A stretch of DNA of 64,000 nt. Source: Polytrichum commune. Its lineage: Eukaryota; Streptophyta; Polytrichopsida; Polytrichales; Polytrichaceae. This document shows, in pieces, positions 1-64,000 of the stretch; position 1 is the stretch's first letter, and each line of letters begins with the position of its first letter. Where the stretch lies: the NCBI GenBank assembly GCA_950295325.1, contig OX485809.1, positions 32,068,144 to 32,132,143 on the forward strand, in the 5' to 3' direction. Both the position numbers and the translations under genes were made by a program. Under the pieces are notes generated by a model that saw nothing but the letters and a program-made list of their open reading frames with translations, was not told the DNA's origin and searched no databases.

Positions 1-3000
1 TGGTACCAGAAACACTGACTTGGCTGTATTAATAGAAATTCCAACTTTCATACACTCATCAAAACATTCTTGAAGATGTTGTGCATGTTTCTCTTTGGTG
101 CTATAGACTGCAAAATCATCCAGGAAGACTTCCATTGTACGATGGAGATATTTCTGAAATGTGTTAACCCCTAATCTAGAAAAGGTTCCAGGGGAGTTAC
201 ACATACCAAACGGCATACGGGCATGTGCGAAGACACCCCATGGTGTCGTGAAAGCAGTTAAGGGACGGTGGGGTGGATATATTGAAATTTGGTTATACCC
301 AGAAAATCCATCCATAAAGGAATAACAATCATATCCTGCTACTCCGTCCAACATACTGTCTGTGAATGGTAGAGGAAAATAATCCTTCTTAGTGACACTG
401 TTTAACTTCCGATAATCCACGCATATTCGTAGTTTGCCGTTTTTCTTTGGTACTACGACTATGGGTGACACCCAATCACTATATGGAATAGGATAGATAA
501 TGCCGACTTCCAACAATTTATCCACTTCTTCCTTAACTAATAGGGAATATTTTGGATTCATCCTATATTGTCTTTGTCGAACGGGGGTTGTTCCTTCCTC
601 TAAAATAATCTTATGCTCACAGATCTCTGGGGGAACTCCTCGCAAATCTTTGTACATCCATGCAAAGACTTTAATATTCCTCTTAAAGAAATCTCTCCAA
701 AACTTCCACTCATCATCCGTTATTTTCTCATAGACTTTGATAATGCGGGGTGTGTTATCATCACTCAAATTCATATCTTTACACACATTCTTAACCACGT
801 AATTTTTGACAGGTTGGTCAGACTCAAACATGGTAGACTCCCATTTCTTAGCTAATTCATCCTTAACCAGTGTTTGGGGTCGTTCTTCTTCTTCTTGTAC
901 GATATGGACTAGTCTTAGTTGGTCAAAACTATGTATTTTCGTATTGTTGACCATGTTTACCGGTAAGGTATTCTGCCAGGCTAGAATAGCATCATCAGAA
1001 TCTCCATCACCAAGTGCACAAAAGTACTCTCCCATTCCTACGGGGCCATATTGGAATGGTTTATCGTTTATCCGGTGTATGGATTCACTCACCGTAGTCT
1101 CCCTTTCTGTTTCATAGCCATCATCACTGGTGAACTCAGTTTCCTCATCTTGCGTTTCACCATGATATTGGGTAGGAAATAAAGGTAAAATTATTTTCTT
1201 TAACCCACTTCCAATGGTCAGTGTACATTTCCCCCAATCTTCTTTGGCTTGTGCATCTAGCAACCATGTGCGTCCAAGAAGACCTGGATAAGACTGTACA
1301 CCGTCCATTGTCTTAAAGACGACATAATCAATCTTATACTCAATATTGGCTACGAGAGTTGGAATTTGTTCCAATACTCCTAAGGGTTTTACTCGACTGC
1401 TGTCTGCCATTTTTAAAATAATGGTGGTAGAGACTACATTAGATATCCCTAATTCGTTCATGGTTTCCACATTCATCAAATTGACACTTGATCCCGTGTC
1501 AATTTGGAATCCCGGTATAAGAGCACCTCCTATAATGACATCAACGGTTGGGGCTCCCGGATCTCGACTTAAAGTAATGTCATGGACTGTTGCCGGTTTA
1601 GGCCGTCTACGTATCATGGATGAACTTAAGGAACTGCGACATTGTGGTGCAACAGCCAACAATTGTTTCATTGTGATAGTTGGTTGTATTTTATCTAGAT
1701 CTTCCATGATATCATAGGGTTTAAGGTCCTTAGATAACATCATCGTTCTAGACGATCGTGATGATGTCATTTTACCCTTAGGCCTTTCTCTCCTTGCTAA
1801 GGTCTTTAGACGGGGGTGAAGAACATTAGTGGGTACAATAGGTGTATGAGGGTTGGAGACAACAACTGGAGGGTTGGTAACAACAGATGGCGATGGAATC
1901 TGAGCTTGCTCAAGAATCGTTGTTGGTACAACGTTAGCTTCCACAATTATTTTATCCTTTGGAGCTCTGATCAAGGGTGCTTGAGCATATTCAGAGAGAC
2001 TCGTTTCCAAGTCACTGTGTTGTTCATTAAACCTCTCAGTACTAGACCCATTTTGTTGCTTTAAAGGTTGTTTTTGGGATCTAGTGGTCACTACACTCAC
2101 TTCCTCGTCTAATCTCTTAGAGTGTTGAACTCTATGGACATTACGATCCTGTCTCTCATCCTCTTGTATAGTCACATGTTTACCTTTCTTCCAATCTCTA
2201 TCAGATGGTGGACCCTCCTTACGGGGTTGATCACACTCGGTTGTAGGATGTCCTGCCTCTTTACAATTTCCACACAAAGGTATATATTGTTGAACCTTTC
2301 TAGGATTAGGACAGTCTCCTGCATAATGACCTATCTCTCCACATCTGAAACACACTACATACTGGTTGGGCATCGGTGTCTTATAATTTTGGGTTCGGGG
2401 GTTATATGGAGGACCCCTCCAATTTGGTGGTTGATTGGTATCACCCCAAGTTGGTTGATTCCCAAAACTAAGAGGCACTTGCCGACGGTTGAAATTTCTT
2501 TTGGGGTTATATCCCATGTTGGGCATATCACCCATTCGCTCTTGTTGCCAAGGTCGGGATTGGTTAGCATCTATCTGGTTGACCGCACGATTTCTAGGTA
2601 AATTCCAACACTCATTGACTGAATGATTCCCTCCGCAGAAAGTGCACTTAACTCTCAAACCTTTGGGAGTGGGACATTCATTAGACAGATGACCATGACC
2701 CTTACAGTTATTACACCATACATTGGTTCTCTCTTCAGTTGGTGGGGGTCTTTTATTAGCCCCTTTTGTGATCTTTACCTCTAGATCTGCTAACTTCTTT
2801 GTGATATCCATAAGGGCTAGTTCTTGTGAATTGTTTTGAACCACGGGTGTAGGCTTCATCATTAGCCTTGGGGGTGTAAACAAATCTGCACTAGGATGTT
2901 TGAACTGTGTGGCATCTATCATGGGCTTAGCACCTGGATATGTTAGTGATTGACCAGGCAACACTGGGTGATAAGACTGATCATTCCCATGTAGGTCATA

Positions 3001-4059
3001 GAGGTCGTAGTTATAAGTATCAAAAGTGTATCGATCCTCTATACGGGACTCTTCCCAAGCTTTTGCCAAAGCAAAAGTTGCCTCAGCAGTAGCTGGAGCT
3101 CTCTCTCTCACATATAATTTTAACTCAAAAGGATATAGACCTCCTATGAATATATTCCGTAAGAAATTATTCGGGATTTGATGGTTGGGCATTCTCAGTA
3201 GGATGTCACTCATTCTTCCCCAGTAATTGTCAATGGTTTCATTTATACTCATACGAATGGTTCTCAATTTCTCCATTAAACTGTTTTCAAACCCCAAGGG
3301 CCTAAAATATTGCAGGAATGCATTCTTAAGGTCGTTCCAGTTAGCAAATGGTTGCTGACGGGAAAACCATAAGAATGCGTTCTCTTGCAATGTTGCTGCA
3401 AATACTTCCATTTGTTTGTCCGGAGGTACGCTATTTGCAGCACATGCAATCTCGAATTTCCTCACATGGACATCAGGATCTGTTCCCGGTCTACCCTGAA
3501 AATAGGGTAAGTTTACTACACTATTGATCCTAGGAGGATTAGCCGCCATATTGGGTAGCGGTACTATCGGTGGTAGCTGTACTACGGGTTGTAATTGTAC
3601 TACTGGTTGTAAGGGAGGAGGTACTAATTGTGCTATGGGTACTGACGGTGTATAAGGCGTAAACAATGGGTTGCCTTGTACATTGGCGTAAGCCTTTGGG
3701 TCAAGTTCAGGAGATGGTGTGCGTTCATAGGCAGTAGCCCACAATGGTGGAGTAGGTGAACTGGTGAGAGGTGAATTATCAGTAAATAAAACTTTCGGTG
3801 ATAAGAAATCCCTCTCAACACTTGTTGTAGGTTTATTTACTGGTGTCTTAAAAATATCTCCTGGGATACTACCAGAACCCTCTCTTGCTTCCTCTAAAAA
3901 TGGCTTAACCCAACTTCGTCTTCTATCCTGTGTTTGTTTCCTATACTCTCTGGCTGCCGCTCTATCTTCTCTAGCTTTATCACTAGCTGCCTTCCTTACG
4001 GATGCAGATTGAGAATGAGATTTTTCATGTGCGGATTCCAGTTTGACTATCTGTCCCTA
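1..4059 (-). CDS. gag-pol region of the Tat-like element (partial)
   Basis: The translated minus frame shows a proline-rich N-terminal part, then a retrotransposon gag domain around 3530-3050 (VRKFEIACAA, LQENAFLWFS and MSINETIDNYW lie in it). Four CCHC zinc knuckles follow between about 2720 and 2240: CNNCKGHGHLSNEC, CTFCGGNHSVNEC, CFRCGEIGHYAGDC and CGNCKEAGHPTTEC. An aspartic protease with DTGSS lies near 1490-1505. The start of a reverse transcriptase spans about 430 to 1, with YRKLNSVTKKDYFPLPF, FMDGFSGYNQI and a FLDD catalytic box near 118-135. The frame is open over the parts I read. The first Met of this frame comes late, so the true start is unclear. Integrase and RNase H lie beyond the window. 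Confidence 0.8.
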
Positions 4060-4072
4060 ACTACACCATCTT

Positions 4073-4573
4073 CTACCTACATATTAAACTAAACTTAATT
4101 GGGTGAAGGTAGAGTTGTACAGGTTCTCGCTGCATAAAGTCGGGTATAAAGGGTGTGGCTCGATAATTCGGGCTTCTGAATATAAACTTGTACTTCTTCC
4201 TAGATAACTTGATTCCTTGCCATGTACCGTCCACTGGAGGTACTACTCTCGACGTTACACTCTTCAATCTTCCGTAGATACAGAATAAGAACCAAAGGGA
4301 AAAGGGTAATACAGGGATATCATTCTTCACAATCACTCTTCTATATTCCTCTCCTTGGTCCCAAACTCTGTTGGTAATATTCCACTGCAAATCTAAGGGT
4401 AAAGCTACAAATCGCTCTATGAATTCTTTGGGTGAGGGTACTCTCTCATGCTTAATACGGATTCCGTCCCCGTGGTAAGCAAGGCGAAAAAATCTATATA
4501 AAGCCGAAAATAAATATGGTCCCGAATATACTTCAAATGCATTAGACTCAGATATTTGCCAACACCACTCCAT
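4073..4573 (-). CDS. ORF B (166 aa) upstream of gag of the Tat-like element
   Basis: A second frame follows ORF A after 13 bp on the same strand. The product is rich in aromatic residues (MEWCWQISES at the start, several Phe/Tyr/Trp runs) and has no motif I recognise. Its compact, hydrophobic-core composition suggests a folded domain rather than a random frame. It could be a capsid-like or accessory product of the element. I infer the role only from position, between the primer site and the gag region. Confidence 0.45.
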   Translation of the reverse strand: MEWCWQISESNAFEVYSGPYLFSALYRFFRLAYHGDGIRIKHERVPSPKEFIERFVALPLDLQWNITNRVWDQGEEYRRVIVKNDIPVLPFSLWFLFCIYGRLKSVTSRVVPPVDGTWQGIKLSRKKYKFIFRSPNYRATPFIPDFMQREPVQLYLHPIKFSLICR

Positions 4574-4586
4574 TAATTCTTCAAGA

Positions 4587-5069
4587 CTAACTAGAGCAAT
4601 ATCGACACTGGGTTATGTCGATTGTCCTAGGCAGTCTCGGTAACTCTATTTGATCTTCTCTATAATATCCTCTACGAGTCTTCGTTAGGATCCTAGTTTG
4701 GCTTGTAGACACACTACCCCCTTCTCTAAACTCTTGTACTTTCCCTTGTTGAATATGTCTCCACAATGTTTCAGCACCGGGAAGATTATCCTCTCTATAC
4801 GGGTTTCTCCTCAATCTCTCTGACGTGTTATACACGTAGTGTTCTAGTCTAGTGAGTCTATCAGTGAAGATACTCAAAAGTTCATAAATTCGGTTATCAA
4901 TTTTTATAATGGGTTGGGACACTGGACAAACATGATGAGACTTAGGGTAATTTGTAGGACTAGCGACAGGTGAATGACGTGGGTTGTGACTCCTAATCTC
5001 TTGCACCTTATCCCTAATCCTATGCCCTCTAAGTCTCCATTTGTTTTGTGTATTCATTGTAATTGACAC
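4587..5069 (-). CDS. ORF A (160 aa) between primer site and gag of the Tat-like element
   Basis: This 160-residue frame starts 56 bp inside the primer-binding site, so it is the first ORF of the element. The product is basic and polar (many Arg, His, Tyr) with no transmembrane segment and no motif I recognise. Extra ORFs of unknown function upstream of gag are known from Tat/Ogre-type elements. Whether this is an independent protein or the front of a longer gag product cannot be told from one copy. Confidence 0.45.
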   Translation of the reverse strand: MSITMNTQNKWRLRGHRIRDKVQEIRSHNPRHSPVASPTNYPKSHHVCPVSQPIIKIDNRIYELLSIFTDRLTRLEHYVYNTSERLRRNPYREDNLPGAETLWRHIQQGKVQEFREGGSVSTSQTRILTKTRRGYYREDQIELPRLPRTIDITQCRYCSS

Positions 5070-5124
5070 CGGTCATTTGTTAATTATCCCTTTCCAATTT
5101 AACCTTAAAAGACGACCACAGCCT

Positions 5125-5142
5125 TCCCCGGCAGCGGCGCCA
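5125..5142 (-). other. primer-binding site, tRNA-Asp type
   Basis: The minus strand reads TGGCGCCGCTGCCGGGGA, four bases inside the LTR. From memory of plant tRNA-Asp(GTC), whose 3' end is CCCCGGCAACGGCGCCA, this is complementary with one mismatch. This primer site is common in Tat-lineage gypsy elements. Confidence 0.8.
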
Positions 5143-5146
5143 AAAA

Positions 5147-6116
5147 TGTAGTAAGTTTTTGGTTTCTCTCTAAACAACAAAACCCAGGGAACAATGTCTC
5201 CAGGAAGACTGAGATAGTGTCTATAAGGGTTAATGTCACTTTGGATTAAGGTTCATAATAACAACTTAGGTTCTTTCTTATTCCATTCCTTCTTTAATTC
5301 TTCATTCCTCCCCTCTTATGGTTCTTTTGTGCTTCCTCAGTCGTGAGTGATTCCGTCCTATCTTTGGGGTAATTTTCTATCACTCTACGTTTTTGACCTA
5401 TTGCAGTTGTGAAGCTCAATGGCTTTGGCAATAGTCTTTTCGGATCTTGGCGATAGTCTTCCAATGGATTTTCATCCTATTGGGGTTAGTATCTTCTTCC
5501 TTCGTTAATTGATTATTTAATGCTATCAATCATAATTCAAATTGTATTGCTCAAAGAATTTGTTCCTTCACTTTATCTCATTTATCATTTATTACTCATA
5601 ATGAAAAATTCACTTATCTCATGCTCTTCATTGTCCCACACAACACACAAGACATGCTTGAATTCCTGCATCCTTCTTCCATAATCACATAACACATAGG
5701 CTATAGCCATTAGGTTCCAACACAACCTATTACAACGGCTAGCCTAATTCCTCTCACATCAAACCATATCTTTCTCATTCCTAATCATGTCAAAGCACGT
5801 TCTTTGTGGATTGGATTATTTATCGACTCGACATCATCATGACACTCCGATTCTCATCATGTTTCGATAATCCCTCTAAACTTCTTGTCTCTCGAGGTAA
5901 TGTCTCTCAACTCAGAACTACCTTATCATCATGACAACCTCGGTTACTTAAGTGGACCTTCTGGTGCCCTCATTGCTTCCCTCTTAGTGATAACCTCGGA
6001 CAACTCTCTTTCCCTCATTCTCTCTCTCGCTCTCGCACAGGCTATAGGCAGTTATAAGACCTCCCAGTGCCCATGCCTACCAGCTCTCGGTTCTTCCTCT
6101 TGTGCCACTCTCAGCA

Positions 6117-6149
<33 letters not shown>

Positions 6150-7070
6150 GTGTATCTCTCAGTAACTTGGTTGGCTCTGTAACTCTCTTGTTTCTACTGC
6201 GGCTCTCCTTTCTCGGTAATCTCAGCCTTAATCTGATCTCCTTGGCTATGCCTACTGTTCTGACAACTCTTGCTCAAGTTCTTACAGATGCTCTCACTTC
6301 GCTGTATCCCAACTACAGACTATGGCCATTTCCATTTATCTTTACTTCGGCGATAGTCCATCCCTCTTTATGCTTCGTTCCTCTCTCTCACTGCCAATCA
6401 CTCTCTGATTTCCACCTTAAGATAACTCCTCAATCTCAATCCAACAGGTTTCTTTCACAATGCAGGTTGCGACCTTTCACTCTCTCCTTTTTCCAATATG
6501 TCTCCAACTTCGATATCAACTTCGTTAATTTGTCAACAGACTCTTTGGTCGCCGCTCTTCTTCACTCACAGATCCTCATGCTTGACTCAACTCCTTCCAC
6601 TCAAGTCGTGCTAATTTCATTCACTCGTGCAAACTACTTGTGCACTGATTCAACAATAATGATCACATACATATTATGGCCATACTCAACATTTCCATGC
6701 AACTGTCTTTACTTCCTCAAACTAATTACATCTTACTTAGCTACATCCCTCTATCACAGACGGCGATGTTCCAGCTCTGATCCTACTTAAAAAAAACAAC
6801 TATGCTTGAGTCTAACTCTATCGCCTATAGCCTGATTCTCTACAGCTATGGCTTCAGTAGATATAACGAGAAGTGTCTTCTCTCTGGCGATAGCCCGCTT
6901 ATCAAGATCGGAGCTCCTGACGGTTGCAACTCCTGAAACTTCTTCCCTCGGCCTATAGCCTGCCGCTTTCATCCTAGACTAACTTTCATCCATCTTTTTA
7001 GTTACTTTATCACAAAAGAAAAGTTTTTTCTTCCTTTCTACCAGGCTATGGCCAGAAAATTGGTATTACA
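5147..7070 (-). repeat. 5' LTR of the Tat-like element (about 1.92 kb)
   Basis: On the plus strand the LTR begins TGTAGTA and ends TATTACA, which gives inverted TG...CA ends (TGTARTA). Its inner edge lies 4 bp from the primer-binding site. The outer edge is set by the point where similarity to family-F LTRs resumes at CTTATCTTGAG (7071). The LTR is pyrimidine-rich on the plus strand and contains a (CT)n run near 6117-6146. Variants of the words GCGATAGTC and CTATAGCC recur through it. A 301-codon frame at 5885-6790 lies wholly inside the LTR and resembles no known protein, so I treat it as chance. Confidence 0.75.
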
Positions 7071-8161
7071 CTTATCTTGAGCTTCGGGGGTGCTCACCTC
7101 TTCCCTCTCCCTCTCCCTATATATATATATTTTTTCTTTTTCTTTTTCTTTTCTTTTTAATTTTTTCTTTTGTTTTTTTGTTTTTTTCTTGCTCTCTTGG
7201 CGTTTCATGTGGTGTGAGCGTGGGTGTGTGTGGACCAAGAGAGGGGCACGTGGGGGCGCAAGGTTTCTAGGTGGAGAACCGAGGCCAACTAGTTTTAAAG
7301 TTAGTTTTACATTATTTAGATGTAGCATTTGACTTAAGGCATTTAGAGATAGTGTTTAGTTCATAGTGTTTAATTTATAGTATTTAGTTTATGGAGCTTA
7401 GTTTAAAGTGTTAAAATTGTAGCATCCAGTATAGTGTTGGATTGTTGGCACTTAATTTTGTTGGTATTAGTATTTGGCCAAAGGCTGGCATCAGTACTGC
7501 AAAAGGTGTTGGAATTGTTATTGCTGAGGGTTGTTGAAATCGGTCTGTAGAAGTTGCTGGAATCGTTACTGCTGGGCCGCATTAGGGAGCAGCTAGCTGG
7601 GTTAGGCTAGCCGGGTTAGGGGCTGCATTAAGGAGTGAACTTGGGGATGAGTTGTGAGAGACTTGTGGAAGAAGAGGCGACGATAAGTGATAAGAGAGAT
7701 AAGTGTTTTTTAACACTTGTATTCTTCTCATGGAATGAATTGAAGTGCTAATATTGACGTGAAGCACCAGGGTGGGTTGTTGGCCCCACACGGGGGGAAT
7801 GGCCTTGGGTTAACGATCGGGACTTAATACACTAGAGACTTACTTGCCTCATGGAGCTGACAAACCATAGCCTCAATGAGGTCACGAGTACTAATGAGAA
7901 GACATTGGCCAAAGCCAAGGTTTCAAGAGGAAATTCCTCAAGGGCATGTGTAGCCAAGGCTGCGGGGTGAACCCTTGAGAAGGCCAATGCTCTACCTATT
8001 CAAGACGCTAGCATTAATAAAACATCATGACTTAAAGTAAGTTGGGAGCTCGTTGAGATGGAATTACATCCCATATTGCCACGAGTTTTGGTATGACACA
8101 TGTGATTCTCAAAACCATCACCCGGACTAGGACGCTTAAGGGTGGTGGGTTTGGCCTCACA
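7071..8161 (+). mobile_element. family-F LTR copy F1, 5'-truncated by the Tat-like element
   Basis: The right end carries the family-F terminus: a conserved block around CCCGGACTAGGACGCTTAAGGGTGG ending GGCCTCACA. The left part matches the middle of copy F6 (CTTATCTTGAG then GGTGCTCACC), and homology is cut exactly where the Tat LTR begins, so the first part of F1 must lie left of this window. A pyrimidine-rich stretch (about 7100-7190) lies near the start of the retained segment. A hairpin AAGTGTT-tttt-AACACTT lies at 7701-7718. Old and broken; probably a solo LTR. Confidence 0.7.
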
Positions 8162-11100
8162 CCCCCCCGGTAATCATGTTGTTGGAAATTAAGTAAAAAA
8201 AGGCCCTAAATAACTAGAGAGAACATGCACAAGAAATAAAAATATAATAGTGAGAATTTGGAAAATTGTCGCTTCGGAATTTGGACAACAATTCTCATAA
8301 TTCTCACTTTTTTTTTGAAAAAAATCACATTTTCTTTGTTTTCGTGGGCCCTCATTTTATTGATTTACAACATTTTGTTGCAAGGGGGCATGGTCATCAA
8401 CCTAGAGCCTTAATCTCAAGTACTTTAGTCCATGCTTCAATTTTAAGGGGCCCAAGGTGGTGGTTGCTTGAGCTCACACTGGCCCCTTCCCAATGTTTCC
8501 TCACCTTCAAACACCTTTCCGGAATGAAATGCACATTTAACCCCCTACATTGAGGCCTTTTTGGAATTCTTTATTGCTTACCTTCATTAGGATGTTTGCA
8601 TGTTTGTATTGCTTTATGAAGTAAAAGAAGTTAGGCATGATGTGATGATTTATGTGGAATCTTATTATTTTGTTGTTGCAAAGGATTGGTGGGGCATCAA
8701 TGAATTGCCGTTATGCTATGGAGTTGAGTAGACTCTAACAATATGTGAAATATATTTTCTTGTACATTATCCCTTATTTATACGTTATTGCATGTTTAGT
8801 TCAAACTTATGTTGGCACAATTTAACTAGATTTTTGATTTTGTAGACTCAAAGTTTTCACATTGGTTTTTGTCCACAAGGCGAGATCATCGACTTGTTAT
8901 GTGTTTTGTAAGTGTGAGGGTGTGCCAGAGGCAGATGTGGGAGCCACCAACATATTCTTTAATCTAACCATTTCTTGAACTTAGCTTACGAACAAAGAAG
9001 TCTCTTGGAGAGGTAGTCAGGAAAAAGACTTGAAATCATTGCAAGTTTTTATCGAGGCTTTAACTAACTCCGGAGATGTGGCACTTGATGTCTATGCATC
9101 CACAAGTGATTGTAGATCTCAATGCCAATTATTTGAATTTGATTGGTCGTTATTAATGTTTTTGTGTGTTTAATGATTGATCTATATGTTGTGTCCATGT
9201 ACTTTTATTAAGTGGTCACCACCTTGTGGCCCTAGAGGCCGATTTGGCCATATGTCATTTTGACTCCAGTGTAGATGGAGATTTCGCTCCTTGCATGTGG
9301 AAGTGCACCTCACACTACATCCCTTGCAAACAAAGACACACATGTTCAGTTGCAAAGCCTTCTTGCATTAGTAAGTTTCTCTATGTCTATCATTTGATGT
9401 TTGAATTGTTTAGTAATGCAAATGACTACAATTTCAAGTATCATATAATTCTATCTCATGTTAATAAAATCATGACCCAACTCCAATCACCTTCCAGTTT
9501 GATATTGCTTCCTCCACATATACATAATGTGGCAAAAACTATGGTGGCCATCTCAACATTGGTTGCTCGTAAAAAAACCCAACTGTTGGTTCGGTTGGCA
9601 TATATAGACGACAAGGCATAAGAAGGTAATGAAGAGGATAGTGCGAATGAATAGGATCATAGTCCGACTTAGTCATTATGATTGGATATGTGTAGGTTGG
9701 TTTCCATGTTATGCCTCTGTATGAATGAACCACAAGCAATGGACTTGGTTTTGTGTTCCAATTTCATCTTCACCTACAATCATTTCTTTAGACGTATTAT
9801 TCAAGTATGTTTCATAAGTGATTATAATTTACATCTTTAAATGTGTTGGCAATTGTAATTATATCCAATTATGTAATACTTTATCAATGACGACCATTCA
9901 ATTTGAACTGCATATGAATTTGATTGGTGAATAAAACAACCATATAAATTATCCACACCCATGTACATGGTCCATCTTTTTTGTGGCAAATAATTCACGG
10001 TTATAAGAAACATGGGACCCTCATATCATTTGAATTTTGTTTGTCACCACTCATATGTTGTTGCTCATTGCTTTCCACTCACCATTCACATGATAGCATT
10101 TCCCCATACCCTACTTATATCAAAAAAATGTGAAAATCATGATATATATGAAAAAAGAAAACATAACCAATCTAACAATGGTACAAACATTGTGTGCTCT
10201 TGTGACATGACATAATTTTGAATGGATGAAGGTGTGAGTAGGTGACTGTGTATGCAGATGAACGCATGAGCAGACGATGACGTATGTGGATGAAGGTTAT
10301 TGGATAAAAAAGGTAGCGAACGAAGACCATTGAATTTAAGGGTTTAGATAATGATAGCTAGCTTGGAGTCAGCTGTAGATGCTAACCGTTAGATTTAGGT
10401 ACGGCTAGATCTATGGGCGGTAAAGTCTCTGTAGTTGAAAGGGGATGGTTTGCGAAGGTTAACACCGGGCTCACTCGTACTCTTTCTCGCGGTTAAGACA
10501 TTCCCCCCCCCCCCCCCAAATGTAGGTAGAGGCACAAAGTTCCAAGGATGCTAGCAAAATGAATATTGAACAAAAGAGTTTGTAAACTCCATTAATGTGG
10601 AATGAAAAGATTTGTAAATCATGTATAAGAACTGACATACGGATATGTGGTTGTTAGAATAAATTGTTGTTAGATAGGTAGTTGTTGGAGTAAACAGTGT
10701 GGACATATGGCCACTAGAGTGAAGGTTGGAACCGGTTGTAGTTTCATGTTTTGCAAGTTGTATCGATTCATGTTGTGTTGCTTTTTGTTGTGTTGTTTAT
10801 GCTTTGTTGTAATATTTATGCTGGTTGTATTGTTTTTGTTGTGATGTTTCTATTGTAATATTTATGTTTTGTTGTAATGCTTCTGTTGTGATACTTCTGG
10901 TTGACTTTTTTGTTATAATGCAAGTAGTTGTGTTGCTTCTGTTGGATTGTTAGTTATTGAGGGTTTTACAGCTTTAAAGGCTTAGAAGAATGAGGCATGA
11001 GATAAAGTTAGTGGCTAGTGACAAGGTTCGTGTCAAAGTTAGAGACAAGATTAAAGACAAGGTTAGAGAATTTAAAGCCCAAGCTGGTTTGGAGGGTGGC

Positions 11101-11989
11101 AAAAAGGTCACGTATCCGAGTATTGTTCCTATAATGGAAGGCTCAACCTTCAATCTTTCCACTACTCGGCCAACCCAACTAAAGGTGGCTGGTGTAGAAT
11201 TTGGTAGGAGTTAGGTACTTTGAACCAAATGGCCTTGTAGTAGCAACTATTGGGTGTGATGGACGAATTTTAGAGAAAATAAAGATGATTAGGTTGGATG
11301 AAGAACGGTTTTGTGAAGGATAAATTGATGGACTTACGATGAACTTATGTTGGTTTGCATGGATGAATATGATGCATTTGGATTATTGTAAGAGATAGAA
11401 GGTCATTACTTCGAGGCACTAGAGTATTCCACCCATCCGGCCAATTCTATGGGTTGTTACTTTGATTGGAGTAGAAATTGTCACAATACATCTCAACTTT
11501 GATTTTCAAATTTTGATATAAGAAACTATGTGATTTACAATTACAAATGTAATGAGACAATTCGCGATCCAATCTACTGGTCAAAATTGTATGCAAATGT
11601 GGATGTGCCCACAATATGGCCACATACATAAGCTAGTTGCATGATCTCCTTATTCATTGTTTTGGATTGTCACTTACACTTTGGTTTCCGAACATCATAT
11701 ATGAATTCACATTGCAAGGGTACAAACTCCTAATATTGTAATCGGTTAATGTCCAAATGGAGAGCACTTCCAACAACTCTCTTGTATTTTTCTATATGTG
11801 CAAAGGACATTCCTCCATAACATTTAGTTTACACCCATAGACCAATTAAGGGTCTTAATCAATGAGAGTAAATGGATTTTTATAGATCTTATTAAAATTT
11901 AGCATATATATTGATTTCGTCGGGTATGGAGTCCATAGGGCTTACCATCTTGCTAACATGTTGTATCTTTGCTGAACACACATACGAGG
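8162..11989. other. intergenic DNA without a recognisable gene
   Basis: AT-rich DNA in which I find no credible coding region on either strand. The longest frames (9226-9621, 131 codons; 10990-11214, 74 codons) have no recognisable motif and no supporting gene context. A run of 15 C lies at 10503-10517, and a minisatellite at about 10735-10945 is listed separately. Confidence 0.5.
10735..10945 (+). repeat. degenerate TTGTTGTAATGTTTATG-type minisatellite
   Basis: Short words of the form TTGTTGTAATG(T/C)TT(A/C)TG recur with variations about every 20 bp. The array is irregular, with TTGTTGT, TATTTATG and TGATACTTCTG blocks. It is non-coding and has no clear element ends around it. Confidence 0.55.
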
Positions 11990-13082
11990 AATATAGATTA
12001 TAGTAAGAGTTCCTCATGGCATGATGAGCACAATGCTTAATATCGTACATGTGTCGCCCTGCAAGATTCACACCGGATTCATGGCTAGTTGGTGTGTTGG
12101 ACGTAGTCCCCCCTTTATTGGAAAAGAGACCTCAACCTCTAGGTTACATAATGTTATAAAATATCACGAGGGTTCAAATGTTTATTGATAGATGACCCAA
12201 CATTAGCATGGGAATTTGATGTTAAGGTGGCATACATTCTCAAACTCAATATATACTTATTGTGCAAGATTTTAGGGTGTTGGTCTTGGAAAGGTGTTGG
12301 TTTTAGCACCATCTCTAAAATATGTTCATGTAGAGTTCTTTCATTTTGTTTGCAAGAGGTTGATGGAATTTTAATTCTAGGAGCAATATCCAACAAAATT
12401 GGGCTTCCAAAAGGATCTGCACCATTTTGATTGGAAACTAGAGTATCTAGGGGGTAGGGATGACATCAAATTCACAAATTTCCCAACCTCCATCCAATTT
12501 CCATCTTCACTCAATTATTTGTACATGCATTTTTGAGAATTTGGTGACACATTATAGCTCTTCATAGACTCTTCATTGGCGTAAGAGTTGAGGAAGACAT
12601 GAGTTCCACTCATGTCAATCAACATCTGAGCTTTAGGCGATTATTATGGTCAAATGACTAGGTGGAATTTGATGAGTGGGGGATGAGTGGTAGCTTATAA
12701 CAAGGACCACGACAAACATAGCGAGAGAAAGAGACTCTTCATTTTCTTTATTTGAGTAAGAAATGTGTCGCACTTATTAGGGTGTGTCCTCAACTCTCAA
12801 TTTCATACCCTTGGAATTCCACTCCCATCCATGAATAAATAACTTTGTTTTAAGGGAAATCCACAAGGTTGAAGTTGTGAATACATAGCCTAGGAACACG
12901 TACTTAAATGCAAGCACCAAATGGGATATTTGTTGCAATCTCAATTCTGACTTCAAAAGACTCAAAGACGAGAAGCAGAAGGAAAAAGAATCCTAGTTTA
13001 AGAAGGTGTAGCAATATTACATGAAGCTTGAAGCTTGAATTGTTGTTGTCCATGCAACCTTTAACCTCCATTGCTCTTCGCA
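11990..13082. repeat. dispersed duplication, copy 1 (about 1.1 kb)
   Basis: From ATTATAGTAAGAGTTCC to CCATTGCTCTTCG this segment matches 61553-63771 at roughly 96% by eye. Copy 2 has about 1.15 kb of extra sequence in the middle (62328-63478), replaced here by about 20 bp at 12772-12792. Homology starts and stops abruptly at both ends, which suggests a mobile element or a local duplication. I see no terminal inverted repeats, no LTR ends and no coding region. Confidence 0.75.
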
Positions 13083-14449
13083 AACCGGTTTCAAGCATCA
13101 CCAATGCACTTCACTCCGAAACTTGGAATTTGGTACCCAAATTCTCAAACTCCATCACAATCAAAAGGTGGCGCCACAAATTGCCATTACACGAGTAAAA
13201 AAACTACAAGGTGCAACCTTAAAGAGAGGCAGAGGGTGGCAACTAGAGCGGTGGAGAATGAAGGGAGAGTGGGGACACCACTCACCCACTCAACAAAACC
13301 CTAGACGACGTGAGCCCTTGGATGGGAGAATGGGATCCACCCACAATAATGAAGGTTAGGGATGGGTCCCGAATCTTAGGTGGTTCCACTCCACCCATGT
13401 GAAGCTAGTTGGTGCCACCTCTTATTCATAAAGAGTAGAGGTGACATCTTACAAGGCAAAAGTTCAATTAAGATTTAAACATGTGTGTTCAAATCGATTC
13501 ACTTCACCTCAACGAAGTGGCTACCAATAGCCAGGGGAAAAAGTGTCGGCATCAACCATGTGGCCTTATCGTGGGGACTTCTAATCCATAGACATTTAAG
13601 TTTTCCAACCACCGGATAGGACCAGGAATTGTCTCATTGGGTTACCAATAATTGTGAATCACAAGATTCAATTCAAGTTTCAAAATGAGAGTCAAGATGC
13701 AAGGGATCCGATTGAAGATGATCTTTCTCTCTAAGTGATCATATAGGCCACTCGTTTTTCTTGAGGAGTGGCATTCCGTGGATCATTTGGCGCCAACAGA
13801 ATGATCCAGTGTTTAATACTTTGTAATGACCCGTTGAGAAAACACGTCAAGTCATTTGGGATGCCTTGCAAGATTATGGTAGGATTGAGTGGAAACAAAC
13901 TCGGATTTAGGGGGGGGGGGGTTCAAAGGTCTCATTGTGACCTGGAGTAACTGAGCAGTCACTTGAAAAGTTAGACCTCAAACGGATATTATTTCTTGAT
14001 CTCCCCGGGTGACGTTGGTTCCCCACGGTAGTTGTATTTTGACCTCTCTTGCAATCAAATTTTCAATTTGTACCCAAAAAAAATGAAAATCGTATAGGCC
14101 ACTCCAATTGGGGTCACTACCAAACCTAGCATGGTCAATGTAACCCATTGTGACATGCGTGGAGTTACCAAGTTAGTGCACTTCCGAAGTGTGAAGAGGG
14201 CTCCAAATCACATGTAAAATGACTCAGCATAGGTGTCGGAGATAAGGAGAAGGCCCTCAAATGCATGTACTAAGTTATGTGAGTTGGCAAGGGCTTCCGC
14301 CTGCTAGGAGCCACATTGTCACTTGAGTGTGTCTAGGTGCCCTTGGTGCCTGGCTTTGGTTTCACACTACAATAAAGGTCCAAGAGTTTGACTCTAAAGG
14401 GTCTAAGGTATGTGGGTGTTATTTAGTTTCATTCTTAATTAGGCCCTTC
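13083..14449. other. intergenic DNA, nothing recognised
   Basis: No credible coding region. There is a short poly-G run (13910-13920). The phrase ATAGGCCACTC occurs twice (about 13743 and 14091) in the same orientation, which may mark an old degraded repeat. Confidence 0.4.
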
Positions 14450-14625
14450 TATTTGGTTGGTTAGGTGAGGATAGAAAACAAACACTATAAAGGCGTGCAT
14501 TTAAAAGAGGCCGGACTACATTCTCAAGTTTATTAACTACTCTACACTCATCAATTAACATGATCGGGAGGACCTATGTACTATTCAATTACGGAACCAA
14601 CAAACATGCACTTTGGATAACTATA
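14450..14625 (+). repeat. dispersed repeat J, copy 1
   Basis: GGTTAGGTGAGGAT, then GGACTACAT, then CAACATGATYGGGAGGACCTAT-like blocks match two copies inside intron 2 of the P450 gene (53285-53565 and 55095-55385). Identity is low, perhaps 65-70% by eye. Non-coding; family unknown. Confidence 0.5.
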
Positions 14626-15401
14626 CTACATTGGGGGAGGCCTTTCTAAAATTTAAAATTTAATTTTTTAATATGTTGAGGGTTCGTTGTATATTTGCTA
14701 GTGCGACACAAGATTGTTGTTTGAATCCAATTGGTGGAAGATGAAAAATATGAAATATGACTCGAATAACACCCACGCACCTTGAGGTAAGCATGCCTCA
14801 ACCCCTAAAGGCCTAAGCAATATCCTCCCAAAATTGCCTAAGACAATTCAAACCAATTGAGAAGGTTATTGAAGGAAGTCGGCACTTTTTATGGTGACTT
14901 TGACCATACAGTTGGAAACTTTTGTAGGTTGAGATTGTTCAACAAATGTTTAGTCGCCCACCTAGCTATAAAATCATAAGATTATAATGCAAACGTGTAT
15001 GCTAAGTATTGTCTGGTAGAGGTGTATTCCTAAACAAAAACATCCGCCTTGGCTTTTAGGGGTAAAATAAACTCTTTCAGCCTTGCACCCACTCCTTGAA
15101 GAGTACGAAACATGCAAATACAAGAGAGGATTAGTGAATCCAATTTTTTTTTCTCATAATGTTTGAAGCTTAAATTCATAATCAAAGTGAAGAATCTCTT
15201 TTATATTAGACGCTCATATAAGTCCCCTCAATTATGTTCATTGTTCACTATTGAGCCTAAAATAGAACTAACAAATGTTGACGACATAGTTGATTTTTTT
15301 TTAGCACATGTCTCTTTGTGTACGTTCTTATATCCACACCTAACCATGCACCACTGAAACACATATGTTTGTGTAAGATGAGTAACTGAATTAGGGGCCA
15401 T

Positions 15402-15403
<2 letters not shown>

Positions 15404-15487
<84 letters not shown>
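15404..15487. repeat. (AG)n microsatellite, 84 bp
   Basis: An uninterrupted AG dinucleotide run of about 42 units. The Ser-Leu repeat frames on the opposite strand are translations of this run and are not genes. Confidence 0.98.
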
Positions 15488-15489
<2 letters not shown>

Positions 15490-15599
15490 GACTTTTCAAA
15501 ACTTTTACAAAGTTTGAACTTCCTCTTTTCAGAGGCCAAATCCTTCAATTTCTTCCTCATTGCAATACAAGAGTGGGTGGGTGGGAACATCCACAAGAC

Positions 15600-16539
15600 T
15601 CTTTCTATGTCTCTTGGATCTTCCTATTTGATAACACAATACCACTTTGCATAATAGAATCACTTGCAATTATGTCTCCTTGTATGTGTTGTATCACATA
15701 TACACTTTGTATCATAATCTAGTTTGCCTTGCAAGAATTTGTACCTTAGATTTTTTGCTATCATATGGTATTCAATGCCAAATGTTTGATTTTGACTGTC
15801 CCATGCCTTGGAAATTAATTGCCATCCTTCTTGCTTCTCTACCAAGTACATCTAACTAGACCACCACATGTATGTGGTACTTACTAAGGAGATGTTCCTA
15901 GTAACCTCAACTAATATATGTGCATAGAATGTCATAATCACAATACATCACTGCATTGATTGTGTGAAGGGCATGCCTCACATGTGCCCATGCAACCAAC
16001 CAACAAACAATTGAGGATTAGTTACGTACACGAGGTAAATAACAATAGGACCCAATTGTTATCCATGACGTGCACACTTAATCCATTTCAAATGCATCAA
16101 AGTATTTCAAAATACAACACTCATTGTAAAACAACATATGGTTGTTCAACCTGTTCCTTGGCCATGATTGGGTTACTCCAAGTAGAACACTCCTCTTGGT
16201 GATGAGCCCTAGTTGCTCTTACTTCTAGCACGTATCTATTACCCTAATGTTTATACACAAAGCTCGCCACACCTCTCACTTGCATGAATGGTTAAAAAGA
16301 GGCTCTTTTTAGGGTTAAGGGTTTATATTGGAGTTCTTACCTATGGTAAGTTCTCGTAACCCTATTTTTACTCCATTCATCTTTGTTTTTTGTTGCATCC
16401 ATTCCATGGGTAAGTATGATTTCTTTCCATGCATGTAGACATAGGATCATCTTAGTTTAAATCATCCATTTTACAAGAATGACCAATGCTAGGTATATTA
16501 ATGTAAGAAATTAAAATTGAACCTTTTATGTAGCATGAC

Positions 16540-16615
<76 letters not shown>

Positions 16616-17580
16616 AACATTAAAACCTTGAAATAATATGCAGCCCAAAAGTTATTCTATTTAGTTGATTTGACATTGAAATTAGCTTTAAAGACTCGGA
16701 ATTAGTCTACTGGAAGTCGCTTGGAAACAAATTAGCAACAAACCTATAGGGAATGAAGTGTTTATGCTGGATGGTAGAGAGGTACACTCGTATACAATAA
16801 GTCCCTTGTCTCACTTACCTTAGGGCTTCTCTGATTGTATATCAAATCTTGAAGACTATCTCTAGATGCCATCTACACCTACTCATCACATCTTTCAGCG
16901 TGGTTCTGCTCATAACTTAACATGTAGCATGTACACTACCTTATGTGTGGAGGGTGGTAAGAGTACGGTGGTGGTGATGGTACACGAGAATATAATATCC
17001 CATGTCTTGGGGGCCTCATGTTGTACCCCACTTCGTGTGCATGGGAATCTTCACCTTGGCCTTGGAATGGTGTGGTTGTGGTGAGAGCGTAACCATGACA
17101 AAGTGCATAACAAAGTCACTTGACTAGGAAGATGCTTTCTTCTAAAATTCACTTTGTTTGATTGTATCCTTGCTTGGCTAAAAAACTCATAAAATAAAGT
17201 GCATCATTGTCAATATATAACAAGGTGCCAACATAGTAACGTGAACAACTCTTGATTCTTGCAAAGGTTTTAGTGAAAGTGATTCAAAATTTATATATTA
17301 AATTCAAAATTTGTGAAAAGTCATAAACTAATGTAAACCACCTTGAACTCCACAAAAGATCTTAAGATGGCCACCTTGCTACTTTTGAAATTGGCATGTA
17401 ACCAAGCCTATTACTTGTTGGATAACAAATAACAAGGGCGGGTGTGCACCCCATAAGAGTTTCTTGGCTCTATGCTTTGGGTCTTGGTGGTTTTGATTGA
17501 TTTTTTGGTAATGAATAAAGAAATTCATCTCTCTTGGAGAAATCAAATAAAATGAAAATAAGCTGAAAAGAAATAAAGGA
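15600..17580. other. intergenic DNA with a second (GA)n microsatellite
   Basis: A perfect (GA)n run of about 70 bp lies at 16543-16612. Otherwise this AT-rich stretch shows no coding region or repeat family that I can identify. Confidence 0.5.
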
Positions 17581-19055
17581 CAGTCTAACCCCAACAAAAT
17601 AAGACACTTGATAATATGACAACTCGATTATATGACCCATTATCCATCTACCAAACTTTCTAGTTTTAATTTACCCCAATAATATGACTATGACGGCCGT
17701 AATATGAGATTTTTGGGCATGATTTGTCATATAATAGAGGTAATTAATGCGTGCAAGTGGTGGGACCCCACATTAAGGATTTGCCTAGTAATTGTTCTGA
17801 ACCTTGGTTTTAAAATATACATTACCCTTTTGAGTCTTTGGATTTGGATAGAGGTTGAAGGGTTTAGGGATTGTTGAATATGCAAATTGGGATCTTGAAG
17901 TTGTCGATTTCTGTTGTTGATTCAAAATTTGTCCTCACACCTCAATCTCACATCTCTTTAGATTGGAAATTTCAGTCCTCGTTGACTTATGCTCCTATAT
18001 TTGCCTATGCCACTTTCAATTTCTTGGCTCCGACGGTGACAATAATCTTGATTGGCATATGTTTTGCATTTCGGTTATAATTTCAACAATTTTAGTTTGA
18101 TGACCACATCTCCACACAAAACAACTTGCACATAATTTGGTAAGCATTGACCTCTTATGCGTTGGTTATAGCACTGGAAGAGGTTTACAATATGGATGAG
18201 ACTGTTTAATTTATTGTGCCCATCCAAACAAAACACTAGCACAAGAAGTGGGCGCAAGATTAAGAAGGTTTGTCTTACTCTTGCTCTTGTTATAAACATG
18301 ATAGGCATTGACAAGTGAAACCCTATGACTATTTACAAATCTCTATACCTAAGATGCTTTGGAAGGTGGTTGCCAACAAATTATGTGTGGTGGTTTGCAA
18401 ACTAAATAATGTAAATGACATCATATGTATCTGGAAATTGGATGATGAGCCTCAATTACAATTTGAATCTCACCAGGTACTTTTTCATTATGCATTCCCT
18501 TGAGCATATTGGCAGGGGTGGATCATTTGGCTTTCAACCTTGTAGTTGAGCAATATTTTTTTATTTTAAAAATAAAATAAAATAAATCACCCAATGTTAC
18601 AAGCATGGTATAACCCTTGGATTAGGGAATAATCGCTTCAATCAAAGTTCAATTTATGAAGAAGCTTTTGGAATGGGTTTTTTCTTAATTTGACTCTTCT
18701 ACTACTCACCAAGATTTGAGGAATATAGTGCCTAATGGAAGACATGCAATTATGTGGTGCTTTCAAGTGTGGAGAGAGATGAATCCCTAAATCATACGAA
18801 ACAAGCGGAGCATGTCCAAGATTTTACTTGCAGATTGGAATGCCGATTTTACCATGGATCATGAACATGAGAAATTGAGAATGAAAGAAGCAACAAATGA
18901 ATTAGCAAGTTTCATTTCCTCTTTGAATCTTGGAAGTGAAGAAATGCCTATTAAAGAATATGTGCAATTGGTAGGAGAGGAAATTGTTGATGCATAGTAC
19001 ATCATGGTTGACTTGGTAGAGTTGACATGGGGTAGGGAAATCCATTTTGGGTTTA

Positions 19056-20375
19056 CAGTCTAACCTTGATAATGTCACCCTTGTTAATAGAACACCTTGA
19101 TATTGTCACCTAAAAGTTTGAAACCGATTTTCATAGTGTAAAACTCCCTCGTTATTATCCCTATCACCCTTGATAATGTCACTATTTTTTTTCAAAATCC
19201 GTAGTGTAAATGTGATAATATCAAGTATGGATGGATTGTATGGGTGGGCATGGGTTCGATATTATTGTTCATGGGTGAGCATGGGCTAAAGCAAAGCATA
19301 TTGGGGGTCATTGAATGAGCTCTCATTCAATGCTTTCGGCATAGTGGGATGCCTTGTGTGATTTCAAATTTGGTACGTGTTTCGGAGTCCAAATGCTCAA
19401 TTCTACATACTCGCAGTTGTCTGTAAGTTGAGGCCAAAGGTGGAAGTTCACAAACACACAGATACACTTCCTGCTGATTTTTCTTGCTGATTGTTCGACT
19501 CACAACAACTTGGTGGTGGTGGGTTTCTTCCCCTTATAGCTTGCATTCCACAGCTATGCTATGGTGTGTGGCGGCATGGCATGAATTAGATGATCAAACC
19601 ATTATAAATTGTTGGAGAAAGTCCGCCATATTGCCTGCAGAGTGGAATGCAGATATAAACAATCTTGATGAACGTATGAAGTCCAAAATGGAGGAAGCAA
19701 CTTTGGAATTGGGTAGACTCATCGCCGCATTAAATTTGGGTTTGGATGTTGAAGGCAAGCCTGTAGAAAAGCTTTGTCCTTTGGAGTCCATAAACATGGA
19801 AGGTGAAGATGATTTTGAGCTGGAATTTTCTACTGAGAAGCTTGTGCAATTAGTGCAAGATGGCGAATAGGTTCTTGATTCCATGGAAGTGGACCCATTG
19901 ATTGTTGATAGCAGTGATGATGAGTCTAAAGTAGTGAAGCTAAGCGATGCACAAAAATATGCTAAAGATGTTTTGAATTTTATGGCTAGCCAAGGTTCTC
20001 AGATTTTCAGCACTCATGAGTTGTTAGAAATGGAAAAAATCCATGACAAACTCATTAGAATTGGTGTTGCACATTTAACATCAACAAAACAATGTGACAT
20101 TAGAAGCTTCTTTGTCTCTAGTGAGAGGTCTTTACTTGATCTCAATGACACATTATGATGTGCTCTTGTTGTTATTCACAATTTTGAATTAGATTTTACA
20201 TTCAAAAACATTGAAGTCTCGTATTTAAAAAAATTGTAATTATATTTTAATTTTCTACATATTTTTTGATAATATCACATTATGCACAAAATGTGACATT
20301 ATCAAGTATGTCACACCTTGTTTATATCACACTTTTTGGTGAAACGGAGGGTGTGACATTATCAAGGTTAGGGTG
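19056..20375 (+). mobile_element. inner pogo-like DNA transposon inserted in the outer one
   Basis: The left terminus CAGTCTAACCTTGATAATG and the right terminus (reverse complement CACCCTAACCTTGATAATG) form inverted repeats. Both sides are flanked by TA (19054-19055 and 20376-20377), the pogo/mariner target duplication. The subterminal words GATAATGTCAC recur at both ends. At 1320 bp it is too short for a full transposase gene and keeps only the C-terminal part, so it is an internally deleted, non-autonomous copy. The insertion lies inside the C-terminal coding region of the outer pogo element. Confidence 0.85.
19560..20158 (+). pseudogene. C-terminal fragment of a pogo/Tigger-like transposase
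   Basis: The frame contains DDQTIINCWRKSAILPAEWN, the Trp/Cys-Trp-Arg-Lys motif that follows the DDE domain in pogo/Tigger transposases. A Met/Glu-rich helix, an acidic linker (SSDDES) and a C-terminal segment ending QCDIRSFF follow. One in-frame TAG at 19868-19870 interrupts the frame, which otherwise continues unchanged to 20156. The helix-turn-helix domain and the DDE core are absent. In an intact copy the protein would bind the terminal repeats and cut at TA sites in the nucleus. The same C-terminal motif is found at 18800-18997 in the outer element. Confidence 0.75.
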
Positions 20376-20959
20376 TATATCGAATGAAGATCCGATGAAG
20401 GGGAATAATGTGGATGACCAACCAACACCAATAGTCAAACTTCCTCAAGCCCATGAGTTTGCTCATTTACTATCAAATCGAAGCATCCTTTGGAGTTTTC
20501 AGTTGTAAAGGTGATGAACATGCAATTTGTTTTTCTAATGGATACATTGAACAAGATGTCAAATTCCAACATCGACAAACATCATCAGAAGACAATAAAT
20601 CGTACTTACGTAGTGTGTGAAGACATCATCATGGGACTATATTTTTCTAAAGTCCATATTGTGTGACGTTGTGAGCATATTTCACTAATAAAAGTGTTGT
20701 TTCATACTTATTCATCTTCATTGTATATACAAAATGACACTTTATATCGAAATAAACCATTTTCTTGAAAAACCTCGATAATACAACATTTGAGACCCAA
20801 AACGTCATATTATGTAGAATATGACATTTGGTTAATATGACACTTTGTTGCGCGACCAGCCGTGCCATATTAAAGGGGGAGAACAATACTCATTGCAACG
20901 TTCTTCAGCAAGTTGCTAATTTGGTGCAGATTGTGTAAGTTACATACCACTACTCGGGA

Positions 20960-21110
20960 AGAACCGGCGGTTAGTTACAGATGAACCGGTTGAGTTTGAG
21001 AAATAACCGGTTGAAGTTCGAGACCTCAGGAGAATTACCAATCACTTTAGAGGAATCTATAGAATATACCTCAAGTGAATAAAGAAAAACCGGAAGATGT
21101 CAACATGTAA
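20960..21110 (+). repeat. dispersed repeat K, copy 1 (other copy in P450 intron 1)
   Basis: The blocks CAGATGAACCGGTTGAGTTT, AACCGGTTGAAGTTC, CAGGAGAAYT and ATACCTCAARTGAATAAA match 55945-56085, which lies in intron 1 of the P450 gene. I estimate about 75% identity. Non-coding. Confidence 0.55.
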
Positions 21111-21196
21111 CCGGTTGGATTTAGAATCACTATGACCTTGACCAACTATGCCCAAAAACGTCCTAGGCACTGTTACATACAATAGAGGGTTGCACA

Positions 21197-21694
21197 GGGC
21201 CACTTCACACAGAAGACTGAGAGCCCATGACCAATACACTTCAAGCACTCTCATTGGTAGGAAAGGCGGAGCCCATCTAAGTTCTCTTCACACTACGTTT
21301 GAGGGACCAACGGAGTCTGTGAATGCAAGATGAATGTAAAATCTACATGGATTCCTACATGGCATCAAATGGATCATGTTTCATGGTCACTTGGACTATT
21401 TTCAAAAACTGCCTCTGGGAGGTAGGCCTAACACAAAACTGGGAGACCGTGGCACTCCGGACGCTCACAACCGTCGGTTTATTCTATTTTATTATGTGTA
21501 AGGACCCGCATGAATAGAAAAACATTGAAAATGCATTTGGTTGAGGGCCCGGAGTATATGGCTTCACACTACACTTGAGGGTCCCTGACCACACTACATG
21601 ATTTTGGAGGTGTGTTGGGACGGCCTTTGGACACTTTCTTTTGGGCTCTCACAATTTCATGGTCACAGCTCTTGGCTTGTGTGTGAAGTGGCCC
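21197..21694. mobile_element. MITE-like element with GGGCCACTTCACACA inverted ends
   Basis: The left end GGGCCACTTCACACAGAAG and the right end (ending TGTGTGTGAAGTGGCCC) are inverted repeats of at least 15 bp. Imperfect inversion continues inward (GAGAGCCCATGACC against GGTCACAGCTC). At about 500 bp with no coding region it fits a non-autonomous TIR element. I cannot identify a clean target duplication, so the superfamily is open. Confidence 0.6.
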
Positions 21695-21982
21695 TTAAGG
21701 CTCTTGCAGTGTGTCAATGTGTTGCATAAATATTGGACCTGCTGCCGAAAATATCGGACTGGGACATGCCTCTGTCTATAACCATACACCTGGTGGCCTC
21801 TCAGGATTTTGGGACTTTCATAATCTAGTGGTAGACATGTGGAATGTAGGAGGTTATAGCATGCCCAAGTTGAAAGTGCATTGCATAAGGTAGACAACCC
21901 TTACTTGGTTACTCTTCTTATTAGAACGCCTATAATAATTGAGCCAATGCCCACCAACATGTTAAAATTAAGTCTCCAAATT

Positions 21983-22210
21983 ACACTAAATATTGTATCT
22001 AGTGTCACTTACTAAGTGGGGTTATGCAATGTTTTTATTTATTTATTTATTGTTGGTGTGATTTTGTACCAAGTAAAGATGTTAATGTTCTATAATGCCC
22101 AAACAATCAATTCAACATTTAATGGCAAGAAATGAGATATACAATGAATAGCTATAGCATTGCGTATTTAAAAATAGTAAGTGTCACTAAGTACAATATT
22201 TAATGTAGAC
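21983..22210. mobile_element. fold-back MITE, copy 1
   Basis: The left arm ACACTAAATATTGTATCTAG-TGTCACTTACTA and the right arm TAGTAAGTGTCACTAAGTAC-AATATTTAATGTA are inverted repeats separated by about 160 bp. The element is AT-rich and non-coding. Confidence 0.65.
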
Positions 22211-22784
22211 ACCTCACATTTATCAACACTAGTAAGCAACATGGCAATCACCGAGACAACAACATGGATTTTAAGTTGTTCATGCAACCTCCCACGATGT
22301 GAATGCTGAGAAAAATTTAGACCATGTGAGGTATACATACAAGGCGTTGCATAAGAACACAAAGGCATGCTAATACCCACACTAGGAACACACTATCCAG
22401 TGCATTGAATTCACCTTCACACATAATAAATTCCTTGACCAAGCCATACAAGTGAAAGCATATAGGTGTCGCTCATGAATAGATGCAATAAGAGTACAAG
22501 GATGGAAAGTTAGACCTCTCATAGTCATCACTGCAAGGGTAAGGGGAGCCATCCACACATAATATAGAACTCCCCGAAAACCTACACATATCCCCACATC
22601 ATTATTAAAAAATAATGAATTGCATCCATCAAATAGCCTTCCCATATCTCATATACCTCATACTTAATAAAAGAAAAATCGCTAGTAAATAAGAACATGT
22701 ATTGCCTCATGTGTAGTAAATGGATTATGGACTATACAACTCTTACAAACCCCAAGGGCAAGCCCCTATGTTCCCACATGGTTG

Positions 22785-22990
22785 GTTGAAAATACGCAAT
22801 GCCATATCTATTTAGTGTACATCTCATATTTTGCCAACAAATGTTAAATTGGTAGTTTGGATATTATAGAACATTGACAACTTTACTTGGTGAAAAAAAT
22901 GTCTCAATGGTAAAAAGATATAGCACCGTGTTAATCCAAATAGTAAGTCGCACTAAATATCATGTTTGGTGTACCTTCTGGCACTAGTAA
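22785..22990. mobile_element. fold-back MITE, copy 2, inverted and partial
   Basis: The segment containing ACGCAATGCCATATC, CATCTCATATTTTGCCA and ATTATAGAACATTGAC matches the reverse complement of 22060-22170. It ends in GTAAGTCGCACTAAATAT, which is one arm of the same MITE. The other arm is missing. Confidence 0.55.
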
Positions 22991-22994
22991 ATAT

Positions 22995-23756
22995 GCAACA
23001 TGAGATATATAGAACCCAAGGTTCACGGACGACAGAAAAAGTGGAACATTTGCACTCTAAGTTTGTGTACCTGTGATTCCTTGGTTGAATTTGCTGCTAT
23101 GTGATTGAGTGCAATTTATGGTCGGCCTCTACTCTAGATGGACAAGTGTATGGAAGTGTATGATGTAAGATACGTTGGTCTTAGAGCACCCCCACTCATG
23201 GAGCCACAAATGGACTTCTACCATTGGTTTTCTAGACTTTTTACAATAAGGTCGTATGTTCCATCCTTCTCCACAACCCACATAAAGTTTAAGTTCTTAT
23301 TGCCCACCAATTATATTATAGAGGGCACTTTCTCAAGACCCTTTGGCTCTTCAAATGTATTGAGTCAAATCATGAGAGAGAGGGGGAGAGAGCCCACTTT
23401 CCCATAATTGCTTGGCAATAAGAATTTAATATACATGTGGGTTTTGAAGAAGGATGTAACATGCAACTTTGCCTTAAAAGGTCTAAAAAATCAATGATAG
23501 AGGTCCATTTGTGACTCCATGAGCGGGAATGCTCTTAAGTTGTTACTTTCTTAAATCTAACATCATTTTCTTCTTATAGAGATTTTCTATAGCTATCTGT
23601 AGCCATTTTCCATTTGTGATTTGGTTAAGGTGCCAATTAGTTATGAATTTTTAAAGATGAAATAGAAAAATAGGGTGTTCCTTTGGGTAGCGGCTCCTGG
23701 ATCATACCTGCTAACCTAATAAAAATTGTAATTTTAACAAGTTATATTTGTTCCTA
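22995..23756. other. intergenic DNA, nothing recognised
   Basis: No coding region, RNA gene or repeat that I can identify in this stretch. Confidence 0.4.
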
Positions 23757-24388
23757 AGTATATGTATTGTCTAGCTTTCCAAGGTTGTTTAGAATATATG
23801 ATGTGAATTGGACATGAATCAGAGATGAATTTTTGAACGCGGGATACGTAGTTTGAGACTTCTTAGTTAACTGCTGCATTACAAGGAGTCTGCTGGATTC
23901 ATCATGGCTCAACTTGCTGATAACATATTTTTCTCAAATAAATGTTTTTAATATCTTTTCAAGATTATTCAGAATGTTTGATTTAAATAAGACATGAATC
24001 AGAAATGAATTTTTGAAGGTGGGATACGTAGTTGAAGACTTCTTGGTTGACTACTACATTACAGGGAGTCTGCTAGATTCATCTTGGCTTGGCTTGCTCA
24101 TAACATATTTTTCTCAAATAGATATTTTTAATATATTTCCAAAATTATTTAGAACATTTGATTTGAATAAGATATGGATTAGATACAAATTTCTAAAGAC
24201 GGGATACATAGTTTAGACTTCCTGGTTAAATTGACTGTTAAATTACAAAGAGTCTGTTGAATTTATCTTGGCTTAACTTGCTGATAACATATATTTTTCA
24301 ATTAGACCTTATTAATAGCTTTCCAATGGTGTATGGTTAACCGAGAGCCAAGTAGTAATGAATTTTTGAAGTTGGATAGGTGGGTTGG
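23757..24388 (+). repeat. 180-bp tandem array, about 3.5 units
   Basis: The phrase GGGATACGTAG recurs at 23841, 24021 and 24201 (GGGATACATAG), an exact 180-bp spacing. Each unit also contains GACTTCTTGGTT, GAGTCTGCTGGATTCATC and TTGCTGATAACATATTTTTC variants. A fourth unit is cut by the family-G LTR. Confidence 0.9.
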
Positions 24389-25383
24389 TGTCGCAACCCT
24401 TGCTAGCCCCCCTTGACCATCTTGCCAATTTTCATTCCTAGCAAAGGTTACGAGCGCTAACCCTTCGCATACCGCCATGCTAATGGTTAGCTCCTCTCAC
24501 CCCGGACCTTATAGTTCATAGGAGGGGAACCAACCCTCCTACTTTGCTTTCGGGACTCACCCCTTCAATCGGTAACCAACCCCTTTAATCGGTAACCAAT
24601 CCTTAGATGTGGACTTCCATCCATGGAAGTCCAATCTAATGTTGATCATCGCGTTGCCGGAGCAACACTACAACAACCCGAACCATACTAGGCAACTATG
24701 GCCTCACATTAGGCCAATGCCAATGGAGGCCGTGCCGTTCGGCCTCGGGTGGGTGAGGCCACACCACCTCACCCATATAAGCCTCTAGGACTTTACACGG
24801 GGCCCCTACCCCACCGTCAACCAACCTCTTGTCTCTCCACCAAGAGTTGGGGCCAAGTGGACATTCTCCCTTAGCCGCTGGGCTAAGAAGCCTCTAGCAG
24901 CTTCAGACCATCATAACTTCCTTGTATGATGTCCGAGGCTACCAACCAACCACTCCATCTTCATCTACGTTTCACGTAGATGCCGATGGACTCCTCACTT
25001 TTCCCATTTGGGCAAGTTATGAGGACGTTATGCCTCTTTGAACCTTGGCAGTCCCGGGAGTCACTCCCTGGCACTGCTGCACCAGGGCGCTGTCCCGGGA
25101 CAGCGCCCCACTCAAATGGCCATAACTCCTAGCTCACACCTCCGATTGAGGTGTTCTTGAGCATTCTAGAATCACCACGCCATGAGCTACGCATAGCTCA
25201 TGGCCTTACCCTTGTGCCTCCTACTCTCCGTGGGTGGGAGGCGTTCCCAACGCCCGGGGCCCTCACCCACACTAGGATCACTTGGGCCCTCTCACCAACG
25301 GCGCCACAAGTCCCGGGTGTCACTCCGGGGTCCCCCTTGTGCCCATGGTGGTTCGGGCACTCCTCATGGAGAGGTGCGCGACA
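24389..25383 (+). mobile_element. family-G solo LTR, copy G-A
   Basis: It begins TGTCGCAACCC, ends GTGCGCGACA and is flanked by the direct 5-bp repeat GTTGG (24384-24388 and 25384-25388). TG...CA ends with a 5-bp duplication indicate a solo LTR. A TATA motif (CACCCATATAAGCC) near 24770 fits an LTR promoter. The short frames inside (for example 25151-25429) follow GC-rich sequence and are not genes. About 1.0 kb, close in sequence to G-B (35672) and G-C (57576). Confidence 0.85.
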
Positions 25384-26282
25384 GTTGGAAGGATCGATTG
25401 AATTGACCTCGCACTTCCAACCCTCATAACTTTTGCATTTCTTATCCGATTAAAGTGATTTTTAGATTGTTAGAAAGATAATTACGTGCACCAAGTAAAT
25501 TTATTATGCTTAGGACTAAATTACAGTACCAAAAATGATGTTTTAATCGTTAACTAACATAAGCTTTACAATCAAACTAGCAACAAGGAAAAAAATAAGG
25601 TCAATGTCTGGGAAGTGGAGCAAGGAATGAATTAGCGGCTCGGCCTACATCAAGCCCAATCAACCAAGGAGAATTAAGGTAAACTAACTAACCTTAGCCT
25701 TTCATTTAGGGTTGGAGGGAGCGTGGCCAATGTATGCATCCTTAAACCCACTCGCCTATATCGTAAGGTCAAGTGGTTTGACCAATTCCATTGTTCTCGG
25801 GCCCCTTGGTATGATTTGTGATAGTAGCTTTAATTATTAGCAAGTTCCGTATGTGGTAAATCAGATTAATCACCGACATGACCACTCTGAATATTGTTGG
25901 TGAAAATGTGAAATTAATGACCAGCGAATCTACTATTATATTGTTGGCCCCGTAGATTAGAAGCAATGGCCCCAATTCATGAAGTATGTGCAACATGTTG
26001 AACCTACAGGTTGCCCGTAACCCTAGTCCCGTTAAGTTGCATTTGGTGGTCTATCTAGTGTAAACACACTTAACACAAATGTGTTAGTTTGAGGAAGAAG
26101 ATCCAAACGTATCATATGCTCTTTTTTAGTGCAGAATGATTGTAATGTATGGTTAAGCCATGTGGGGGGGTCACCTTGGCACTGGGGGCGCTCGCGTCTA
26201 AGTTGGTGAGGAGGGGCAAAGCGTCCCGTAGAGGATTAGGGAGGGGTCCACTCTTTACAGGCTAAGTGCCCATACACAACCG

Positions 26283-27524
26283 TCATTGAGGTGTAATATT
26301 GCCACTAGGCCAAGAGGGGCACGCCTGGATGCTGTTGCGATCTATGCCCTTGAGCGGTGAGGGAAACGGAGATTGTTGGAAGATTTGCTTGGGTGGGGGG
26401 CTATCAATGTCGCCGGCATCAAGGGGTTCCTTGGAGTAGTCAATGGTGGACGCGGCATCGTAGACGGTCTCGTAGGAGAAGCTTCCCAAGTTTGATTCAT
26501 TGACGACCTCAAGCGAGGGCTCCAAACGTTGATGCCAAAATAAAAACAGACAAAACCCAGGGGAAGGGGGGGGAGGGGGGCATGTAAAAATCGATATACA
26601 TTTGAGGCATCAGACATATATTACACAAATGGGACACCATGTAGTATCTCAAATGAATTTATTATATTTCGCGTAAGCGTACAACTCTCTTTACATATAG
26701 TCCCTCGGATTCTCGTATCTCTCGCCTATCGAATTACAACTAAAGAACTGGGGCACGGGTAGTCCGCTCCCCACGAGCGTTTGAAGGTATTTAATTAGGT
26801 CTAACAAAAAGCGGTCTTGAACCTTCCCGACCGTCCACGTAGGGCAAACTATGAAGTTGGAGGTCGGGTTCAAAATGTTCTTGGAAGCGTTGTCGTCGAC
26901 CATCATCATGTTGTCACGGGTGGGGCGAACATCGTAGGGACAACCGACCATGGTGGGACGTTAGTCCCATACAATTGGCTTCAAGACCTTAAGATGTTGA
27001 TTTACGGTGGGGTTGTTTGGCTTCTTGACAACCCTACCGTCGGGGGTGTACAACGTTCTACAAGACTCCTGTCCTAGGACCAAGTAGGGGGGTTGGAGTC
27101 CCTTGAAGATGAACTCCACGACTGCCTGGGCGTTCTTGGACTTCATGAAGCTCCACACAATCACCCACCATTTGGATAGGGCAACCTGTAGGAAGCGCTG
27201 AAGCCACGGCCAGAGGTACACTAGTTTGTTTTTTATGTACGCGGGGGGGCTATCGTAGTTCGCGTCCTCGGGCTTGCAGAAAGGCACCGTGGGGACCCTA
27301 GGACAATACACGCACTAGACAAGGACCCCGTTGAGGTCTAACACTAGGAACCGGGTCTTGGGCGGCAAAGGTGGCGCACGCAAAATCGGGGGGACCACCA
27401 TGCTGTCCTCCACGTTCTTTGGAGAGGACCGGTGGGGAGCCACGACGCTATGCTTCGATCCCTGCGGCGACGAGCGAGAAAAGACGACGATGGCTATGTC
27501 ATGCTCTGTCCATTTCAAGCACAA
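26283..27524 (-). pseudogene. FCP1/HAD-type CTD-phosphatase-like gene, decayed
   Basis: One minus frame (27524 to 26691) reads as an FCP1-homology domain. It contains the nucleophile motif FLVLDLNGVLV, then LWPWLQRFL, an SKWWVIVWSF strand, the KPIVWD lysine motif and a MMMVDDNASKN double-aspartate motif. FCP1/SCP proteins are metal-dependent Ser phosphatases of the HAD fold. Here the second Asp of DxDx is Asn, as in a plant subgroup I recall with LDLNG. The frame holds two in-frame stops (TAG 27315-27317, TAA 26961-26963), so this copy is probably dead. A possible intron (donor at 26694, acceptor at 26520) leads to a short acidic last exon ending at 26283. It lies downstream of a Mutator-like transposase on the same strand. 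It could be transposon cargo or an unrelated host pseudogene. Confidence 0.7.
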
Positions 27525-27728
27525 CGAAATATTTGTGTAAAGGACGACACTCCTATGTGAGCGGTGAGCAGAGAGGAAGTAAAAATAATAAACTTCCTAG
27601 ACTAAATTTAGAATTAAAATATATTTAAAATATTCCAGATTCTCCCAAAATAATAAAAATTTGTAACCTATTTCCATGGAATGTATAGGTCATAAATTTA
27701 ATAAAAAGGCCTTGAATTTAAAATGGTC

Positions 27729-30700
27729 TCATTGAATTTGGAAACCGTGAAGTGCTAACATGATAGGAAAATTGTGAGAATAAATGGATTGTGTAGGTGC
27801 ATGCTTGGACTGCAACATGATCACACAACCAAATCCAGGACGTGGAATCATGGTGACCTTCAAGATGGTCCCGTCCATAGCTCTTGCAGACGCCATCATC
27901 TGCATTTGTTTTGTTGATGGTGCGGTGGCAAACCGTCTGGTAGACTTGGACTGCCTGGAAGAAGGATAAGCGTCTGGGTTGGCTGGAACGTCTACTCCGG
28001 AGAGGTCGAGGGGAGGAGCGGATGTGTCAAAGAGGCAAGTGGGCGTGATTCGCTCTTTCTGTGGGAGCTGAAAGCCGGCATTTTCAAGCTTGAGGATCTC
28101 CGGACAAGTGAGGTTGGTACCAAGCTTGACAGGCCACACGGGAGGGATCGAAGGTCGTTCTTGGTCAGCAAAGAATTTGTCAACCTACTTGCGTCGTGAA
28201 CTTTTGATACAATGCTCAATGTCGTCAGGGTAAAAAAAAAAACTTCTCGACTTTAGGTGTAGTGAATTTGTAATAGTTCCAAACTCCAAGGTATGCCGGG
28301 GCATGGGTGCTCTTGGAGTTGGAGACAATTTTTGCAGTGCATTTATTTTTTGTGACAGCATGCATGGCCCAACATGCCTTGGAAGAATTGTAAGGAACGC
28401 GAGCAATATGCTAGAGCTTCTCGTCCACTTTGGATTCTTGAACAGCAGTGACCCGGCGAAAATCCACACCAGTGGGAGGGGGTGGTGGAACCTCTAGCAC
28501 TGACGGAGAGGTTTCCTCGACGATGATAGGCAAAGGTGAAACATGAGATCTTGTGGTTCTCTGAGCGATACGAGGGCGAGAGAAGTTGATGGTGTCGGGC
28601 GGTGGGTTTCATTGTTGTCTCCAATGGGAGTGTCGGGCTTGCGTTTTTGCAAGCCGAATATCTCTGCACCCTTGAGGTGGGGACTACGGGTGCAGAATTC
28701 GTCCCCGCCAGGCATGTCAAGGAGAACCTTCTGTAGAACAGCGGGGTCACCGGTACGTTGAGCACGACGTTTAGCACATCGAAGCTTGAGTTCTTCTTTG
28801 CTAGGGCCATCACCCCCAACGCCACCCTTCAGAAATTGATGGTACGCCACAACTTGAAGGAACGCTTGAATTTAGTCATCCACAGTGGTCACGTATAAAT
28901 CGCCACCTTTGTTGCCAGACACTTGAAGCCATTTGTTGTGAATGGATTCGGCAAGGTTGCAATTGGGAATTTGTGCAAATTCCTCGGCGGTCATGATTTT
29001 CTCCTGCCAATGGAATGGCAGTGTGAGAAATAAGCAAAGTTTGGGAAAATTAAATTTAAAAAAAAAGTAATAACAGTAAAGACACACCAATTCCATGAAG
29101 CCACCCCATTGTCGATATCGGAAGTGCCAGAAAGCAAGCCAAAGTTGGAGGTGTTTCAGTCCATCCTCGGAGGTGCAGTTAGACGAAGCCCACCAGGCCT
29201 TGATGGCGAGGTACCTCGTCTCAGCCTCCTGCATAGAGGATGCGTCGCGATACTGGAGGTAGAGATGCTTGTGTTGGTCTTGCAAATCGTGCTTGATATA
29301 GAGTTTGGTGTGTTTTTCCAAAGACTGTGTCCAATGGAAGTAGCGGGTTCTCTCACGCCCATCGATGGGAACCTTTGGATCTCCAGACCTGTAGACAATC
29401 CTGATGGCATTCCAATTGGCTTGCGCACTGCCGCCATGGAGCCTTTGAAGTGAGGCTTGGGGTTTCCATGGCAAGCCATGACGTGGTTGAGGTTATGCCA
29501 GAAAAGGACTTGAGCATCCTTGTCCTCGGATTGGAAGTCGCAGCAAGCGATGGTCATGACGCACTGGTAGGTTCCGTCATATACGTGGCAGGCCATGGTG
29601 GTCCACTTGGCGACGCGTTTGACATGGTCGGACATGATCCAAGCATGCTTGAGATCCCCGCCAGGTTGCATGCGCTTAACCAAGTCGACCCCACTACCAG
29701 GGCCGACCTCGGACATCTTGAAGACGAAAACTTTGTCCGTCTCGTCACCCTGGCCTGGGAATTGATTCCGCTGGACATAGGCCCAGGTGCTGTGTGAGCC
29801 CAAATACAAGCTCACATGTGGTTTTAAGTTTAAAAAAAAATTCAAGTTCAAGTTTTGTTTAGCATGACATATTCAAAATCAATAAAAAGAGTGATGTGTG
29901 AAAATTAAATTAGTGAATTAGCCTTGATGAGAAGTAGTGAGTGGTTAAGGGGAGAGTTAAGGGTCAAAAGGGTAAACTTGGTGCGTAGGTGGAATTGAGC
30001 AAGTAGGGTAGTCCTAAGGGATGTGGGGTTGGAAATTAGTCGGGTTAGGCTTTGGTACTGTTCAATTAAGGACAGGGGGCTTCGAGGCTGTGGATTGAGT
30101 GCCGAAATCCTCGGATCACGGAAAGGGCCCCAGGTCGAGCTTGGCAGGCCGCCGAGAGCTCTCTCTCTCGGTTGTGTGTGGTGAAAGGGGGCCGGAGAGC
30201 CCAGGAGGGAGAGGAGAGAATCATCACGGATAAGGGCGGAGTCTCGATATAGACTGAGGAGGAGCATACCTCGGTGATGATCCGAGGAGGGAGGGAAGAA
30301 GGGCGGCATTCCCTTCAACAAGTGAAATCTGGACGAATTGCGGAGGAACTGAACTCGAGCAACCAGGGAGGTGCTCACATTGGGGAGCAGGGCAAGTCAT
30401 GTGAATCCGAGAGTCAGATTGAGGAATTCGACTTGAATGATAGCTTTAAGCGAGGCATAATACAATGCACGACGAGAGTTCGGCAGGAGGTGTGGACTCA
30501 AACAATGCGGAGGACTGATGAGCTCAAATCAATCCCCTGGGCAAGCTTTTGGACGTGGGCTTGAGAATTGAACGAATGGATTGTGGATTCAGTGGGTGCC
30601 ACTGTTGCAATTTCAATGCAGTTGACTCACCTCATGCTGGGTAGGTTGCCGAAGTAAATCCCAGCTGGTGGCCGAATTGAGGCGAGTAGTAGAGAAGGTG

Positions 30701-32300
30701 TTCATGCTGCCAGAGTGGGGAGCTGAGGCTTCTGTGCACCTCAGTCGCAGCTGGGAGCCGACAGGCAATGACGGGTGACGGGCAATGAAGGGGGATTGTA
30801 TTCCAGAAGAGGCGGCCACCTGCTGCGACAGGGGATTGTGGTGAGGATAGTTCATAGTGGGTACTGGCCCTCTTTGGGTTGTAGCTTAGGCATTGGAGTT
30901 AATGGGAGTGGGTGGAAATTAGAGGTAGGGATAATTAGGGCATGGTGGCATATTCTTTGTGACCGTGGAGGTGAAAATAGTTAGGGGCTTAGGTAGGGTT
31001 TTTCATACTCTTAGGGGAACAATGAATGTACGGATTTGGATTTGTGTGGAGTGACATGTGCCTGTGGCACGAGCATTTGTTAATGCTGAATTGTAATGCC
31101 TTTCTTATTACCCACAGGATGCATACATTGTTCCATTCATTAGTTTGAAATGTGTAAGTAAGGGTGTGATTTCATGATTCAAACACATGTGGGCTGCAAG
31201 CTCTCACCCGGACTACGACGCACAAGGGTGGGAGTTTGTGGCTGACATGCTGACACCTCTCAGCTTGGCGATGCCATGCATAACTCCTAGCCTACGCAAG
31301 TATTTGAAGGTGGTAACCTTGTTTCAGAGGTGGGGGGAATTCAACTCCTTGCAACAATAAAAAACGGGCTCAAGTTCTTCCAAGGAAAGAAGTTGATGAG
31401 GATCATTATCATTGCGGAGGAGGAACTCACCCACAAGGTCCTTACTGGCCTCAAGAACGATTTTGCTATGAGCGGCTTGGGGCGTTCGCTCGACGTGCTC
31501 CTTGATTAGGGCGTCGATGCGTTGGTGGCTATCCCTGTAGTTGCCGACCTTGACCGGGTGACGATGATTGCCAAGATGAATGCACGCCCGCTGAGTGGTG
31601 TCGTTGCCGTGGACGTAGAAGATTTTGGCAATGCAGGGTGCAATGCATTTGTGTGCCTCCTTGCAGATCTTGCACACTAGAGTGGAGGAGGTAGGCACGG
31701 GACCACCAACTGGAAAAGGGTCCTTGGTAAATCCATCAAATTCAGTATCATTGACTGAGGAGGTACGATGAACACGTTGGAGGTAGTCGCAAAGAGGATT
31801 ATGGCACTGGAGGTGGCCAACGCACGTGGAGGAACGAAAAACAAGGCCTAAGTCATTGCTAATGTTGGTGGTTTGGGTTTTGGTCCAGACATGGCCGTCA
31901 TAGCGTTTGTCCATGCCGTCCATGGATTTGGCCTTCGTATGAGAGGAAGAGACACCAACGGGGGGGAGGACAAACATCCGATTCCCATCAAAGCGAGGAG
32001 GGAGGAAATTGACCTCTTCAATTTTAAAGTGTCATAATCTAGCTTCTTGAGGATGTTCTTCCTACCGAGCATGGAAGCAAGAGAACGTAGGCATTGAAGA
32101 ATGAAAATGGATGGTTTGGCAGGGGATGGAAGATGAGGACATGAAGGTTGAAGGCCTACAAGGGGGGGTTCAGAAAGGAGGAATTGAGATGAAGGGGATG
32201 GCTTGAGAATGAGAGTGGATAGAGGGGGTTCATTACCATTGGAGGAATCTGAAAGATGTATGACAGTGTGTATACCAGGTTCAATCTTAATTTTAACCAC
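27729..32300 (-). pseudogene. Mutator-like transposase, decayed and split by solo LTR F2
   Basis: Several minus-strand frames read as consecutive pieces of one protein. The N-terminal part (32300-31324) has a Cys/His zinc module: CHNPLCDY, CKICKEAHKCIAPC, then ACIHLGNHRHPV, resembling the WRKY-GCM1/FLYWCH fingers of MULE transposases. After the F2 insertion (29793-31247) comes the core: VYDGTYQCVM (candidate first Asp), then ANWNAIRIVYRSGDP, then WLAFWHFRYRQWGGF. A one-base deletion near 29431 removes the codon of the likely second catalytic Asp. An in-frame TAA lies at 28872-28874, and at least one more frame change follows near 28.5 kb. The C-terminal part (about 28420-27729, with WPVKLGTNLTCPEILKLENA) stops about where a SWIM finger would be expected. 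Terminal inverted repeats were not found. Confidence 0.7.
29793..31247 (+). mobile_element. family-F solo LTR, copy F2, inside the Mutator-like transposase
   Basis: It begins TGTGAGCCCAAATACAAGC, ends TTGTGGCTGACA and is flanked by the direct repeat TGCTG (29788-29792 and 31248-31252). TG...CA ends plus a 5-bp duplication mark it as a solo LTR of about 1455 bp. The family's AATAAAAAGAGTG block lies near the 5' end and the CCCGGACTACGACGC block near the 3' end. A hairpin AGCATT-tgtt-AATGCT lies at 31072-31087. Confidence 0.88.
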
Positions 32301-32377
32301 GGGAGGAGTTTTTAAAGTGGAAGAAGATAAATGAGGAGGGGTACGGATTTCCGTGGATACATTGGAGCAAGAATGTG

Positions 32378-34031
32378 TGTGAGGCCAAACCCACCACCCT
32401 TAAGCGTCCTAGTCCGGGTGATGGTTTTGAGACTCACATGTGTCATACCAAAAGTAGAAACATAAGATATAAGTCCCATCTCAATGAACCCCCAACTTCT
32501 CTTAAGTCATGATATTTTATTAATGCAATTTTCTTGAGTGGGCATAGCATTGGCCGCCTCAAGGGTCCATCCCACGGCCTTAGCTACACATGCTCTTAAG
32601 GACTTCCCTCTTGAAACCTTAGTTCTGGCCGTTGATTCTTCACTAGTGCTCGTCACCTCGCTGTAGTTGTGATTTGTTGACTCCATGTGATGAGTACACA
32701 AGTGTTAAAAAACACTCATTACTCTCATCACTTAGCGTTACATCCTCTTCCGCAATTCTTCGCCATTCACTCCCAAGTTCGTTCATTCTTCGCCATGGCA
32801 CCCTTAAGTGCTTGATTACAATCCCAACAACTTAACTACAAGTTCTCCCCCTTGATATCACCTTATGATGCCTTGTAGTCAACCCCCCAGCTAAATGCTC
32901 ATTACCTAATTAGCATTAGGTAATATTCTTATTAACTAACTATGACCCAATCTAATGTCCCAGCTGTCTAACTTCTGAACCCAATGCTGTATTTCCAGCA
33001 GCCTAACCTGACTAAATACTGTATTTCCAACAACCTAAATATTGTATTTCCAGCAACCTACCCTCTGACTAAACACTGTATTTCTAGCAACTAAATACTG
33101 TATTTCCAGCAACCTACCCTCTGACTAAACACTGTATTTCTAGCAACTAAATACTGTATTTCCAGCAACCTACCCTCTGACTAAACACTGTATTTCCAGC
33201 AGCCTAACCATGACTAAATATTGTATTTCCAGCAGCCTAACCCTGACTAAACACTGTATTTTCAGCAACCTACCCTCTGACTAAATACTGTATTTCCAGC
33301 AACTAAATACTGTATTTCCCAAAGCTCCAAGAGCTCAACTCCTTAGAGGAGAGAGAGCTTTAAATTCAACATGAATGTGGATGCTACAATTCTAAATGCC
33401 ATGATTCCAAACACTATAAATCTAAATATCATGAATCTAAATTCTATAAGTCACATACAACAAGCCAAGCTCTAAATGTCTCAACCAAAGATTACTCCTA
33501 ACAAATGTCAAACTAACTTCAAGGTGAATTAGTCTTGGTTCTTTACCTTGAGACCTTGCACGCACATGTACTCCGTTCTTGCTTTCCATACCCACACTTA
33601 TAACACGTGGGGTGCCAAGGAGCACGAAAGAAAAGAAGATGAGAGAGGGAAGAGTCAAGGTTTATATAGTGAGTTGAGAGGGAGTAGGTGAGCACCCTCA
33701 AGATAAGCCCTTGTAATCATTTCTTACTTTGTAGGCTCTCATCCTATCTTCTAAGCCTTTGTCTCTTAAACTAACAACATAGATCCTAATTCAAACATTT
33801 AAACCAAGCAACTACCCTTGGTTCACCACTCCCTACGCTCACCTAACTAAGGAACTTCTTCACGCTACCTACTTCTAATAAATCCTCTCCACACTAGCCT
33901 AATGACTAAACATAACTTCATTCAAGCTTCACTCTTTTTATATTTTTGTGGATAATTATAAAATATCAAAACATAACTTCTAATGGTTTCGAAGGGTTAA
34001 GAACACATGTGAGCACCATTTTGGGTTCACA
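32378..34031 (-). mobile_element. family-F solo LTR, copy F3
   Basis: The element reads TGTGAGGCC... at its plus-strand left edge and ends GGGTTCACA. It is flanked by the direct repeat ATGTG (32373-32377 and 34032-34036). On the minus strand it starts with the family 5' terminus and has a TATA motif (CTATATAAACC, near 33661-33670) followed by the pyrimidine-rich region. A hairpin AGTGTT-aaaa-AACACT lies at 32701-32716. The length is 1654 bp. It lies just upstream of the Mutator-like transposase. Confidence 0.88.
32985..33325 (-). repeat. minisatellite inside F3
   Basis: Units built from ACTAAAYACTGTATTTCCAG and CAACCTACCCTCTG repeat about every 25-30 bp, and a 56-bp higher-order unit is repeated at about 33050-33165. 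The array is absent from the other family-F copies. Confidence 0.9.
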
Positions 34032-34036
34032 ATGTG

Positions 34037-34390
34037 ACAGTCCGTACACTTTGTATTTACCAGCGCAAAGTTCCCACACTGATGATCCGTTATCGGCAAT
34101 CCTAGCATTCTCACGGATGGTCAATGACAAAAGAGAAGTATCATTATTATAAATCTTGCGTTTGACCCATATTGTACTATTTTGTAACGAAAACCTTATA
34201 CTAAGGTGAAGGGAAGAGGTATATACAAATCCGTTTGCATCTATGGGGAAAAGAAAGGGATCCCGACACCATTGGCACGGAGCTCAACCATTTCTTATAA
34301 AGATGGGATTGTGGATGAGGAAGTTATGAACAAAGAGAGGGACGAATGTGAACCCTTAGAATGGTCCACCACTCCGCGGGATCACTTTTA
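34037..34390. other. unassigned stretch between F3 and H2
   Basis: This should be the upstream flank of the Mutator-like transposase, or the tail of another element. A 61-codon plus frame (34206-34391) has no recognisable motif. I found no inverted repeat partner near 26.1-26.3 kb. Confidence 0.35.
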
Positions 34391-35229
34391 GTTAGAATGA
34401 TAGCATTAAAATTTAGAATTGATAAGGAATTTAGGGAAAATTAGTTCAATTAATAGTTAGCCGAGAATAATGAAGGTGAAGTACTGAGGACTTCGGGCCT
34501 TCAACCGGAAGTAACAAAATTCTAGTGAAAGGTAAGGTTGGTTAAAATGGAAACTAAGTAGTTATAGAAAATAGCGAAGTAGAAAAAATATGTTAGCTAG
34601 TAAAAACTGCTAGCTAAGCAAATGTTAGTAGATGCTAGTTAAACAAATATTAGTTGATGCTTGCTAAGCAAATATAAGTTTACTAGTTAATAGGGGTCAC
34701 ACAAGACTATTGGAGGTGTTTGGTGTAAGAAGACAAAATCGGCTTAAAGACTGTTGAAGAAAAAATAGAAAGAGAGCAAGGGGCTACTTGCCTACTTGCC
34801 ACCTTGCCAACTCGATGGCGAAAAATTAAAAATGTTATAATGTTTCCCGTTGGAGCCATCTCGGCGAGAGGGTGGCAACCTCAACCGGGAAAAAACCCCG
34901 AGCCGAAATTTCGGGAAATGTTTCGAAGAATGGAGCTGGTGGCGGAGGGGTCCAACCCTTTTTTGAGAGGGTTTAAAACCCCTTCTTCCCCTTTCAATCT
35001 CTCTCCACATTTTCATTTTTTGCACGGCGAAGCCCTCTAGAATTATAGTTTGAAGGAGGAAACATCCTTATTCATTCAATATAGCCATAAGTTAGAATTC
35101 TTGTAGTTAGAATTTTTGAGAGAAGGTAGTGTGTTTTTGAACACATCCTTAAGTAGTTGTGTTACTTTCAAGCGAGTGTAGTGGACACAAAAACTACAAT
35201 TTAGCCTTCATATTTTGAGGGAATTTAGC

Positions 35230-35671
35230 CCTTGATGTTAGTTCTCCAAAAAACCTAAGATTGTTAGAATCAGAATTAGGGAGCAAAAATTATGAGTGTT
35301 TGAATGAAGATGTCTCAGCTGCCTCTTAAATTACAAACGCTGACTTTGCAAGCGCATAACTAAAAGAAAAATGATCCACTTTCTTTTATATTTAAACACG
35401 TTATAGTTCTTGTTGTTAGCTTTTTAGAAAATATAAGTTTATCACAATCAGATTTAAGGAATGAGAGTTATGAATGTTTGAATGAAGGTATTCCAGTTGC
35501 CTCTTAAAATATAAGAGCTGAATTTGTAAGCTCATATCCGCAAGAAGAAACATGCAGTTGTTTTGATATTTCATGTTGTTTTAGATTTGATTTTAAGGTT
35601 TCTAGAAAGTCTAAGCTTGCTGGAATCTAAATTAATAAGCAAAAATTATGGATGTTTAAATGAAGGTATCT
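35230..35671 (+). repeat. tandem array in H2, period about 180 bp, resuming at 36645-36800
   Basis: The phrase GTTTGAATGAAG recurs near 35298, 35475 and 35654. Each occurrence is followed by a GTCTCAGCTGCCTCTTAAA-type block and a GCTCATATCC-type block. The array continues after the G-B insertion with CCAGCTGCCTCTTGAATTAA. Confidence 0.8.
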
Positions 35672-36644
35672 ATTGCAACCCTTACTAGCCCCCCTTGATA
35701 ATCTTGCCAATTTTTGTTTCTAGCAAAGGTTACGAGCGCTAACCCTTCGCATTCCGCCATGCTAATGGTTAGCTCCTCCTACCCCGGACCTTATAGTTCA
35801 TAGGAGGGAACCAACCCTCCTACTTTGCTTTCGGAACTCGTTCTTTAATCGGTAACCCATTTCTTCGATGTGGACTTCCATCCATGGAAGTCCAATCCTA
35901 TGTTGATCATCGCATTGCCGGAGCAACACTACAACAACCCGAAGCATACTAGGCAACTATGGCCTTACATTGGGCCAATGCAAATGGAGGCCGTGCCGTT
36001 CGGCCTCGGGTGGGTGAGGCCACACCACCTCACCCATATAAGCCTCTAGGACTCTACGCGGGGCCCCTACCCCACCGTCAAGAGACCTCTTGTCTCTCTA
36101 CCAAGAGTTGGGGCCAAGTAGACATTTTCCCATAGCTGCTGGGCCTAGAAGCCCCCAGCAGCTTCAGACCATCATAACTTCCTTGTATGATGTCCGAGGC
36201 TACCAACCAACCACTCCATCTTCATCTACGTTTCACGTAGATGCCGATGGACTCCTCACTTTTCCCATTTGGGCAAGTTATGAGGACGTTATGCCTCTTT
36301 GAACCTTGGCAGTCCCGGGAGTCACTCCCTGGCACTGCTGCACCAGGGCGCTGTCCCGGGACAGCGCCCCCACTCAAATGGCCATAACTCCTAGCTCACA
36401 CATCCGATTGAGGTGTTCTTGAGCGTTCTAGAATCACCACGCCATGAGCTACGCATAGCTTATGGCCTTACCCTCATGCCTCCTAGTCTCCGTGGGTGGG
36501 AGGCGTTCGCAACGCCCGGGGCCCTCACCCACACTAGGATCACTTGGGCCCCCTCACCAACGGCGCCACAAGTCCCGGGTGTCACTCCGGGGTCCCCCTT
36601 GTGTCCATTGTGTTTTGGGCACTCCTCATGGAGAGGTGCACGAC
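35672..36644 (+). mobile_element. family-G solo LTR, copy G-B
   Basis: Sequence matches G-A throughout, including the TATA motif CCCATATAAGCC near 36037. It begins TATTGCAACCC (compare TGTCGCAACCC) and ends GTGCACGACA. The flanks are GTATC (35667-35671) and ATATC (36645-36649), a 5-bp duplication with one change. Comparison with neighbouring array units supports this junction. About 973 bp; old solo LTR. Confidence 0.8.
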
Positions 36645-37958
36645 AATATCCCAGCTGCCTCTTGAATTAAGCTCATATCTTTGAGAAGATCCATGCTTTG
36701 ATAATTGGATGAGTTATATTTATTGTTGTCAGCTTTCCAAATTATTATTAATTGTTCCAATTAAAGCTTGTGAGCAAAAGTTGTGGCTGTTTAAACGAAT
36801 GGGTGTTTGCTGCCTTACGAGAAGAGGTTTGTCCATCCAAGGTGGGCAGGTACGAGTTGGTGTTGTAGGCGGCCTAACGTTGCAGTAGGGGTTCTGCACC
36901 AACATTTGCCAAGCCAAGATGGGAGTCAATCGGTAAGCGTTTTAACCCTACACCCTTCAATTTAGGATTGGAGGGAGCGCGGCAAAGTTAAATTCTTATC
37001 CCAACCCAACTATTCATGTAAGGCTAGGGGGGCATTACCCACCTAGCCGCCGAAGGGGATTCCAACTCCCATGTGTGCGGAGCCTCTCGGTTAAATATTG
37101 TGGTAGTAGCTTTCTATTCATAGCTCATTCGTGTGTGGTGAAGCCGGGTTAATCACCGGCATGACCACTCTGTATGTTTGTAGGTGGTAAGGTAGGAGTA
37201 ATGACCCACGAAACCACCATCATGTTGTTGGCCCCAAAGGTTGGAGGTGATGGCCCCAACCCTTGAAGATTGTATAACATGTTGAATACACATATTGCCT
37301 TATTCTCCAATCCCATCAAGTTGAATTTTCATGGTTAAACCGTGTTAAACTAATTAATAACCAACATAATTTGTACAAACCCCGTGGATAAAAAACCAAC
37401 CGGAAACTTAACTCGGAGGATTAAGACCACCCCTCCATCGGCAAATATCAAAGGGTGTAAGTATCAATCGACCTTCAAGAGACCCGCACAGGGCCTTGAA
37501 GGGTTCAGGTTAGGGCGTGCACCAAACAGATAGGTGGTGATGCCATAAATTATGAATTTAGTAACATAGGCTTTGTTCAATCAACCATAAACTAAGAATG
37601 AAGGTTGAGAGGGTGGGACTTAATTAAGGTCCTTCCGTTTAGAGAATTTAATATATAAGAAGTAAAGAATTAGAGGTGGCCTAAGGTAAAATGTAAGGTC
37701 ATTTCATCTATTAGGGTTAGGTTGCCTTGATCCCAAGGCTGGTGCGTCTACGCGTAGACTTAGGATAGAGTAAGCATTAGATTAGGAAACTTGATAATTA
37801 TCTTAGGCACTTAAAATCTAGGCACAACCTATCGGAAGGATACGACAGGATTATCGAATCCCTCCACAAATACAAAACACCCATTAAATATTAAAACAAC
37901 CGGGTTCGGCTTAGGCACCTGCCAAGGCAGGCCACCCTCACCAAAGGGCTTGTGCGGT

Positions 37959-39632
37959 TGTGAGGCCAAACCCACCACCCTTTAGCGTCATAGTCCGGGT
38001 GATGGTTTTGAGAATCACATTCACTTCATAACACCATAATGTGGATTGCTATGTAGCTCCCATGTCCAAGGTACTCACTTCATCTTAATTCAACTTGCTT
38101 TATTATTTTGAGCCTCTTGGCTCATGATGGAATTTGATTTTTCAAGGGTCCAACCCGCGGCCTTGGCCATGCAAGCCCTTAGAGAAATTCCCCTTACAAC
38201 CTTAGTTTTGGCTTCCTTTGTTTTGCCATCACCCGAGTCCTTAACATTATCCATCAACTCGTGTACTTAATTTAGTAAAGAGAGAAGTAACAAGCGTTCA
38301 GAAACGCTATTATCTCTTCCCAATGGTATGTACACTTGTTCACACAAAACCACACGCACAATACTACTCTAATGAGCTTACTTACTCGTCAATCTAATGC
38401 CTCACTTAAGCTATCTTCTAAATGCCTTTTAGAGCTTAACACTTCATTTGTTGGTAACAACCCGATCACCCTTTAAGTGGCTCCTCCCAAGTAACCAAGT
38501 TAATTCTAGTTTAGTTGATGCAGCTCCTACTAGCCCTCAGCTACTGGCAGTCCCGTGACAATAGAGCTGGTTAGCCTCGGTTGCTGGCCGTCTCCGTGAC
38601 AGTAGAGCTGGTTAGCCCCTGACTGCTGGCCGTCTCCGTAACAGTAGAGCTGGTTAGCCTCGGCTGCTGGCCGTCTCTATGACAGTAGAGCTGGTTAGCC
38701 CCTGGCTACTGGCCGTCTCCGTAACAGTAGAGTTGGTTAGCCCCTGGCTGCTGGCAGTCCCGTGACAGTAGAGCTGGTTAGCCTCGGCTGCTAGCCGTTT
38801 CCGTAACAATAGAGCTGGTTAGCCTCGGCTGCTGGCCGTTTCCGTAACAATAGAGCTGGTTAGCCTCGGCTGCTGGCCGTCTCCGTAACAGTAGAGCTGG
38901 TTAGCCTCGGCTGCTAGACCTTGGACCAGGCCTTTCCAATAACTATTTGGGCCCTAATTACTCAACTCATCCCAAGATTACAAGGCCAAATAGGCTAAGC
39001 TAAATGTGCACTACATTAACTACAAGCATCTAACATCTAAAAACTAATGATTAATGAACTAGTGCCCACTTGACTAACTTGCCTTTGGGCTAAATCCTAA
39101 AGTACATGCACTATCTAAACCAAGCCTTGGCACACACTTCTACCTAAGTTCCTACACACCTCCACACTCAAGAGGGTGAAGGAGTCAACAACCTTGAAGA
39201 GAGAAAAGAGAGAGGAAAAATGAAAGAGGGAAGTCTTAAGTAGCCAAGAGGGAGAGAGGGAGAGTGAGGTAAGGATAGGGTGAGGGAATTAGCACCTCCA
39301 ATCACAACCCCTTAATCCTTTCCTCCTAAGTAGGGACTCATCCCATCCACAAGGCCTTTCCCTTCCTAAACTAACAAGGTGGATCCTAATGTGGGCATTT
39401 AACCCGCGGAGCTCACCTTGCCTCACCTTGCTCCATGCTCACCTAGTCAAGGCATTCCCTCATTGAACTCAAACCTTAAAATAATCACACAACACCACCT
39501 AATGCCTAAAGTTAAATCCACACCACACTTCACTCTTTTTATGTTTTGTGAATAATCATAACACATCAAAGTCAAACTAAAATTGGTTTCGAAGAGTTAA
39601 TCACCACATGTGGGCACCATTTTGGGCTCACA
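37959..39632 (-). mobile_element. family-F solo LTR, copy F4, inside H2
   Basis: The plus-strand edges are TGTGAGGCCAAACCC and TTTGGGCTCACA, flanked by the direct repeat GCGGT (37954-37958 and 39633-39637). The element is in minus orientation and is 1674 bp long. A hairpin AGCGTT-caga-AACGCT lies at 38293-38308. The family 5' block (CACTTCACTCTTTTTATG on the plus strand) lies near 39525-39545. Confidence 0.88.
38530..38935 (-). repeat. minisatellite inside F4, about 41-42 bp x 9
   Basis: The phrase AGAGCTGGTTAGCC recurs about every 41-42 bp, separated by variants of CTCGGCTGCTGGCCGTCTCC. Roughly nine units are present. This array is private to F4. Confidence 0.92.
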
Positions 39633-39817
39633 GCGGTACTTTTAGGCTCCCTCGGAGGGGGGTGCCCAAAAGCGCCACATAATTGGTGCGTATGTCGGGA
39701 GGGTGGATGCCCCGGCCAACCCCGGACGACATTTTCTTAAGTACGTACACATTCAAATTTAGAGAGGAGGAATTTAACCCTATAGAAATTAGTCATTCGT
39801 CATGATCCACGTGTGCT

Positions 39818-40110
39818 ATGGTTAGTACTAGGGGAGGAACGTACGATACCCCAACCGCAAATACCGCGACCACATCGGAGGCGACTCAAGGTAAGAGGCC
39901 GAAGAACAAACAACCGGAACTTGAAAAAACTAAGGAAGCAAAAATTAAAGGCCTAAGTCCCGAGTTCGAGCACGAGAGGGTGGAGTCCCCTACCCTGGAG
40001 AATCCGGTTGGAGTGGTACAACACGAACCCATGGCGAATCCTTTAGATGCCATGATGGCTCCTAGGGGGCCTCCCATTGTAATGCCACAAGCATTAGCAC
40101 CGAGGGCATG
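39818..40110 (+). pseudogene. gag N-terminal fragment of a gypsy element
   Basis: The frame begins MVSTRGGTYDTPTANT and continues as a Lys/Glu-rich segment (KRPKNKQPELEKTKEAKIKG). A Met-Val-(S/T)-R-G start is common in plant gypsy gag ORFs. It lies 140 bp after the probable end of LTR H2 and would be the front of that element's gag. Coding similarity is lost where the palindromic tandem repeat begins. No protease, RT or integrase of this element is visible in the window, so it is a fragment. Confidence 0.45.
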
Positions 40111-40452
40111 GGAATGCACTAGAGTCCAACCCTCTCGAATCCGAGAGGGTCTTGGACTCTTGGGTGCGGTTGTTTGGACCACATTTTGACTTGAATGGGT
40201 TGTAATATGGATGTGTATATATGTTAAGTACCTAGATTCATATGTACAAATCGTACGGGTATGCACTAGAATCCGACCCTCTCGGATCCGAGAGGGTCTT
40301 GGGTGGGGTTGCTTGGACCAAATTTTGAGTTGAATGGGTTGTAATATGGATGTGTATATATGTGGACTAGCTGGATTCATATGTTGAGATTCTTTGGGAA
40401 TGCACTAGAATCCGACCCTCTCGGAACCGAGAGGGTCTGGATTGGGGTTGTT
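40106..40452 (+). repeat. tandem repeat (about 140-147 bp, 2.4 units) with a perfect palindrome
   Basis: ATGCACTAGA recurs at 40114, 40261 and 40400. Each unit carries a hyphen-free inverted repeat around CCCTCTCGGATCCGAGAGGG. In unit 2 the palindrome is perfect over 24 bp (40275-40298); in units 1 and 3 the centre has changes. The copia element begins directly after the third palindrome. Confidence 0.9.
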
Positions 40453-40454
40453 TA

Positions 40455-40879
40455 TGTTAGAAAAATAAAGACAATATGATGTATTTATGATCTCAGCCAT
40501 TTGAGGCTTAGGATGGATACCCTGGTGCAGGGTATCTAGGTTATTAGTTAAGACTTGGACCTTAGACGGGTATCAGGCTAATAGAGATTAAATCATTCAG
40601 ATTGAACTCACCTCCCCGGATATCCCGAGGGTATAGAGGTGCTAATTAACATTAAGGACACTTAGCCCCGGTTATCCTGAGGGTATCAGCCATTACATCG
40701 ACCAGAGTAGGTATGGCCAGCACGTCGGTGCATATAGATGAGGACACATGGCACATATATATTATTTTATTAATTTTATACATATAAATATCTCTTCTAC
40801 CGTATCTGGTAGGTCAAGAGTATTGCACCTACATACTATCCAAAATACTATTTGTATTTGTATTCTTCCTCTCACAACA
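40455..40879 (+). repeat. copia 5' LTR (425 bp)
   Basis: TGTTAGAAAAATAAAG at the start and CTTCCTCTCACAACA at the end. A TATA-like ACATATAAATATC lies near 40785. The LTR is followed directly by CGTTATCAACACTTG, which resembles the CGTTATCAGCACG primer-site region that I recall from some plant copia elements. Confidence 0.88.
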
Positions 40880-41429
40880 CGTTATCAACACTTGCTCCTG
40901 GCCTTACCGATTTTTTTTTTTCTCTCCCACAGATTTTTCTATCTCCCCAATCTGATAGTAGTACTCTTGTGAGGAGACCGAATGAACACATGAGTGAATT
41001 CTTTAGATTCGGCAACACAATTACTATTTGCACATAGACACATCAGTTTTTGTGTCATCCCAAGTTTTTACTCTATCTCCACTCCAGAAGACTCACCTCT
41101 ACTCATTGTCTATTAGTACACCTTCCTTAACTGTTATGCTGCCCAATTTTCTGTAGAAATTTTTTCACCTTAGAGTCCTACTATTCATTTACAGGAGGGA
41201 TACTCTGCCCAAATTTTTCATAGAAATCACTTATAGAAGGGTTATGCTGTCAAAATTTACTTAAATTTTTTTACCTCTCTCTCTGTCCTACTGTTACTCT
41301 GCCCAATTTTCACCAGCTATAGCTTGTCCATATTTCTCATCACTAACTGAGACATACTTATGGAGCACCCTCACTTGTTGCTGTTGCTATAGTTGTTCAA
41401 ACTCGGGGCAGAACACTCTACCGAACTCT

Positions 41430-42160
41430 TGTTTTGTTTGTTTTTCTATATATATATATTATGATACATATATATATATATATATATTTGTATATACTAA
41501 CTATATATATTTTATACATATATATTTTTTCTATTTATTACTAACCTATATATATTTATACTTTGTATTATGTTTCAAATATATATATATAGTATACTCT
41601 TCAATATAAATATTGTAAGTATTTTGACTTACACCCTGTTTATATTGTTATTTTTTTTATACAAATATATGTATCATTTGTATATACTAACCTGTTTCCA
41701 GAAATATTTTCAGCTTTACACTGTAAGTATTCTGTTTTTTTTTTAATTTTTTGTTTTTCTTTTAAAATACAAATATACATTATTTGTATACACTAACAAT
41801 CTAGCTGAAAGTTATTACTCTGCTGAAATTCTATAAGTATTTCTACCTAACTTTGAAGCATTTTGATTTATACATATTTTCTGTTTATACATATTTTCTG
41901 TTTATACATATCTTTTGTATATGTATATATTCGGTCTGTATATCCCCTGTATTTTTTAAATACTCTGTATTTTGTTAATACTTTATAAATTGTATATTTA
42001 TTTGTATTCTGTATTCTGTTTATATACAGGTTATATATTGTTTAAACATTTTGTATTTCACTCCAGAATACTGGTTGTATTCTGTTTTGTATTTCTGTTT
42101 TGTATTCAGTATATACTACTATACTGACATACTATTTAACTAACTACTAACTAGTCATAC
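41430..42160 (+). other. AT-rich leader between copia 5' LTR and gag
   Basis: Long TA runs (41447-41590) and repeated TTTATACATATTTTCTG-type words fill the untranslated leader. No coding region is present. Confidence 0.7.
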
Positions 42161-42163
42161 ATT

Positions 42164-43776
42164 TTGAGTATGTATAAACAACACAAACAATCTTATGCAA
42201 CTAATACAACTATGGTAGAGTCCAAACTTCAAAATCTTCTCTTCCCGCCCTTAAACACTGATGGGTCTAACTTTTTAGAATGGGTGAATGATGCCAAAAC
42301 AGTCCTAAGTGCAGAAGATTTAGCTAAAACACTTATTCATACTCAACCTACCAATTCTACTGATGAGACTGATGAAGTGGAACCCGAGATTCATGTGGTA
42401 TCTAAATGGCAGGCCTTGGTACTACTACGCCGCCACATGGACCAGGCCCTTCGACTGCAGTACTTGGAGATCGATGATCCAGTGGACTTGTGGACCCAGC
42501 TTCATGCGCGTTTCGATCATCAACAAACGCTCTTTCTCCCTCAAGCACGCACGTATTGGGTCAACTTACGCGTCCTGGACTTCCCTGACTTTGGATCCTT
42601 CAACTCCGAACTTCATCGCATCGTGGCGCAACTTCGATTATGCGGCCAGAAAGTTACTGAAGCTGAGATGGTTGAGAAGACGTTGTCTACATTCCCACCA
42701 GCTACGGCGATCATGTCCCAGCAGTATCGCAACATGAAATTCAAAAAACATTCCAACCTCATGTCGCACCTGTTGTTAGCGAGAAGCACCAGCAGTTGTT
42801 GTTGAAGAATGCTGAATCCCGACCTGCACGTGAGGTACATATAACTGCTGTTGTCCCTGCTCAACCTGTTGCTGCAGTGGAGGCTCATGCTGCTGAAGCT
42901 TCTAGAAGACCACCTAGAGGTTCTTATCGGAAATCCTATCCCTCACACCCCGCAAGAGAGACGTGAGCCTATGGCAAGAGCGATGTGCATAAGGGATATG
43001 GCAAGAGGGATGTGCATGTGAGGAGAGATCAACCTAGGCCCAAACCCAACCCCTACAAGCCTAGGACCGATCAAACTAGACAATTTCAGGGTAATTATCA
43101 CAAGTGTGGACGTAAGGGTCATTTCGCTAAGGATTGTAGAGCCCCTCCATATATGGTGAACATGTATAGGGAGTTACAACAACTCCGTAACCAACCCTGT
43201 CAAACCTATAACTTTGAGAACCCCCAATCCATCTCAAACAACGAAGACCTTGAAAACTATATGACTATCTACGAGCAGCACTCATTAAAACCAAATGAGG
43301 CTATCCTAGATAGTGCATCTACCCACACCATCCTCACAGACCCCAAATTTTTCCATTTCAGAGGAAATGAGAAACCCTGGCATGATTGCAAGATCATAAC
43401 AATGGCCGGAAGCCGAAATATCAGATTTCGGGAGGGCCGGGCAATGGTGATATTGCCCGGGGGATTCCCCCTGAATTGCCCCAAAGCAATGTACGCCCCA
43501 GACGCCCCGAGGAGCCTGATCAGCTATCAGGATCTGAGGGCGAGGAATATCCACGTTTCCATTGCGGTAGAAAATGATGAAGAGGTTCTGGAGCTCAGGC
43601 AAGGGCTGACGATCCTTGCCACCGTGAGAGCAGGAGACGACGGCCTATACAAGATTGTCATAAATTCCCTTGACAATGTGAGCCCCATCTCTCTGATAGA
43701 TGATGAAGAGGTGTGCATGGCTGCTTGGGCTGGAGACCCTGAAGCAATATGCCGCAACCTGGCGCAGGGAGTATGA
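42164..43776 (+). pseudogene. copia gag, zinc knuckle and protease region
   Basis: Gag starts near 42164; KLQNLLFPPLNTDGSNFLEW and VDLWTQLHARFD are typical of copia gag. A CCHC-type knuckle region (CGRKGHFAKDC) lies near 43105-43137. The protease has its DSAS active-site motif near 43309-43320 (ILDSASTHTILTD), with a following LISYQDL block. In an intact element these would form the particle and process the polyprotein. The region is part of a broken element. Confidence 0.85.
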
Positions 43777-45961
43777 TCCGAGTATCTGTAAATACTAAAT
43801 CCAAGCCTGATTTATGGCATGAGAGGTTAGGACATCCAAGCACGACGGTATTTCGCCGGATGCTTCCTTTGTTGACAGGTTATAACTTGGTCACAACAGA
43901 TGCTGAGAAAACACATGAGTGTGTGTCAGCCCTAAACCCCCACCATTTTATGCGTTCTAGTCCGGGTGAGAGCTAAGGCTAATATGCACCTCATTTGGGT
44001 GTCTAAACTAATGCCTTGATTGATAGTCCTTCTCAGTTGGAAGCAGTTATAAATCCTCACAACTTTATTTCTTAGAACACAAGGTTTTCAGTGTTCAAAA
44101 ACACTCTAGCACCTTGTGATCATTTCACACCCACACTTCCTTCTAGAAGCCAACACACCAACACATCAAGCCACTTAGCTTCTATACTTCCTAACAACTC
44201 CCTTAATGCCCACTTACTCAACAACAACCTATTAATGCTACTTAATCCGATCCACTATCTAATCTTGATCCCTTCTCATGAACCCCACCTATTCTCTAAT
44301 GCATAATCCCATGTACTTAAGGTTAAGCCAATCCATCTGATTTCAGTCGGCTCTCCTCGACTATAACTCCACGTTGTCCGTCCTTGCACAGTGCCCGTCA
44401 ACTCCCGTCAATTGGCTGTCACTGCCTGTCACGCTCCATCGGTCCACACTCTGTACCGCTGTCCAGCTAAGTGCCTTTGGCCAGCTGAGTTCCAGCATGT
44501 AGGTGGCTGAGCCTTCTAACTGCTTGGTAGTTTAGATCGCCTGCTGGCCTAGATCATCTCGGTGGCACCTCACCAGCAATCTCTTCGCGCATGCTCAATG
44601 CTAGACACAGCTTGAGGTAACTTCCTTCTGTGATGATGCACGACTGCATTGGCAGTTCAGCATTCCCAGGATGGCTTCCCTTACGACCCCAAAATTTCCC
44701 CTTCAATGTGATTCAATGTTGTCGATCCAGGATTGCAACAACAATGATTCAGTGTGTGAGATTGCACTTGCCAGTTTGCGGGGAGATTCAACCCACATTG
44801 GTGCTGGTGTGCTCATTTCCGTGGCAGCATGCTCCCTTCCTTCAAATCGGTTGAGGGTATGGCCGAGCTCCTGATGTAGTTGCACCTAGTTTTTTTTTCT
44901 CGAACCCCCTCCTGAGTTCACCCAATCAGGGTGTTCTATTGCAATCCCTGCAGCCTTTCGCTCAACCTCCAAGCTCCGAAATTGCCCAATTCCCCTGTCG
45001 ACGCTACCTCTCTCTGCCTCCCGTGCTTGTCTGCCCATTCAAAACCGATTCCAGCAACTCTCTCACATCCCTTCTCGCCTTTGCCTCCAGCCCAAGTTGA
45101 TTGCCTCATGGCCCACATTCTCCGTCCTCCTTCGGCAGGAGATTGCCGATCCAAGCTTTTGCTGCCACCGGCCTCCAACCGCTCCCCTGCTCCTGTGCTA
45201 CCGAACGAGAGCTTCCCAGTCGAGCTCCAACCGTAAACCAGCTGGGCATATCCCAACTCCCGGAATTGTCTAGGGCATAGTGCCCTCACTTCAAATCCGA
45301 CAGAGAAGAATCCTAATTCGGACATTAAGCCCTTACACAAAATGTGAAATGCCCGAATACAAGCTCACACTTAAACCAACTCTAATCTAGGCTAAACTGA
45401 TCATTACCACTACTAACGAAACCAACACCATCTCAAAAGCCTAAATACTAATTGACATCCTAAATCCAAATTCACCTTTTTTATATTTTTAATTGATTTA
45501 ACAACCTTCAAATCCTAAACAATATTGCTCTTCATCATTTAAAGCAAATATGAGCAACAAATTTGGGCTCATAGTGTGTGACTTGTATTAAAGAGAAATA
45601 CATTAAAAAGCCGTCACAATGGACATTATCCACTGAACTGCCTCCTCCCCTTCATAGAGTTCATGGGGATATGTGTGGTCCAATAAATCCAGCATCAGGG
45701 GTATTTAAATATTACTTTATCCTAGCTGACGCATCAGGGAGTCACTTTGAGGTGTCATTACTCCCCACTTGGAATATGGTTTTCCCAAGGCTATTAGCGA
45801 TAATACTACGCTACAAAAATCATTTCCCTGAGCATCCCATTAAGTATCTTCGTTTGGATAATGCGCAGGAGTTTAGATGTCACGCATTCGAAGATTATTG
45901 TGTAGCAAATGGGATAGCCTTAACCAGGGTTGTCTATCGCGACGTCCTGCCACCGTCATGA
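43749..45961 (+). pseudogene. copia integrase, N-terminal zinc domain and core, split by F5
   Basis: The GAG-pre-integrase motif LWHERLGHPS lies at about 43816-43845. The family-F LTR F5 (43924-45573) is inserted in the zinc-binding domain. The core resumes after it with PPLHRVHGDMCGPI and later KYLRLDNAQEF, which contain the first two catalytic aspartates. A Mutator-type MITE (45926-46697) interrupts the core before the catalytic Glu region. Confidence 0.88.
43924..45573 (-). mobile_element. family-F solo LTR, copy F5, inside copia integrase
   Basis: The plus-strand edges are TGTCAGCCCTAAACC and TTTGGGCTCATA, flanked by the direct repeat GTGTG (43919-43923 and 45574-45578). The element is in minus orientation, 1650 bp. 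The outer end is TA rather than CA, probably a point change. A hairpin AGTGTT-caaa-AACACT lies at 44090-44105. Frames inside it (for example 44931-45236) do not resemble proteins. Confidence 0.87.
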
Positions 45962-46697
45962 CGTCATGACGTGTCATGTCGGGGCGGACCCCTCCGTCAC
46001 GACATAATAGGGTCCACGTAGGGTCATACTAGGGGGAAGCTAGTAGGGTGGGTAAAATACTTACCTTCTTGCCAAGGTGGCATCCAATCTGGCAGAAAAA
46101 TCCGACGTGGATGTGCATATTTCCCTTGCCAGGTAAATCATTTTGCCTTTGTGTTTATCATTCTGTTAAAATCAAAGTAGTAAAATATGACAAATGAGGG
46201 TGTGGGGGGGAGGGGAACGGAGCGGACAGGGACGGGGGGAACGTCGGATGGAGGGCCGGATGGGGTACGGATGGGGGCCGGATTGGGGTTCGGATTAGGG
46301 GGGACCGGGTTCGGATGGGGTGGGGGGGGGGGGCGGGTTCGGATGGGGGGGAGGGGGTTCGGATTAGGGGGGGCCGGGTTCGGATGGGGGGGGGGGGGCG
46401 GATGAGGGCCGGATGGGGGAGGGGAACGTAGGGAGCGGGGGGAACGGGGGGGGGGGGGACGGGCGCTAGTAATTTTTTTCCCACTTTACCTCTACTTTGC
46501 TGACATGGCACCATACGTGGACATCGTAAATCCTACGTGTCCTGATTGGGGTAATGTAATTACACAAAAAAATACGGTAAAATTCAAGTTCGTCAGGATA
46601 AAGACGGCATCCGGCATAATGTCGTGACAGATACGTATTGTGACGCCACGACATTATGTCGGGATTAGCCTCCGTCACGACACAATAGACAACCTTG
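45926..46697. mobile_element. Mutator-type MITE with 9-bp target duplication, inside copia integrase
   Basis: The left end AGGGTTGTCTATCGCGACG and the right end (reverse complement CAAGGTTGTCTATTGTGTCG) are inverted repeats. The flanks carry the identical 9-mer GCCTTAACC (45917-45925 and 46698-46706). A 9-bp duplication with TIRs is the Mutator signature. Subterminal copies of CGTCACGACATAAT occur at both ends in opposite orientation. The 772-bp element has no transposase. Its centre holds a G-rich minisatellite. Confidence 0.87.
46196..46464 (+). repeat. G-rich minisatellite (G-quadruplex-prone)
   Basis: Variants of GGGTTCGGATGGGGG and GGGCCGGATTGGGG repeat across about 270 bp, with many runs of four or more G. 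The proline-rich frame on the minus strand and the glycine-rich frame on the plus strand come from this composition and are not genes. Confidence 0.92.
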
Positions 46698-46706
46698 GCC
46701 TTAACC

Positions 46707-48857
46707 TACTCAGTCTCATATGAGCATGCACAAAACGGCCTAGCCGAAGCATTTGTGAAGAAAATTCAGTTGGTTGCCAGACCATTGCTTTTGCATGCTA
46801 AATTACCTTCTAACCTGTGGAACCATGTTGTGTTACATGCAGCCTCATTCTTGAGACTAAGACCAACCTTACTAAACACCCAAACTCCTTACGAGTTACT
46901 ATCGGGTAGGCCACCTAATGTATCACACATTCGCGTATTTGGATGCCAAGTGTGGATACCTTTACCCGATCCAAAAAGATACACCATTGGCGCACACCGC
47001 CAAGAGGGTATCTATGTTGGATTTTATTCCCCATCAATAATCCGATACTTAGACCCGAAAACCAAGCCTTATACAAAGCCAGATTCGCGAACTATAGGTT
47101 CTTGGAAAACAAATTCCCTACCTTAACCCAACCCGCAACCCAAATACCTTTGAACTTTGGTGCACCAGAGACTTTAACCTTAAACCCAGACCCACCTACC
47201 TTCTTATCAAACACGGAAGTTATTAAACTCCTAAACCTGCGCGCATTAGCTGAAAACACCCCCGACGGATTTTCTACCCAACCACGAATAATTAGAAACC
47301 CATTACCCGGGACATGCCATGTTTTATATCGCAGAAAATCCAAACTAACTCTCATAAATCCCAAACCAGCTAAACTACCTAAAATCCTCTATACAACCAA
47401 GTCTTTAGACTCGAATCCAGACCTTACAACCTTAGATGAGGCCATGAAACGATCAGACTGGCTTAGTTGGAAAACTGCCATTGAAACCGAATATTCATCC
47501 TTACGAAAACACCATGTATTCGGTGAAACAACCATAGACCTAGATAAACCACCAATAGGTCATAAGTTAATCTTCACCAGAAAATTAGATTCCCAGGGGA
47601 GAGTTACTAGGTATAAAGTCAGACTTGTAGCTCAAGACTTTACCCAGAGACCAAGTATTGATTATGATCAGACCTATTCTCATGTAATGGATTCAGTGTC
47701 ATTCAGATATCTTTTAGCCTTGTCAATTCAATTTTCCTTGAAAATGTATATGCTAGATGTTATTACTGCTTATCTGCATGGTAATCTAGACACTAAACTC
47801 TACCTAAACCCACCCCCGGGATTTCTGAAATCTGTCCCTAACCCGAAATCAGGAAAGTTTACAGGTTTGAGAATCTGTAAGGCATTATATGGGTTAAAAC
47901 AGTCGAGTAGGACCTGGTACCACCATCTCTGTAATTTTCTGATCTCACAAGGATTTATACATAATAGTACCCTACCCTGTATTTTTACCTACAGCAGAGA
48001 TTCAGGCTTTGTAATTCTAGCAGTATATGTGGATGATTTAAATATCCTAGGCACTTTTGAATTATATAAGCATGCCAAACAAATTCTAACTAAGAATTTT
48101 GATATGAAGTATTTAGGCCAGACTTCATACTGCCTAGGCCTGCAAGTCCATTATTCATCTAATGGTGGTATTCTCTTACACCAGTAAGCTTATGTGCAAA
48201 AGATCCTTAAGTTTTTTTCAGATGGATCAGACAAATCCATTAGCAGCTCCTATGATTGGACACAGTAAGACTAATGAAGATCCCTACCAACCTCGGGGAA
48301 CATCTGACCTTGGCTTATTTTATCACAAAACTAACCACCCTGAAATCCAAGGTTTTGCAGATTCCGGGTTTAGAACTGACTTGAATGCAGGAAAGTCACA
48401 GACCGGATATATCTTTCTGAAATGTGGTGCCCCGATATCTTGGAAGTCAACTAAACAATCAGTCACTGCAACCTCAACCAACCATGTTGAACTGTTAGCC
48501 TTTCATGAGGCTACCCGAGAAGTTGTGTGGCTGCGGACAATGGAGCGAATTCTGGACCAGCAGTGCAAACTTAGGATTGAAGATAGGCCAACTGTAATTT
48601 TTGAGGATAATTCAGCCTGTGTTAGACAAATGTCATCAGGGTTCATCAAGGCTGATAGGACTAAACATGTTAGTCCTCATATTTTTGGATTTAGTCAGGA
48701 CTTAGTAGATCAAAAACAGTTGAACATTGTAAAGATAGAATTTGAGAACAATATTGCAGACATGCCAACTAAGGCACTTCCAGCTTACAAGCATAAAAAG
48801 TTAGTATATGCAACTGAACTTAGAACACTCCAAGAAATCACCTCAGTTGAAGACTAA
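46707..48857 (+). pseudogene. copia integrase end, reverse transcriptase and RNase H
   Basis: After the MITE comes the integrase C-terminal side (EHAQNGLAEAF, LPSNLWNHVV, RVFGCQVWIPLPD). Reverse transcriptase spans about 47400-48180, with IDYDQTYSHVMD, MLDVITAYLHGNL, KALYGLKQSSRTWYHHL and the catalytic LAVYVDDLNI. RNase H spans about 48340-48810, with FADSGFRTDL, SQTGYIF, TNHVELLAFHEATREVVWLR and ADMPTKALP. The AYLHG and YVDD boxes identify the copia superfamily. Confidence 0.92.
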
Positions 48858-48936
48858 CATTCTTTTCTCTAACCAAGGTTTTTATCTCACATCGGGTTTT
48901 TACTTGGTAGAATTTTTAACGAGGTTAAATTCATCA

Positions 48937-48949
48937 GCTTGAGGAGGAG
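48937..48949 (+). other. copia polypurine tract
   Basis: AGCTTGAGGAGGAG directly precedes the TGTTAG start of the 3' LTR, the expected position for the plus-strand primer. Confidence 0.75.
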
Positions 48950-49010
48950 TGTTAGAAGAATAAAGACAATCTGATGTATTTATGATCTCAGCCATTTGAG
49001 GCTTAGGGTA

Positions 49011-50622
49011 TGTGAGCCCAAAATGATGCCCACATGTGTTGTTAACACTTGTAAAACGTTACAAGTGATGTTTTTATGATTTATCACTATTCATAAAAAT
49101 ATAAAAAGAGTGAAGCTTGAAGAAAACTAAGTTTAAGTATTAGGCTTGTGTGGAGTGGATTGAATAAGTTTAGTAGTGTGAAGACATGACCTTGGTGGAA
49201 AATGTGATAGGTAGAAAGCCAATGATAGTTAAATATTTGAATTAGGATCTTTGTTGATCGTTTAAGGAAGGAAGGCTTAGGAGATAAGATGAGAGCCTAT
49301 AAAGTAGGAGGAGATTACGAAGGCTTATCTTGAGGGTGCTCACCTACTCCCTCTCAATTCATTATTTAAGACCTCGTTCTTCCCTCATTCATCCTCTCTT
49401 TTCTTCGTGTTCCTTGACACCCCACGTGTTATAAGTGTGGGTGCGTGAGAAGCAAGATAGGAGCACGTGTGTGTGCATGGATGTAAGGTTAGGAGCCAAG
49501 GCTAGTTGGCCTTGAAGAAGGCTTGACCTCTTGTTAGTAATAGTTGGGCGTGAATGATTTAAAGTTCAATTTATGGCTTTGTTTGAATACTTGGATTTAC
49601 ATTGATTAGCCTTATACTTATGCGGATGTGCAAAGTCTCTTATTAGAGAATTTAGTTTTGTTCGACTTCATATGAATTTTTGAGAGCCAAAAAACCGAGA
49701 CTATGTTCAAATGTCCAAAAACTAGTGAAAAAATGCAGATTCAAAGGGAACAGGGTAGAATTGCGACCATATATTTTTTGGCAGTAGAAATATTATTACA
49801 TACTCATATAGAGGACTTTATTACCTATCCATGGATACCAAGAACTCATTTTTTGGACTTCATATGAATTTTTGAGAGCCAAAAAACCGAGACTATGTCC
49901 AAACTCCAAAAAATAGTGAGAAAGTGCAGATTCAAAGGGACGAGCGTAGAATTGCGACCATATACTTTGTGGCAGTAGAAATATTATTAAATATTCATGT
50001 AGAGGACTTTATTACCTATCTATGGATACCAAGAACTCATTTTTTGGACTTCATATGAATTTTTGAGAGCCAAAAAACCGAGACTATGTCCAAACTTCCA
50101 AAAAAAATAGTGACACACTCTTATAGTTTTTGACTTATGATGTTTAGACTTAAAGTGTTGGATTCATTAGGTAGGAAGGGGTGTATGTAACTTTTGAATG
50201 TATTGGTGATTGACCATTGAGGTTGAACTTAGTAATGAAATGTGAAGGCCTGTGAAAGAGGGGCCACCATAAGTTACACAAGTATTTGTTTATACTTAAC
50301 CTTATGTGCTTCATGGAATCAACAAACGAAGATTCGTGCAGTAGTGTGGAATCAACGGCGAGGACTCGATTCACACGAGAGAAATCATTGAAGACAGGCG
50401 TAGCCAAGGCGGCCGGGTGGACATTGGAGAAGGCTAAGGATGTGACCTTACCCGAAGTTAAGGAATATAAGATGACGTAGTGTGGGATTAGTCAAGTTGT
50501 GTATATTCCAAGGGTATATTGGAATCATACATTGAATTACCGAGGAAGAATTTTCTACGTGTCATTATAACTTTTCCATTCGGGCTAGGACGAAATTGAA
50601 GGGTGGGAAATTTTTGGTGACA
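49011..50622 (+). mobile_element. family-F solo LTR, copy F6, inside copia 3' LTR
   Basis: Begins TGTGAGCCCAAAATGATGC, ends TTTTTGGTGACA and is flanked by the direct repeat GGGTA (49006-49010 and 50623-50627). It is 1612 bp. It has the AAAATATAAAAAGAGTGAAG block near the 5' end and the pyrimidine-rich region at 49345-49420. A hairpin AAGTAT-ttgttt-ATACTT lies at 50280-50297. Its position in the copia LTR shows it is younger than the copia insertion. Confidence 0.9.
49662..50110 (+). repeat. 190-bp tandem array inside F6, about 2.3 units
   Basis: The phrase GACTTCATATGAATTTTTGAG recurs near 49664, 49855 and 50045, a spacing of 190-191 bp. Units are nearly identical over their length (GTGCAGATTCAAAGGGA, GAATTGCGACCATATA, GAGGACTTTATTACC). 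Confidence 0.92.
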
Positions 50623-51032
50623 GGGTACATAACCACTTGAGACTTAGGGTGCAAAGCCATCTGAGGCTTAAGGTGGATACCCTGGTCTAGGGTATCTAGG
50701 TTATTAGTTAAGACTTGGACCTTAGACGGGTATCAAGCTAATAGAGATTAAGACTGAACTCACTTTCCCGGATATCCCGATGGTATAGAGGTGCTAATTA
50801 ACATTAAGGACACTTAGCCCCGGTTATCCTGAGGGTATCAGCCAGTACATCGACCAGAGTAGGTATGGCCAGCATGTCGGTGCATACAGATGAGGACACA
50901 TGATACAAATATATTACTTTATTAATTTTATACATATAAATACCCTCTTCTACCGTATCTGGTAGGGTGAGAGGATTGCACCTACATACTGTCCAAAATA
51001 CTATATGTATTCGTATTCTTCCTCTCACAACA

Positions 51033-51672
51033 ACTTTAAGGCCTCCAAAGACGATGGGCTAATGACTCATGCATGACAATTATCTCAGGTTTATCGCATA
51101 GATGAATAAATTACAATAGGGGGCAAGTAGGGGTAAAACTCCTTGAATCAACTATGCTGATAGTGCTATAGTATATACCTCCAGAACAACTTCTAGTAGT
51201 TGTGTTCATACGAGTCCCACATTGCATAAAACTCTTCATTAAAAGGTAACAATCTATACACAACGGAAAGTGTGGTGGTGCGAGTGGCTGATGCCCTGCT
51301 GCTCTTCACCAATGTATTGCCACTCTTCATCAATTCCATGTTGTTCTTCACCGTTGCCCACTGTTCTAGATAGGTGGACAACACATGAAAATGAGTGTCA
51401 TATGCATAGGTGCAAAGTGTGGCACATGCCTACACAAAGTACGTGGTCAATGATGAGGTCATCGCTTGACCATTCTTTCCTGTTGCCCATCATTCCAAGG
51501 ATAATCATTTAAAAATATTTGAGTAGATAGTGTGGGGATGGCCTAGAAGTCGAGACATGAATTTGTATGCACATGTGCAACATGTTAGGATGGGACATCA
51601 TGGACCAATAGAATTAACCTATATGCAAAGAACTTTTCCTCGTGAAGCCAACAATCTTATCTATCCATCTAT
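51033..51672. other. flank between copia and the P450 gene
   Basis: Downstream flank of the P450 (3' side of its minus-strand gene) with no other recognisable feature. It should hold the P450 3' UTR and polyadenylation site. Confidence 0.4.
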
Positions 51673-53284
51673 CTAGTACAAAAATGCAAGGCTCCTTGGT
51701 TTGGCAACCAAGGACAGGGGGGTCTTCAACGACACTACAATTCCAAACTTTTCGTTCATGTCAACGTCTTTTGCAGTTTGGCTGTCTCCAGGAAGAGTCC
51801 AGTTGAAACTATGCAGAAGGTGCGCAATCACCACAGAGACCAACTGATAGGCAAACGCATAGGCCGGACACATGCGTCGTCCGGCACCAAACGGCATGAG
51901 CTCGTAGGAACTAAAGATCGCAGTTGCGTCCACGTTGCAATGTCGATCGTCCATGAACCGGTTTACATTGAACGTGTCTGGGTCTTCATACACGCTCGAG
52001 TCACGCTGAATGGCAAAAATGTTGAATATAAGCCGTGTGCGCGCGGGGATTTTGTAACCCAACACCTCGCAAGCTTGGGTTGACAGATGAGGAACGGACA
52101 AAGGCGCAACAGGATGCATGCGAAAGACTTCCTTGGTGATGGCTTGCAAGTATGGGAGGTTGGGAATGTCTGATTCTTGCACAAGTCGGTCAGTGCCCAC
52201 CACCGTGTCCAACTCTCTGTGTGCTTGTTCCATCACATCTGGTTGCAAAACGAGCTCTGCCATTGCCCACTCTACTGTGCTCGAAGTGGTGTCCGTAACA
52301 CCAGTGGTTATGTCCTGTACCAATCACCCCATGCAAATCGATTTTAGAAGCATCGTCAATCCTTAGCCAATTAAGTATCAAATAATATTCAATGTTTTGG
52401 GGCCAGTTCTTACTGAGCCATGCAGCGGCGAGGCGGGAACTTGGTCCCACATTACAACTGGTAACATGTTTCCAAACGTGTTGATTATTGGATGTAGTCG
52501 AAATCTAGAGCCTTATTGTTGCTATAATAACCAATTTAGCAAGAGAAGAAAGATGAATAAATATGACCTAGAACCTTTACTCCGACGGACCACTAAAAAA
52601 CTAACATGTATTAAGGAACACGGCTCCAAAAACCAACTATGTAAGTGCTCTCACCAACATGGCAAACTCTTGGCAATGGCTTACTAGAGTAAGTCTAATA
52701 CCCACTAGGATGTTTACTTCTTTTCCTATCTTCCAATTGTACCTTATAGGAACGTATATTGAACCTTCATCCACAATGAATCAGTTTACACAGATGCCAC
52801 GAATCCCAAACTGTTAAGGATACCGATAACTCTTATACATTGGTGCTATCAGTACTGGCACGAAAAACATATATTAATTGGGATGTGGCAGATCATTACC
52901 GTGAGTAAGGAGCCGAGCTCTTGGTCCGAAAGTGGCTCCCCGTTGTCCTGAGGCGATGCCAACAACAAATCAACAAAGTCTGGCACGTAATTTCTAAGGT
53001 CTTCTTTGTGAAGCTGCTGCCTTTCCTTGGCACGCTCCTTGTGCTTCTCCACTTCAAATAGCCTGCCTGTCACTTCCTTTCGGAAGATGGTGAGTTCCTT
53101 CAGCGCTGAGTAAAGCCCTTGCAATCTTGGGACGAAGCTCAACCATGGCACGTAGTCGCTTATAACAAACTTAGATATCAAAGAAAGCTGCCTATCAATC
53201 ACTCGCTGTAGATCTTCCTTCTCTTGCTCATCCTTCACCTCAGCTCCAAAATACCTATATATCCAAGATTCACAGTCCATGTAA

Positions 53285-53565
53285 GGTAGCTGTGCCTAAT
53301 TCCAAACTAGAAACTTATTTGGCCACCTTGAGTATGTCCGAATGGTGTGTGGTTAGGTGAGGATCCAAGAATGGACATCAAATAGACGTGTGTTCCAAAG
53401 AGATTGGACTACTTGATCAAATTGTGTTAAGTATTTTAGTATTCATAGTCAACATGATTGGGGGAACCTATATGATCACTTAACGAGCACATGAATCTTC
53501 ACTTAGATGATGAATAAATTGATATTCATATGAGCTCCATGAATTAGGAGGCAAATGATTATGGA
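53285..53565 (+). repeat. dispersed repeat J, copy 2, in P450 intron 2
   Basis: GTAGCTGTGCCTAATTC, TGGTTAGGTGAGGATCCAAG-AATGG, GATTGGACTAC, CAACATGATTGGGGG and ATATGAGCTCCATGAA blocks match 55095-55385 in the same orientation at about 70% by eye. The two copies sit at the two ends of the 2.27-kb intron. Confidence 0.6.
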
Positions 53566-55094
53566 CACGTTCAAATTTGCAAATCATCCAACACTAAATT
53601 GTGAGGTTCATATCTTACTAGAATCCACTGCAAAGAGAAAATAATTTGTATTAGGCACATCTACCAAAATCATTTGCTTGGTTGATGTGGGATAATAAGC
53701 AACAACAAAAAATTTAAAAATTCATATCTAAAGAAATTCATATTTTGCAAGCAATGTATGTGAATTGTCAATACCACTTATCATTACTAAACTCTCCCAG
53801 CTTGCTCTATGCGCCCATGAAAGGAATTGTCCTAGCTTTTTATCTTTGAGGTCGTCCTAGGACCAACACCTGTAATACATGTTGAGTTTGGTAGGAAGCT
53901 ACACCAAATAGTCCTATTAGTGTGGGTGAAAAACTAGTGTGGGCCACACTAATTTATGGTTAAGGTGGAATTAATGTAGGACCATGATCATGGGTATTCC
54001 CTTAAGTCTTCATGAAGGTTTCCGACCAACTATACATTGAATATTACTTGTAGGAAAAAAAAGTAGCACAAAATAAAATAATCACCCACATGAATTTCCT
54101 AGGAAAGATACTTACTGGGACCCACGATAATTTTCTACTAGAAACTTAACGTGGGTTGAAAATTCATGCGTGAAAATGTATAAATAAATCATTTTGGATG
54201 ACAGCCGGAGGTTTCTAGTTGCGGTTCTTGGACAAATGAAAATAAAAAACCTCCGGATGCCAACCAAAAGTATTTATTTACACATTTTCTCACCATGAAT
54301 TGCAACGGACAAGTTACAATGAGTGGTTGTAATGAACAAGTTTTCTTCTAATGCCAGTTGCAAGATTGGAAGGACACCATGATGGGAAGGTGAGACCAAC
54401 ATGAGAAAAGATTGTGTCCTAGGCAGCAACCGATGGCTAGGACATGCTAAGGCTAGCTCTTGGAAAGGTTCCAAAACATTCATTTAAATGTTCAAATTAT
54501 AGGATTGCTCAGAGAATGAAACACAACATGATTTATGAAACCTTGCAAGGAATCTCCCTTTTTCTATTCTCGTTTCAATTACGTATCTCCAGGATTTCTC
54601 ATGCATTAATGCTAAGCAAGCTCTTATTAGTCAAAATCTCATTATTACTTATCTTCACACATGAAGCCTTCTTGCAATTACCCAAAGTCCATTCAAGAGA
54701 TGTGCCCCAATTGGAATAGTTCTTAGGTCATCCTGGTAACTTGCGAATTTGTCGATTTGCGCAGGGAGACAACTAAGTACACTATTCAAGAATGTTTCTT
54801 GTTCCGTATTGTCATGGAACTAAACAACTTGACTATAGTCTTACATTTTCTTTAGTGGAGATGGCTTTCCTTGATGAACATAACATTGTCAAGCTGCTCA
54901 TAGAGTCACCCCAAAATGTGGAACTCAAAGTCATTACACCAAGAATAAAAGGACAAAATTCATATGCATTTATTTTGGATTTACAAATTTATGCCTACTC
55001 AAAATATGCTAGCTTCCCTAGACTACCCCTTTTAGGAATTTAGATTCGCCTACCTTGGTCCTAACAATGTTGTGAAAGAGGCAATCAAATCACA

Positions 55095-55385
55095 ACTTTA
55101 TCTAAGATAGATGTGCTTAATTCGATTATTTCTTTGAATTTGGACACCTATTTTTGAGTGGTACATCGTGGTTAAGTGTGGCTCCAAGAATGGATATGAA
55201 TAGGACATGCTTTTTAAAAAGATTGGACTACATAGTCAAAACATGATAATCATTCTATGCTCAACAACAACATGATTGGGAGGGACTTATATGACCATTT
55301 ATTAGTGAGCACGAGAATCTTCACATTGATAATAAATCAGATGTTCATAATATGAGCTCCAGAAATCATGAGGAAAGCGGCCACG
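55095..55385 (+). repeat. dispersed repeat J, copy 3, in P450 intron 2
   Basis: Matches copy 2 in the same order (GATGTGCTTAATTCG, TGGCTCCAAGAATGG, GATTGGACTACATAG, CAACATGATTGGGAGG, ATATGAGCTCCAG). The 1.53 kb between the copies shows no coding region. Confidence 0.6.
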
Positions 55386-55944
55386 GCCTTGATTTAGATT
55401 TGGCAACCAGCTCGTACGAATCGCACAGTTTTTGTCCGAGGAGAAATGGGCTAGTCCAAGAAAGCAACCATCACAGACCCGTCTACCTGAGCTTAAGTGG
55501 GCGGTCGTCCAAATTCAACAATACTTACCTCTTGTTAACTGACATCCTCGTGAGGTTGTCGGCAGCCATGGGGTACAACCTAGGTAGTAGAGTCAATGGG
55601 GCTCCCTTCTTGGAGTCTTGTAAGAGACCCCTCACCAGGTCTAGAACCTCCTCTGTTCAAATTCCCTGGTATGACGCTTGCCGTTTATGAGAAAATAGTT
55701 CCATGTTGCACAGTTTGCGTAGTTTCCGCCAATATGGTCCATCAGAAGCCGCGAGCATGCTTCCTGGGCTAAATGCCCAAAACAAAGTTTCTGGACGTGA
55801 TAAGAAATCCACGTCATTTTTTTGGAATACCTCCTTGGCCACGGCTGCAGTTGACACCACAAGGCATGGCTGGGTCCCTACAAGCAGAAAGAGAATTTCA
55901 GTGAAACCCCTGGAGAAGGAGAACCGACAACGGCCCGTTGCAGA

Positions 55945-56085
55945 TGAACCAGTTGAGTTTGAGATGTAACTGGTTAAAGTTCAAGACGTCAGGAGAACTG
56001 CCCATCATTGTAGAGCTATTTAAAGAATATTATACCTCAAATTAATAAAAAGATTGAGATTCGGGTGAAGAAATGTCACTAAATA
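55945..56085 (+). repeat. dispersed repeat K, copy 2, in P450 intron 1
   Basis: GCAGATGAACCAGTTGAGTTT, AACTGGTTAAAGTTCAAG and ATACCTCAAATTAATAAA match 20963-21100 in the same order. Non-coding. Confidence 0.55.
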
Positions 56086-56810
56086 TTATTCGAATGGAAC
56101 AGCTAATAGCAGTTAAATAATGTCATGATACTTGAACACAATCATAAAAAAGACGATACCAAAACAACAATGGTTCTCACCAACAACTGCATGACACATC
56201 GCACCATAACGATCATCAGTATTTTAATTTTATAAAAACAATTGTGCTCAAATGGATCCTAGCCAAGAAGAAGTCTATTGAGATTGCAAGGTCGCACCCA
56301 ACCGAAGATACATGAGGCCCCCAAACTTGGCCGCCAGCAAACGAAGGGCTCGATGCGGGAGCCCGTCCCTCCCAGCCATGTCAAAAATATTACCTACAAT
56401 GGGATACGGCCAAGGCCCTGGGGGAAGCAGTTCCCTTCTCTTCCGCTCAAGAAAATGCCAATGCACATTCATTACTATTAGCATCAATATTATACACATC
56501 AATGTGGACATGGCTAGGGTCTGAATATCACTCCCAGATCGCTGCACCCACAAATTCATCCCAGCTCTTGACAGGATTGAAATTCTGCCGGAGCCAGAAG
56601 AATACGTGCCATCTTGGACAATCAAGTGACTATCGCGTCGGCCTTGCAAGTCTTCTTCCATCGAAACTCGCCGCCTTTGAAGTAGTTTTACCAAAGATGA
56701 GCCGATCCTCACACAAATGACTCAGAGAAGTATACTATCTATTTCTGAACACGAAGCTACAGTGGTTCGAAGTCATGCCAAGGAAATGATGTGATTTTGT
56801 CAGGATCTTC

Positions 56811-56822
56811 AATATATAGAGC
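56811..56822 (-). promoter_or_regulatory. possible TATA box of the P450 gene
   Basis: The minus strand reads GCTCTATATATTGAAG about 255 bp upstream of the chosen start codon. The spacing would give a 5' UTR of roughly 220 bp. This rests on the motif alone. Confidence 0.35.
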
Positions 56823-57575
56823 TTGAACTGCTTTGTTGTGTGCATGAGGTTGCTGCGACATAGAAAATTACATGGGCTGGATACCCACGTCTCCAGCAAC
56901 ATCATTCGATACCTTGGGAAGCTTTAAAAGCTTGACAGATGATGGGCTACATACACAAGCGTGAAATTCATGTCACTTTTCTCAGGCAGATTGTGGGACC
57001 AGCGAATCACATGTAATGATAGTCCACATATGGCTTACTCATGTTGTTTAGGAAGATTTTATGACTAAAGAAGTAAGTTGAGATTAGGGTGCAAATAAGG
57101 TTTAAATGCACAGGAAGGAATATAACATAAAATTAAATATAATATCTAGTATTTGTAGTCACCATTTCTACAAGCAAGTGATTAGGCCACCTCCCGTCCT
57201 TGTGGAGGTCATTTGGAACATGAGGTAAGAGGGCACCTCAAGTGTAGGAAGCCCAAGTGAAAAAATAAATTAAAATAAATAAATACTTGGTGAAATGGTG
57301 AGGATACCATGAAAAAAAAACCTCTTGGGTAGCAGCAAGAGACATAGTGAACGTCAACGAATTGGTGAAGCACTTTGGAAAAACTAGGAATAATGGTTCC
57401 AATAAAAAGAAGCGTAGGCATTGATGAGGACCTAAATCTCCTTTAGTGGGGGAGAGACGCTAGTAGCACACTTAGCTTCGAGTCAATGCCGTCAACAATA
57501 TGTACTTGTTCTTTGGCTTAAGGCAATAAAGTTCAACTTTAGTGATGCAAAGAAAAAAGCATGAGATGAGGTCCT
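56823..57575. other. P450 upstream flank, nothing else recognised
   Basis: AT-rich sequence upstream of the P450 gene up to the family-G LTR. No coding region or repeat that I can identify. Confidence 0.4.
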
Positions 57576-58428
57576 TGTCGCACACCTCTCCATGAGGAGT
57601 GCCTGAAACACCATGGGCACAAGGGGGACCCCGGAGTGACACCTGGGACTTGTGGCGCCGTTGGTGAGAGGGCCCAAGTGATCCTAGTGTGGGTGAGGGC
57701 CCCGGGCGTGGGGAATGCCTCCCACCCACAAAGACTAGGAGGCACGAGGGTAAGGCCATCAGCTATGAGTAGCTTATGCCGTGGTGATTCTAGAATGCTC
57801 AAGAACACTTCAATCGGAGGTGTGAGCTAGGAGTTATGGCAATTTGAGTGGGGCGCTATCCCGGGACAGCGCCCTGGTACAACAGTGGCCTGGGAGTGGC
57901 TCCCGAGACTGCGAAGGTTTGAACAGGCATAAATTCCTCAATACTTGCCCAAATGTGGCAAGTGAGGAGTCCATCGGCATCTACATGAAGCGTAGATGAA
58001 GATGGAGTGGTCGCGTGTTAGAATACGATATCAAACAACGAAGTTATGATGGTTTGAAGCTGCTAGGGGCTTCTAGGCCCAACGGCTAAGGGAAAATGTC
58101 TACTTGGCCCCAACTCTTGGTAAAGAGACAAAAGGTTTCTTGACGGTGGGGTAGGGGCCCCGTCTAGAGTCCTAGAGGCTTATATGGGTGAGGTGGTGTG
58201 GCCTCACCCACCCGAGGCCGAACGGCACGGCCTCCATGGGCTTTGGCCCAATGTGAGGCCATAGTTGCCTAGTATGGTTCGGGTTGTTATAGTGTTGCTC
58301 CGGCAATGCGATGATCAACATAAAATTGGACTTTCATGGATTGAAGTCCACATCTAAGAATTGGTTACGGATTAAGGGGTGAGTCCTGAAAGCAAAGTAA
58401 GAGGGTTGGTTCACTCTTATGAACTACC
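57576..58428 (-). mobile_element. family-G LTR, copy G-C, truncated
   Basis: The plus-strand left edge TGTCGCACACCTCTCCATGAGG is the inverted 3' terminus of the family. Similarity to the reverse complement of G-A and G-B continues to about 58428 (TATGAACTA) and then stops, so about 140 bp of the 5' end are missing. Frames inside it (57472-57808) match the frames in G-A and G-B and are not genes. Confidence 0.82.
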
Positions 58429-61400
58429 GTAGCACCATAGTTGGTTCGTACAAAAATAATTCCCAAATAAAAAATCGAAAAAATAAGAAATTATGAGTCC
58501 AATCAAATGAATAAGTGAAAATTTACATTAGAAAAAAAAATGAATAATGAAAAATTTGGACTCTTCTAAGCTCCAACCACGTCAACGTGTTATAAGAGGC
58601 TGCATGATTACGCGTTAATGGCTCGGCGTCTTGCTCATGAGCTTCACGAGGTTGCTCAAGTCACGGGAAAAAACGCCAAGCACTTCCCAACGCTACCCAT
58701 AAAATGCCTTGCCTTCATCTTGCTTAGTAAGTGTAGAGGAGGGGCTCATGAGGGCGAGGAGACCCAAAGGCTTATACACGGGGAGCGGCTCTACCAACCT
58801 ATACCTAACCATCGTTTTTGTGCTTTTATATTTGCAAATCACGTTGCTAGATTTTGTGTTGAGAGCGTGGGATGGCGAGGTGAAGGAACTGGAGGAGAGA
58901 CTTCCATTTTGTCAAATGTCATATGTCCAGGGTTTAAGCGTTGCGCGAGTGTCTTCAATTTTTTGATTTATGATAGAAGCAGTTTGCTAGTTCAGGACAA
59001 ATATGCTCGTATGCCATGACTCTCTGGCCCTTCCACTCACCTTCCTGCGTTGTAACTGTCATCAACAAATCAAGCTGACTTCCACGAATCTCATCAAGAC
59101 CACAAATTTCAACGTCCATCTGGAACATTGATGTTGTTTAGAGCTAACGACAAACCAAGCTGTCTCTTTATGTTAAGTTTGCAACACTCAATCATCCAGT
59201 CGGCCGCATGCACTTCATCGATCTTCACCTTGCCGACTACTCACAACTCCAATTACGTCATGTGAGTCGGTGCCCAACTGAGGTGATCCTATATAGCCAT
59301 ATAACTCGAATACTCATGGTGGTCAATTAGTTCATTACCTAGTTTTCATATTGCCAAGTTTGCACTTCCAATCATTCACCTAATTCTCAACCCTCTGCTT
59401 TCTTAGACTTCATTCTCAATCAACCTCTTGCAGTTCACACTATCTTGGTTGTAAAGGTCTGTGAGTTTGGGGGATTGGAGGTTAAGTTCTTTCGTCAGTT
59501 TCAATTTCTGTTTCTCGAGTTCGCAAGAGTCTGCTAGCTGTGGCAGTTGTGAGTTGGCAGGGTGGTGACATAATTTCGTACTCCAGAGAGTTCTGGGTTC
59601 TAGGTATCATTATCCTTGCTTATGTGTGGGCATTCTGAGATTTCAATGTTTTTTGCTTTGTTTTTTTTCCTCTTCCAAACCAAAGGCAACCAACTGCAGT
59701 GGCATCCTTACAACATGATTGCAAAAGTGTCCCTACTGCAGCAGGATTGAGAAGTTCGTTATGCGCTATTAACTTACAATCTTACGTTTACAAGTGTCTT
59801 TCTGCGGCATTGCCAACTACCCCCGCATCCCCTTTGCACATAAGATAGTATATGCGCAAGTAACAAATCATGAATAATAACATCAAAAAGAAAAAGAAAA
59901 ATAGAGAGGAGAGAAACGATTCTTCCTTCCCTTGAGTCAAGGCGGGGCCCTTCCTCTCACTCCCGTTTGTTTAAGTATGCCCTGCTCGGAGTAACTTGAA
60001 GGATCATTCTGTTTTTTTCACTGTTGCAGATTTTGAGGGGTGGCTTTTGAGGATGGTATGTCCGCTTGTATATGCTTGATGAGCAAGCGCCCCTTCAAAC
60101 TTACACTTAAGTTTCACTTACAGCAATCACCGGTCCAGGTCAGTCCGAATGCGAGACTCAGAAGAAGCACAACTTGGTGAATCGTCACTTCTACTTCTGA
60201 TTACTTACACTCTCGAACTCATCATCTATCGTCCTGGTCCTGGGATGTGTCGGAATTGGGGAATTCGAGGAATGCTGAGAGTGTTTTTCTGGGTAATCTC
60301 TGTGTATATGTATGTGTATGTGTTTGTTGGTGATCTTGTTTTTGGGCGCCCTTAAGTCAGGTGGGCTTGCTGTGAGCAATTTGGGTTTGGGTTTGGGTTT
60401 AGGGACCATGGGGAGTTTGTGTTGTGGGTTAAGAAAAGTTGGCGTACTTGGATGAGTTGGGGTTCAGTTGAGTTTTGGATTTCCAAGAAGGGGGGGGGGG
60501 TCCTAAGTATATCTTTGCGAACTGCCTGTAAATTCGATGAATTTGGAATTCGGGTGGGAGGCCATTTGTTGTGTTTTTTTTGTGGAATGTGTCGATATAT
60601 AGAGAGAAGGAGAAATTTGAAGTAGCATGAGGGCGGTGCACAGCCATGAAAAGGCAGAGGTGGGAGCAATTAAACATAGAAAGAAAAGAACGGCTACAAA
60701 AATTCTTCGTGATCTTTTTTTGTGTGTGAAGAACCATAACCATCCAGTTTGTGAGGGGAAATAGAGACCCCACAGACAGAGACAGAGACAATTTTGCTTC
60801 GTGTTAGGGACATGAAGAAGTCTTCGGGGTCATGTAATGCAATTCTTTTTCTTCTATTTTCCTTTATGAATTCGAGACCTAACTTCGAAACCTGCCTCAG
60901 ATCGAAGATTCATGGGCAGAGCCAAACATAAAGGGTTAAGCTCTTTCGTCAGTTTCAGTTTCTGTTTCTGTTTCTCGAGTTTGCAAAGTCTGCTAGCTGT
61001 GTCAGCTGCGAGTTGGCAACGTGGTGACGTAATTTTGTACTCGAGAGAGTTTAGTACTGCAGAGGCACTTTTTATCCCTTCGCTTATTTATGTGTTTTGG
61101 TGATAATGCAGAATGATAAAATAGATCCTGAGAAGCTGAAGAATGATCGTGAAGAGCTGAGAAGCTGAAGTTTGTAACCTGGTTTTGCAGGAGTGCCGAA
61201 TTCTTTTCCCATGTGTGACCCCAGTCTTATGTGTAATACTATGTGTAATACATTGTGAGAGAACTCCACTACATTCATAAAAATGAACATCATATGTAGA
61301 CAATGATGACAATGTTACGTAGACAATGGTGGTTAGTTGAATGACTTGTGCAACATTCAACTTTATGCGTAAATTCCAAACACATTTATGCAAATGAAAA

Positions 61401-61552
61401 ATTATGAAATAATACACTTACACAATCAAAATTGTCACTTCTTTCTAGCTAGATTTCTAATAGTAATCATACTGCTTGAAGAAATAGACTTTGGCAATTC
61501 AACAACCTTTGTTAAGCTCTCTTCCATAATAGTGTCTAAAGACACTTCAACG
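58429..61552. other. unassigned region with short internal duplications
   Basis: A 133-codon plus frame (58618-59019) has no motif I recognise; I would not call it a gene. A block of about 120 bp at 59481-59600 is repeated at 60941-61060. A short telomere-like run lies at 60380-60404, and a poly-G run at 60488-60498. The GC content and CT-rich blocks of 59900-60800 could belong to an unrecognised non-coding transcript, but nothing proves it. Confidence 0.4.
59481..59600 (+). repeat. 120-bp duplication, copy 1 (copy 2 at 60941-61060)
   Basis: TTAAGTTCTTTCGTCAGTTT, TTTCTGTTTCTCGAGTT, TCTGCTAGCTGTGKCAG and GAGTTGGCARSGTGGTGAC occur in the same order in both copies, about 1.46 kb apart. Confidence 0.8.
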
Positions 61553-63771
61553 TCTATTATAGTAAGAGTTCCTCATGGCATGATGAGCACAATGCTTAAT
61601 ATCGTACATGTGTCGCCCTGCAAGATTCACACTAGATTCAAGGCTAGTTGGTGTGTTGGACGTAGTCCCCCCTTCATTGGAAAAGGGACCTCAACCCCTA
61701 GGTTACATAATGTTATAAAATGTTACGAGGGTTCAAATGTTTATTGATAGATGACCCAACATTAGCATGGGAATTTGATGTTAAGGTGGCATACATTCTC
61801 AAACTCAATATATACTTATTGTGCAAGATTTTAGGGTGTTGGTCTTGGGTAAGGTGTTGGTTTTAGCACCATCTCTACCATATGTTCATGTAGAGTTCTT
61901 TCATTTTGTTTGCAAGTAGTTGATGGAATTTTAATTCTAGGAGCAATATCCAACAAAATCGTGCTTCCAAAAGGATATGCACCATTTTGATCGGAAACTA
62001 GAGTATCTAGGGGGTAGGGAGGACATCAAATTCACAAATTTCCCAACCTTCATCCAATTTCCATCTTCACTCAATTATTTGTACATGCATTTTTGAGAAT
62101 TTGGTGACACATTATAGCTCTTCATAGACTCTTCATTGGCGTAAGAGTTGAGGAAGACATGAGTTCCACTCATGTCAATCAACATATGAGCTTTAGGCGA
62201 TTATTATGGTCAAATGACTAGGTGGAATTTGATGAGTGGGGGATGAGTGGTAGCTCATAACAAGGACCACAACAAACAAAGCGAGAGAAAGAGACTCTTC
62301 ATTTGCTTTATTTGAGTAAGAAATGTGTCTATTACAATGTTGCTATGAACTTCGAGAGGTTGTTGCGTTCAAATGCCTACATGGCATTTTATGGGCGATA
62401 GCTTGTTGAGAAGTTGTCAAAGAGGAGAGGGAAATAAGCTCCTCGTTTGTTCCATTTGAGCAAGATTTAAGCGCTAAAAAGGTTTGAATCCAGATTAAGC
62501 ACTACATTAAAATTATTGAACAAAATTGGGGGAGTGGCAATTCTTCATTTAAGAAAGATATAAACTTAATGTGAATATAAGAATATTCTAGCTTTCAAGG
62601 AAGCCTTTTGCATTCTACCCATATTCAAATGCATGGACAAAATGTGATGGGTTATAGCTCGGTGAATTGATCTTGAAAACATCTTGAAAATAAATTTACC
62701 ATGTGCTTTGTCTGAGTAAGAATCAAGATCATTTGAAAGTTTCGGTAGAATGCTTTGAGGTTATGATCTTGTGATTACACTTGTGGTTTGAAATTTTATC
62801 TTATGTAAGTATTTATACCCTTAACTTCCGTTGACGCTGTAGTGATAACTTCAAACTCTTAGAAGAAATTGTCGTGTCCAAAGAATAGGTATAACATATT
62901 GCCAAATCCTCGTAGGCTTGTCGTACGGTATGTACTAGCTTAATTGATACATTAACAATAAATTAAAAACTCTCCGAGATAATTGTAACATGTAAGTTGT
63001 CTAATGAATCATTGTTGGGAAGCTACAGACTGTAGATTGTGCGCTTCATCCTTGTGCCGACACTTGCCAAAGCCTGGAACAATTAGTGTGATTTTTACAC
63101 GCCAACAGACAATGCATACCAGACTCAACAATATGATGGCAGAGCTTTCAATTTCTAAGTAAATACTTCATGGACAAGTTTTAATGCAAGTCTTAAGTTG
63201 CAGGTGGTGATTCACTGTATTTAATTAGAAGAAATAGACCAGTAGGCCAGAAAGCAGTGTCAATCTTAAGACAGGCTCGTGCCTGAGTTATATCTAGTTG
63301 TAACTGAGCTCATCATGAATCATCGGCCTTTGCATCTTCACAGGAAATGTATTGTATGTGTGGATCACCGGAATGTGATAAACTCTTGTTATTTACTAAT
63401 CCAACCCAATTTCGGTGTTTACAATTTGGTCCAATTGTGGTCACAAAACCTAATGCTACGTACCCCCCATTATTCAACCTTAACTCTCAATTTCATACCC
63501 TTGGAATTCCACTCCCATCCATGAATAAAGAACTTTGTTTTATGGGAAATCCACAAGGTTGAAGTTGTGAATACACAGCCTAGGAATACGTACTTAAATG
63601 CAAGCACCAAATGGGATATTTATTGTGTTTTCAATTCCGACTTCAAAAGACTCAAAGACGAGAAGCAAAAGGAAAATGAATCCTAGTTTAAGAAGGTGTA
63701 GCAATATTACATGAAGCTTGAAGCTTGAATTGCTGTTGTCCATGCAACCCTAAACCTCCATTGCTCTTCGT
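61553..63771. repeat. dispersed duplication, copy 2 (about 2.2 kb, the longer form)
   Basis: The flanks 61553-62327 and 63479-63771 match copy 1 (11990-13082). The middle, 62328-63478, is present only here. Words such as TTTGAGTAAGAA recur in the extra segment and in the shared part, so the segment looks native to the element. That suggests copy 1 is a deletion derivative. No coding region found. Confidence 0.72.
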
Positions 63772-64000
63772 CAAAAAAAAAAACTGGATGAGAAATAAGC
63801 AAAATGTATGTGGACATGTGGATGCATTTGTTGAAATGGTTGCCTTTGGATGAAAAGGACCATCATCCACCGATGGAAGGATTGGTTGGCTTATTTAGGG
63901 TTTCTTGGGGGGGGGGGGTTCAAGAACCATACACATTATGCTAAAGTTTATAGTATGATGGTTGTATGTGTGTAATGTGCAGAGTAATATCTGCGTAGTG
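63772..64000. other. window end, nothing recognised
   Basis: An A-run (63773-63782) and a G-run (63908-63918) are present; there is no coding region. Confidence 0.4.

Follow-up and report, generated by a model that had tools for sequence, protein, structure and literature searches.

The LTRs of one plant LTR retrotransposon group carry a two-tier stem-loop, in which an inner stem-loop with the consensus AGYRUU-UNUN-AAYRCU is held within an outer stem that is variable in sequence and mostly pairable. Six copies lie in the window, the whole 64-kb stretch of DNA that was analysed, and there is about an even chance that the element is a conserved cis-acting RNA hairpin of the R region which governs how the 3' end is formed or how stable the element RNA is. 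An earlier note on this DNA had listed six hairpins, and all of their sequences are found where it placed them, with F1, F2 and F6 on the plus strand and F3, F4 and F5 on the minus strand:

7678..7741, plus strand: F1 hairpin, inner stem-loop 7702-7717, outer stem weak (5 bp)
31048..31111, plus strand: F2 hairpin, inner 31072-31087, outer stem weak, 4 bp (GGCA/TGCC)
32677..32740, minus strand: F3 two-tier hairpin, inner 32701-32716, outer GTGATGAG/CTCATCAC
38269..38332, minus strand: F4 two-tier hairpin, inner 38293-38308
44066..44129, minus strand: F5 two-tier hairpin, inner 44090-44105, outer CACAAGGT/ACCTTGTG
50257..50320, plus strand: F6 two-tier hairpin, inner 50281-50296, outer CATAAG/CTTATG

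It is apparent that the end pairs of the inner stem hardly vary, and neither do loop uridines 1 and 3, with U at position 1 in 56 of 57 representatives and at position 3 also in 56 of 57 (these representatives, used for the arm-swap, loop and strand-stability tests, are a set of 61 minus L012, L116, L126 and L141). The commonest loops within UNUN are UUUU and UUUC, and the loop letters are asymmetric. In F6 the uppermost position of the consensus inner stem is a T-T mismatch, and outer stems are weak in several representatives as well as in F1 and F2. Both sides of the stem in F2, F4 and F6 differ from those of F1, F3 and F5, as had been claimed, and the distance from hairpin to LTR 3' end, previously put at 160-445 bp, was measured as 160 (F2) to 443 bp (F1). 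A scan of the window with the covariance model R1 gave the six sites, each at E 4.8e-8 or better, the next matches being on the opposite strand of F1 and F3 (E 0.014 and 0.052) and the best elsewhere at E 0.52; the scan is no independent test because the model included F2, F3, F4 and F6 and relatives of F1 and F5. The outer stem had been missed by the earlier note, as had a small ORF and a second stem-loop at the LTR end, both described below.

Judged by their TG...CA ends, 5-bp duplications, primer-binding site and reverse transcriptase, the elements that carry the hairpin are a large plant Ty3/Gypsy-type retrotransposon group. Four of the six LTRs in the window are solo LTRs with perfect 5-bp duplications:

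29793..31247, plus strand: F2 solo LTR, 5-bp target duplication TGCTG
32378..34031, minus strand: F3 solo LTR, target duplication CACAT
37959..39632, minus strand: F4 solo LTR, target duplication ACCGC
49011..50622, plus strand: F6 solo LTR, target duplication GGGTA

TG...CA ends with an exact 5-bp target duplication occur in 37 of the 50 genome loci with both ends found, and four of the five duplication bases match in 5 further loci of the 50. The primer-binding site TGGTGCGTCCGCCGGGAGT, complementary to the 3' end of tRNA-Gly(TCC), follows the LTR ends of L043, L044 and L045; its first 18 bases are present in L153 and L155 and were not found in the piece L154. The reverse transcriptase matches RVT_1 (E 3.1e-22) and RT_RNaseH_2 (E 7.1e-4, below its cut-off), which together we take to mark the element as Ty3/Gypsy, and there is a weak match to Asp_protease_2 (E 0.0061, below cut-off). 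For Gag, 155 aa from the first frame that follows the leader were compared with Pfam, where nothing matched up to E 1, and L129, fetched for its reverse transcriptase, has no frame longer than 88 aa. A standalone DNA element, raised by the unique flanks, was rejected because the primer-binding site follows some copies.

The earlier note had staked its hairpin on covariation across many copies and on a consistent position, and both are found. Among 1891 column pairs, inner pairs 3 and 4, the variable ones, show the strongest and second strongest covariation under an approximate tree-aware null, with E values over all pairs of 0.025 and 0.45. The alignment had 106 distinct windows, a set from which six named loci and any window with an N or a length below 64 had been removed. 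The inner half-sites change together, not independently. The A1 structure is 81.4% paired, against 34-49% when slid, and its covariation score is 0.351 against 0.197 when shuffled, a value that 0 of 500 shuffles reach, with two weaker measures reached by 18 and 25 of the 500. Outer arms show better pairing when matched with their true partner than after partners are swapped (0 of 10000 permutations). Because families have arms in common, however, the true partner ranks among the best 5% in only 5 of the 57 representatives.

The hairpin is also found in LTRs picked without regard to it. A pattern for the LTR 3' end has 2012 matches in the genome, all genomic counts here being from this one genome, and 40 LTRs were fetched by the 3' end alone, L116, L126 and L141 being ordinary rows among them. 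A perfect-score inner hairpin is present in 26 of the 40 (shuffles 0.125%) and a score of at least 13 in 31 (shuffles 1.5%), the other nine being unremarkable, five of them with a score of 12, as have 13% of shuffles, and four lower. Half of the 40 were scanned with the R1 model, which had been built without them, and in 18 of these 20 it matches at E <0.1 on the strand expected. The four scoring below 12 (L115, L131, L142, L146) were not added to the copy set; L001, L029 and L031 had no ORF call and hence no hairpin window, the fetched copies exclude L080, L088 and L107, in which the scan misplaced the hairpin, as well as L009 and L042, which are F3 and F4 of the window itself, and in L012 and L026 the hairpin was searched again by position. 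Spacing clusters by ORF class in 36 of the 40 LTRs, the four without a hairpin call being excluded, with the hairpin 124-139 nt 5' of the LTR 3' motif in 19 of the 25 that lack the small ORF and 301-352 nt 5' of the motif in the 11 that have the ORF.

The likely poly(A) signal has a position of its own, with AATAAA lying 96-107 nt before the LTR 3' motif in LTRs both with and without the small ORF. In 18 of the 25 LTRs without the ORF it comes 8-26 nt after the inner stem (usually 10-22 nt), an interval in which 0.014 per LTR would be expected from background. In LTRs with the ORF, AATAAA is beyond the ORF start and adjoins the hairpin in only 1 of 11, and in larger loci it stands between hairpin and ATG in 9 of 46 (65 minus 19 without an exact 3' motif); tight coupling of hairpin and signal is therefore not universal. 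Within the window no AATAAA was found between hairpin and 3' motif in F2 and F6, and the other copies have:

8016..8021, plus strand: F1 AATAAA, 107 nt before the 3' motif
32516..32521, minus strand: F3 AATAAA, 105 nt before the 3' motif
38099..38104, minus strand: F4 AATAAA, 107 nt before the 3' motif
44064..44069, minus strand: F5 AATAAA, 20 nt 3' of the inner hairpin and 105 nt 5' of the 3' motif

TATA-like boxes and AATAAA together suggest that the hairpin lies in the R region. Because it is 5' of the poly(A) signal, every transcript would carry it close to the 3' end, and the genomic RNA would have it once more in its 5' leader. The hairpin probably forms in the sense transcript, where the outer stem of variable sequence would support the inner stem-loop, and its near-fixed end pairs and uridines fit the expectation for a site read by a protein, so that recognition of the inner stem-loop by a protein may be proposed. 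The most likely outcome would be that the hairpin decides 3'-end formation, that is which LTR poly(A) signal is used, or RNA stability. The earlier suggestion of a functional RNA or DNA hairpin with covariation thus stands, with RNA favoured, and of the roles then offered (polyadenylation, packaging or strand transfer) the position before AATAAA fits polyadenylation best.

Structured RNA inside retroviral LTRs is well studied. In HIV-1, as described in part of PMC2645353, the R region has the TAR and poly(A) hairpins, which are repeated at both RNA ends, and the poly(A) hairpin encompasses AAUAAA. The present hairpin shares the positional tie to AAUAAA and would likewise be repeated at both ends, although AATAAA comes after the inner hairpin here and not inside it, with the reach of the outer stem to AATAAA varying, and the comparison is one of position and structure, not of sequence relation. 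For retroviral LTRs more generally, residual conservation in long R regions has been linked to stem-loops, with AATAAA followed by a GT-rich stretch, and in the part of that source drawn on here plant Metaviridae were not modelled because their LTR lengths vary too much (PMC3601003); the present hairpin belongs to a plant group of this unmodelled kind.

A hairpin that is present at both RNA ends might instead serve Gag binding, packaging or first-strand transfer, and this is a lesser though real possibility. The R-region placement suggested by the position before AATAAA would suit it, as would the near-fixed inner-stem letters and loop uridines, and three long open polyprotein frames are preceded by LTR pieces that contain the hairpin. 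A second conserved stem-loop adjoins the primer-binding site, with ends in the window set by eye:

8115..8148, plus strand: F1 second stem-loop at the LTR 3' end, around CGGACTAGGACG
31201..31234, plus strand: F2 second stem-loop, LTR 3' end
32391..32424, minus strand: F3 second stem-loop, LTR 3' end
37972..38005, minus strand: F4 second stem-loop, LTR 3' end
43935..43974, minus strand: F5 second stem-loop, LTR 3' end
50572..50610, plus strand: F6 second stem-loop, LTR 3' end

Dimerisation by kissing loops is unlikely, however, because UNUN is mostly not self-complementary, and the self-complementary loop of a retroviral dimer initiation hairpin is not what is seen here.

Some LTRs carry a conserved frame of 54-59 aa 3' of the hairpin, which is under purifying selection (median dN/dS 0.27, from 83 ORFs of at least 48 aa before the stop, with 27 of 91 pairs giving no usable ratio). 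No small ORF was seen in F2 and F5, and in the other copies it is found as follows:

7851..8030, plus strand: F1 small ORF, one in-frame stop breaks the frame
32507..32686, minus strand: F3 small ORF, 59 aa and stop
38090..38254, minus strand: F4 small ORF, 54 aa and stop
50313..50480, plus strand: F6 small ORF, 55 aa and stop

Neither Pfam nor a search of PDB sequences gave a match to the small protein, and its predicted fold (mean pLDDT 58) was unusable. L153 has, by eye, two modules of hairpin and ORF, which seem to move jointly.

It is conceivable, if rather unlikely, that such an LTR is a self-contained gene with promoter, hairpin, 54-59 aa protein and poly(A) signal, in which the protein or Gag would bind the hairpin and switch between an early-ended message and the full-length genome; if this were true even solo LTRs could make the regulator. 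Somewhat more doubtful is that the hairpin controls translation of the small ORF that starts just 3' of it. The ATG is mostly 14-38 nt after the inner stem in ORF-bearing copies (133 nt in the F1 type), and the selection on the frame and the apparent joint travel of the two in L153 would agree with such control, but the ORF is absent by the motif test in 25 of the 36 hairpin LTRs picked by 3' end.

At the level of DNA, the inner stem is a perfect inverted repeat and could form a cruciform or the site of a dimeric DNA-binding protein, which is improbable. The sense strand folds better in 47 of 57 representatives, and with dinucleotide shuffles there is no clear difference between sense and antisense (excess p = 0.066), the strand difference being mostly composition; strand stability was not used as proof of RNA because the shuffles carry most of the same bias. 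Counts of GU against AC among the fetched copies, which come from few families, are 9 to 13 and give no support for an RNA strand. Genome-wide, however, inner pair 3 is U.G in 241 cases against 37 of the strand-mirror C.A (noise controls 20 and 11), and within the stretch covered by both lists the counts are 68 against 12 when the remaining variable pair is Watson-Crick. RNA is favoured over DNA because of this excess, and the asymmetry points to sense-strand RNA even though two other strand tests are neutral. Distinct 16-mers number only 20 against 11 (p = 0.15), and part of the 241 to 37 is therefore family inheritance. Half-sites that vary jointly and not separately, outer arms that pair despite differing sequence, and loop letters that are not symmetric also speak against a palindrome read as DNA.

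Shared ancestry or chance as the sole cause is strongly disfavoured. Many copies are close relatives and the 106 covariation windows are not independent, which would suit it, but the approximate tree-aware null, the swapped-arm permutations and the 40 LTRs picked by another feature all count against it.

Other known hairpins offer partial likenesses. The stem-loop at the 3' end of histone mRNA has a six-pair stem and a four-base loop with U at positions 1 and 3, a top U-A pair and a second pair G-C. The present hairpin shares these features and would share a site at the mRNA 3' end, which may be coincidence, and differs in having another stem sequence, a two-tier stem and a following AATAAA. 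Rfam scans of the window at 7600-8200 and of 13 loci gave no histone 3' stem-loop up to E 5 and E 10 respectively, no hammerhead ribozyme (a test for retrozymes) and, as matches, only sub-threshold snoU6-53, Na+ riboswitch and Xist exon 1. Fungal GalEa Copia elements, according to part of PMC5445492, have a Conserved Hairpin Site directly after the 5' LTR and are without a primer-binding site; the likeness is a conserved hairpin at the LTR of a retrotransposon group, whereas the present elements have theirs within the LTR and do possess a primer-binding site, for tRNA-Gly.

Since a single genome has 2012 matches to the LTR-end pattern, the group offers a natural experiment in how an RNA fold is kept while its sequence shifts, and from the near-fixed letters of the hairpin one can predict precisely what a binding partner should recognise. 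Because of the small protein, which lacks a Pfam or PDB match, solo LTRs may carry a conserved coding frame, a point of relevance to LTR annotation and to the choice that plant elements make between their two poly(A) signals.

All six stem-loops that an earlier note had pointed out in the family-F LTR copies (F1-F6) are confirmed in the window sequence, with the hairpin read on the plus strand in F1, F2 and F6 and on the minus strand in F3, F4 and F5. The LTRs of F2, F3, F4 and F6 are bounded by exact 5-bp duplications, thus four of the six copies are solo LTRs; a 5' LTR end was looked for in F1 and F5 and was not found in either. In F1, F3, F4 and F6 the LTR also contains, downstream of the hairpin, a conserved frame of 54-59 aa, the small ORF, which is broken in F1.

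LTRs and small ORFs in the window
29793-31247, plus strand: F2 LTR, exact 5-bp duplication
32378-34031, minus strand: F3 LTR, exact 5-bp duplication
37959-39632, minus strand: F4 LTR, exact 5-bp duplication
49011-50622, plus strand: F6 LTR, exact 5-bp duplication
7851-8030, plus strand: F1 small ORF, broken by one stop
32507-32686, minus strand: F3 small ORF, intact, 59 aa
38090-38254, minus strand: F4 small ORF, intact, 54 aa
50313-50480, plus strand: F6 small ORF, intact, 55 aa

Tandem repeats with differing units are also found mid-LTR in F3 (32979-33301), F4 (38535-38915) and F6 (49657-50105). In F1-type LTRs an additional stretch of ~115 bases (7735-7849 in the window), absent from the F3-type, lies between the hairpin and the ORF, and by eye CTCATGGA is present at both its ends.

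The hairpin is predicted on folding in all six window copies, with fold z-scores from -1.25 (F2) to -4.46 (F3). The stem first noticed is extended by an outer one. Among the window copies the outer stem is clear in F3, F5 and F6 and weak in F1 and F2; most F5-type and F6-type copies also show it clearly. For the inner stem, the consensus of 57 representatives (<85% identity) is A-U, G-C, Y-R, R-Y, U-A, U-A with a UNUN loop, the first and the third loop letter each being U in 56 of 57. In a related locus fetched from the same genome (L153, ~50-460), one LTR is seen by eye to contain a tandem of two hairpin modules from different subfamilies, as though recombination had brought one of them in. 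The second module, also judged by eye, carries an open ORF; the LTR piece belongs to a copy with a 2086-aa frame.

Across the 408-Mb genome that contains the window (64 contigs; a plant genome, judging by its repeats), searching for the LTR 3'-end pattern gave 2012 matches versus 0 in the reversed control. Forty test LTRs were taken blind to the hairpin among the first 100 places that this search listed, all on one contig (C1), 20 being picked for uncommon end variants and 20 being mainly of the common type. The full hairpin score is reached by 26 of the 40 versus 0.125% of shuffles, and a score of at least 13 by 31 versus 1.5%; nine score 12 or less, with 12 reached by 13% of shuffles. The opposite strand gives near-equal counts (27 and 31), as is bound to happen with an inverted repeat. 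When four stem positions are left free, the hairpin pattern matches 5439 places genome-wide versus 2247 in the reversed control; among the first 100 listed, both free pairs are Watson-Crick in 54 (random 1/16), and 15 more pair with wobble.

The covariation proposed from the six copies holds over many: under a tree-aware null the two variable inner pairs, 3 and 4, rank highest among 1891 column pairs, with E values (over all of them) of 0.025 and 0.45. This test (FastTree tree, 106 distinct windows, columns simulated independently) is approximate, since the tree is built on 64 columns and the null imitates R-scape. Over 25 sequences the named structure pairs in 81.4% of cells versus 34-49% when slid, and the covariation score is 0.351 versus 0.197 shuffled, a value reached in 0 of 500 shuffles; two weaker measures were matched by 18 and 25 of 500. 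For the outer arms, own versus swapped partners gave 0 of 10000 permutations. Only 5 of 57 representatives rank their own partner within the top 5%, because families share arms. Some representatives have poor outer stems.

The earlier note had left it between RNA and DNA. In an inverted repeat such as this stem, each sense-strand U.G pair becomes a C.A mismatch when the opposite strand is read, and neutral decay is expected to yield the two equally. Genome-wide, with the other variable pair left free as R and Y, pair 3 is U.G in 241 cases versus C.A in 37 (controls 20 and 11); with the other variable pair Watson-Crick the counts are 68 versus 12 among the matches listed, over the stretch that these span, and 10 versus 1 in the first 100 listed of the open pattern. 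By distinct 16-mers the ratio is 20 to 11 (p = 0.15), so inheritance within families contributes to the excess. Two further strand tests, of sense and antisense stability and of GU versus AC in the fetched copies, did not separate the strands. The U.G excess is good, but not final, evidence that the hairpin acts as sense RNA.

The AATAAA lies 96-107 nt upstream of the conserved 3' motif, in LTRs with and without the small ORF alike. In ORF-less LTRs it is 8-26 nt past the inner stem in 18 of 25, starting 10-22 nt after (background 0.014), with the hairpin 124-139 nt upstream of the 3' motif in 19 of 25. GU-rich words stand within 20 nt after AATAAA in 10 of 19 cases. In ORF-bearing LTRs it lies beyond most of the ORF, 96-106 nt before the motif in 10 of 11, and an additional AATAAA adjoins the hairpin in one of the 11; in the larger set of ORF loci, of those that keep the 3' motif exactly, 46 of 46 have AATAAA between ATG and motif and 9 of 46 have one between hairpin and ATG. 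Within the window, F2 and F6 have no AATAAA between hairpin and 3' motif. In the LTRs of F3, F4 and F6, TATA-like words occur, among other matches, at 353-391 nt, so that R would be ~1.1 kb. All these placements are inferred from sequence.

The small ORF itself is, judging by its codons, under purifying selection, with a median dN/dS of 0.27 (64 of 91 pairs usable) and a pooled pN/pS of 0.42 in 14 representatives (<85% identity) drawn from 83 frames of at least 48 aa; the other two reading frames have stops in all 14. Searches with the F3-, F4- and F6-type ORFs scored the best 150 of 1754, 2192 and 1677 candidates, ranked by score in overlapping lists; 139, 147 and 134 of the respective 150 are stop-free. 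The protein has no match in Pfam or among PDB sequences, and its AlphaFold model is of low confidence.

Both LTR ends are visible in 50 of the 68 first-fetched loci, two of the window's own copies among them, and an exact 5-bp duplication flanks 37 of the 50, while in 5 more four of five bases match. After some LTR ends (loci L043, L044, L045) comes the primer-binding site TGGTGCGTCCGCCGGGAGT. It is the complement of the tRNA-Gly(TCC) 3' end, a tRNA that ARAGORN predicts in the genome. A coding piece downstream of one such LTR is gag by position, and a Pfam search of it gave no match. The best 150 of 536 first-look candidates scored as its relatives, dozens being within open frames of ~2086 aa, and pieces of one such frame match RVT_1 (E 3.1e-22) and, weakly, RT_RNaseH_2 and a protease. 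We call the group Ty3/Gypsy type. By eye, some leaders past the primer-binding site (L033, L043, L044, L045, L153) have GGTAAG-like donor and TTGCAG-like acceptor sequences, which suggest that the 5' leader may be spliced.

The conserved LTR-end motif CGGACTAGGACG is the loop of a second stem with covarying arms (15 representatives), with best helices of 5-14 bp and arms scoring 20.9 with their own versus 16.7 with swapped partners (0 of 5000 permutations). In the genomic RNA of full elements it would sit just upstream of the primer-binding site.

Second stem-loop, examples in the window
31201-31234: LTR 3' end
43935-43974: LTR 3' end

Among the open-licence PMC papers listed, no title or abstract start describes the hairpin or a conserved LTR microprotein in plants. 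The nearly fixed letters of the stem end and loop, on a variable outer stem, may form a protein site on a stalk. The hairpin stands before the putative poly(A) signal AATAAA and, if R is as proposed, would be repeated at both ends of the RNA, and for these reasons control of 3'-end formation is the leading guess for its role, with packaging or strand transfer, both raised in the earlier note, the next guess.
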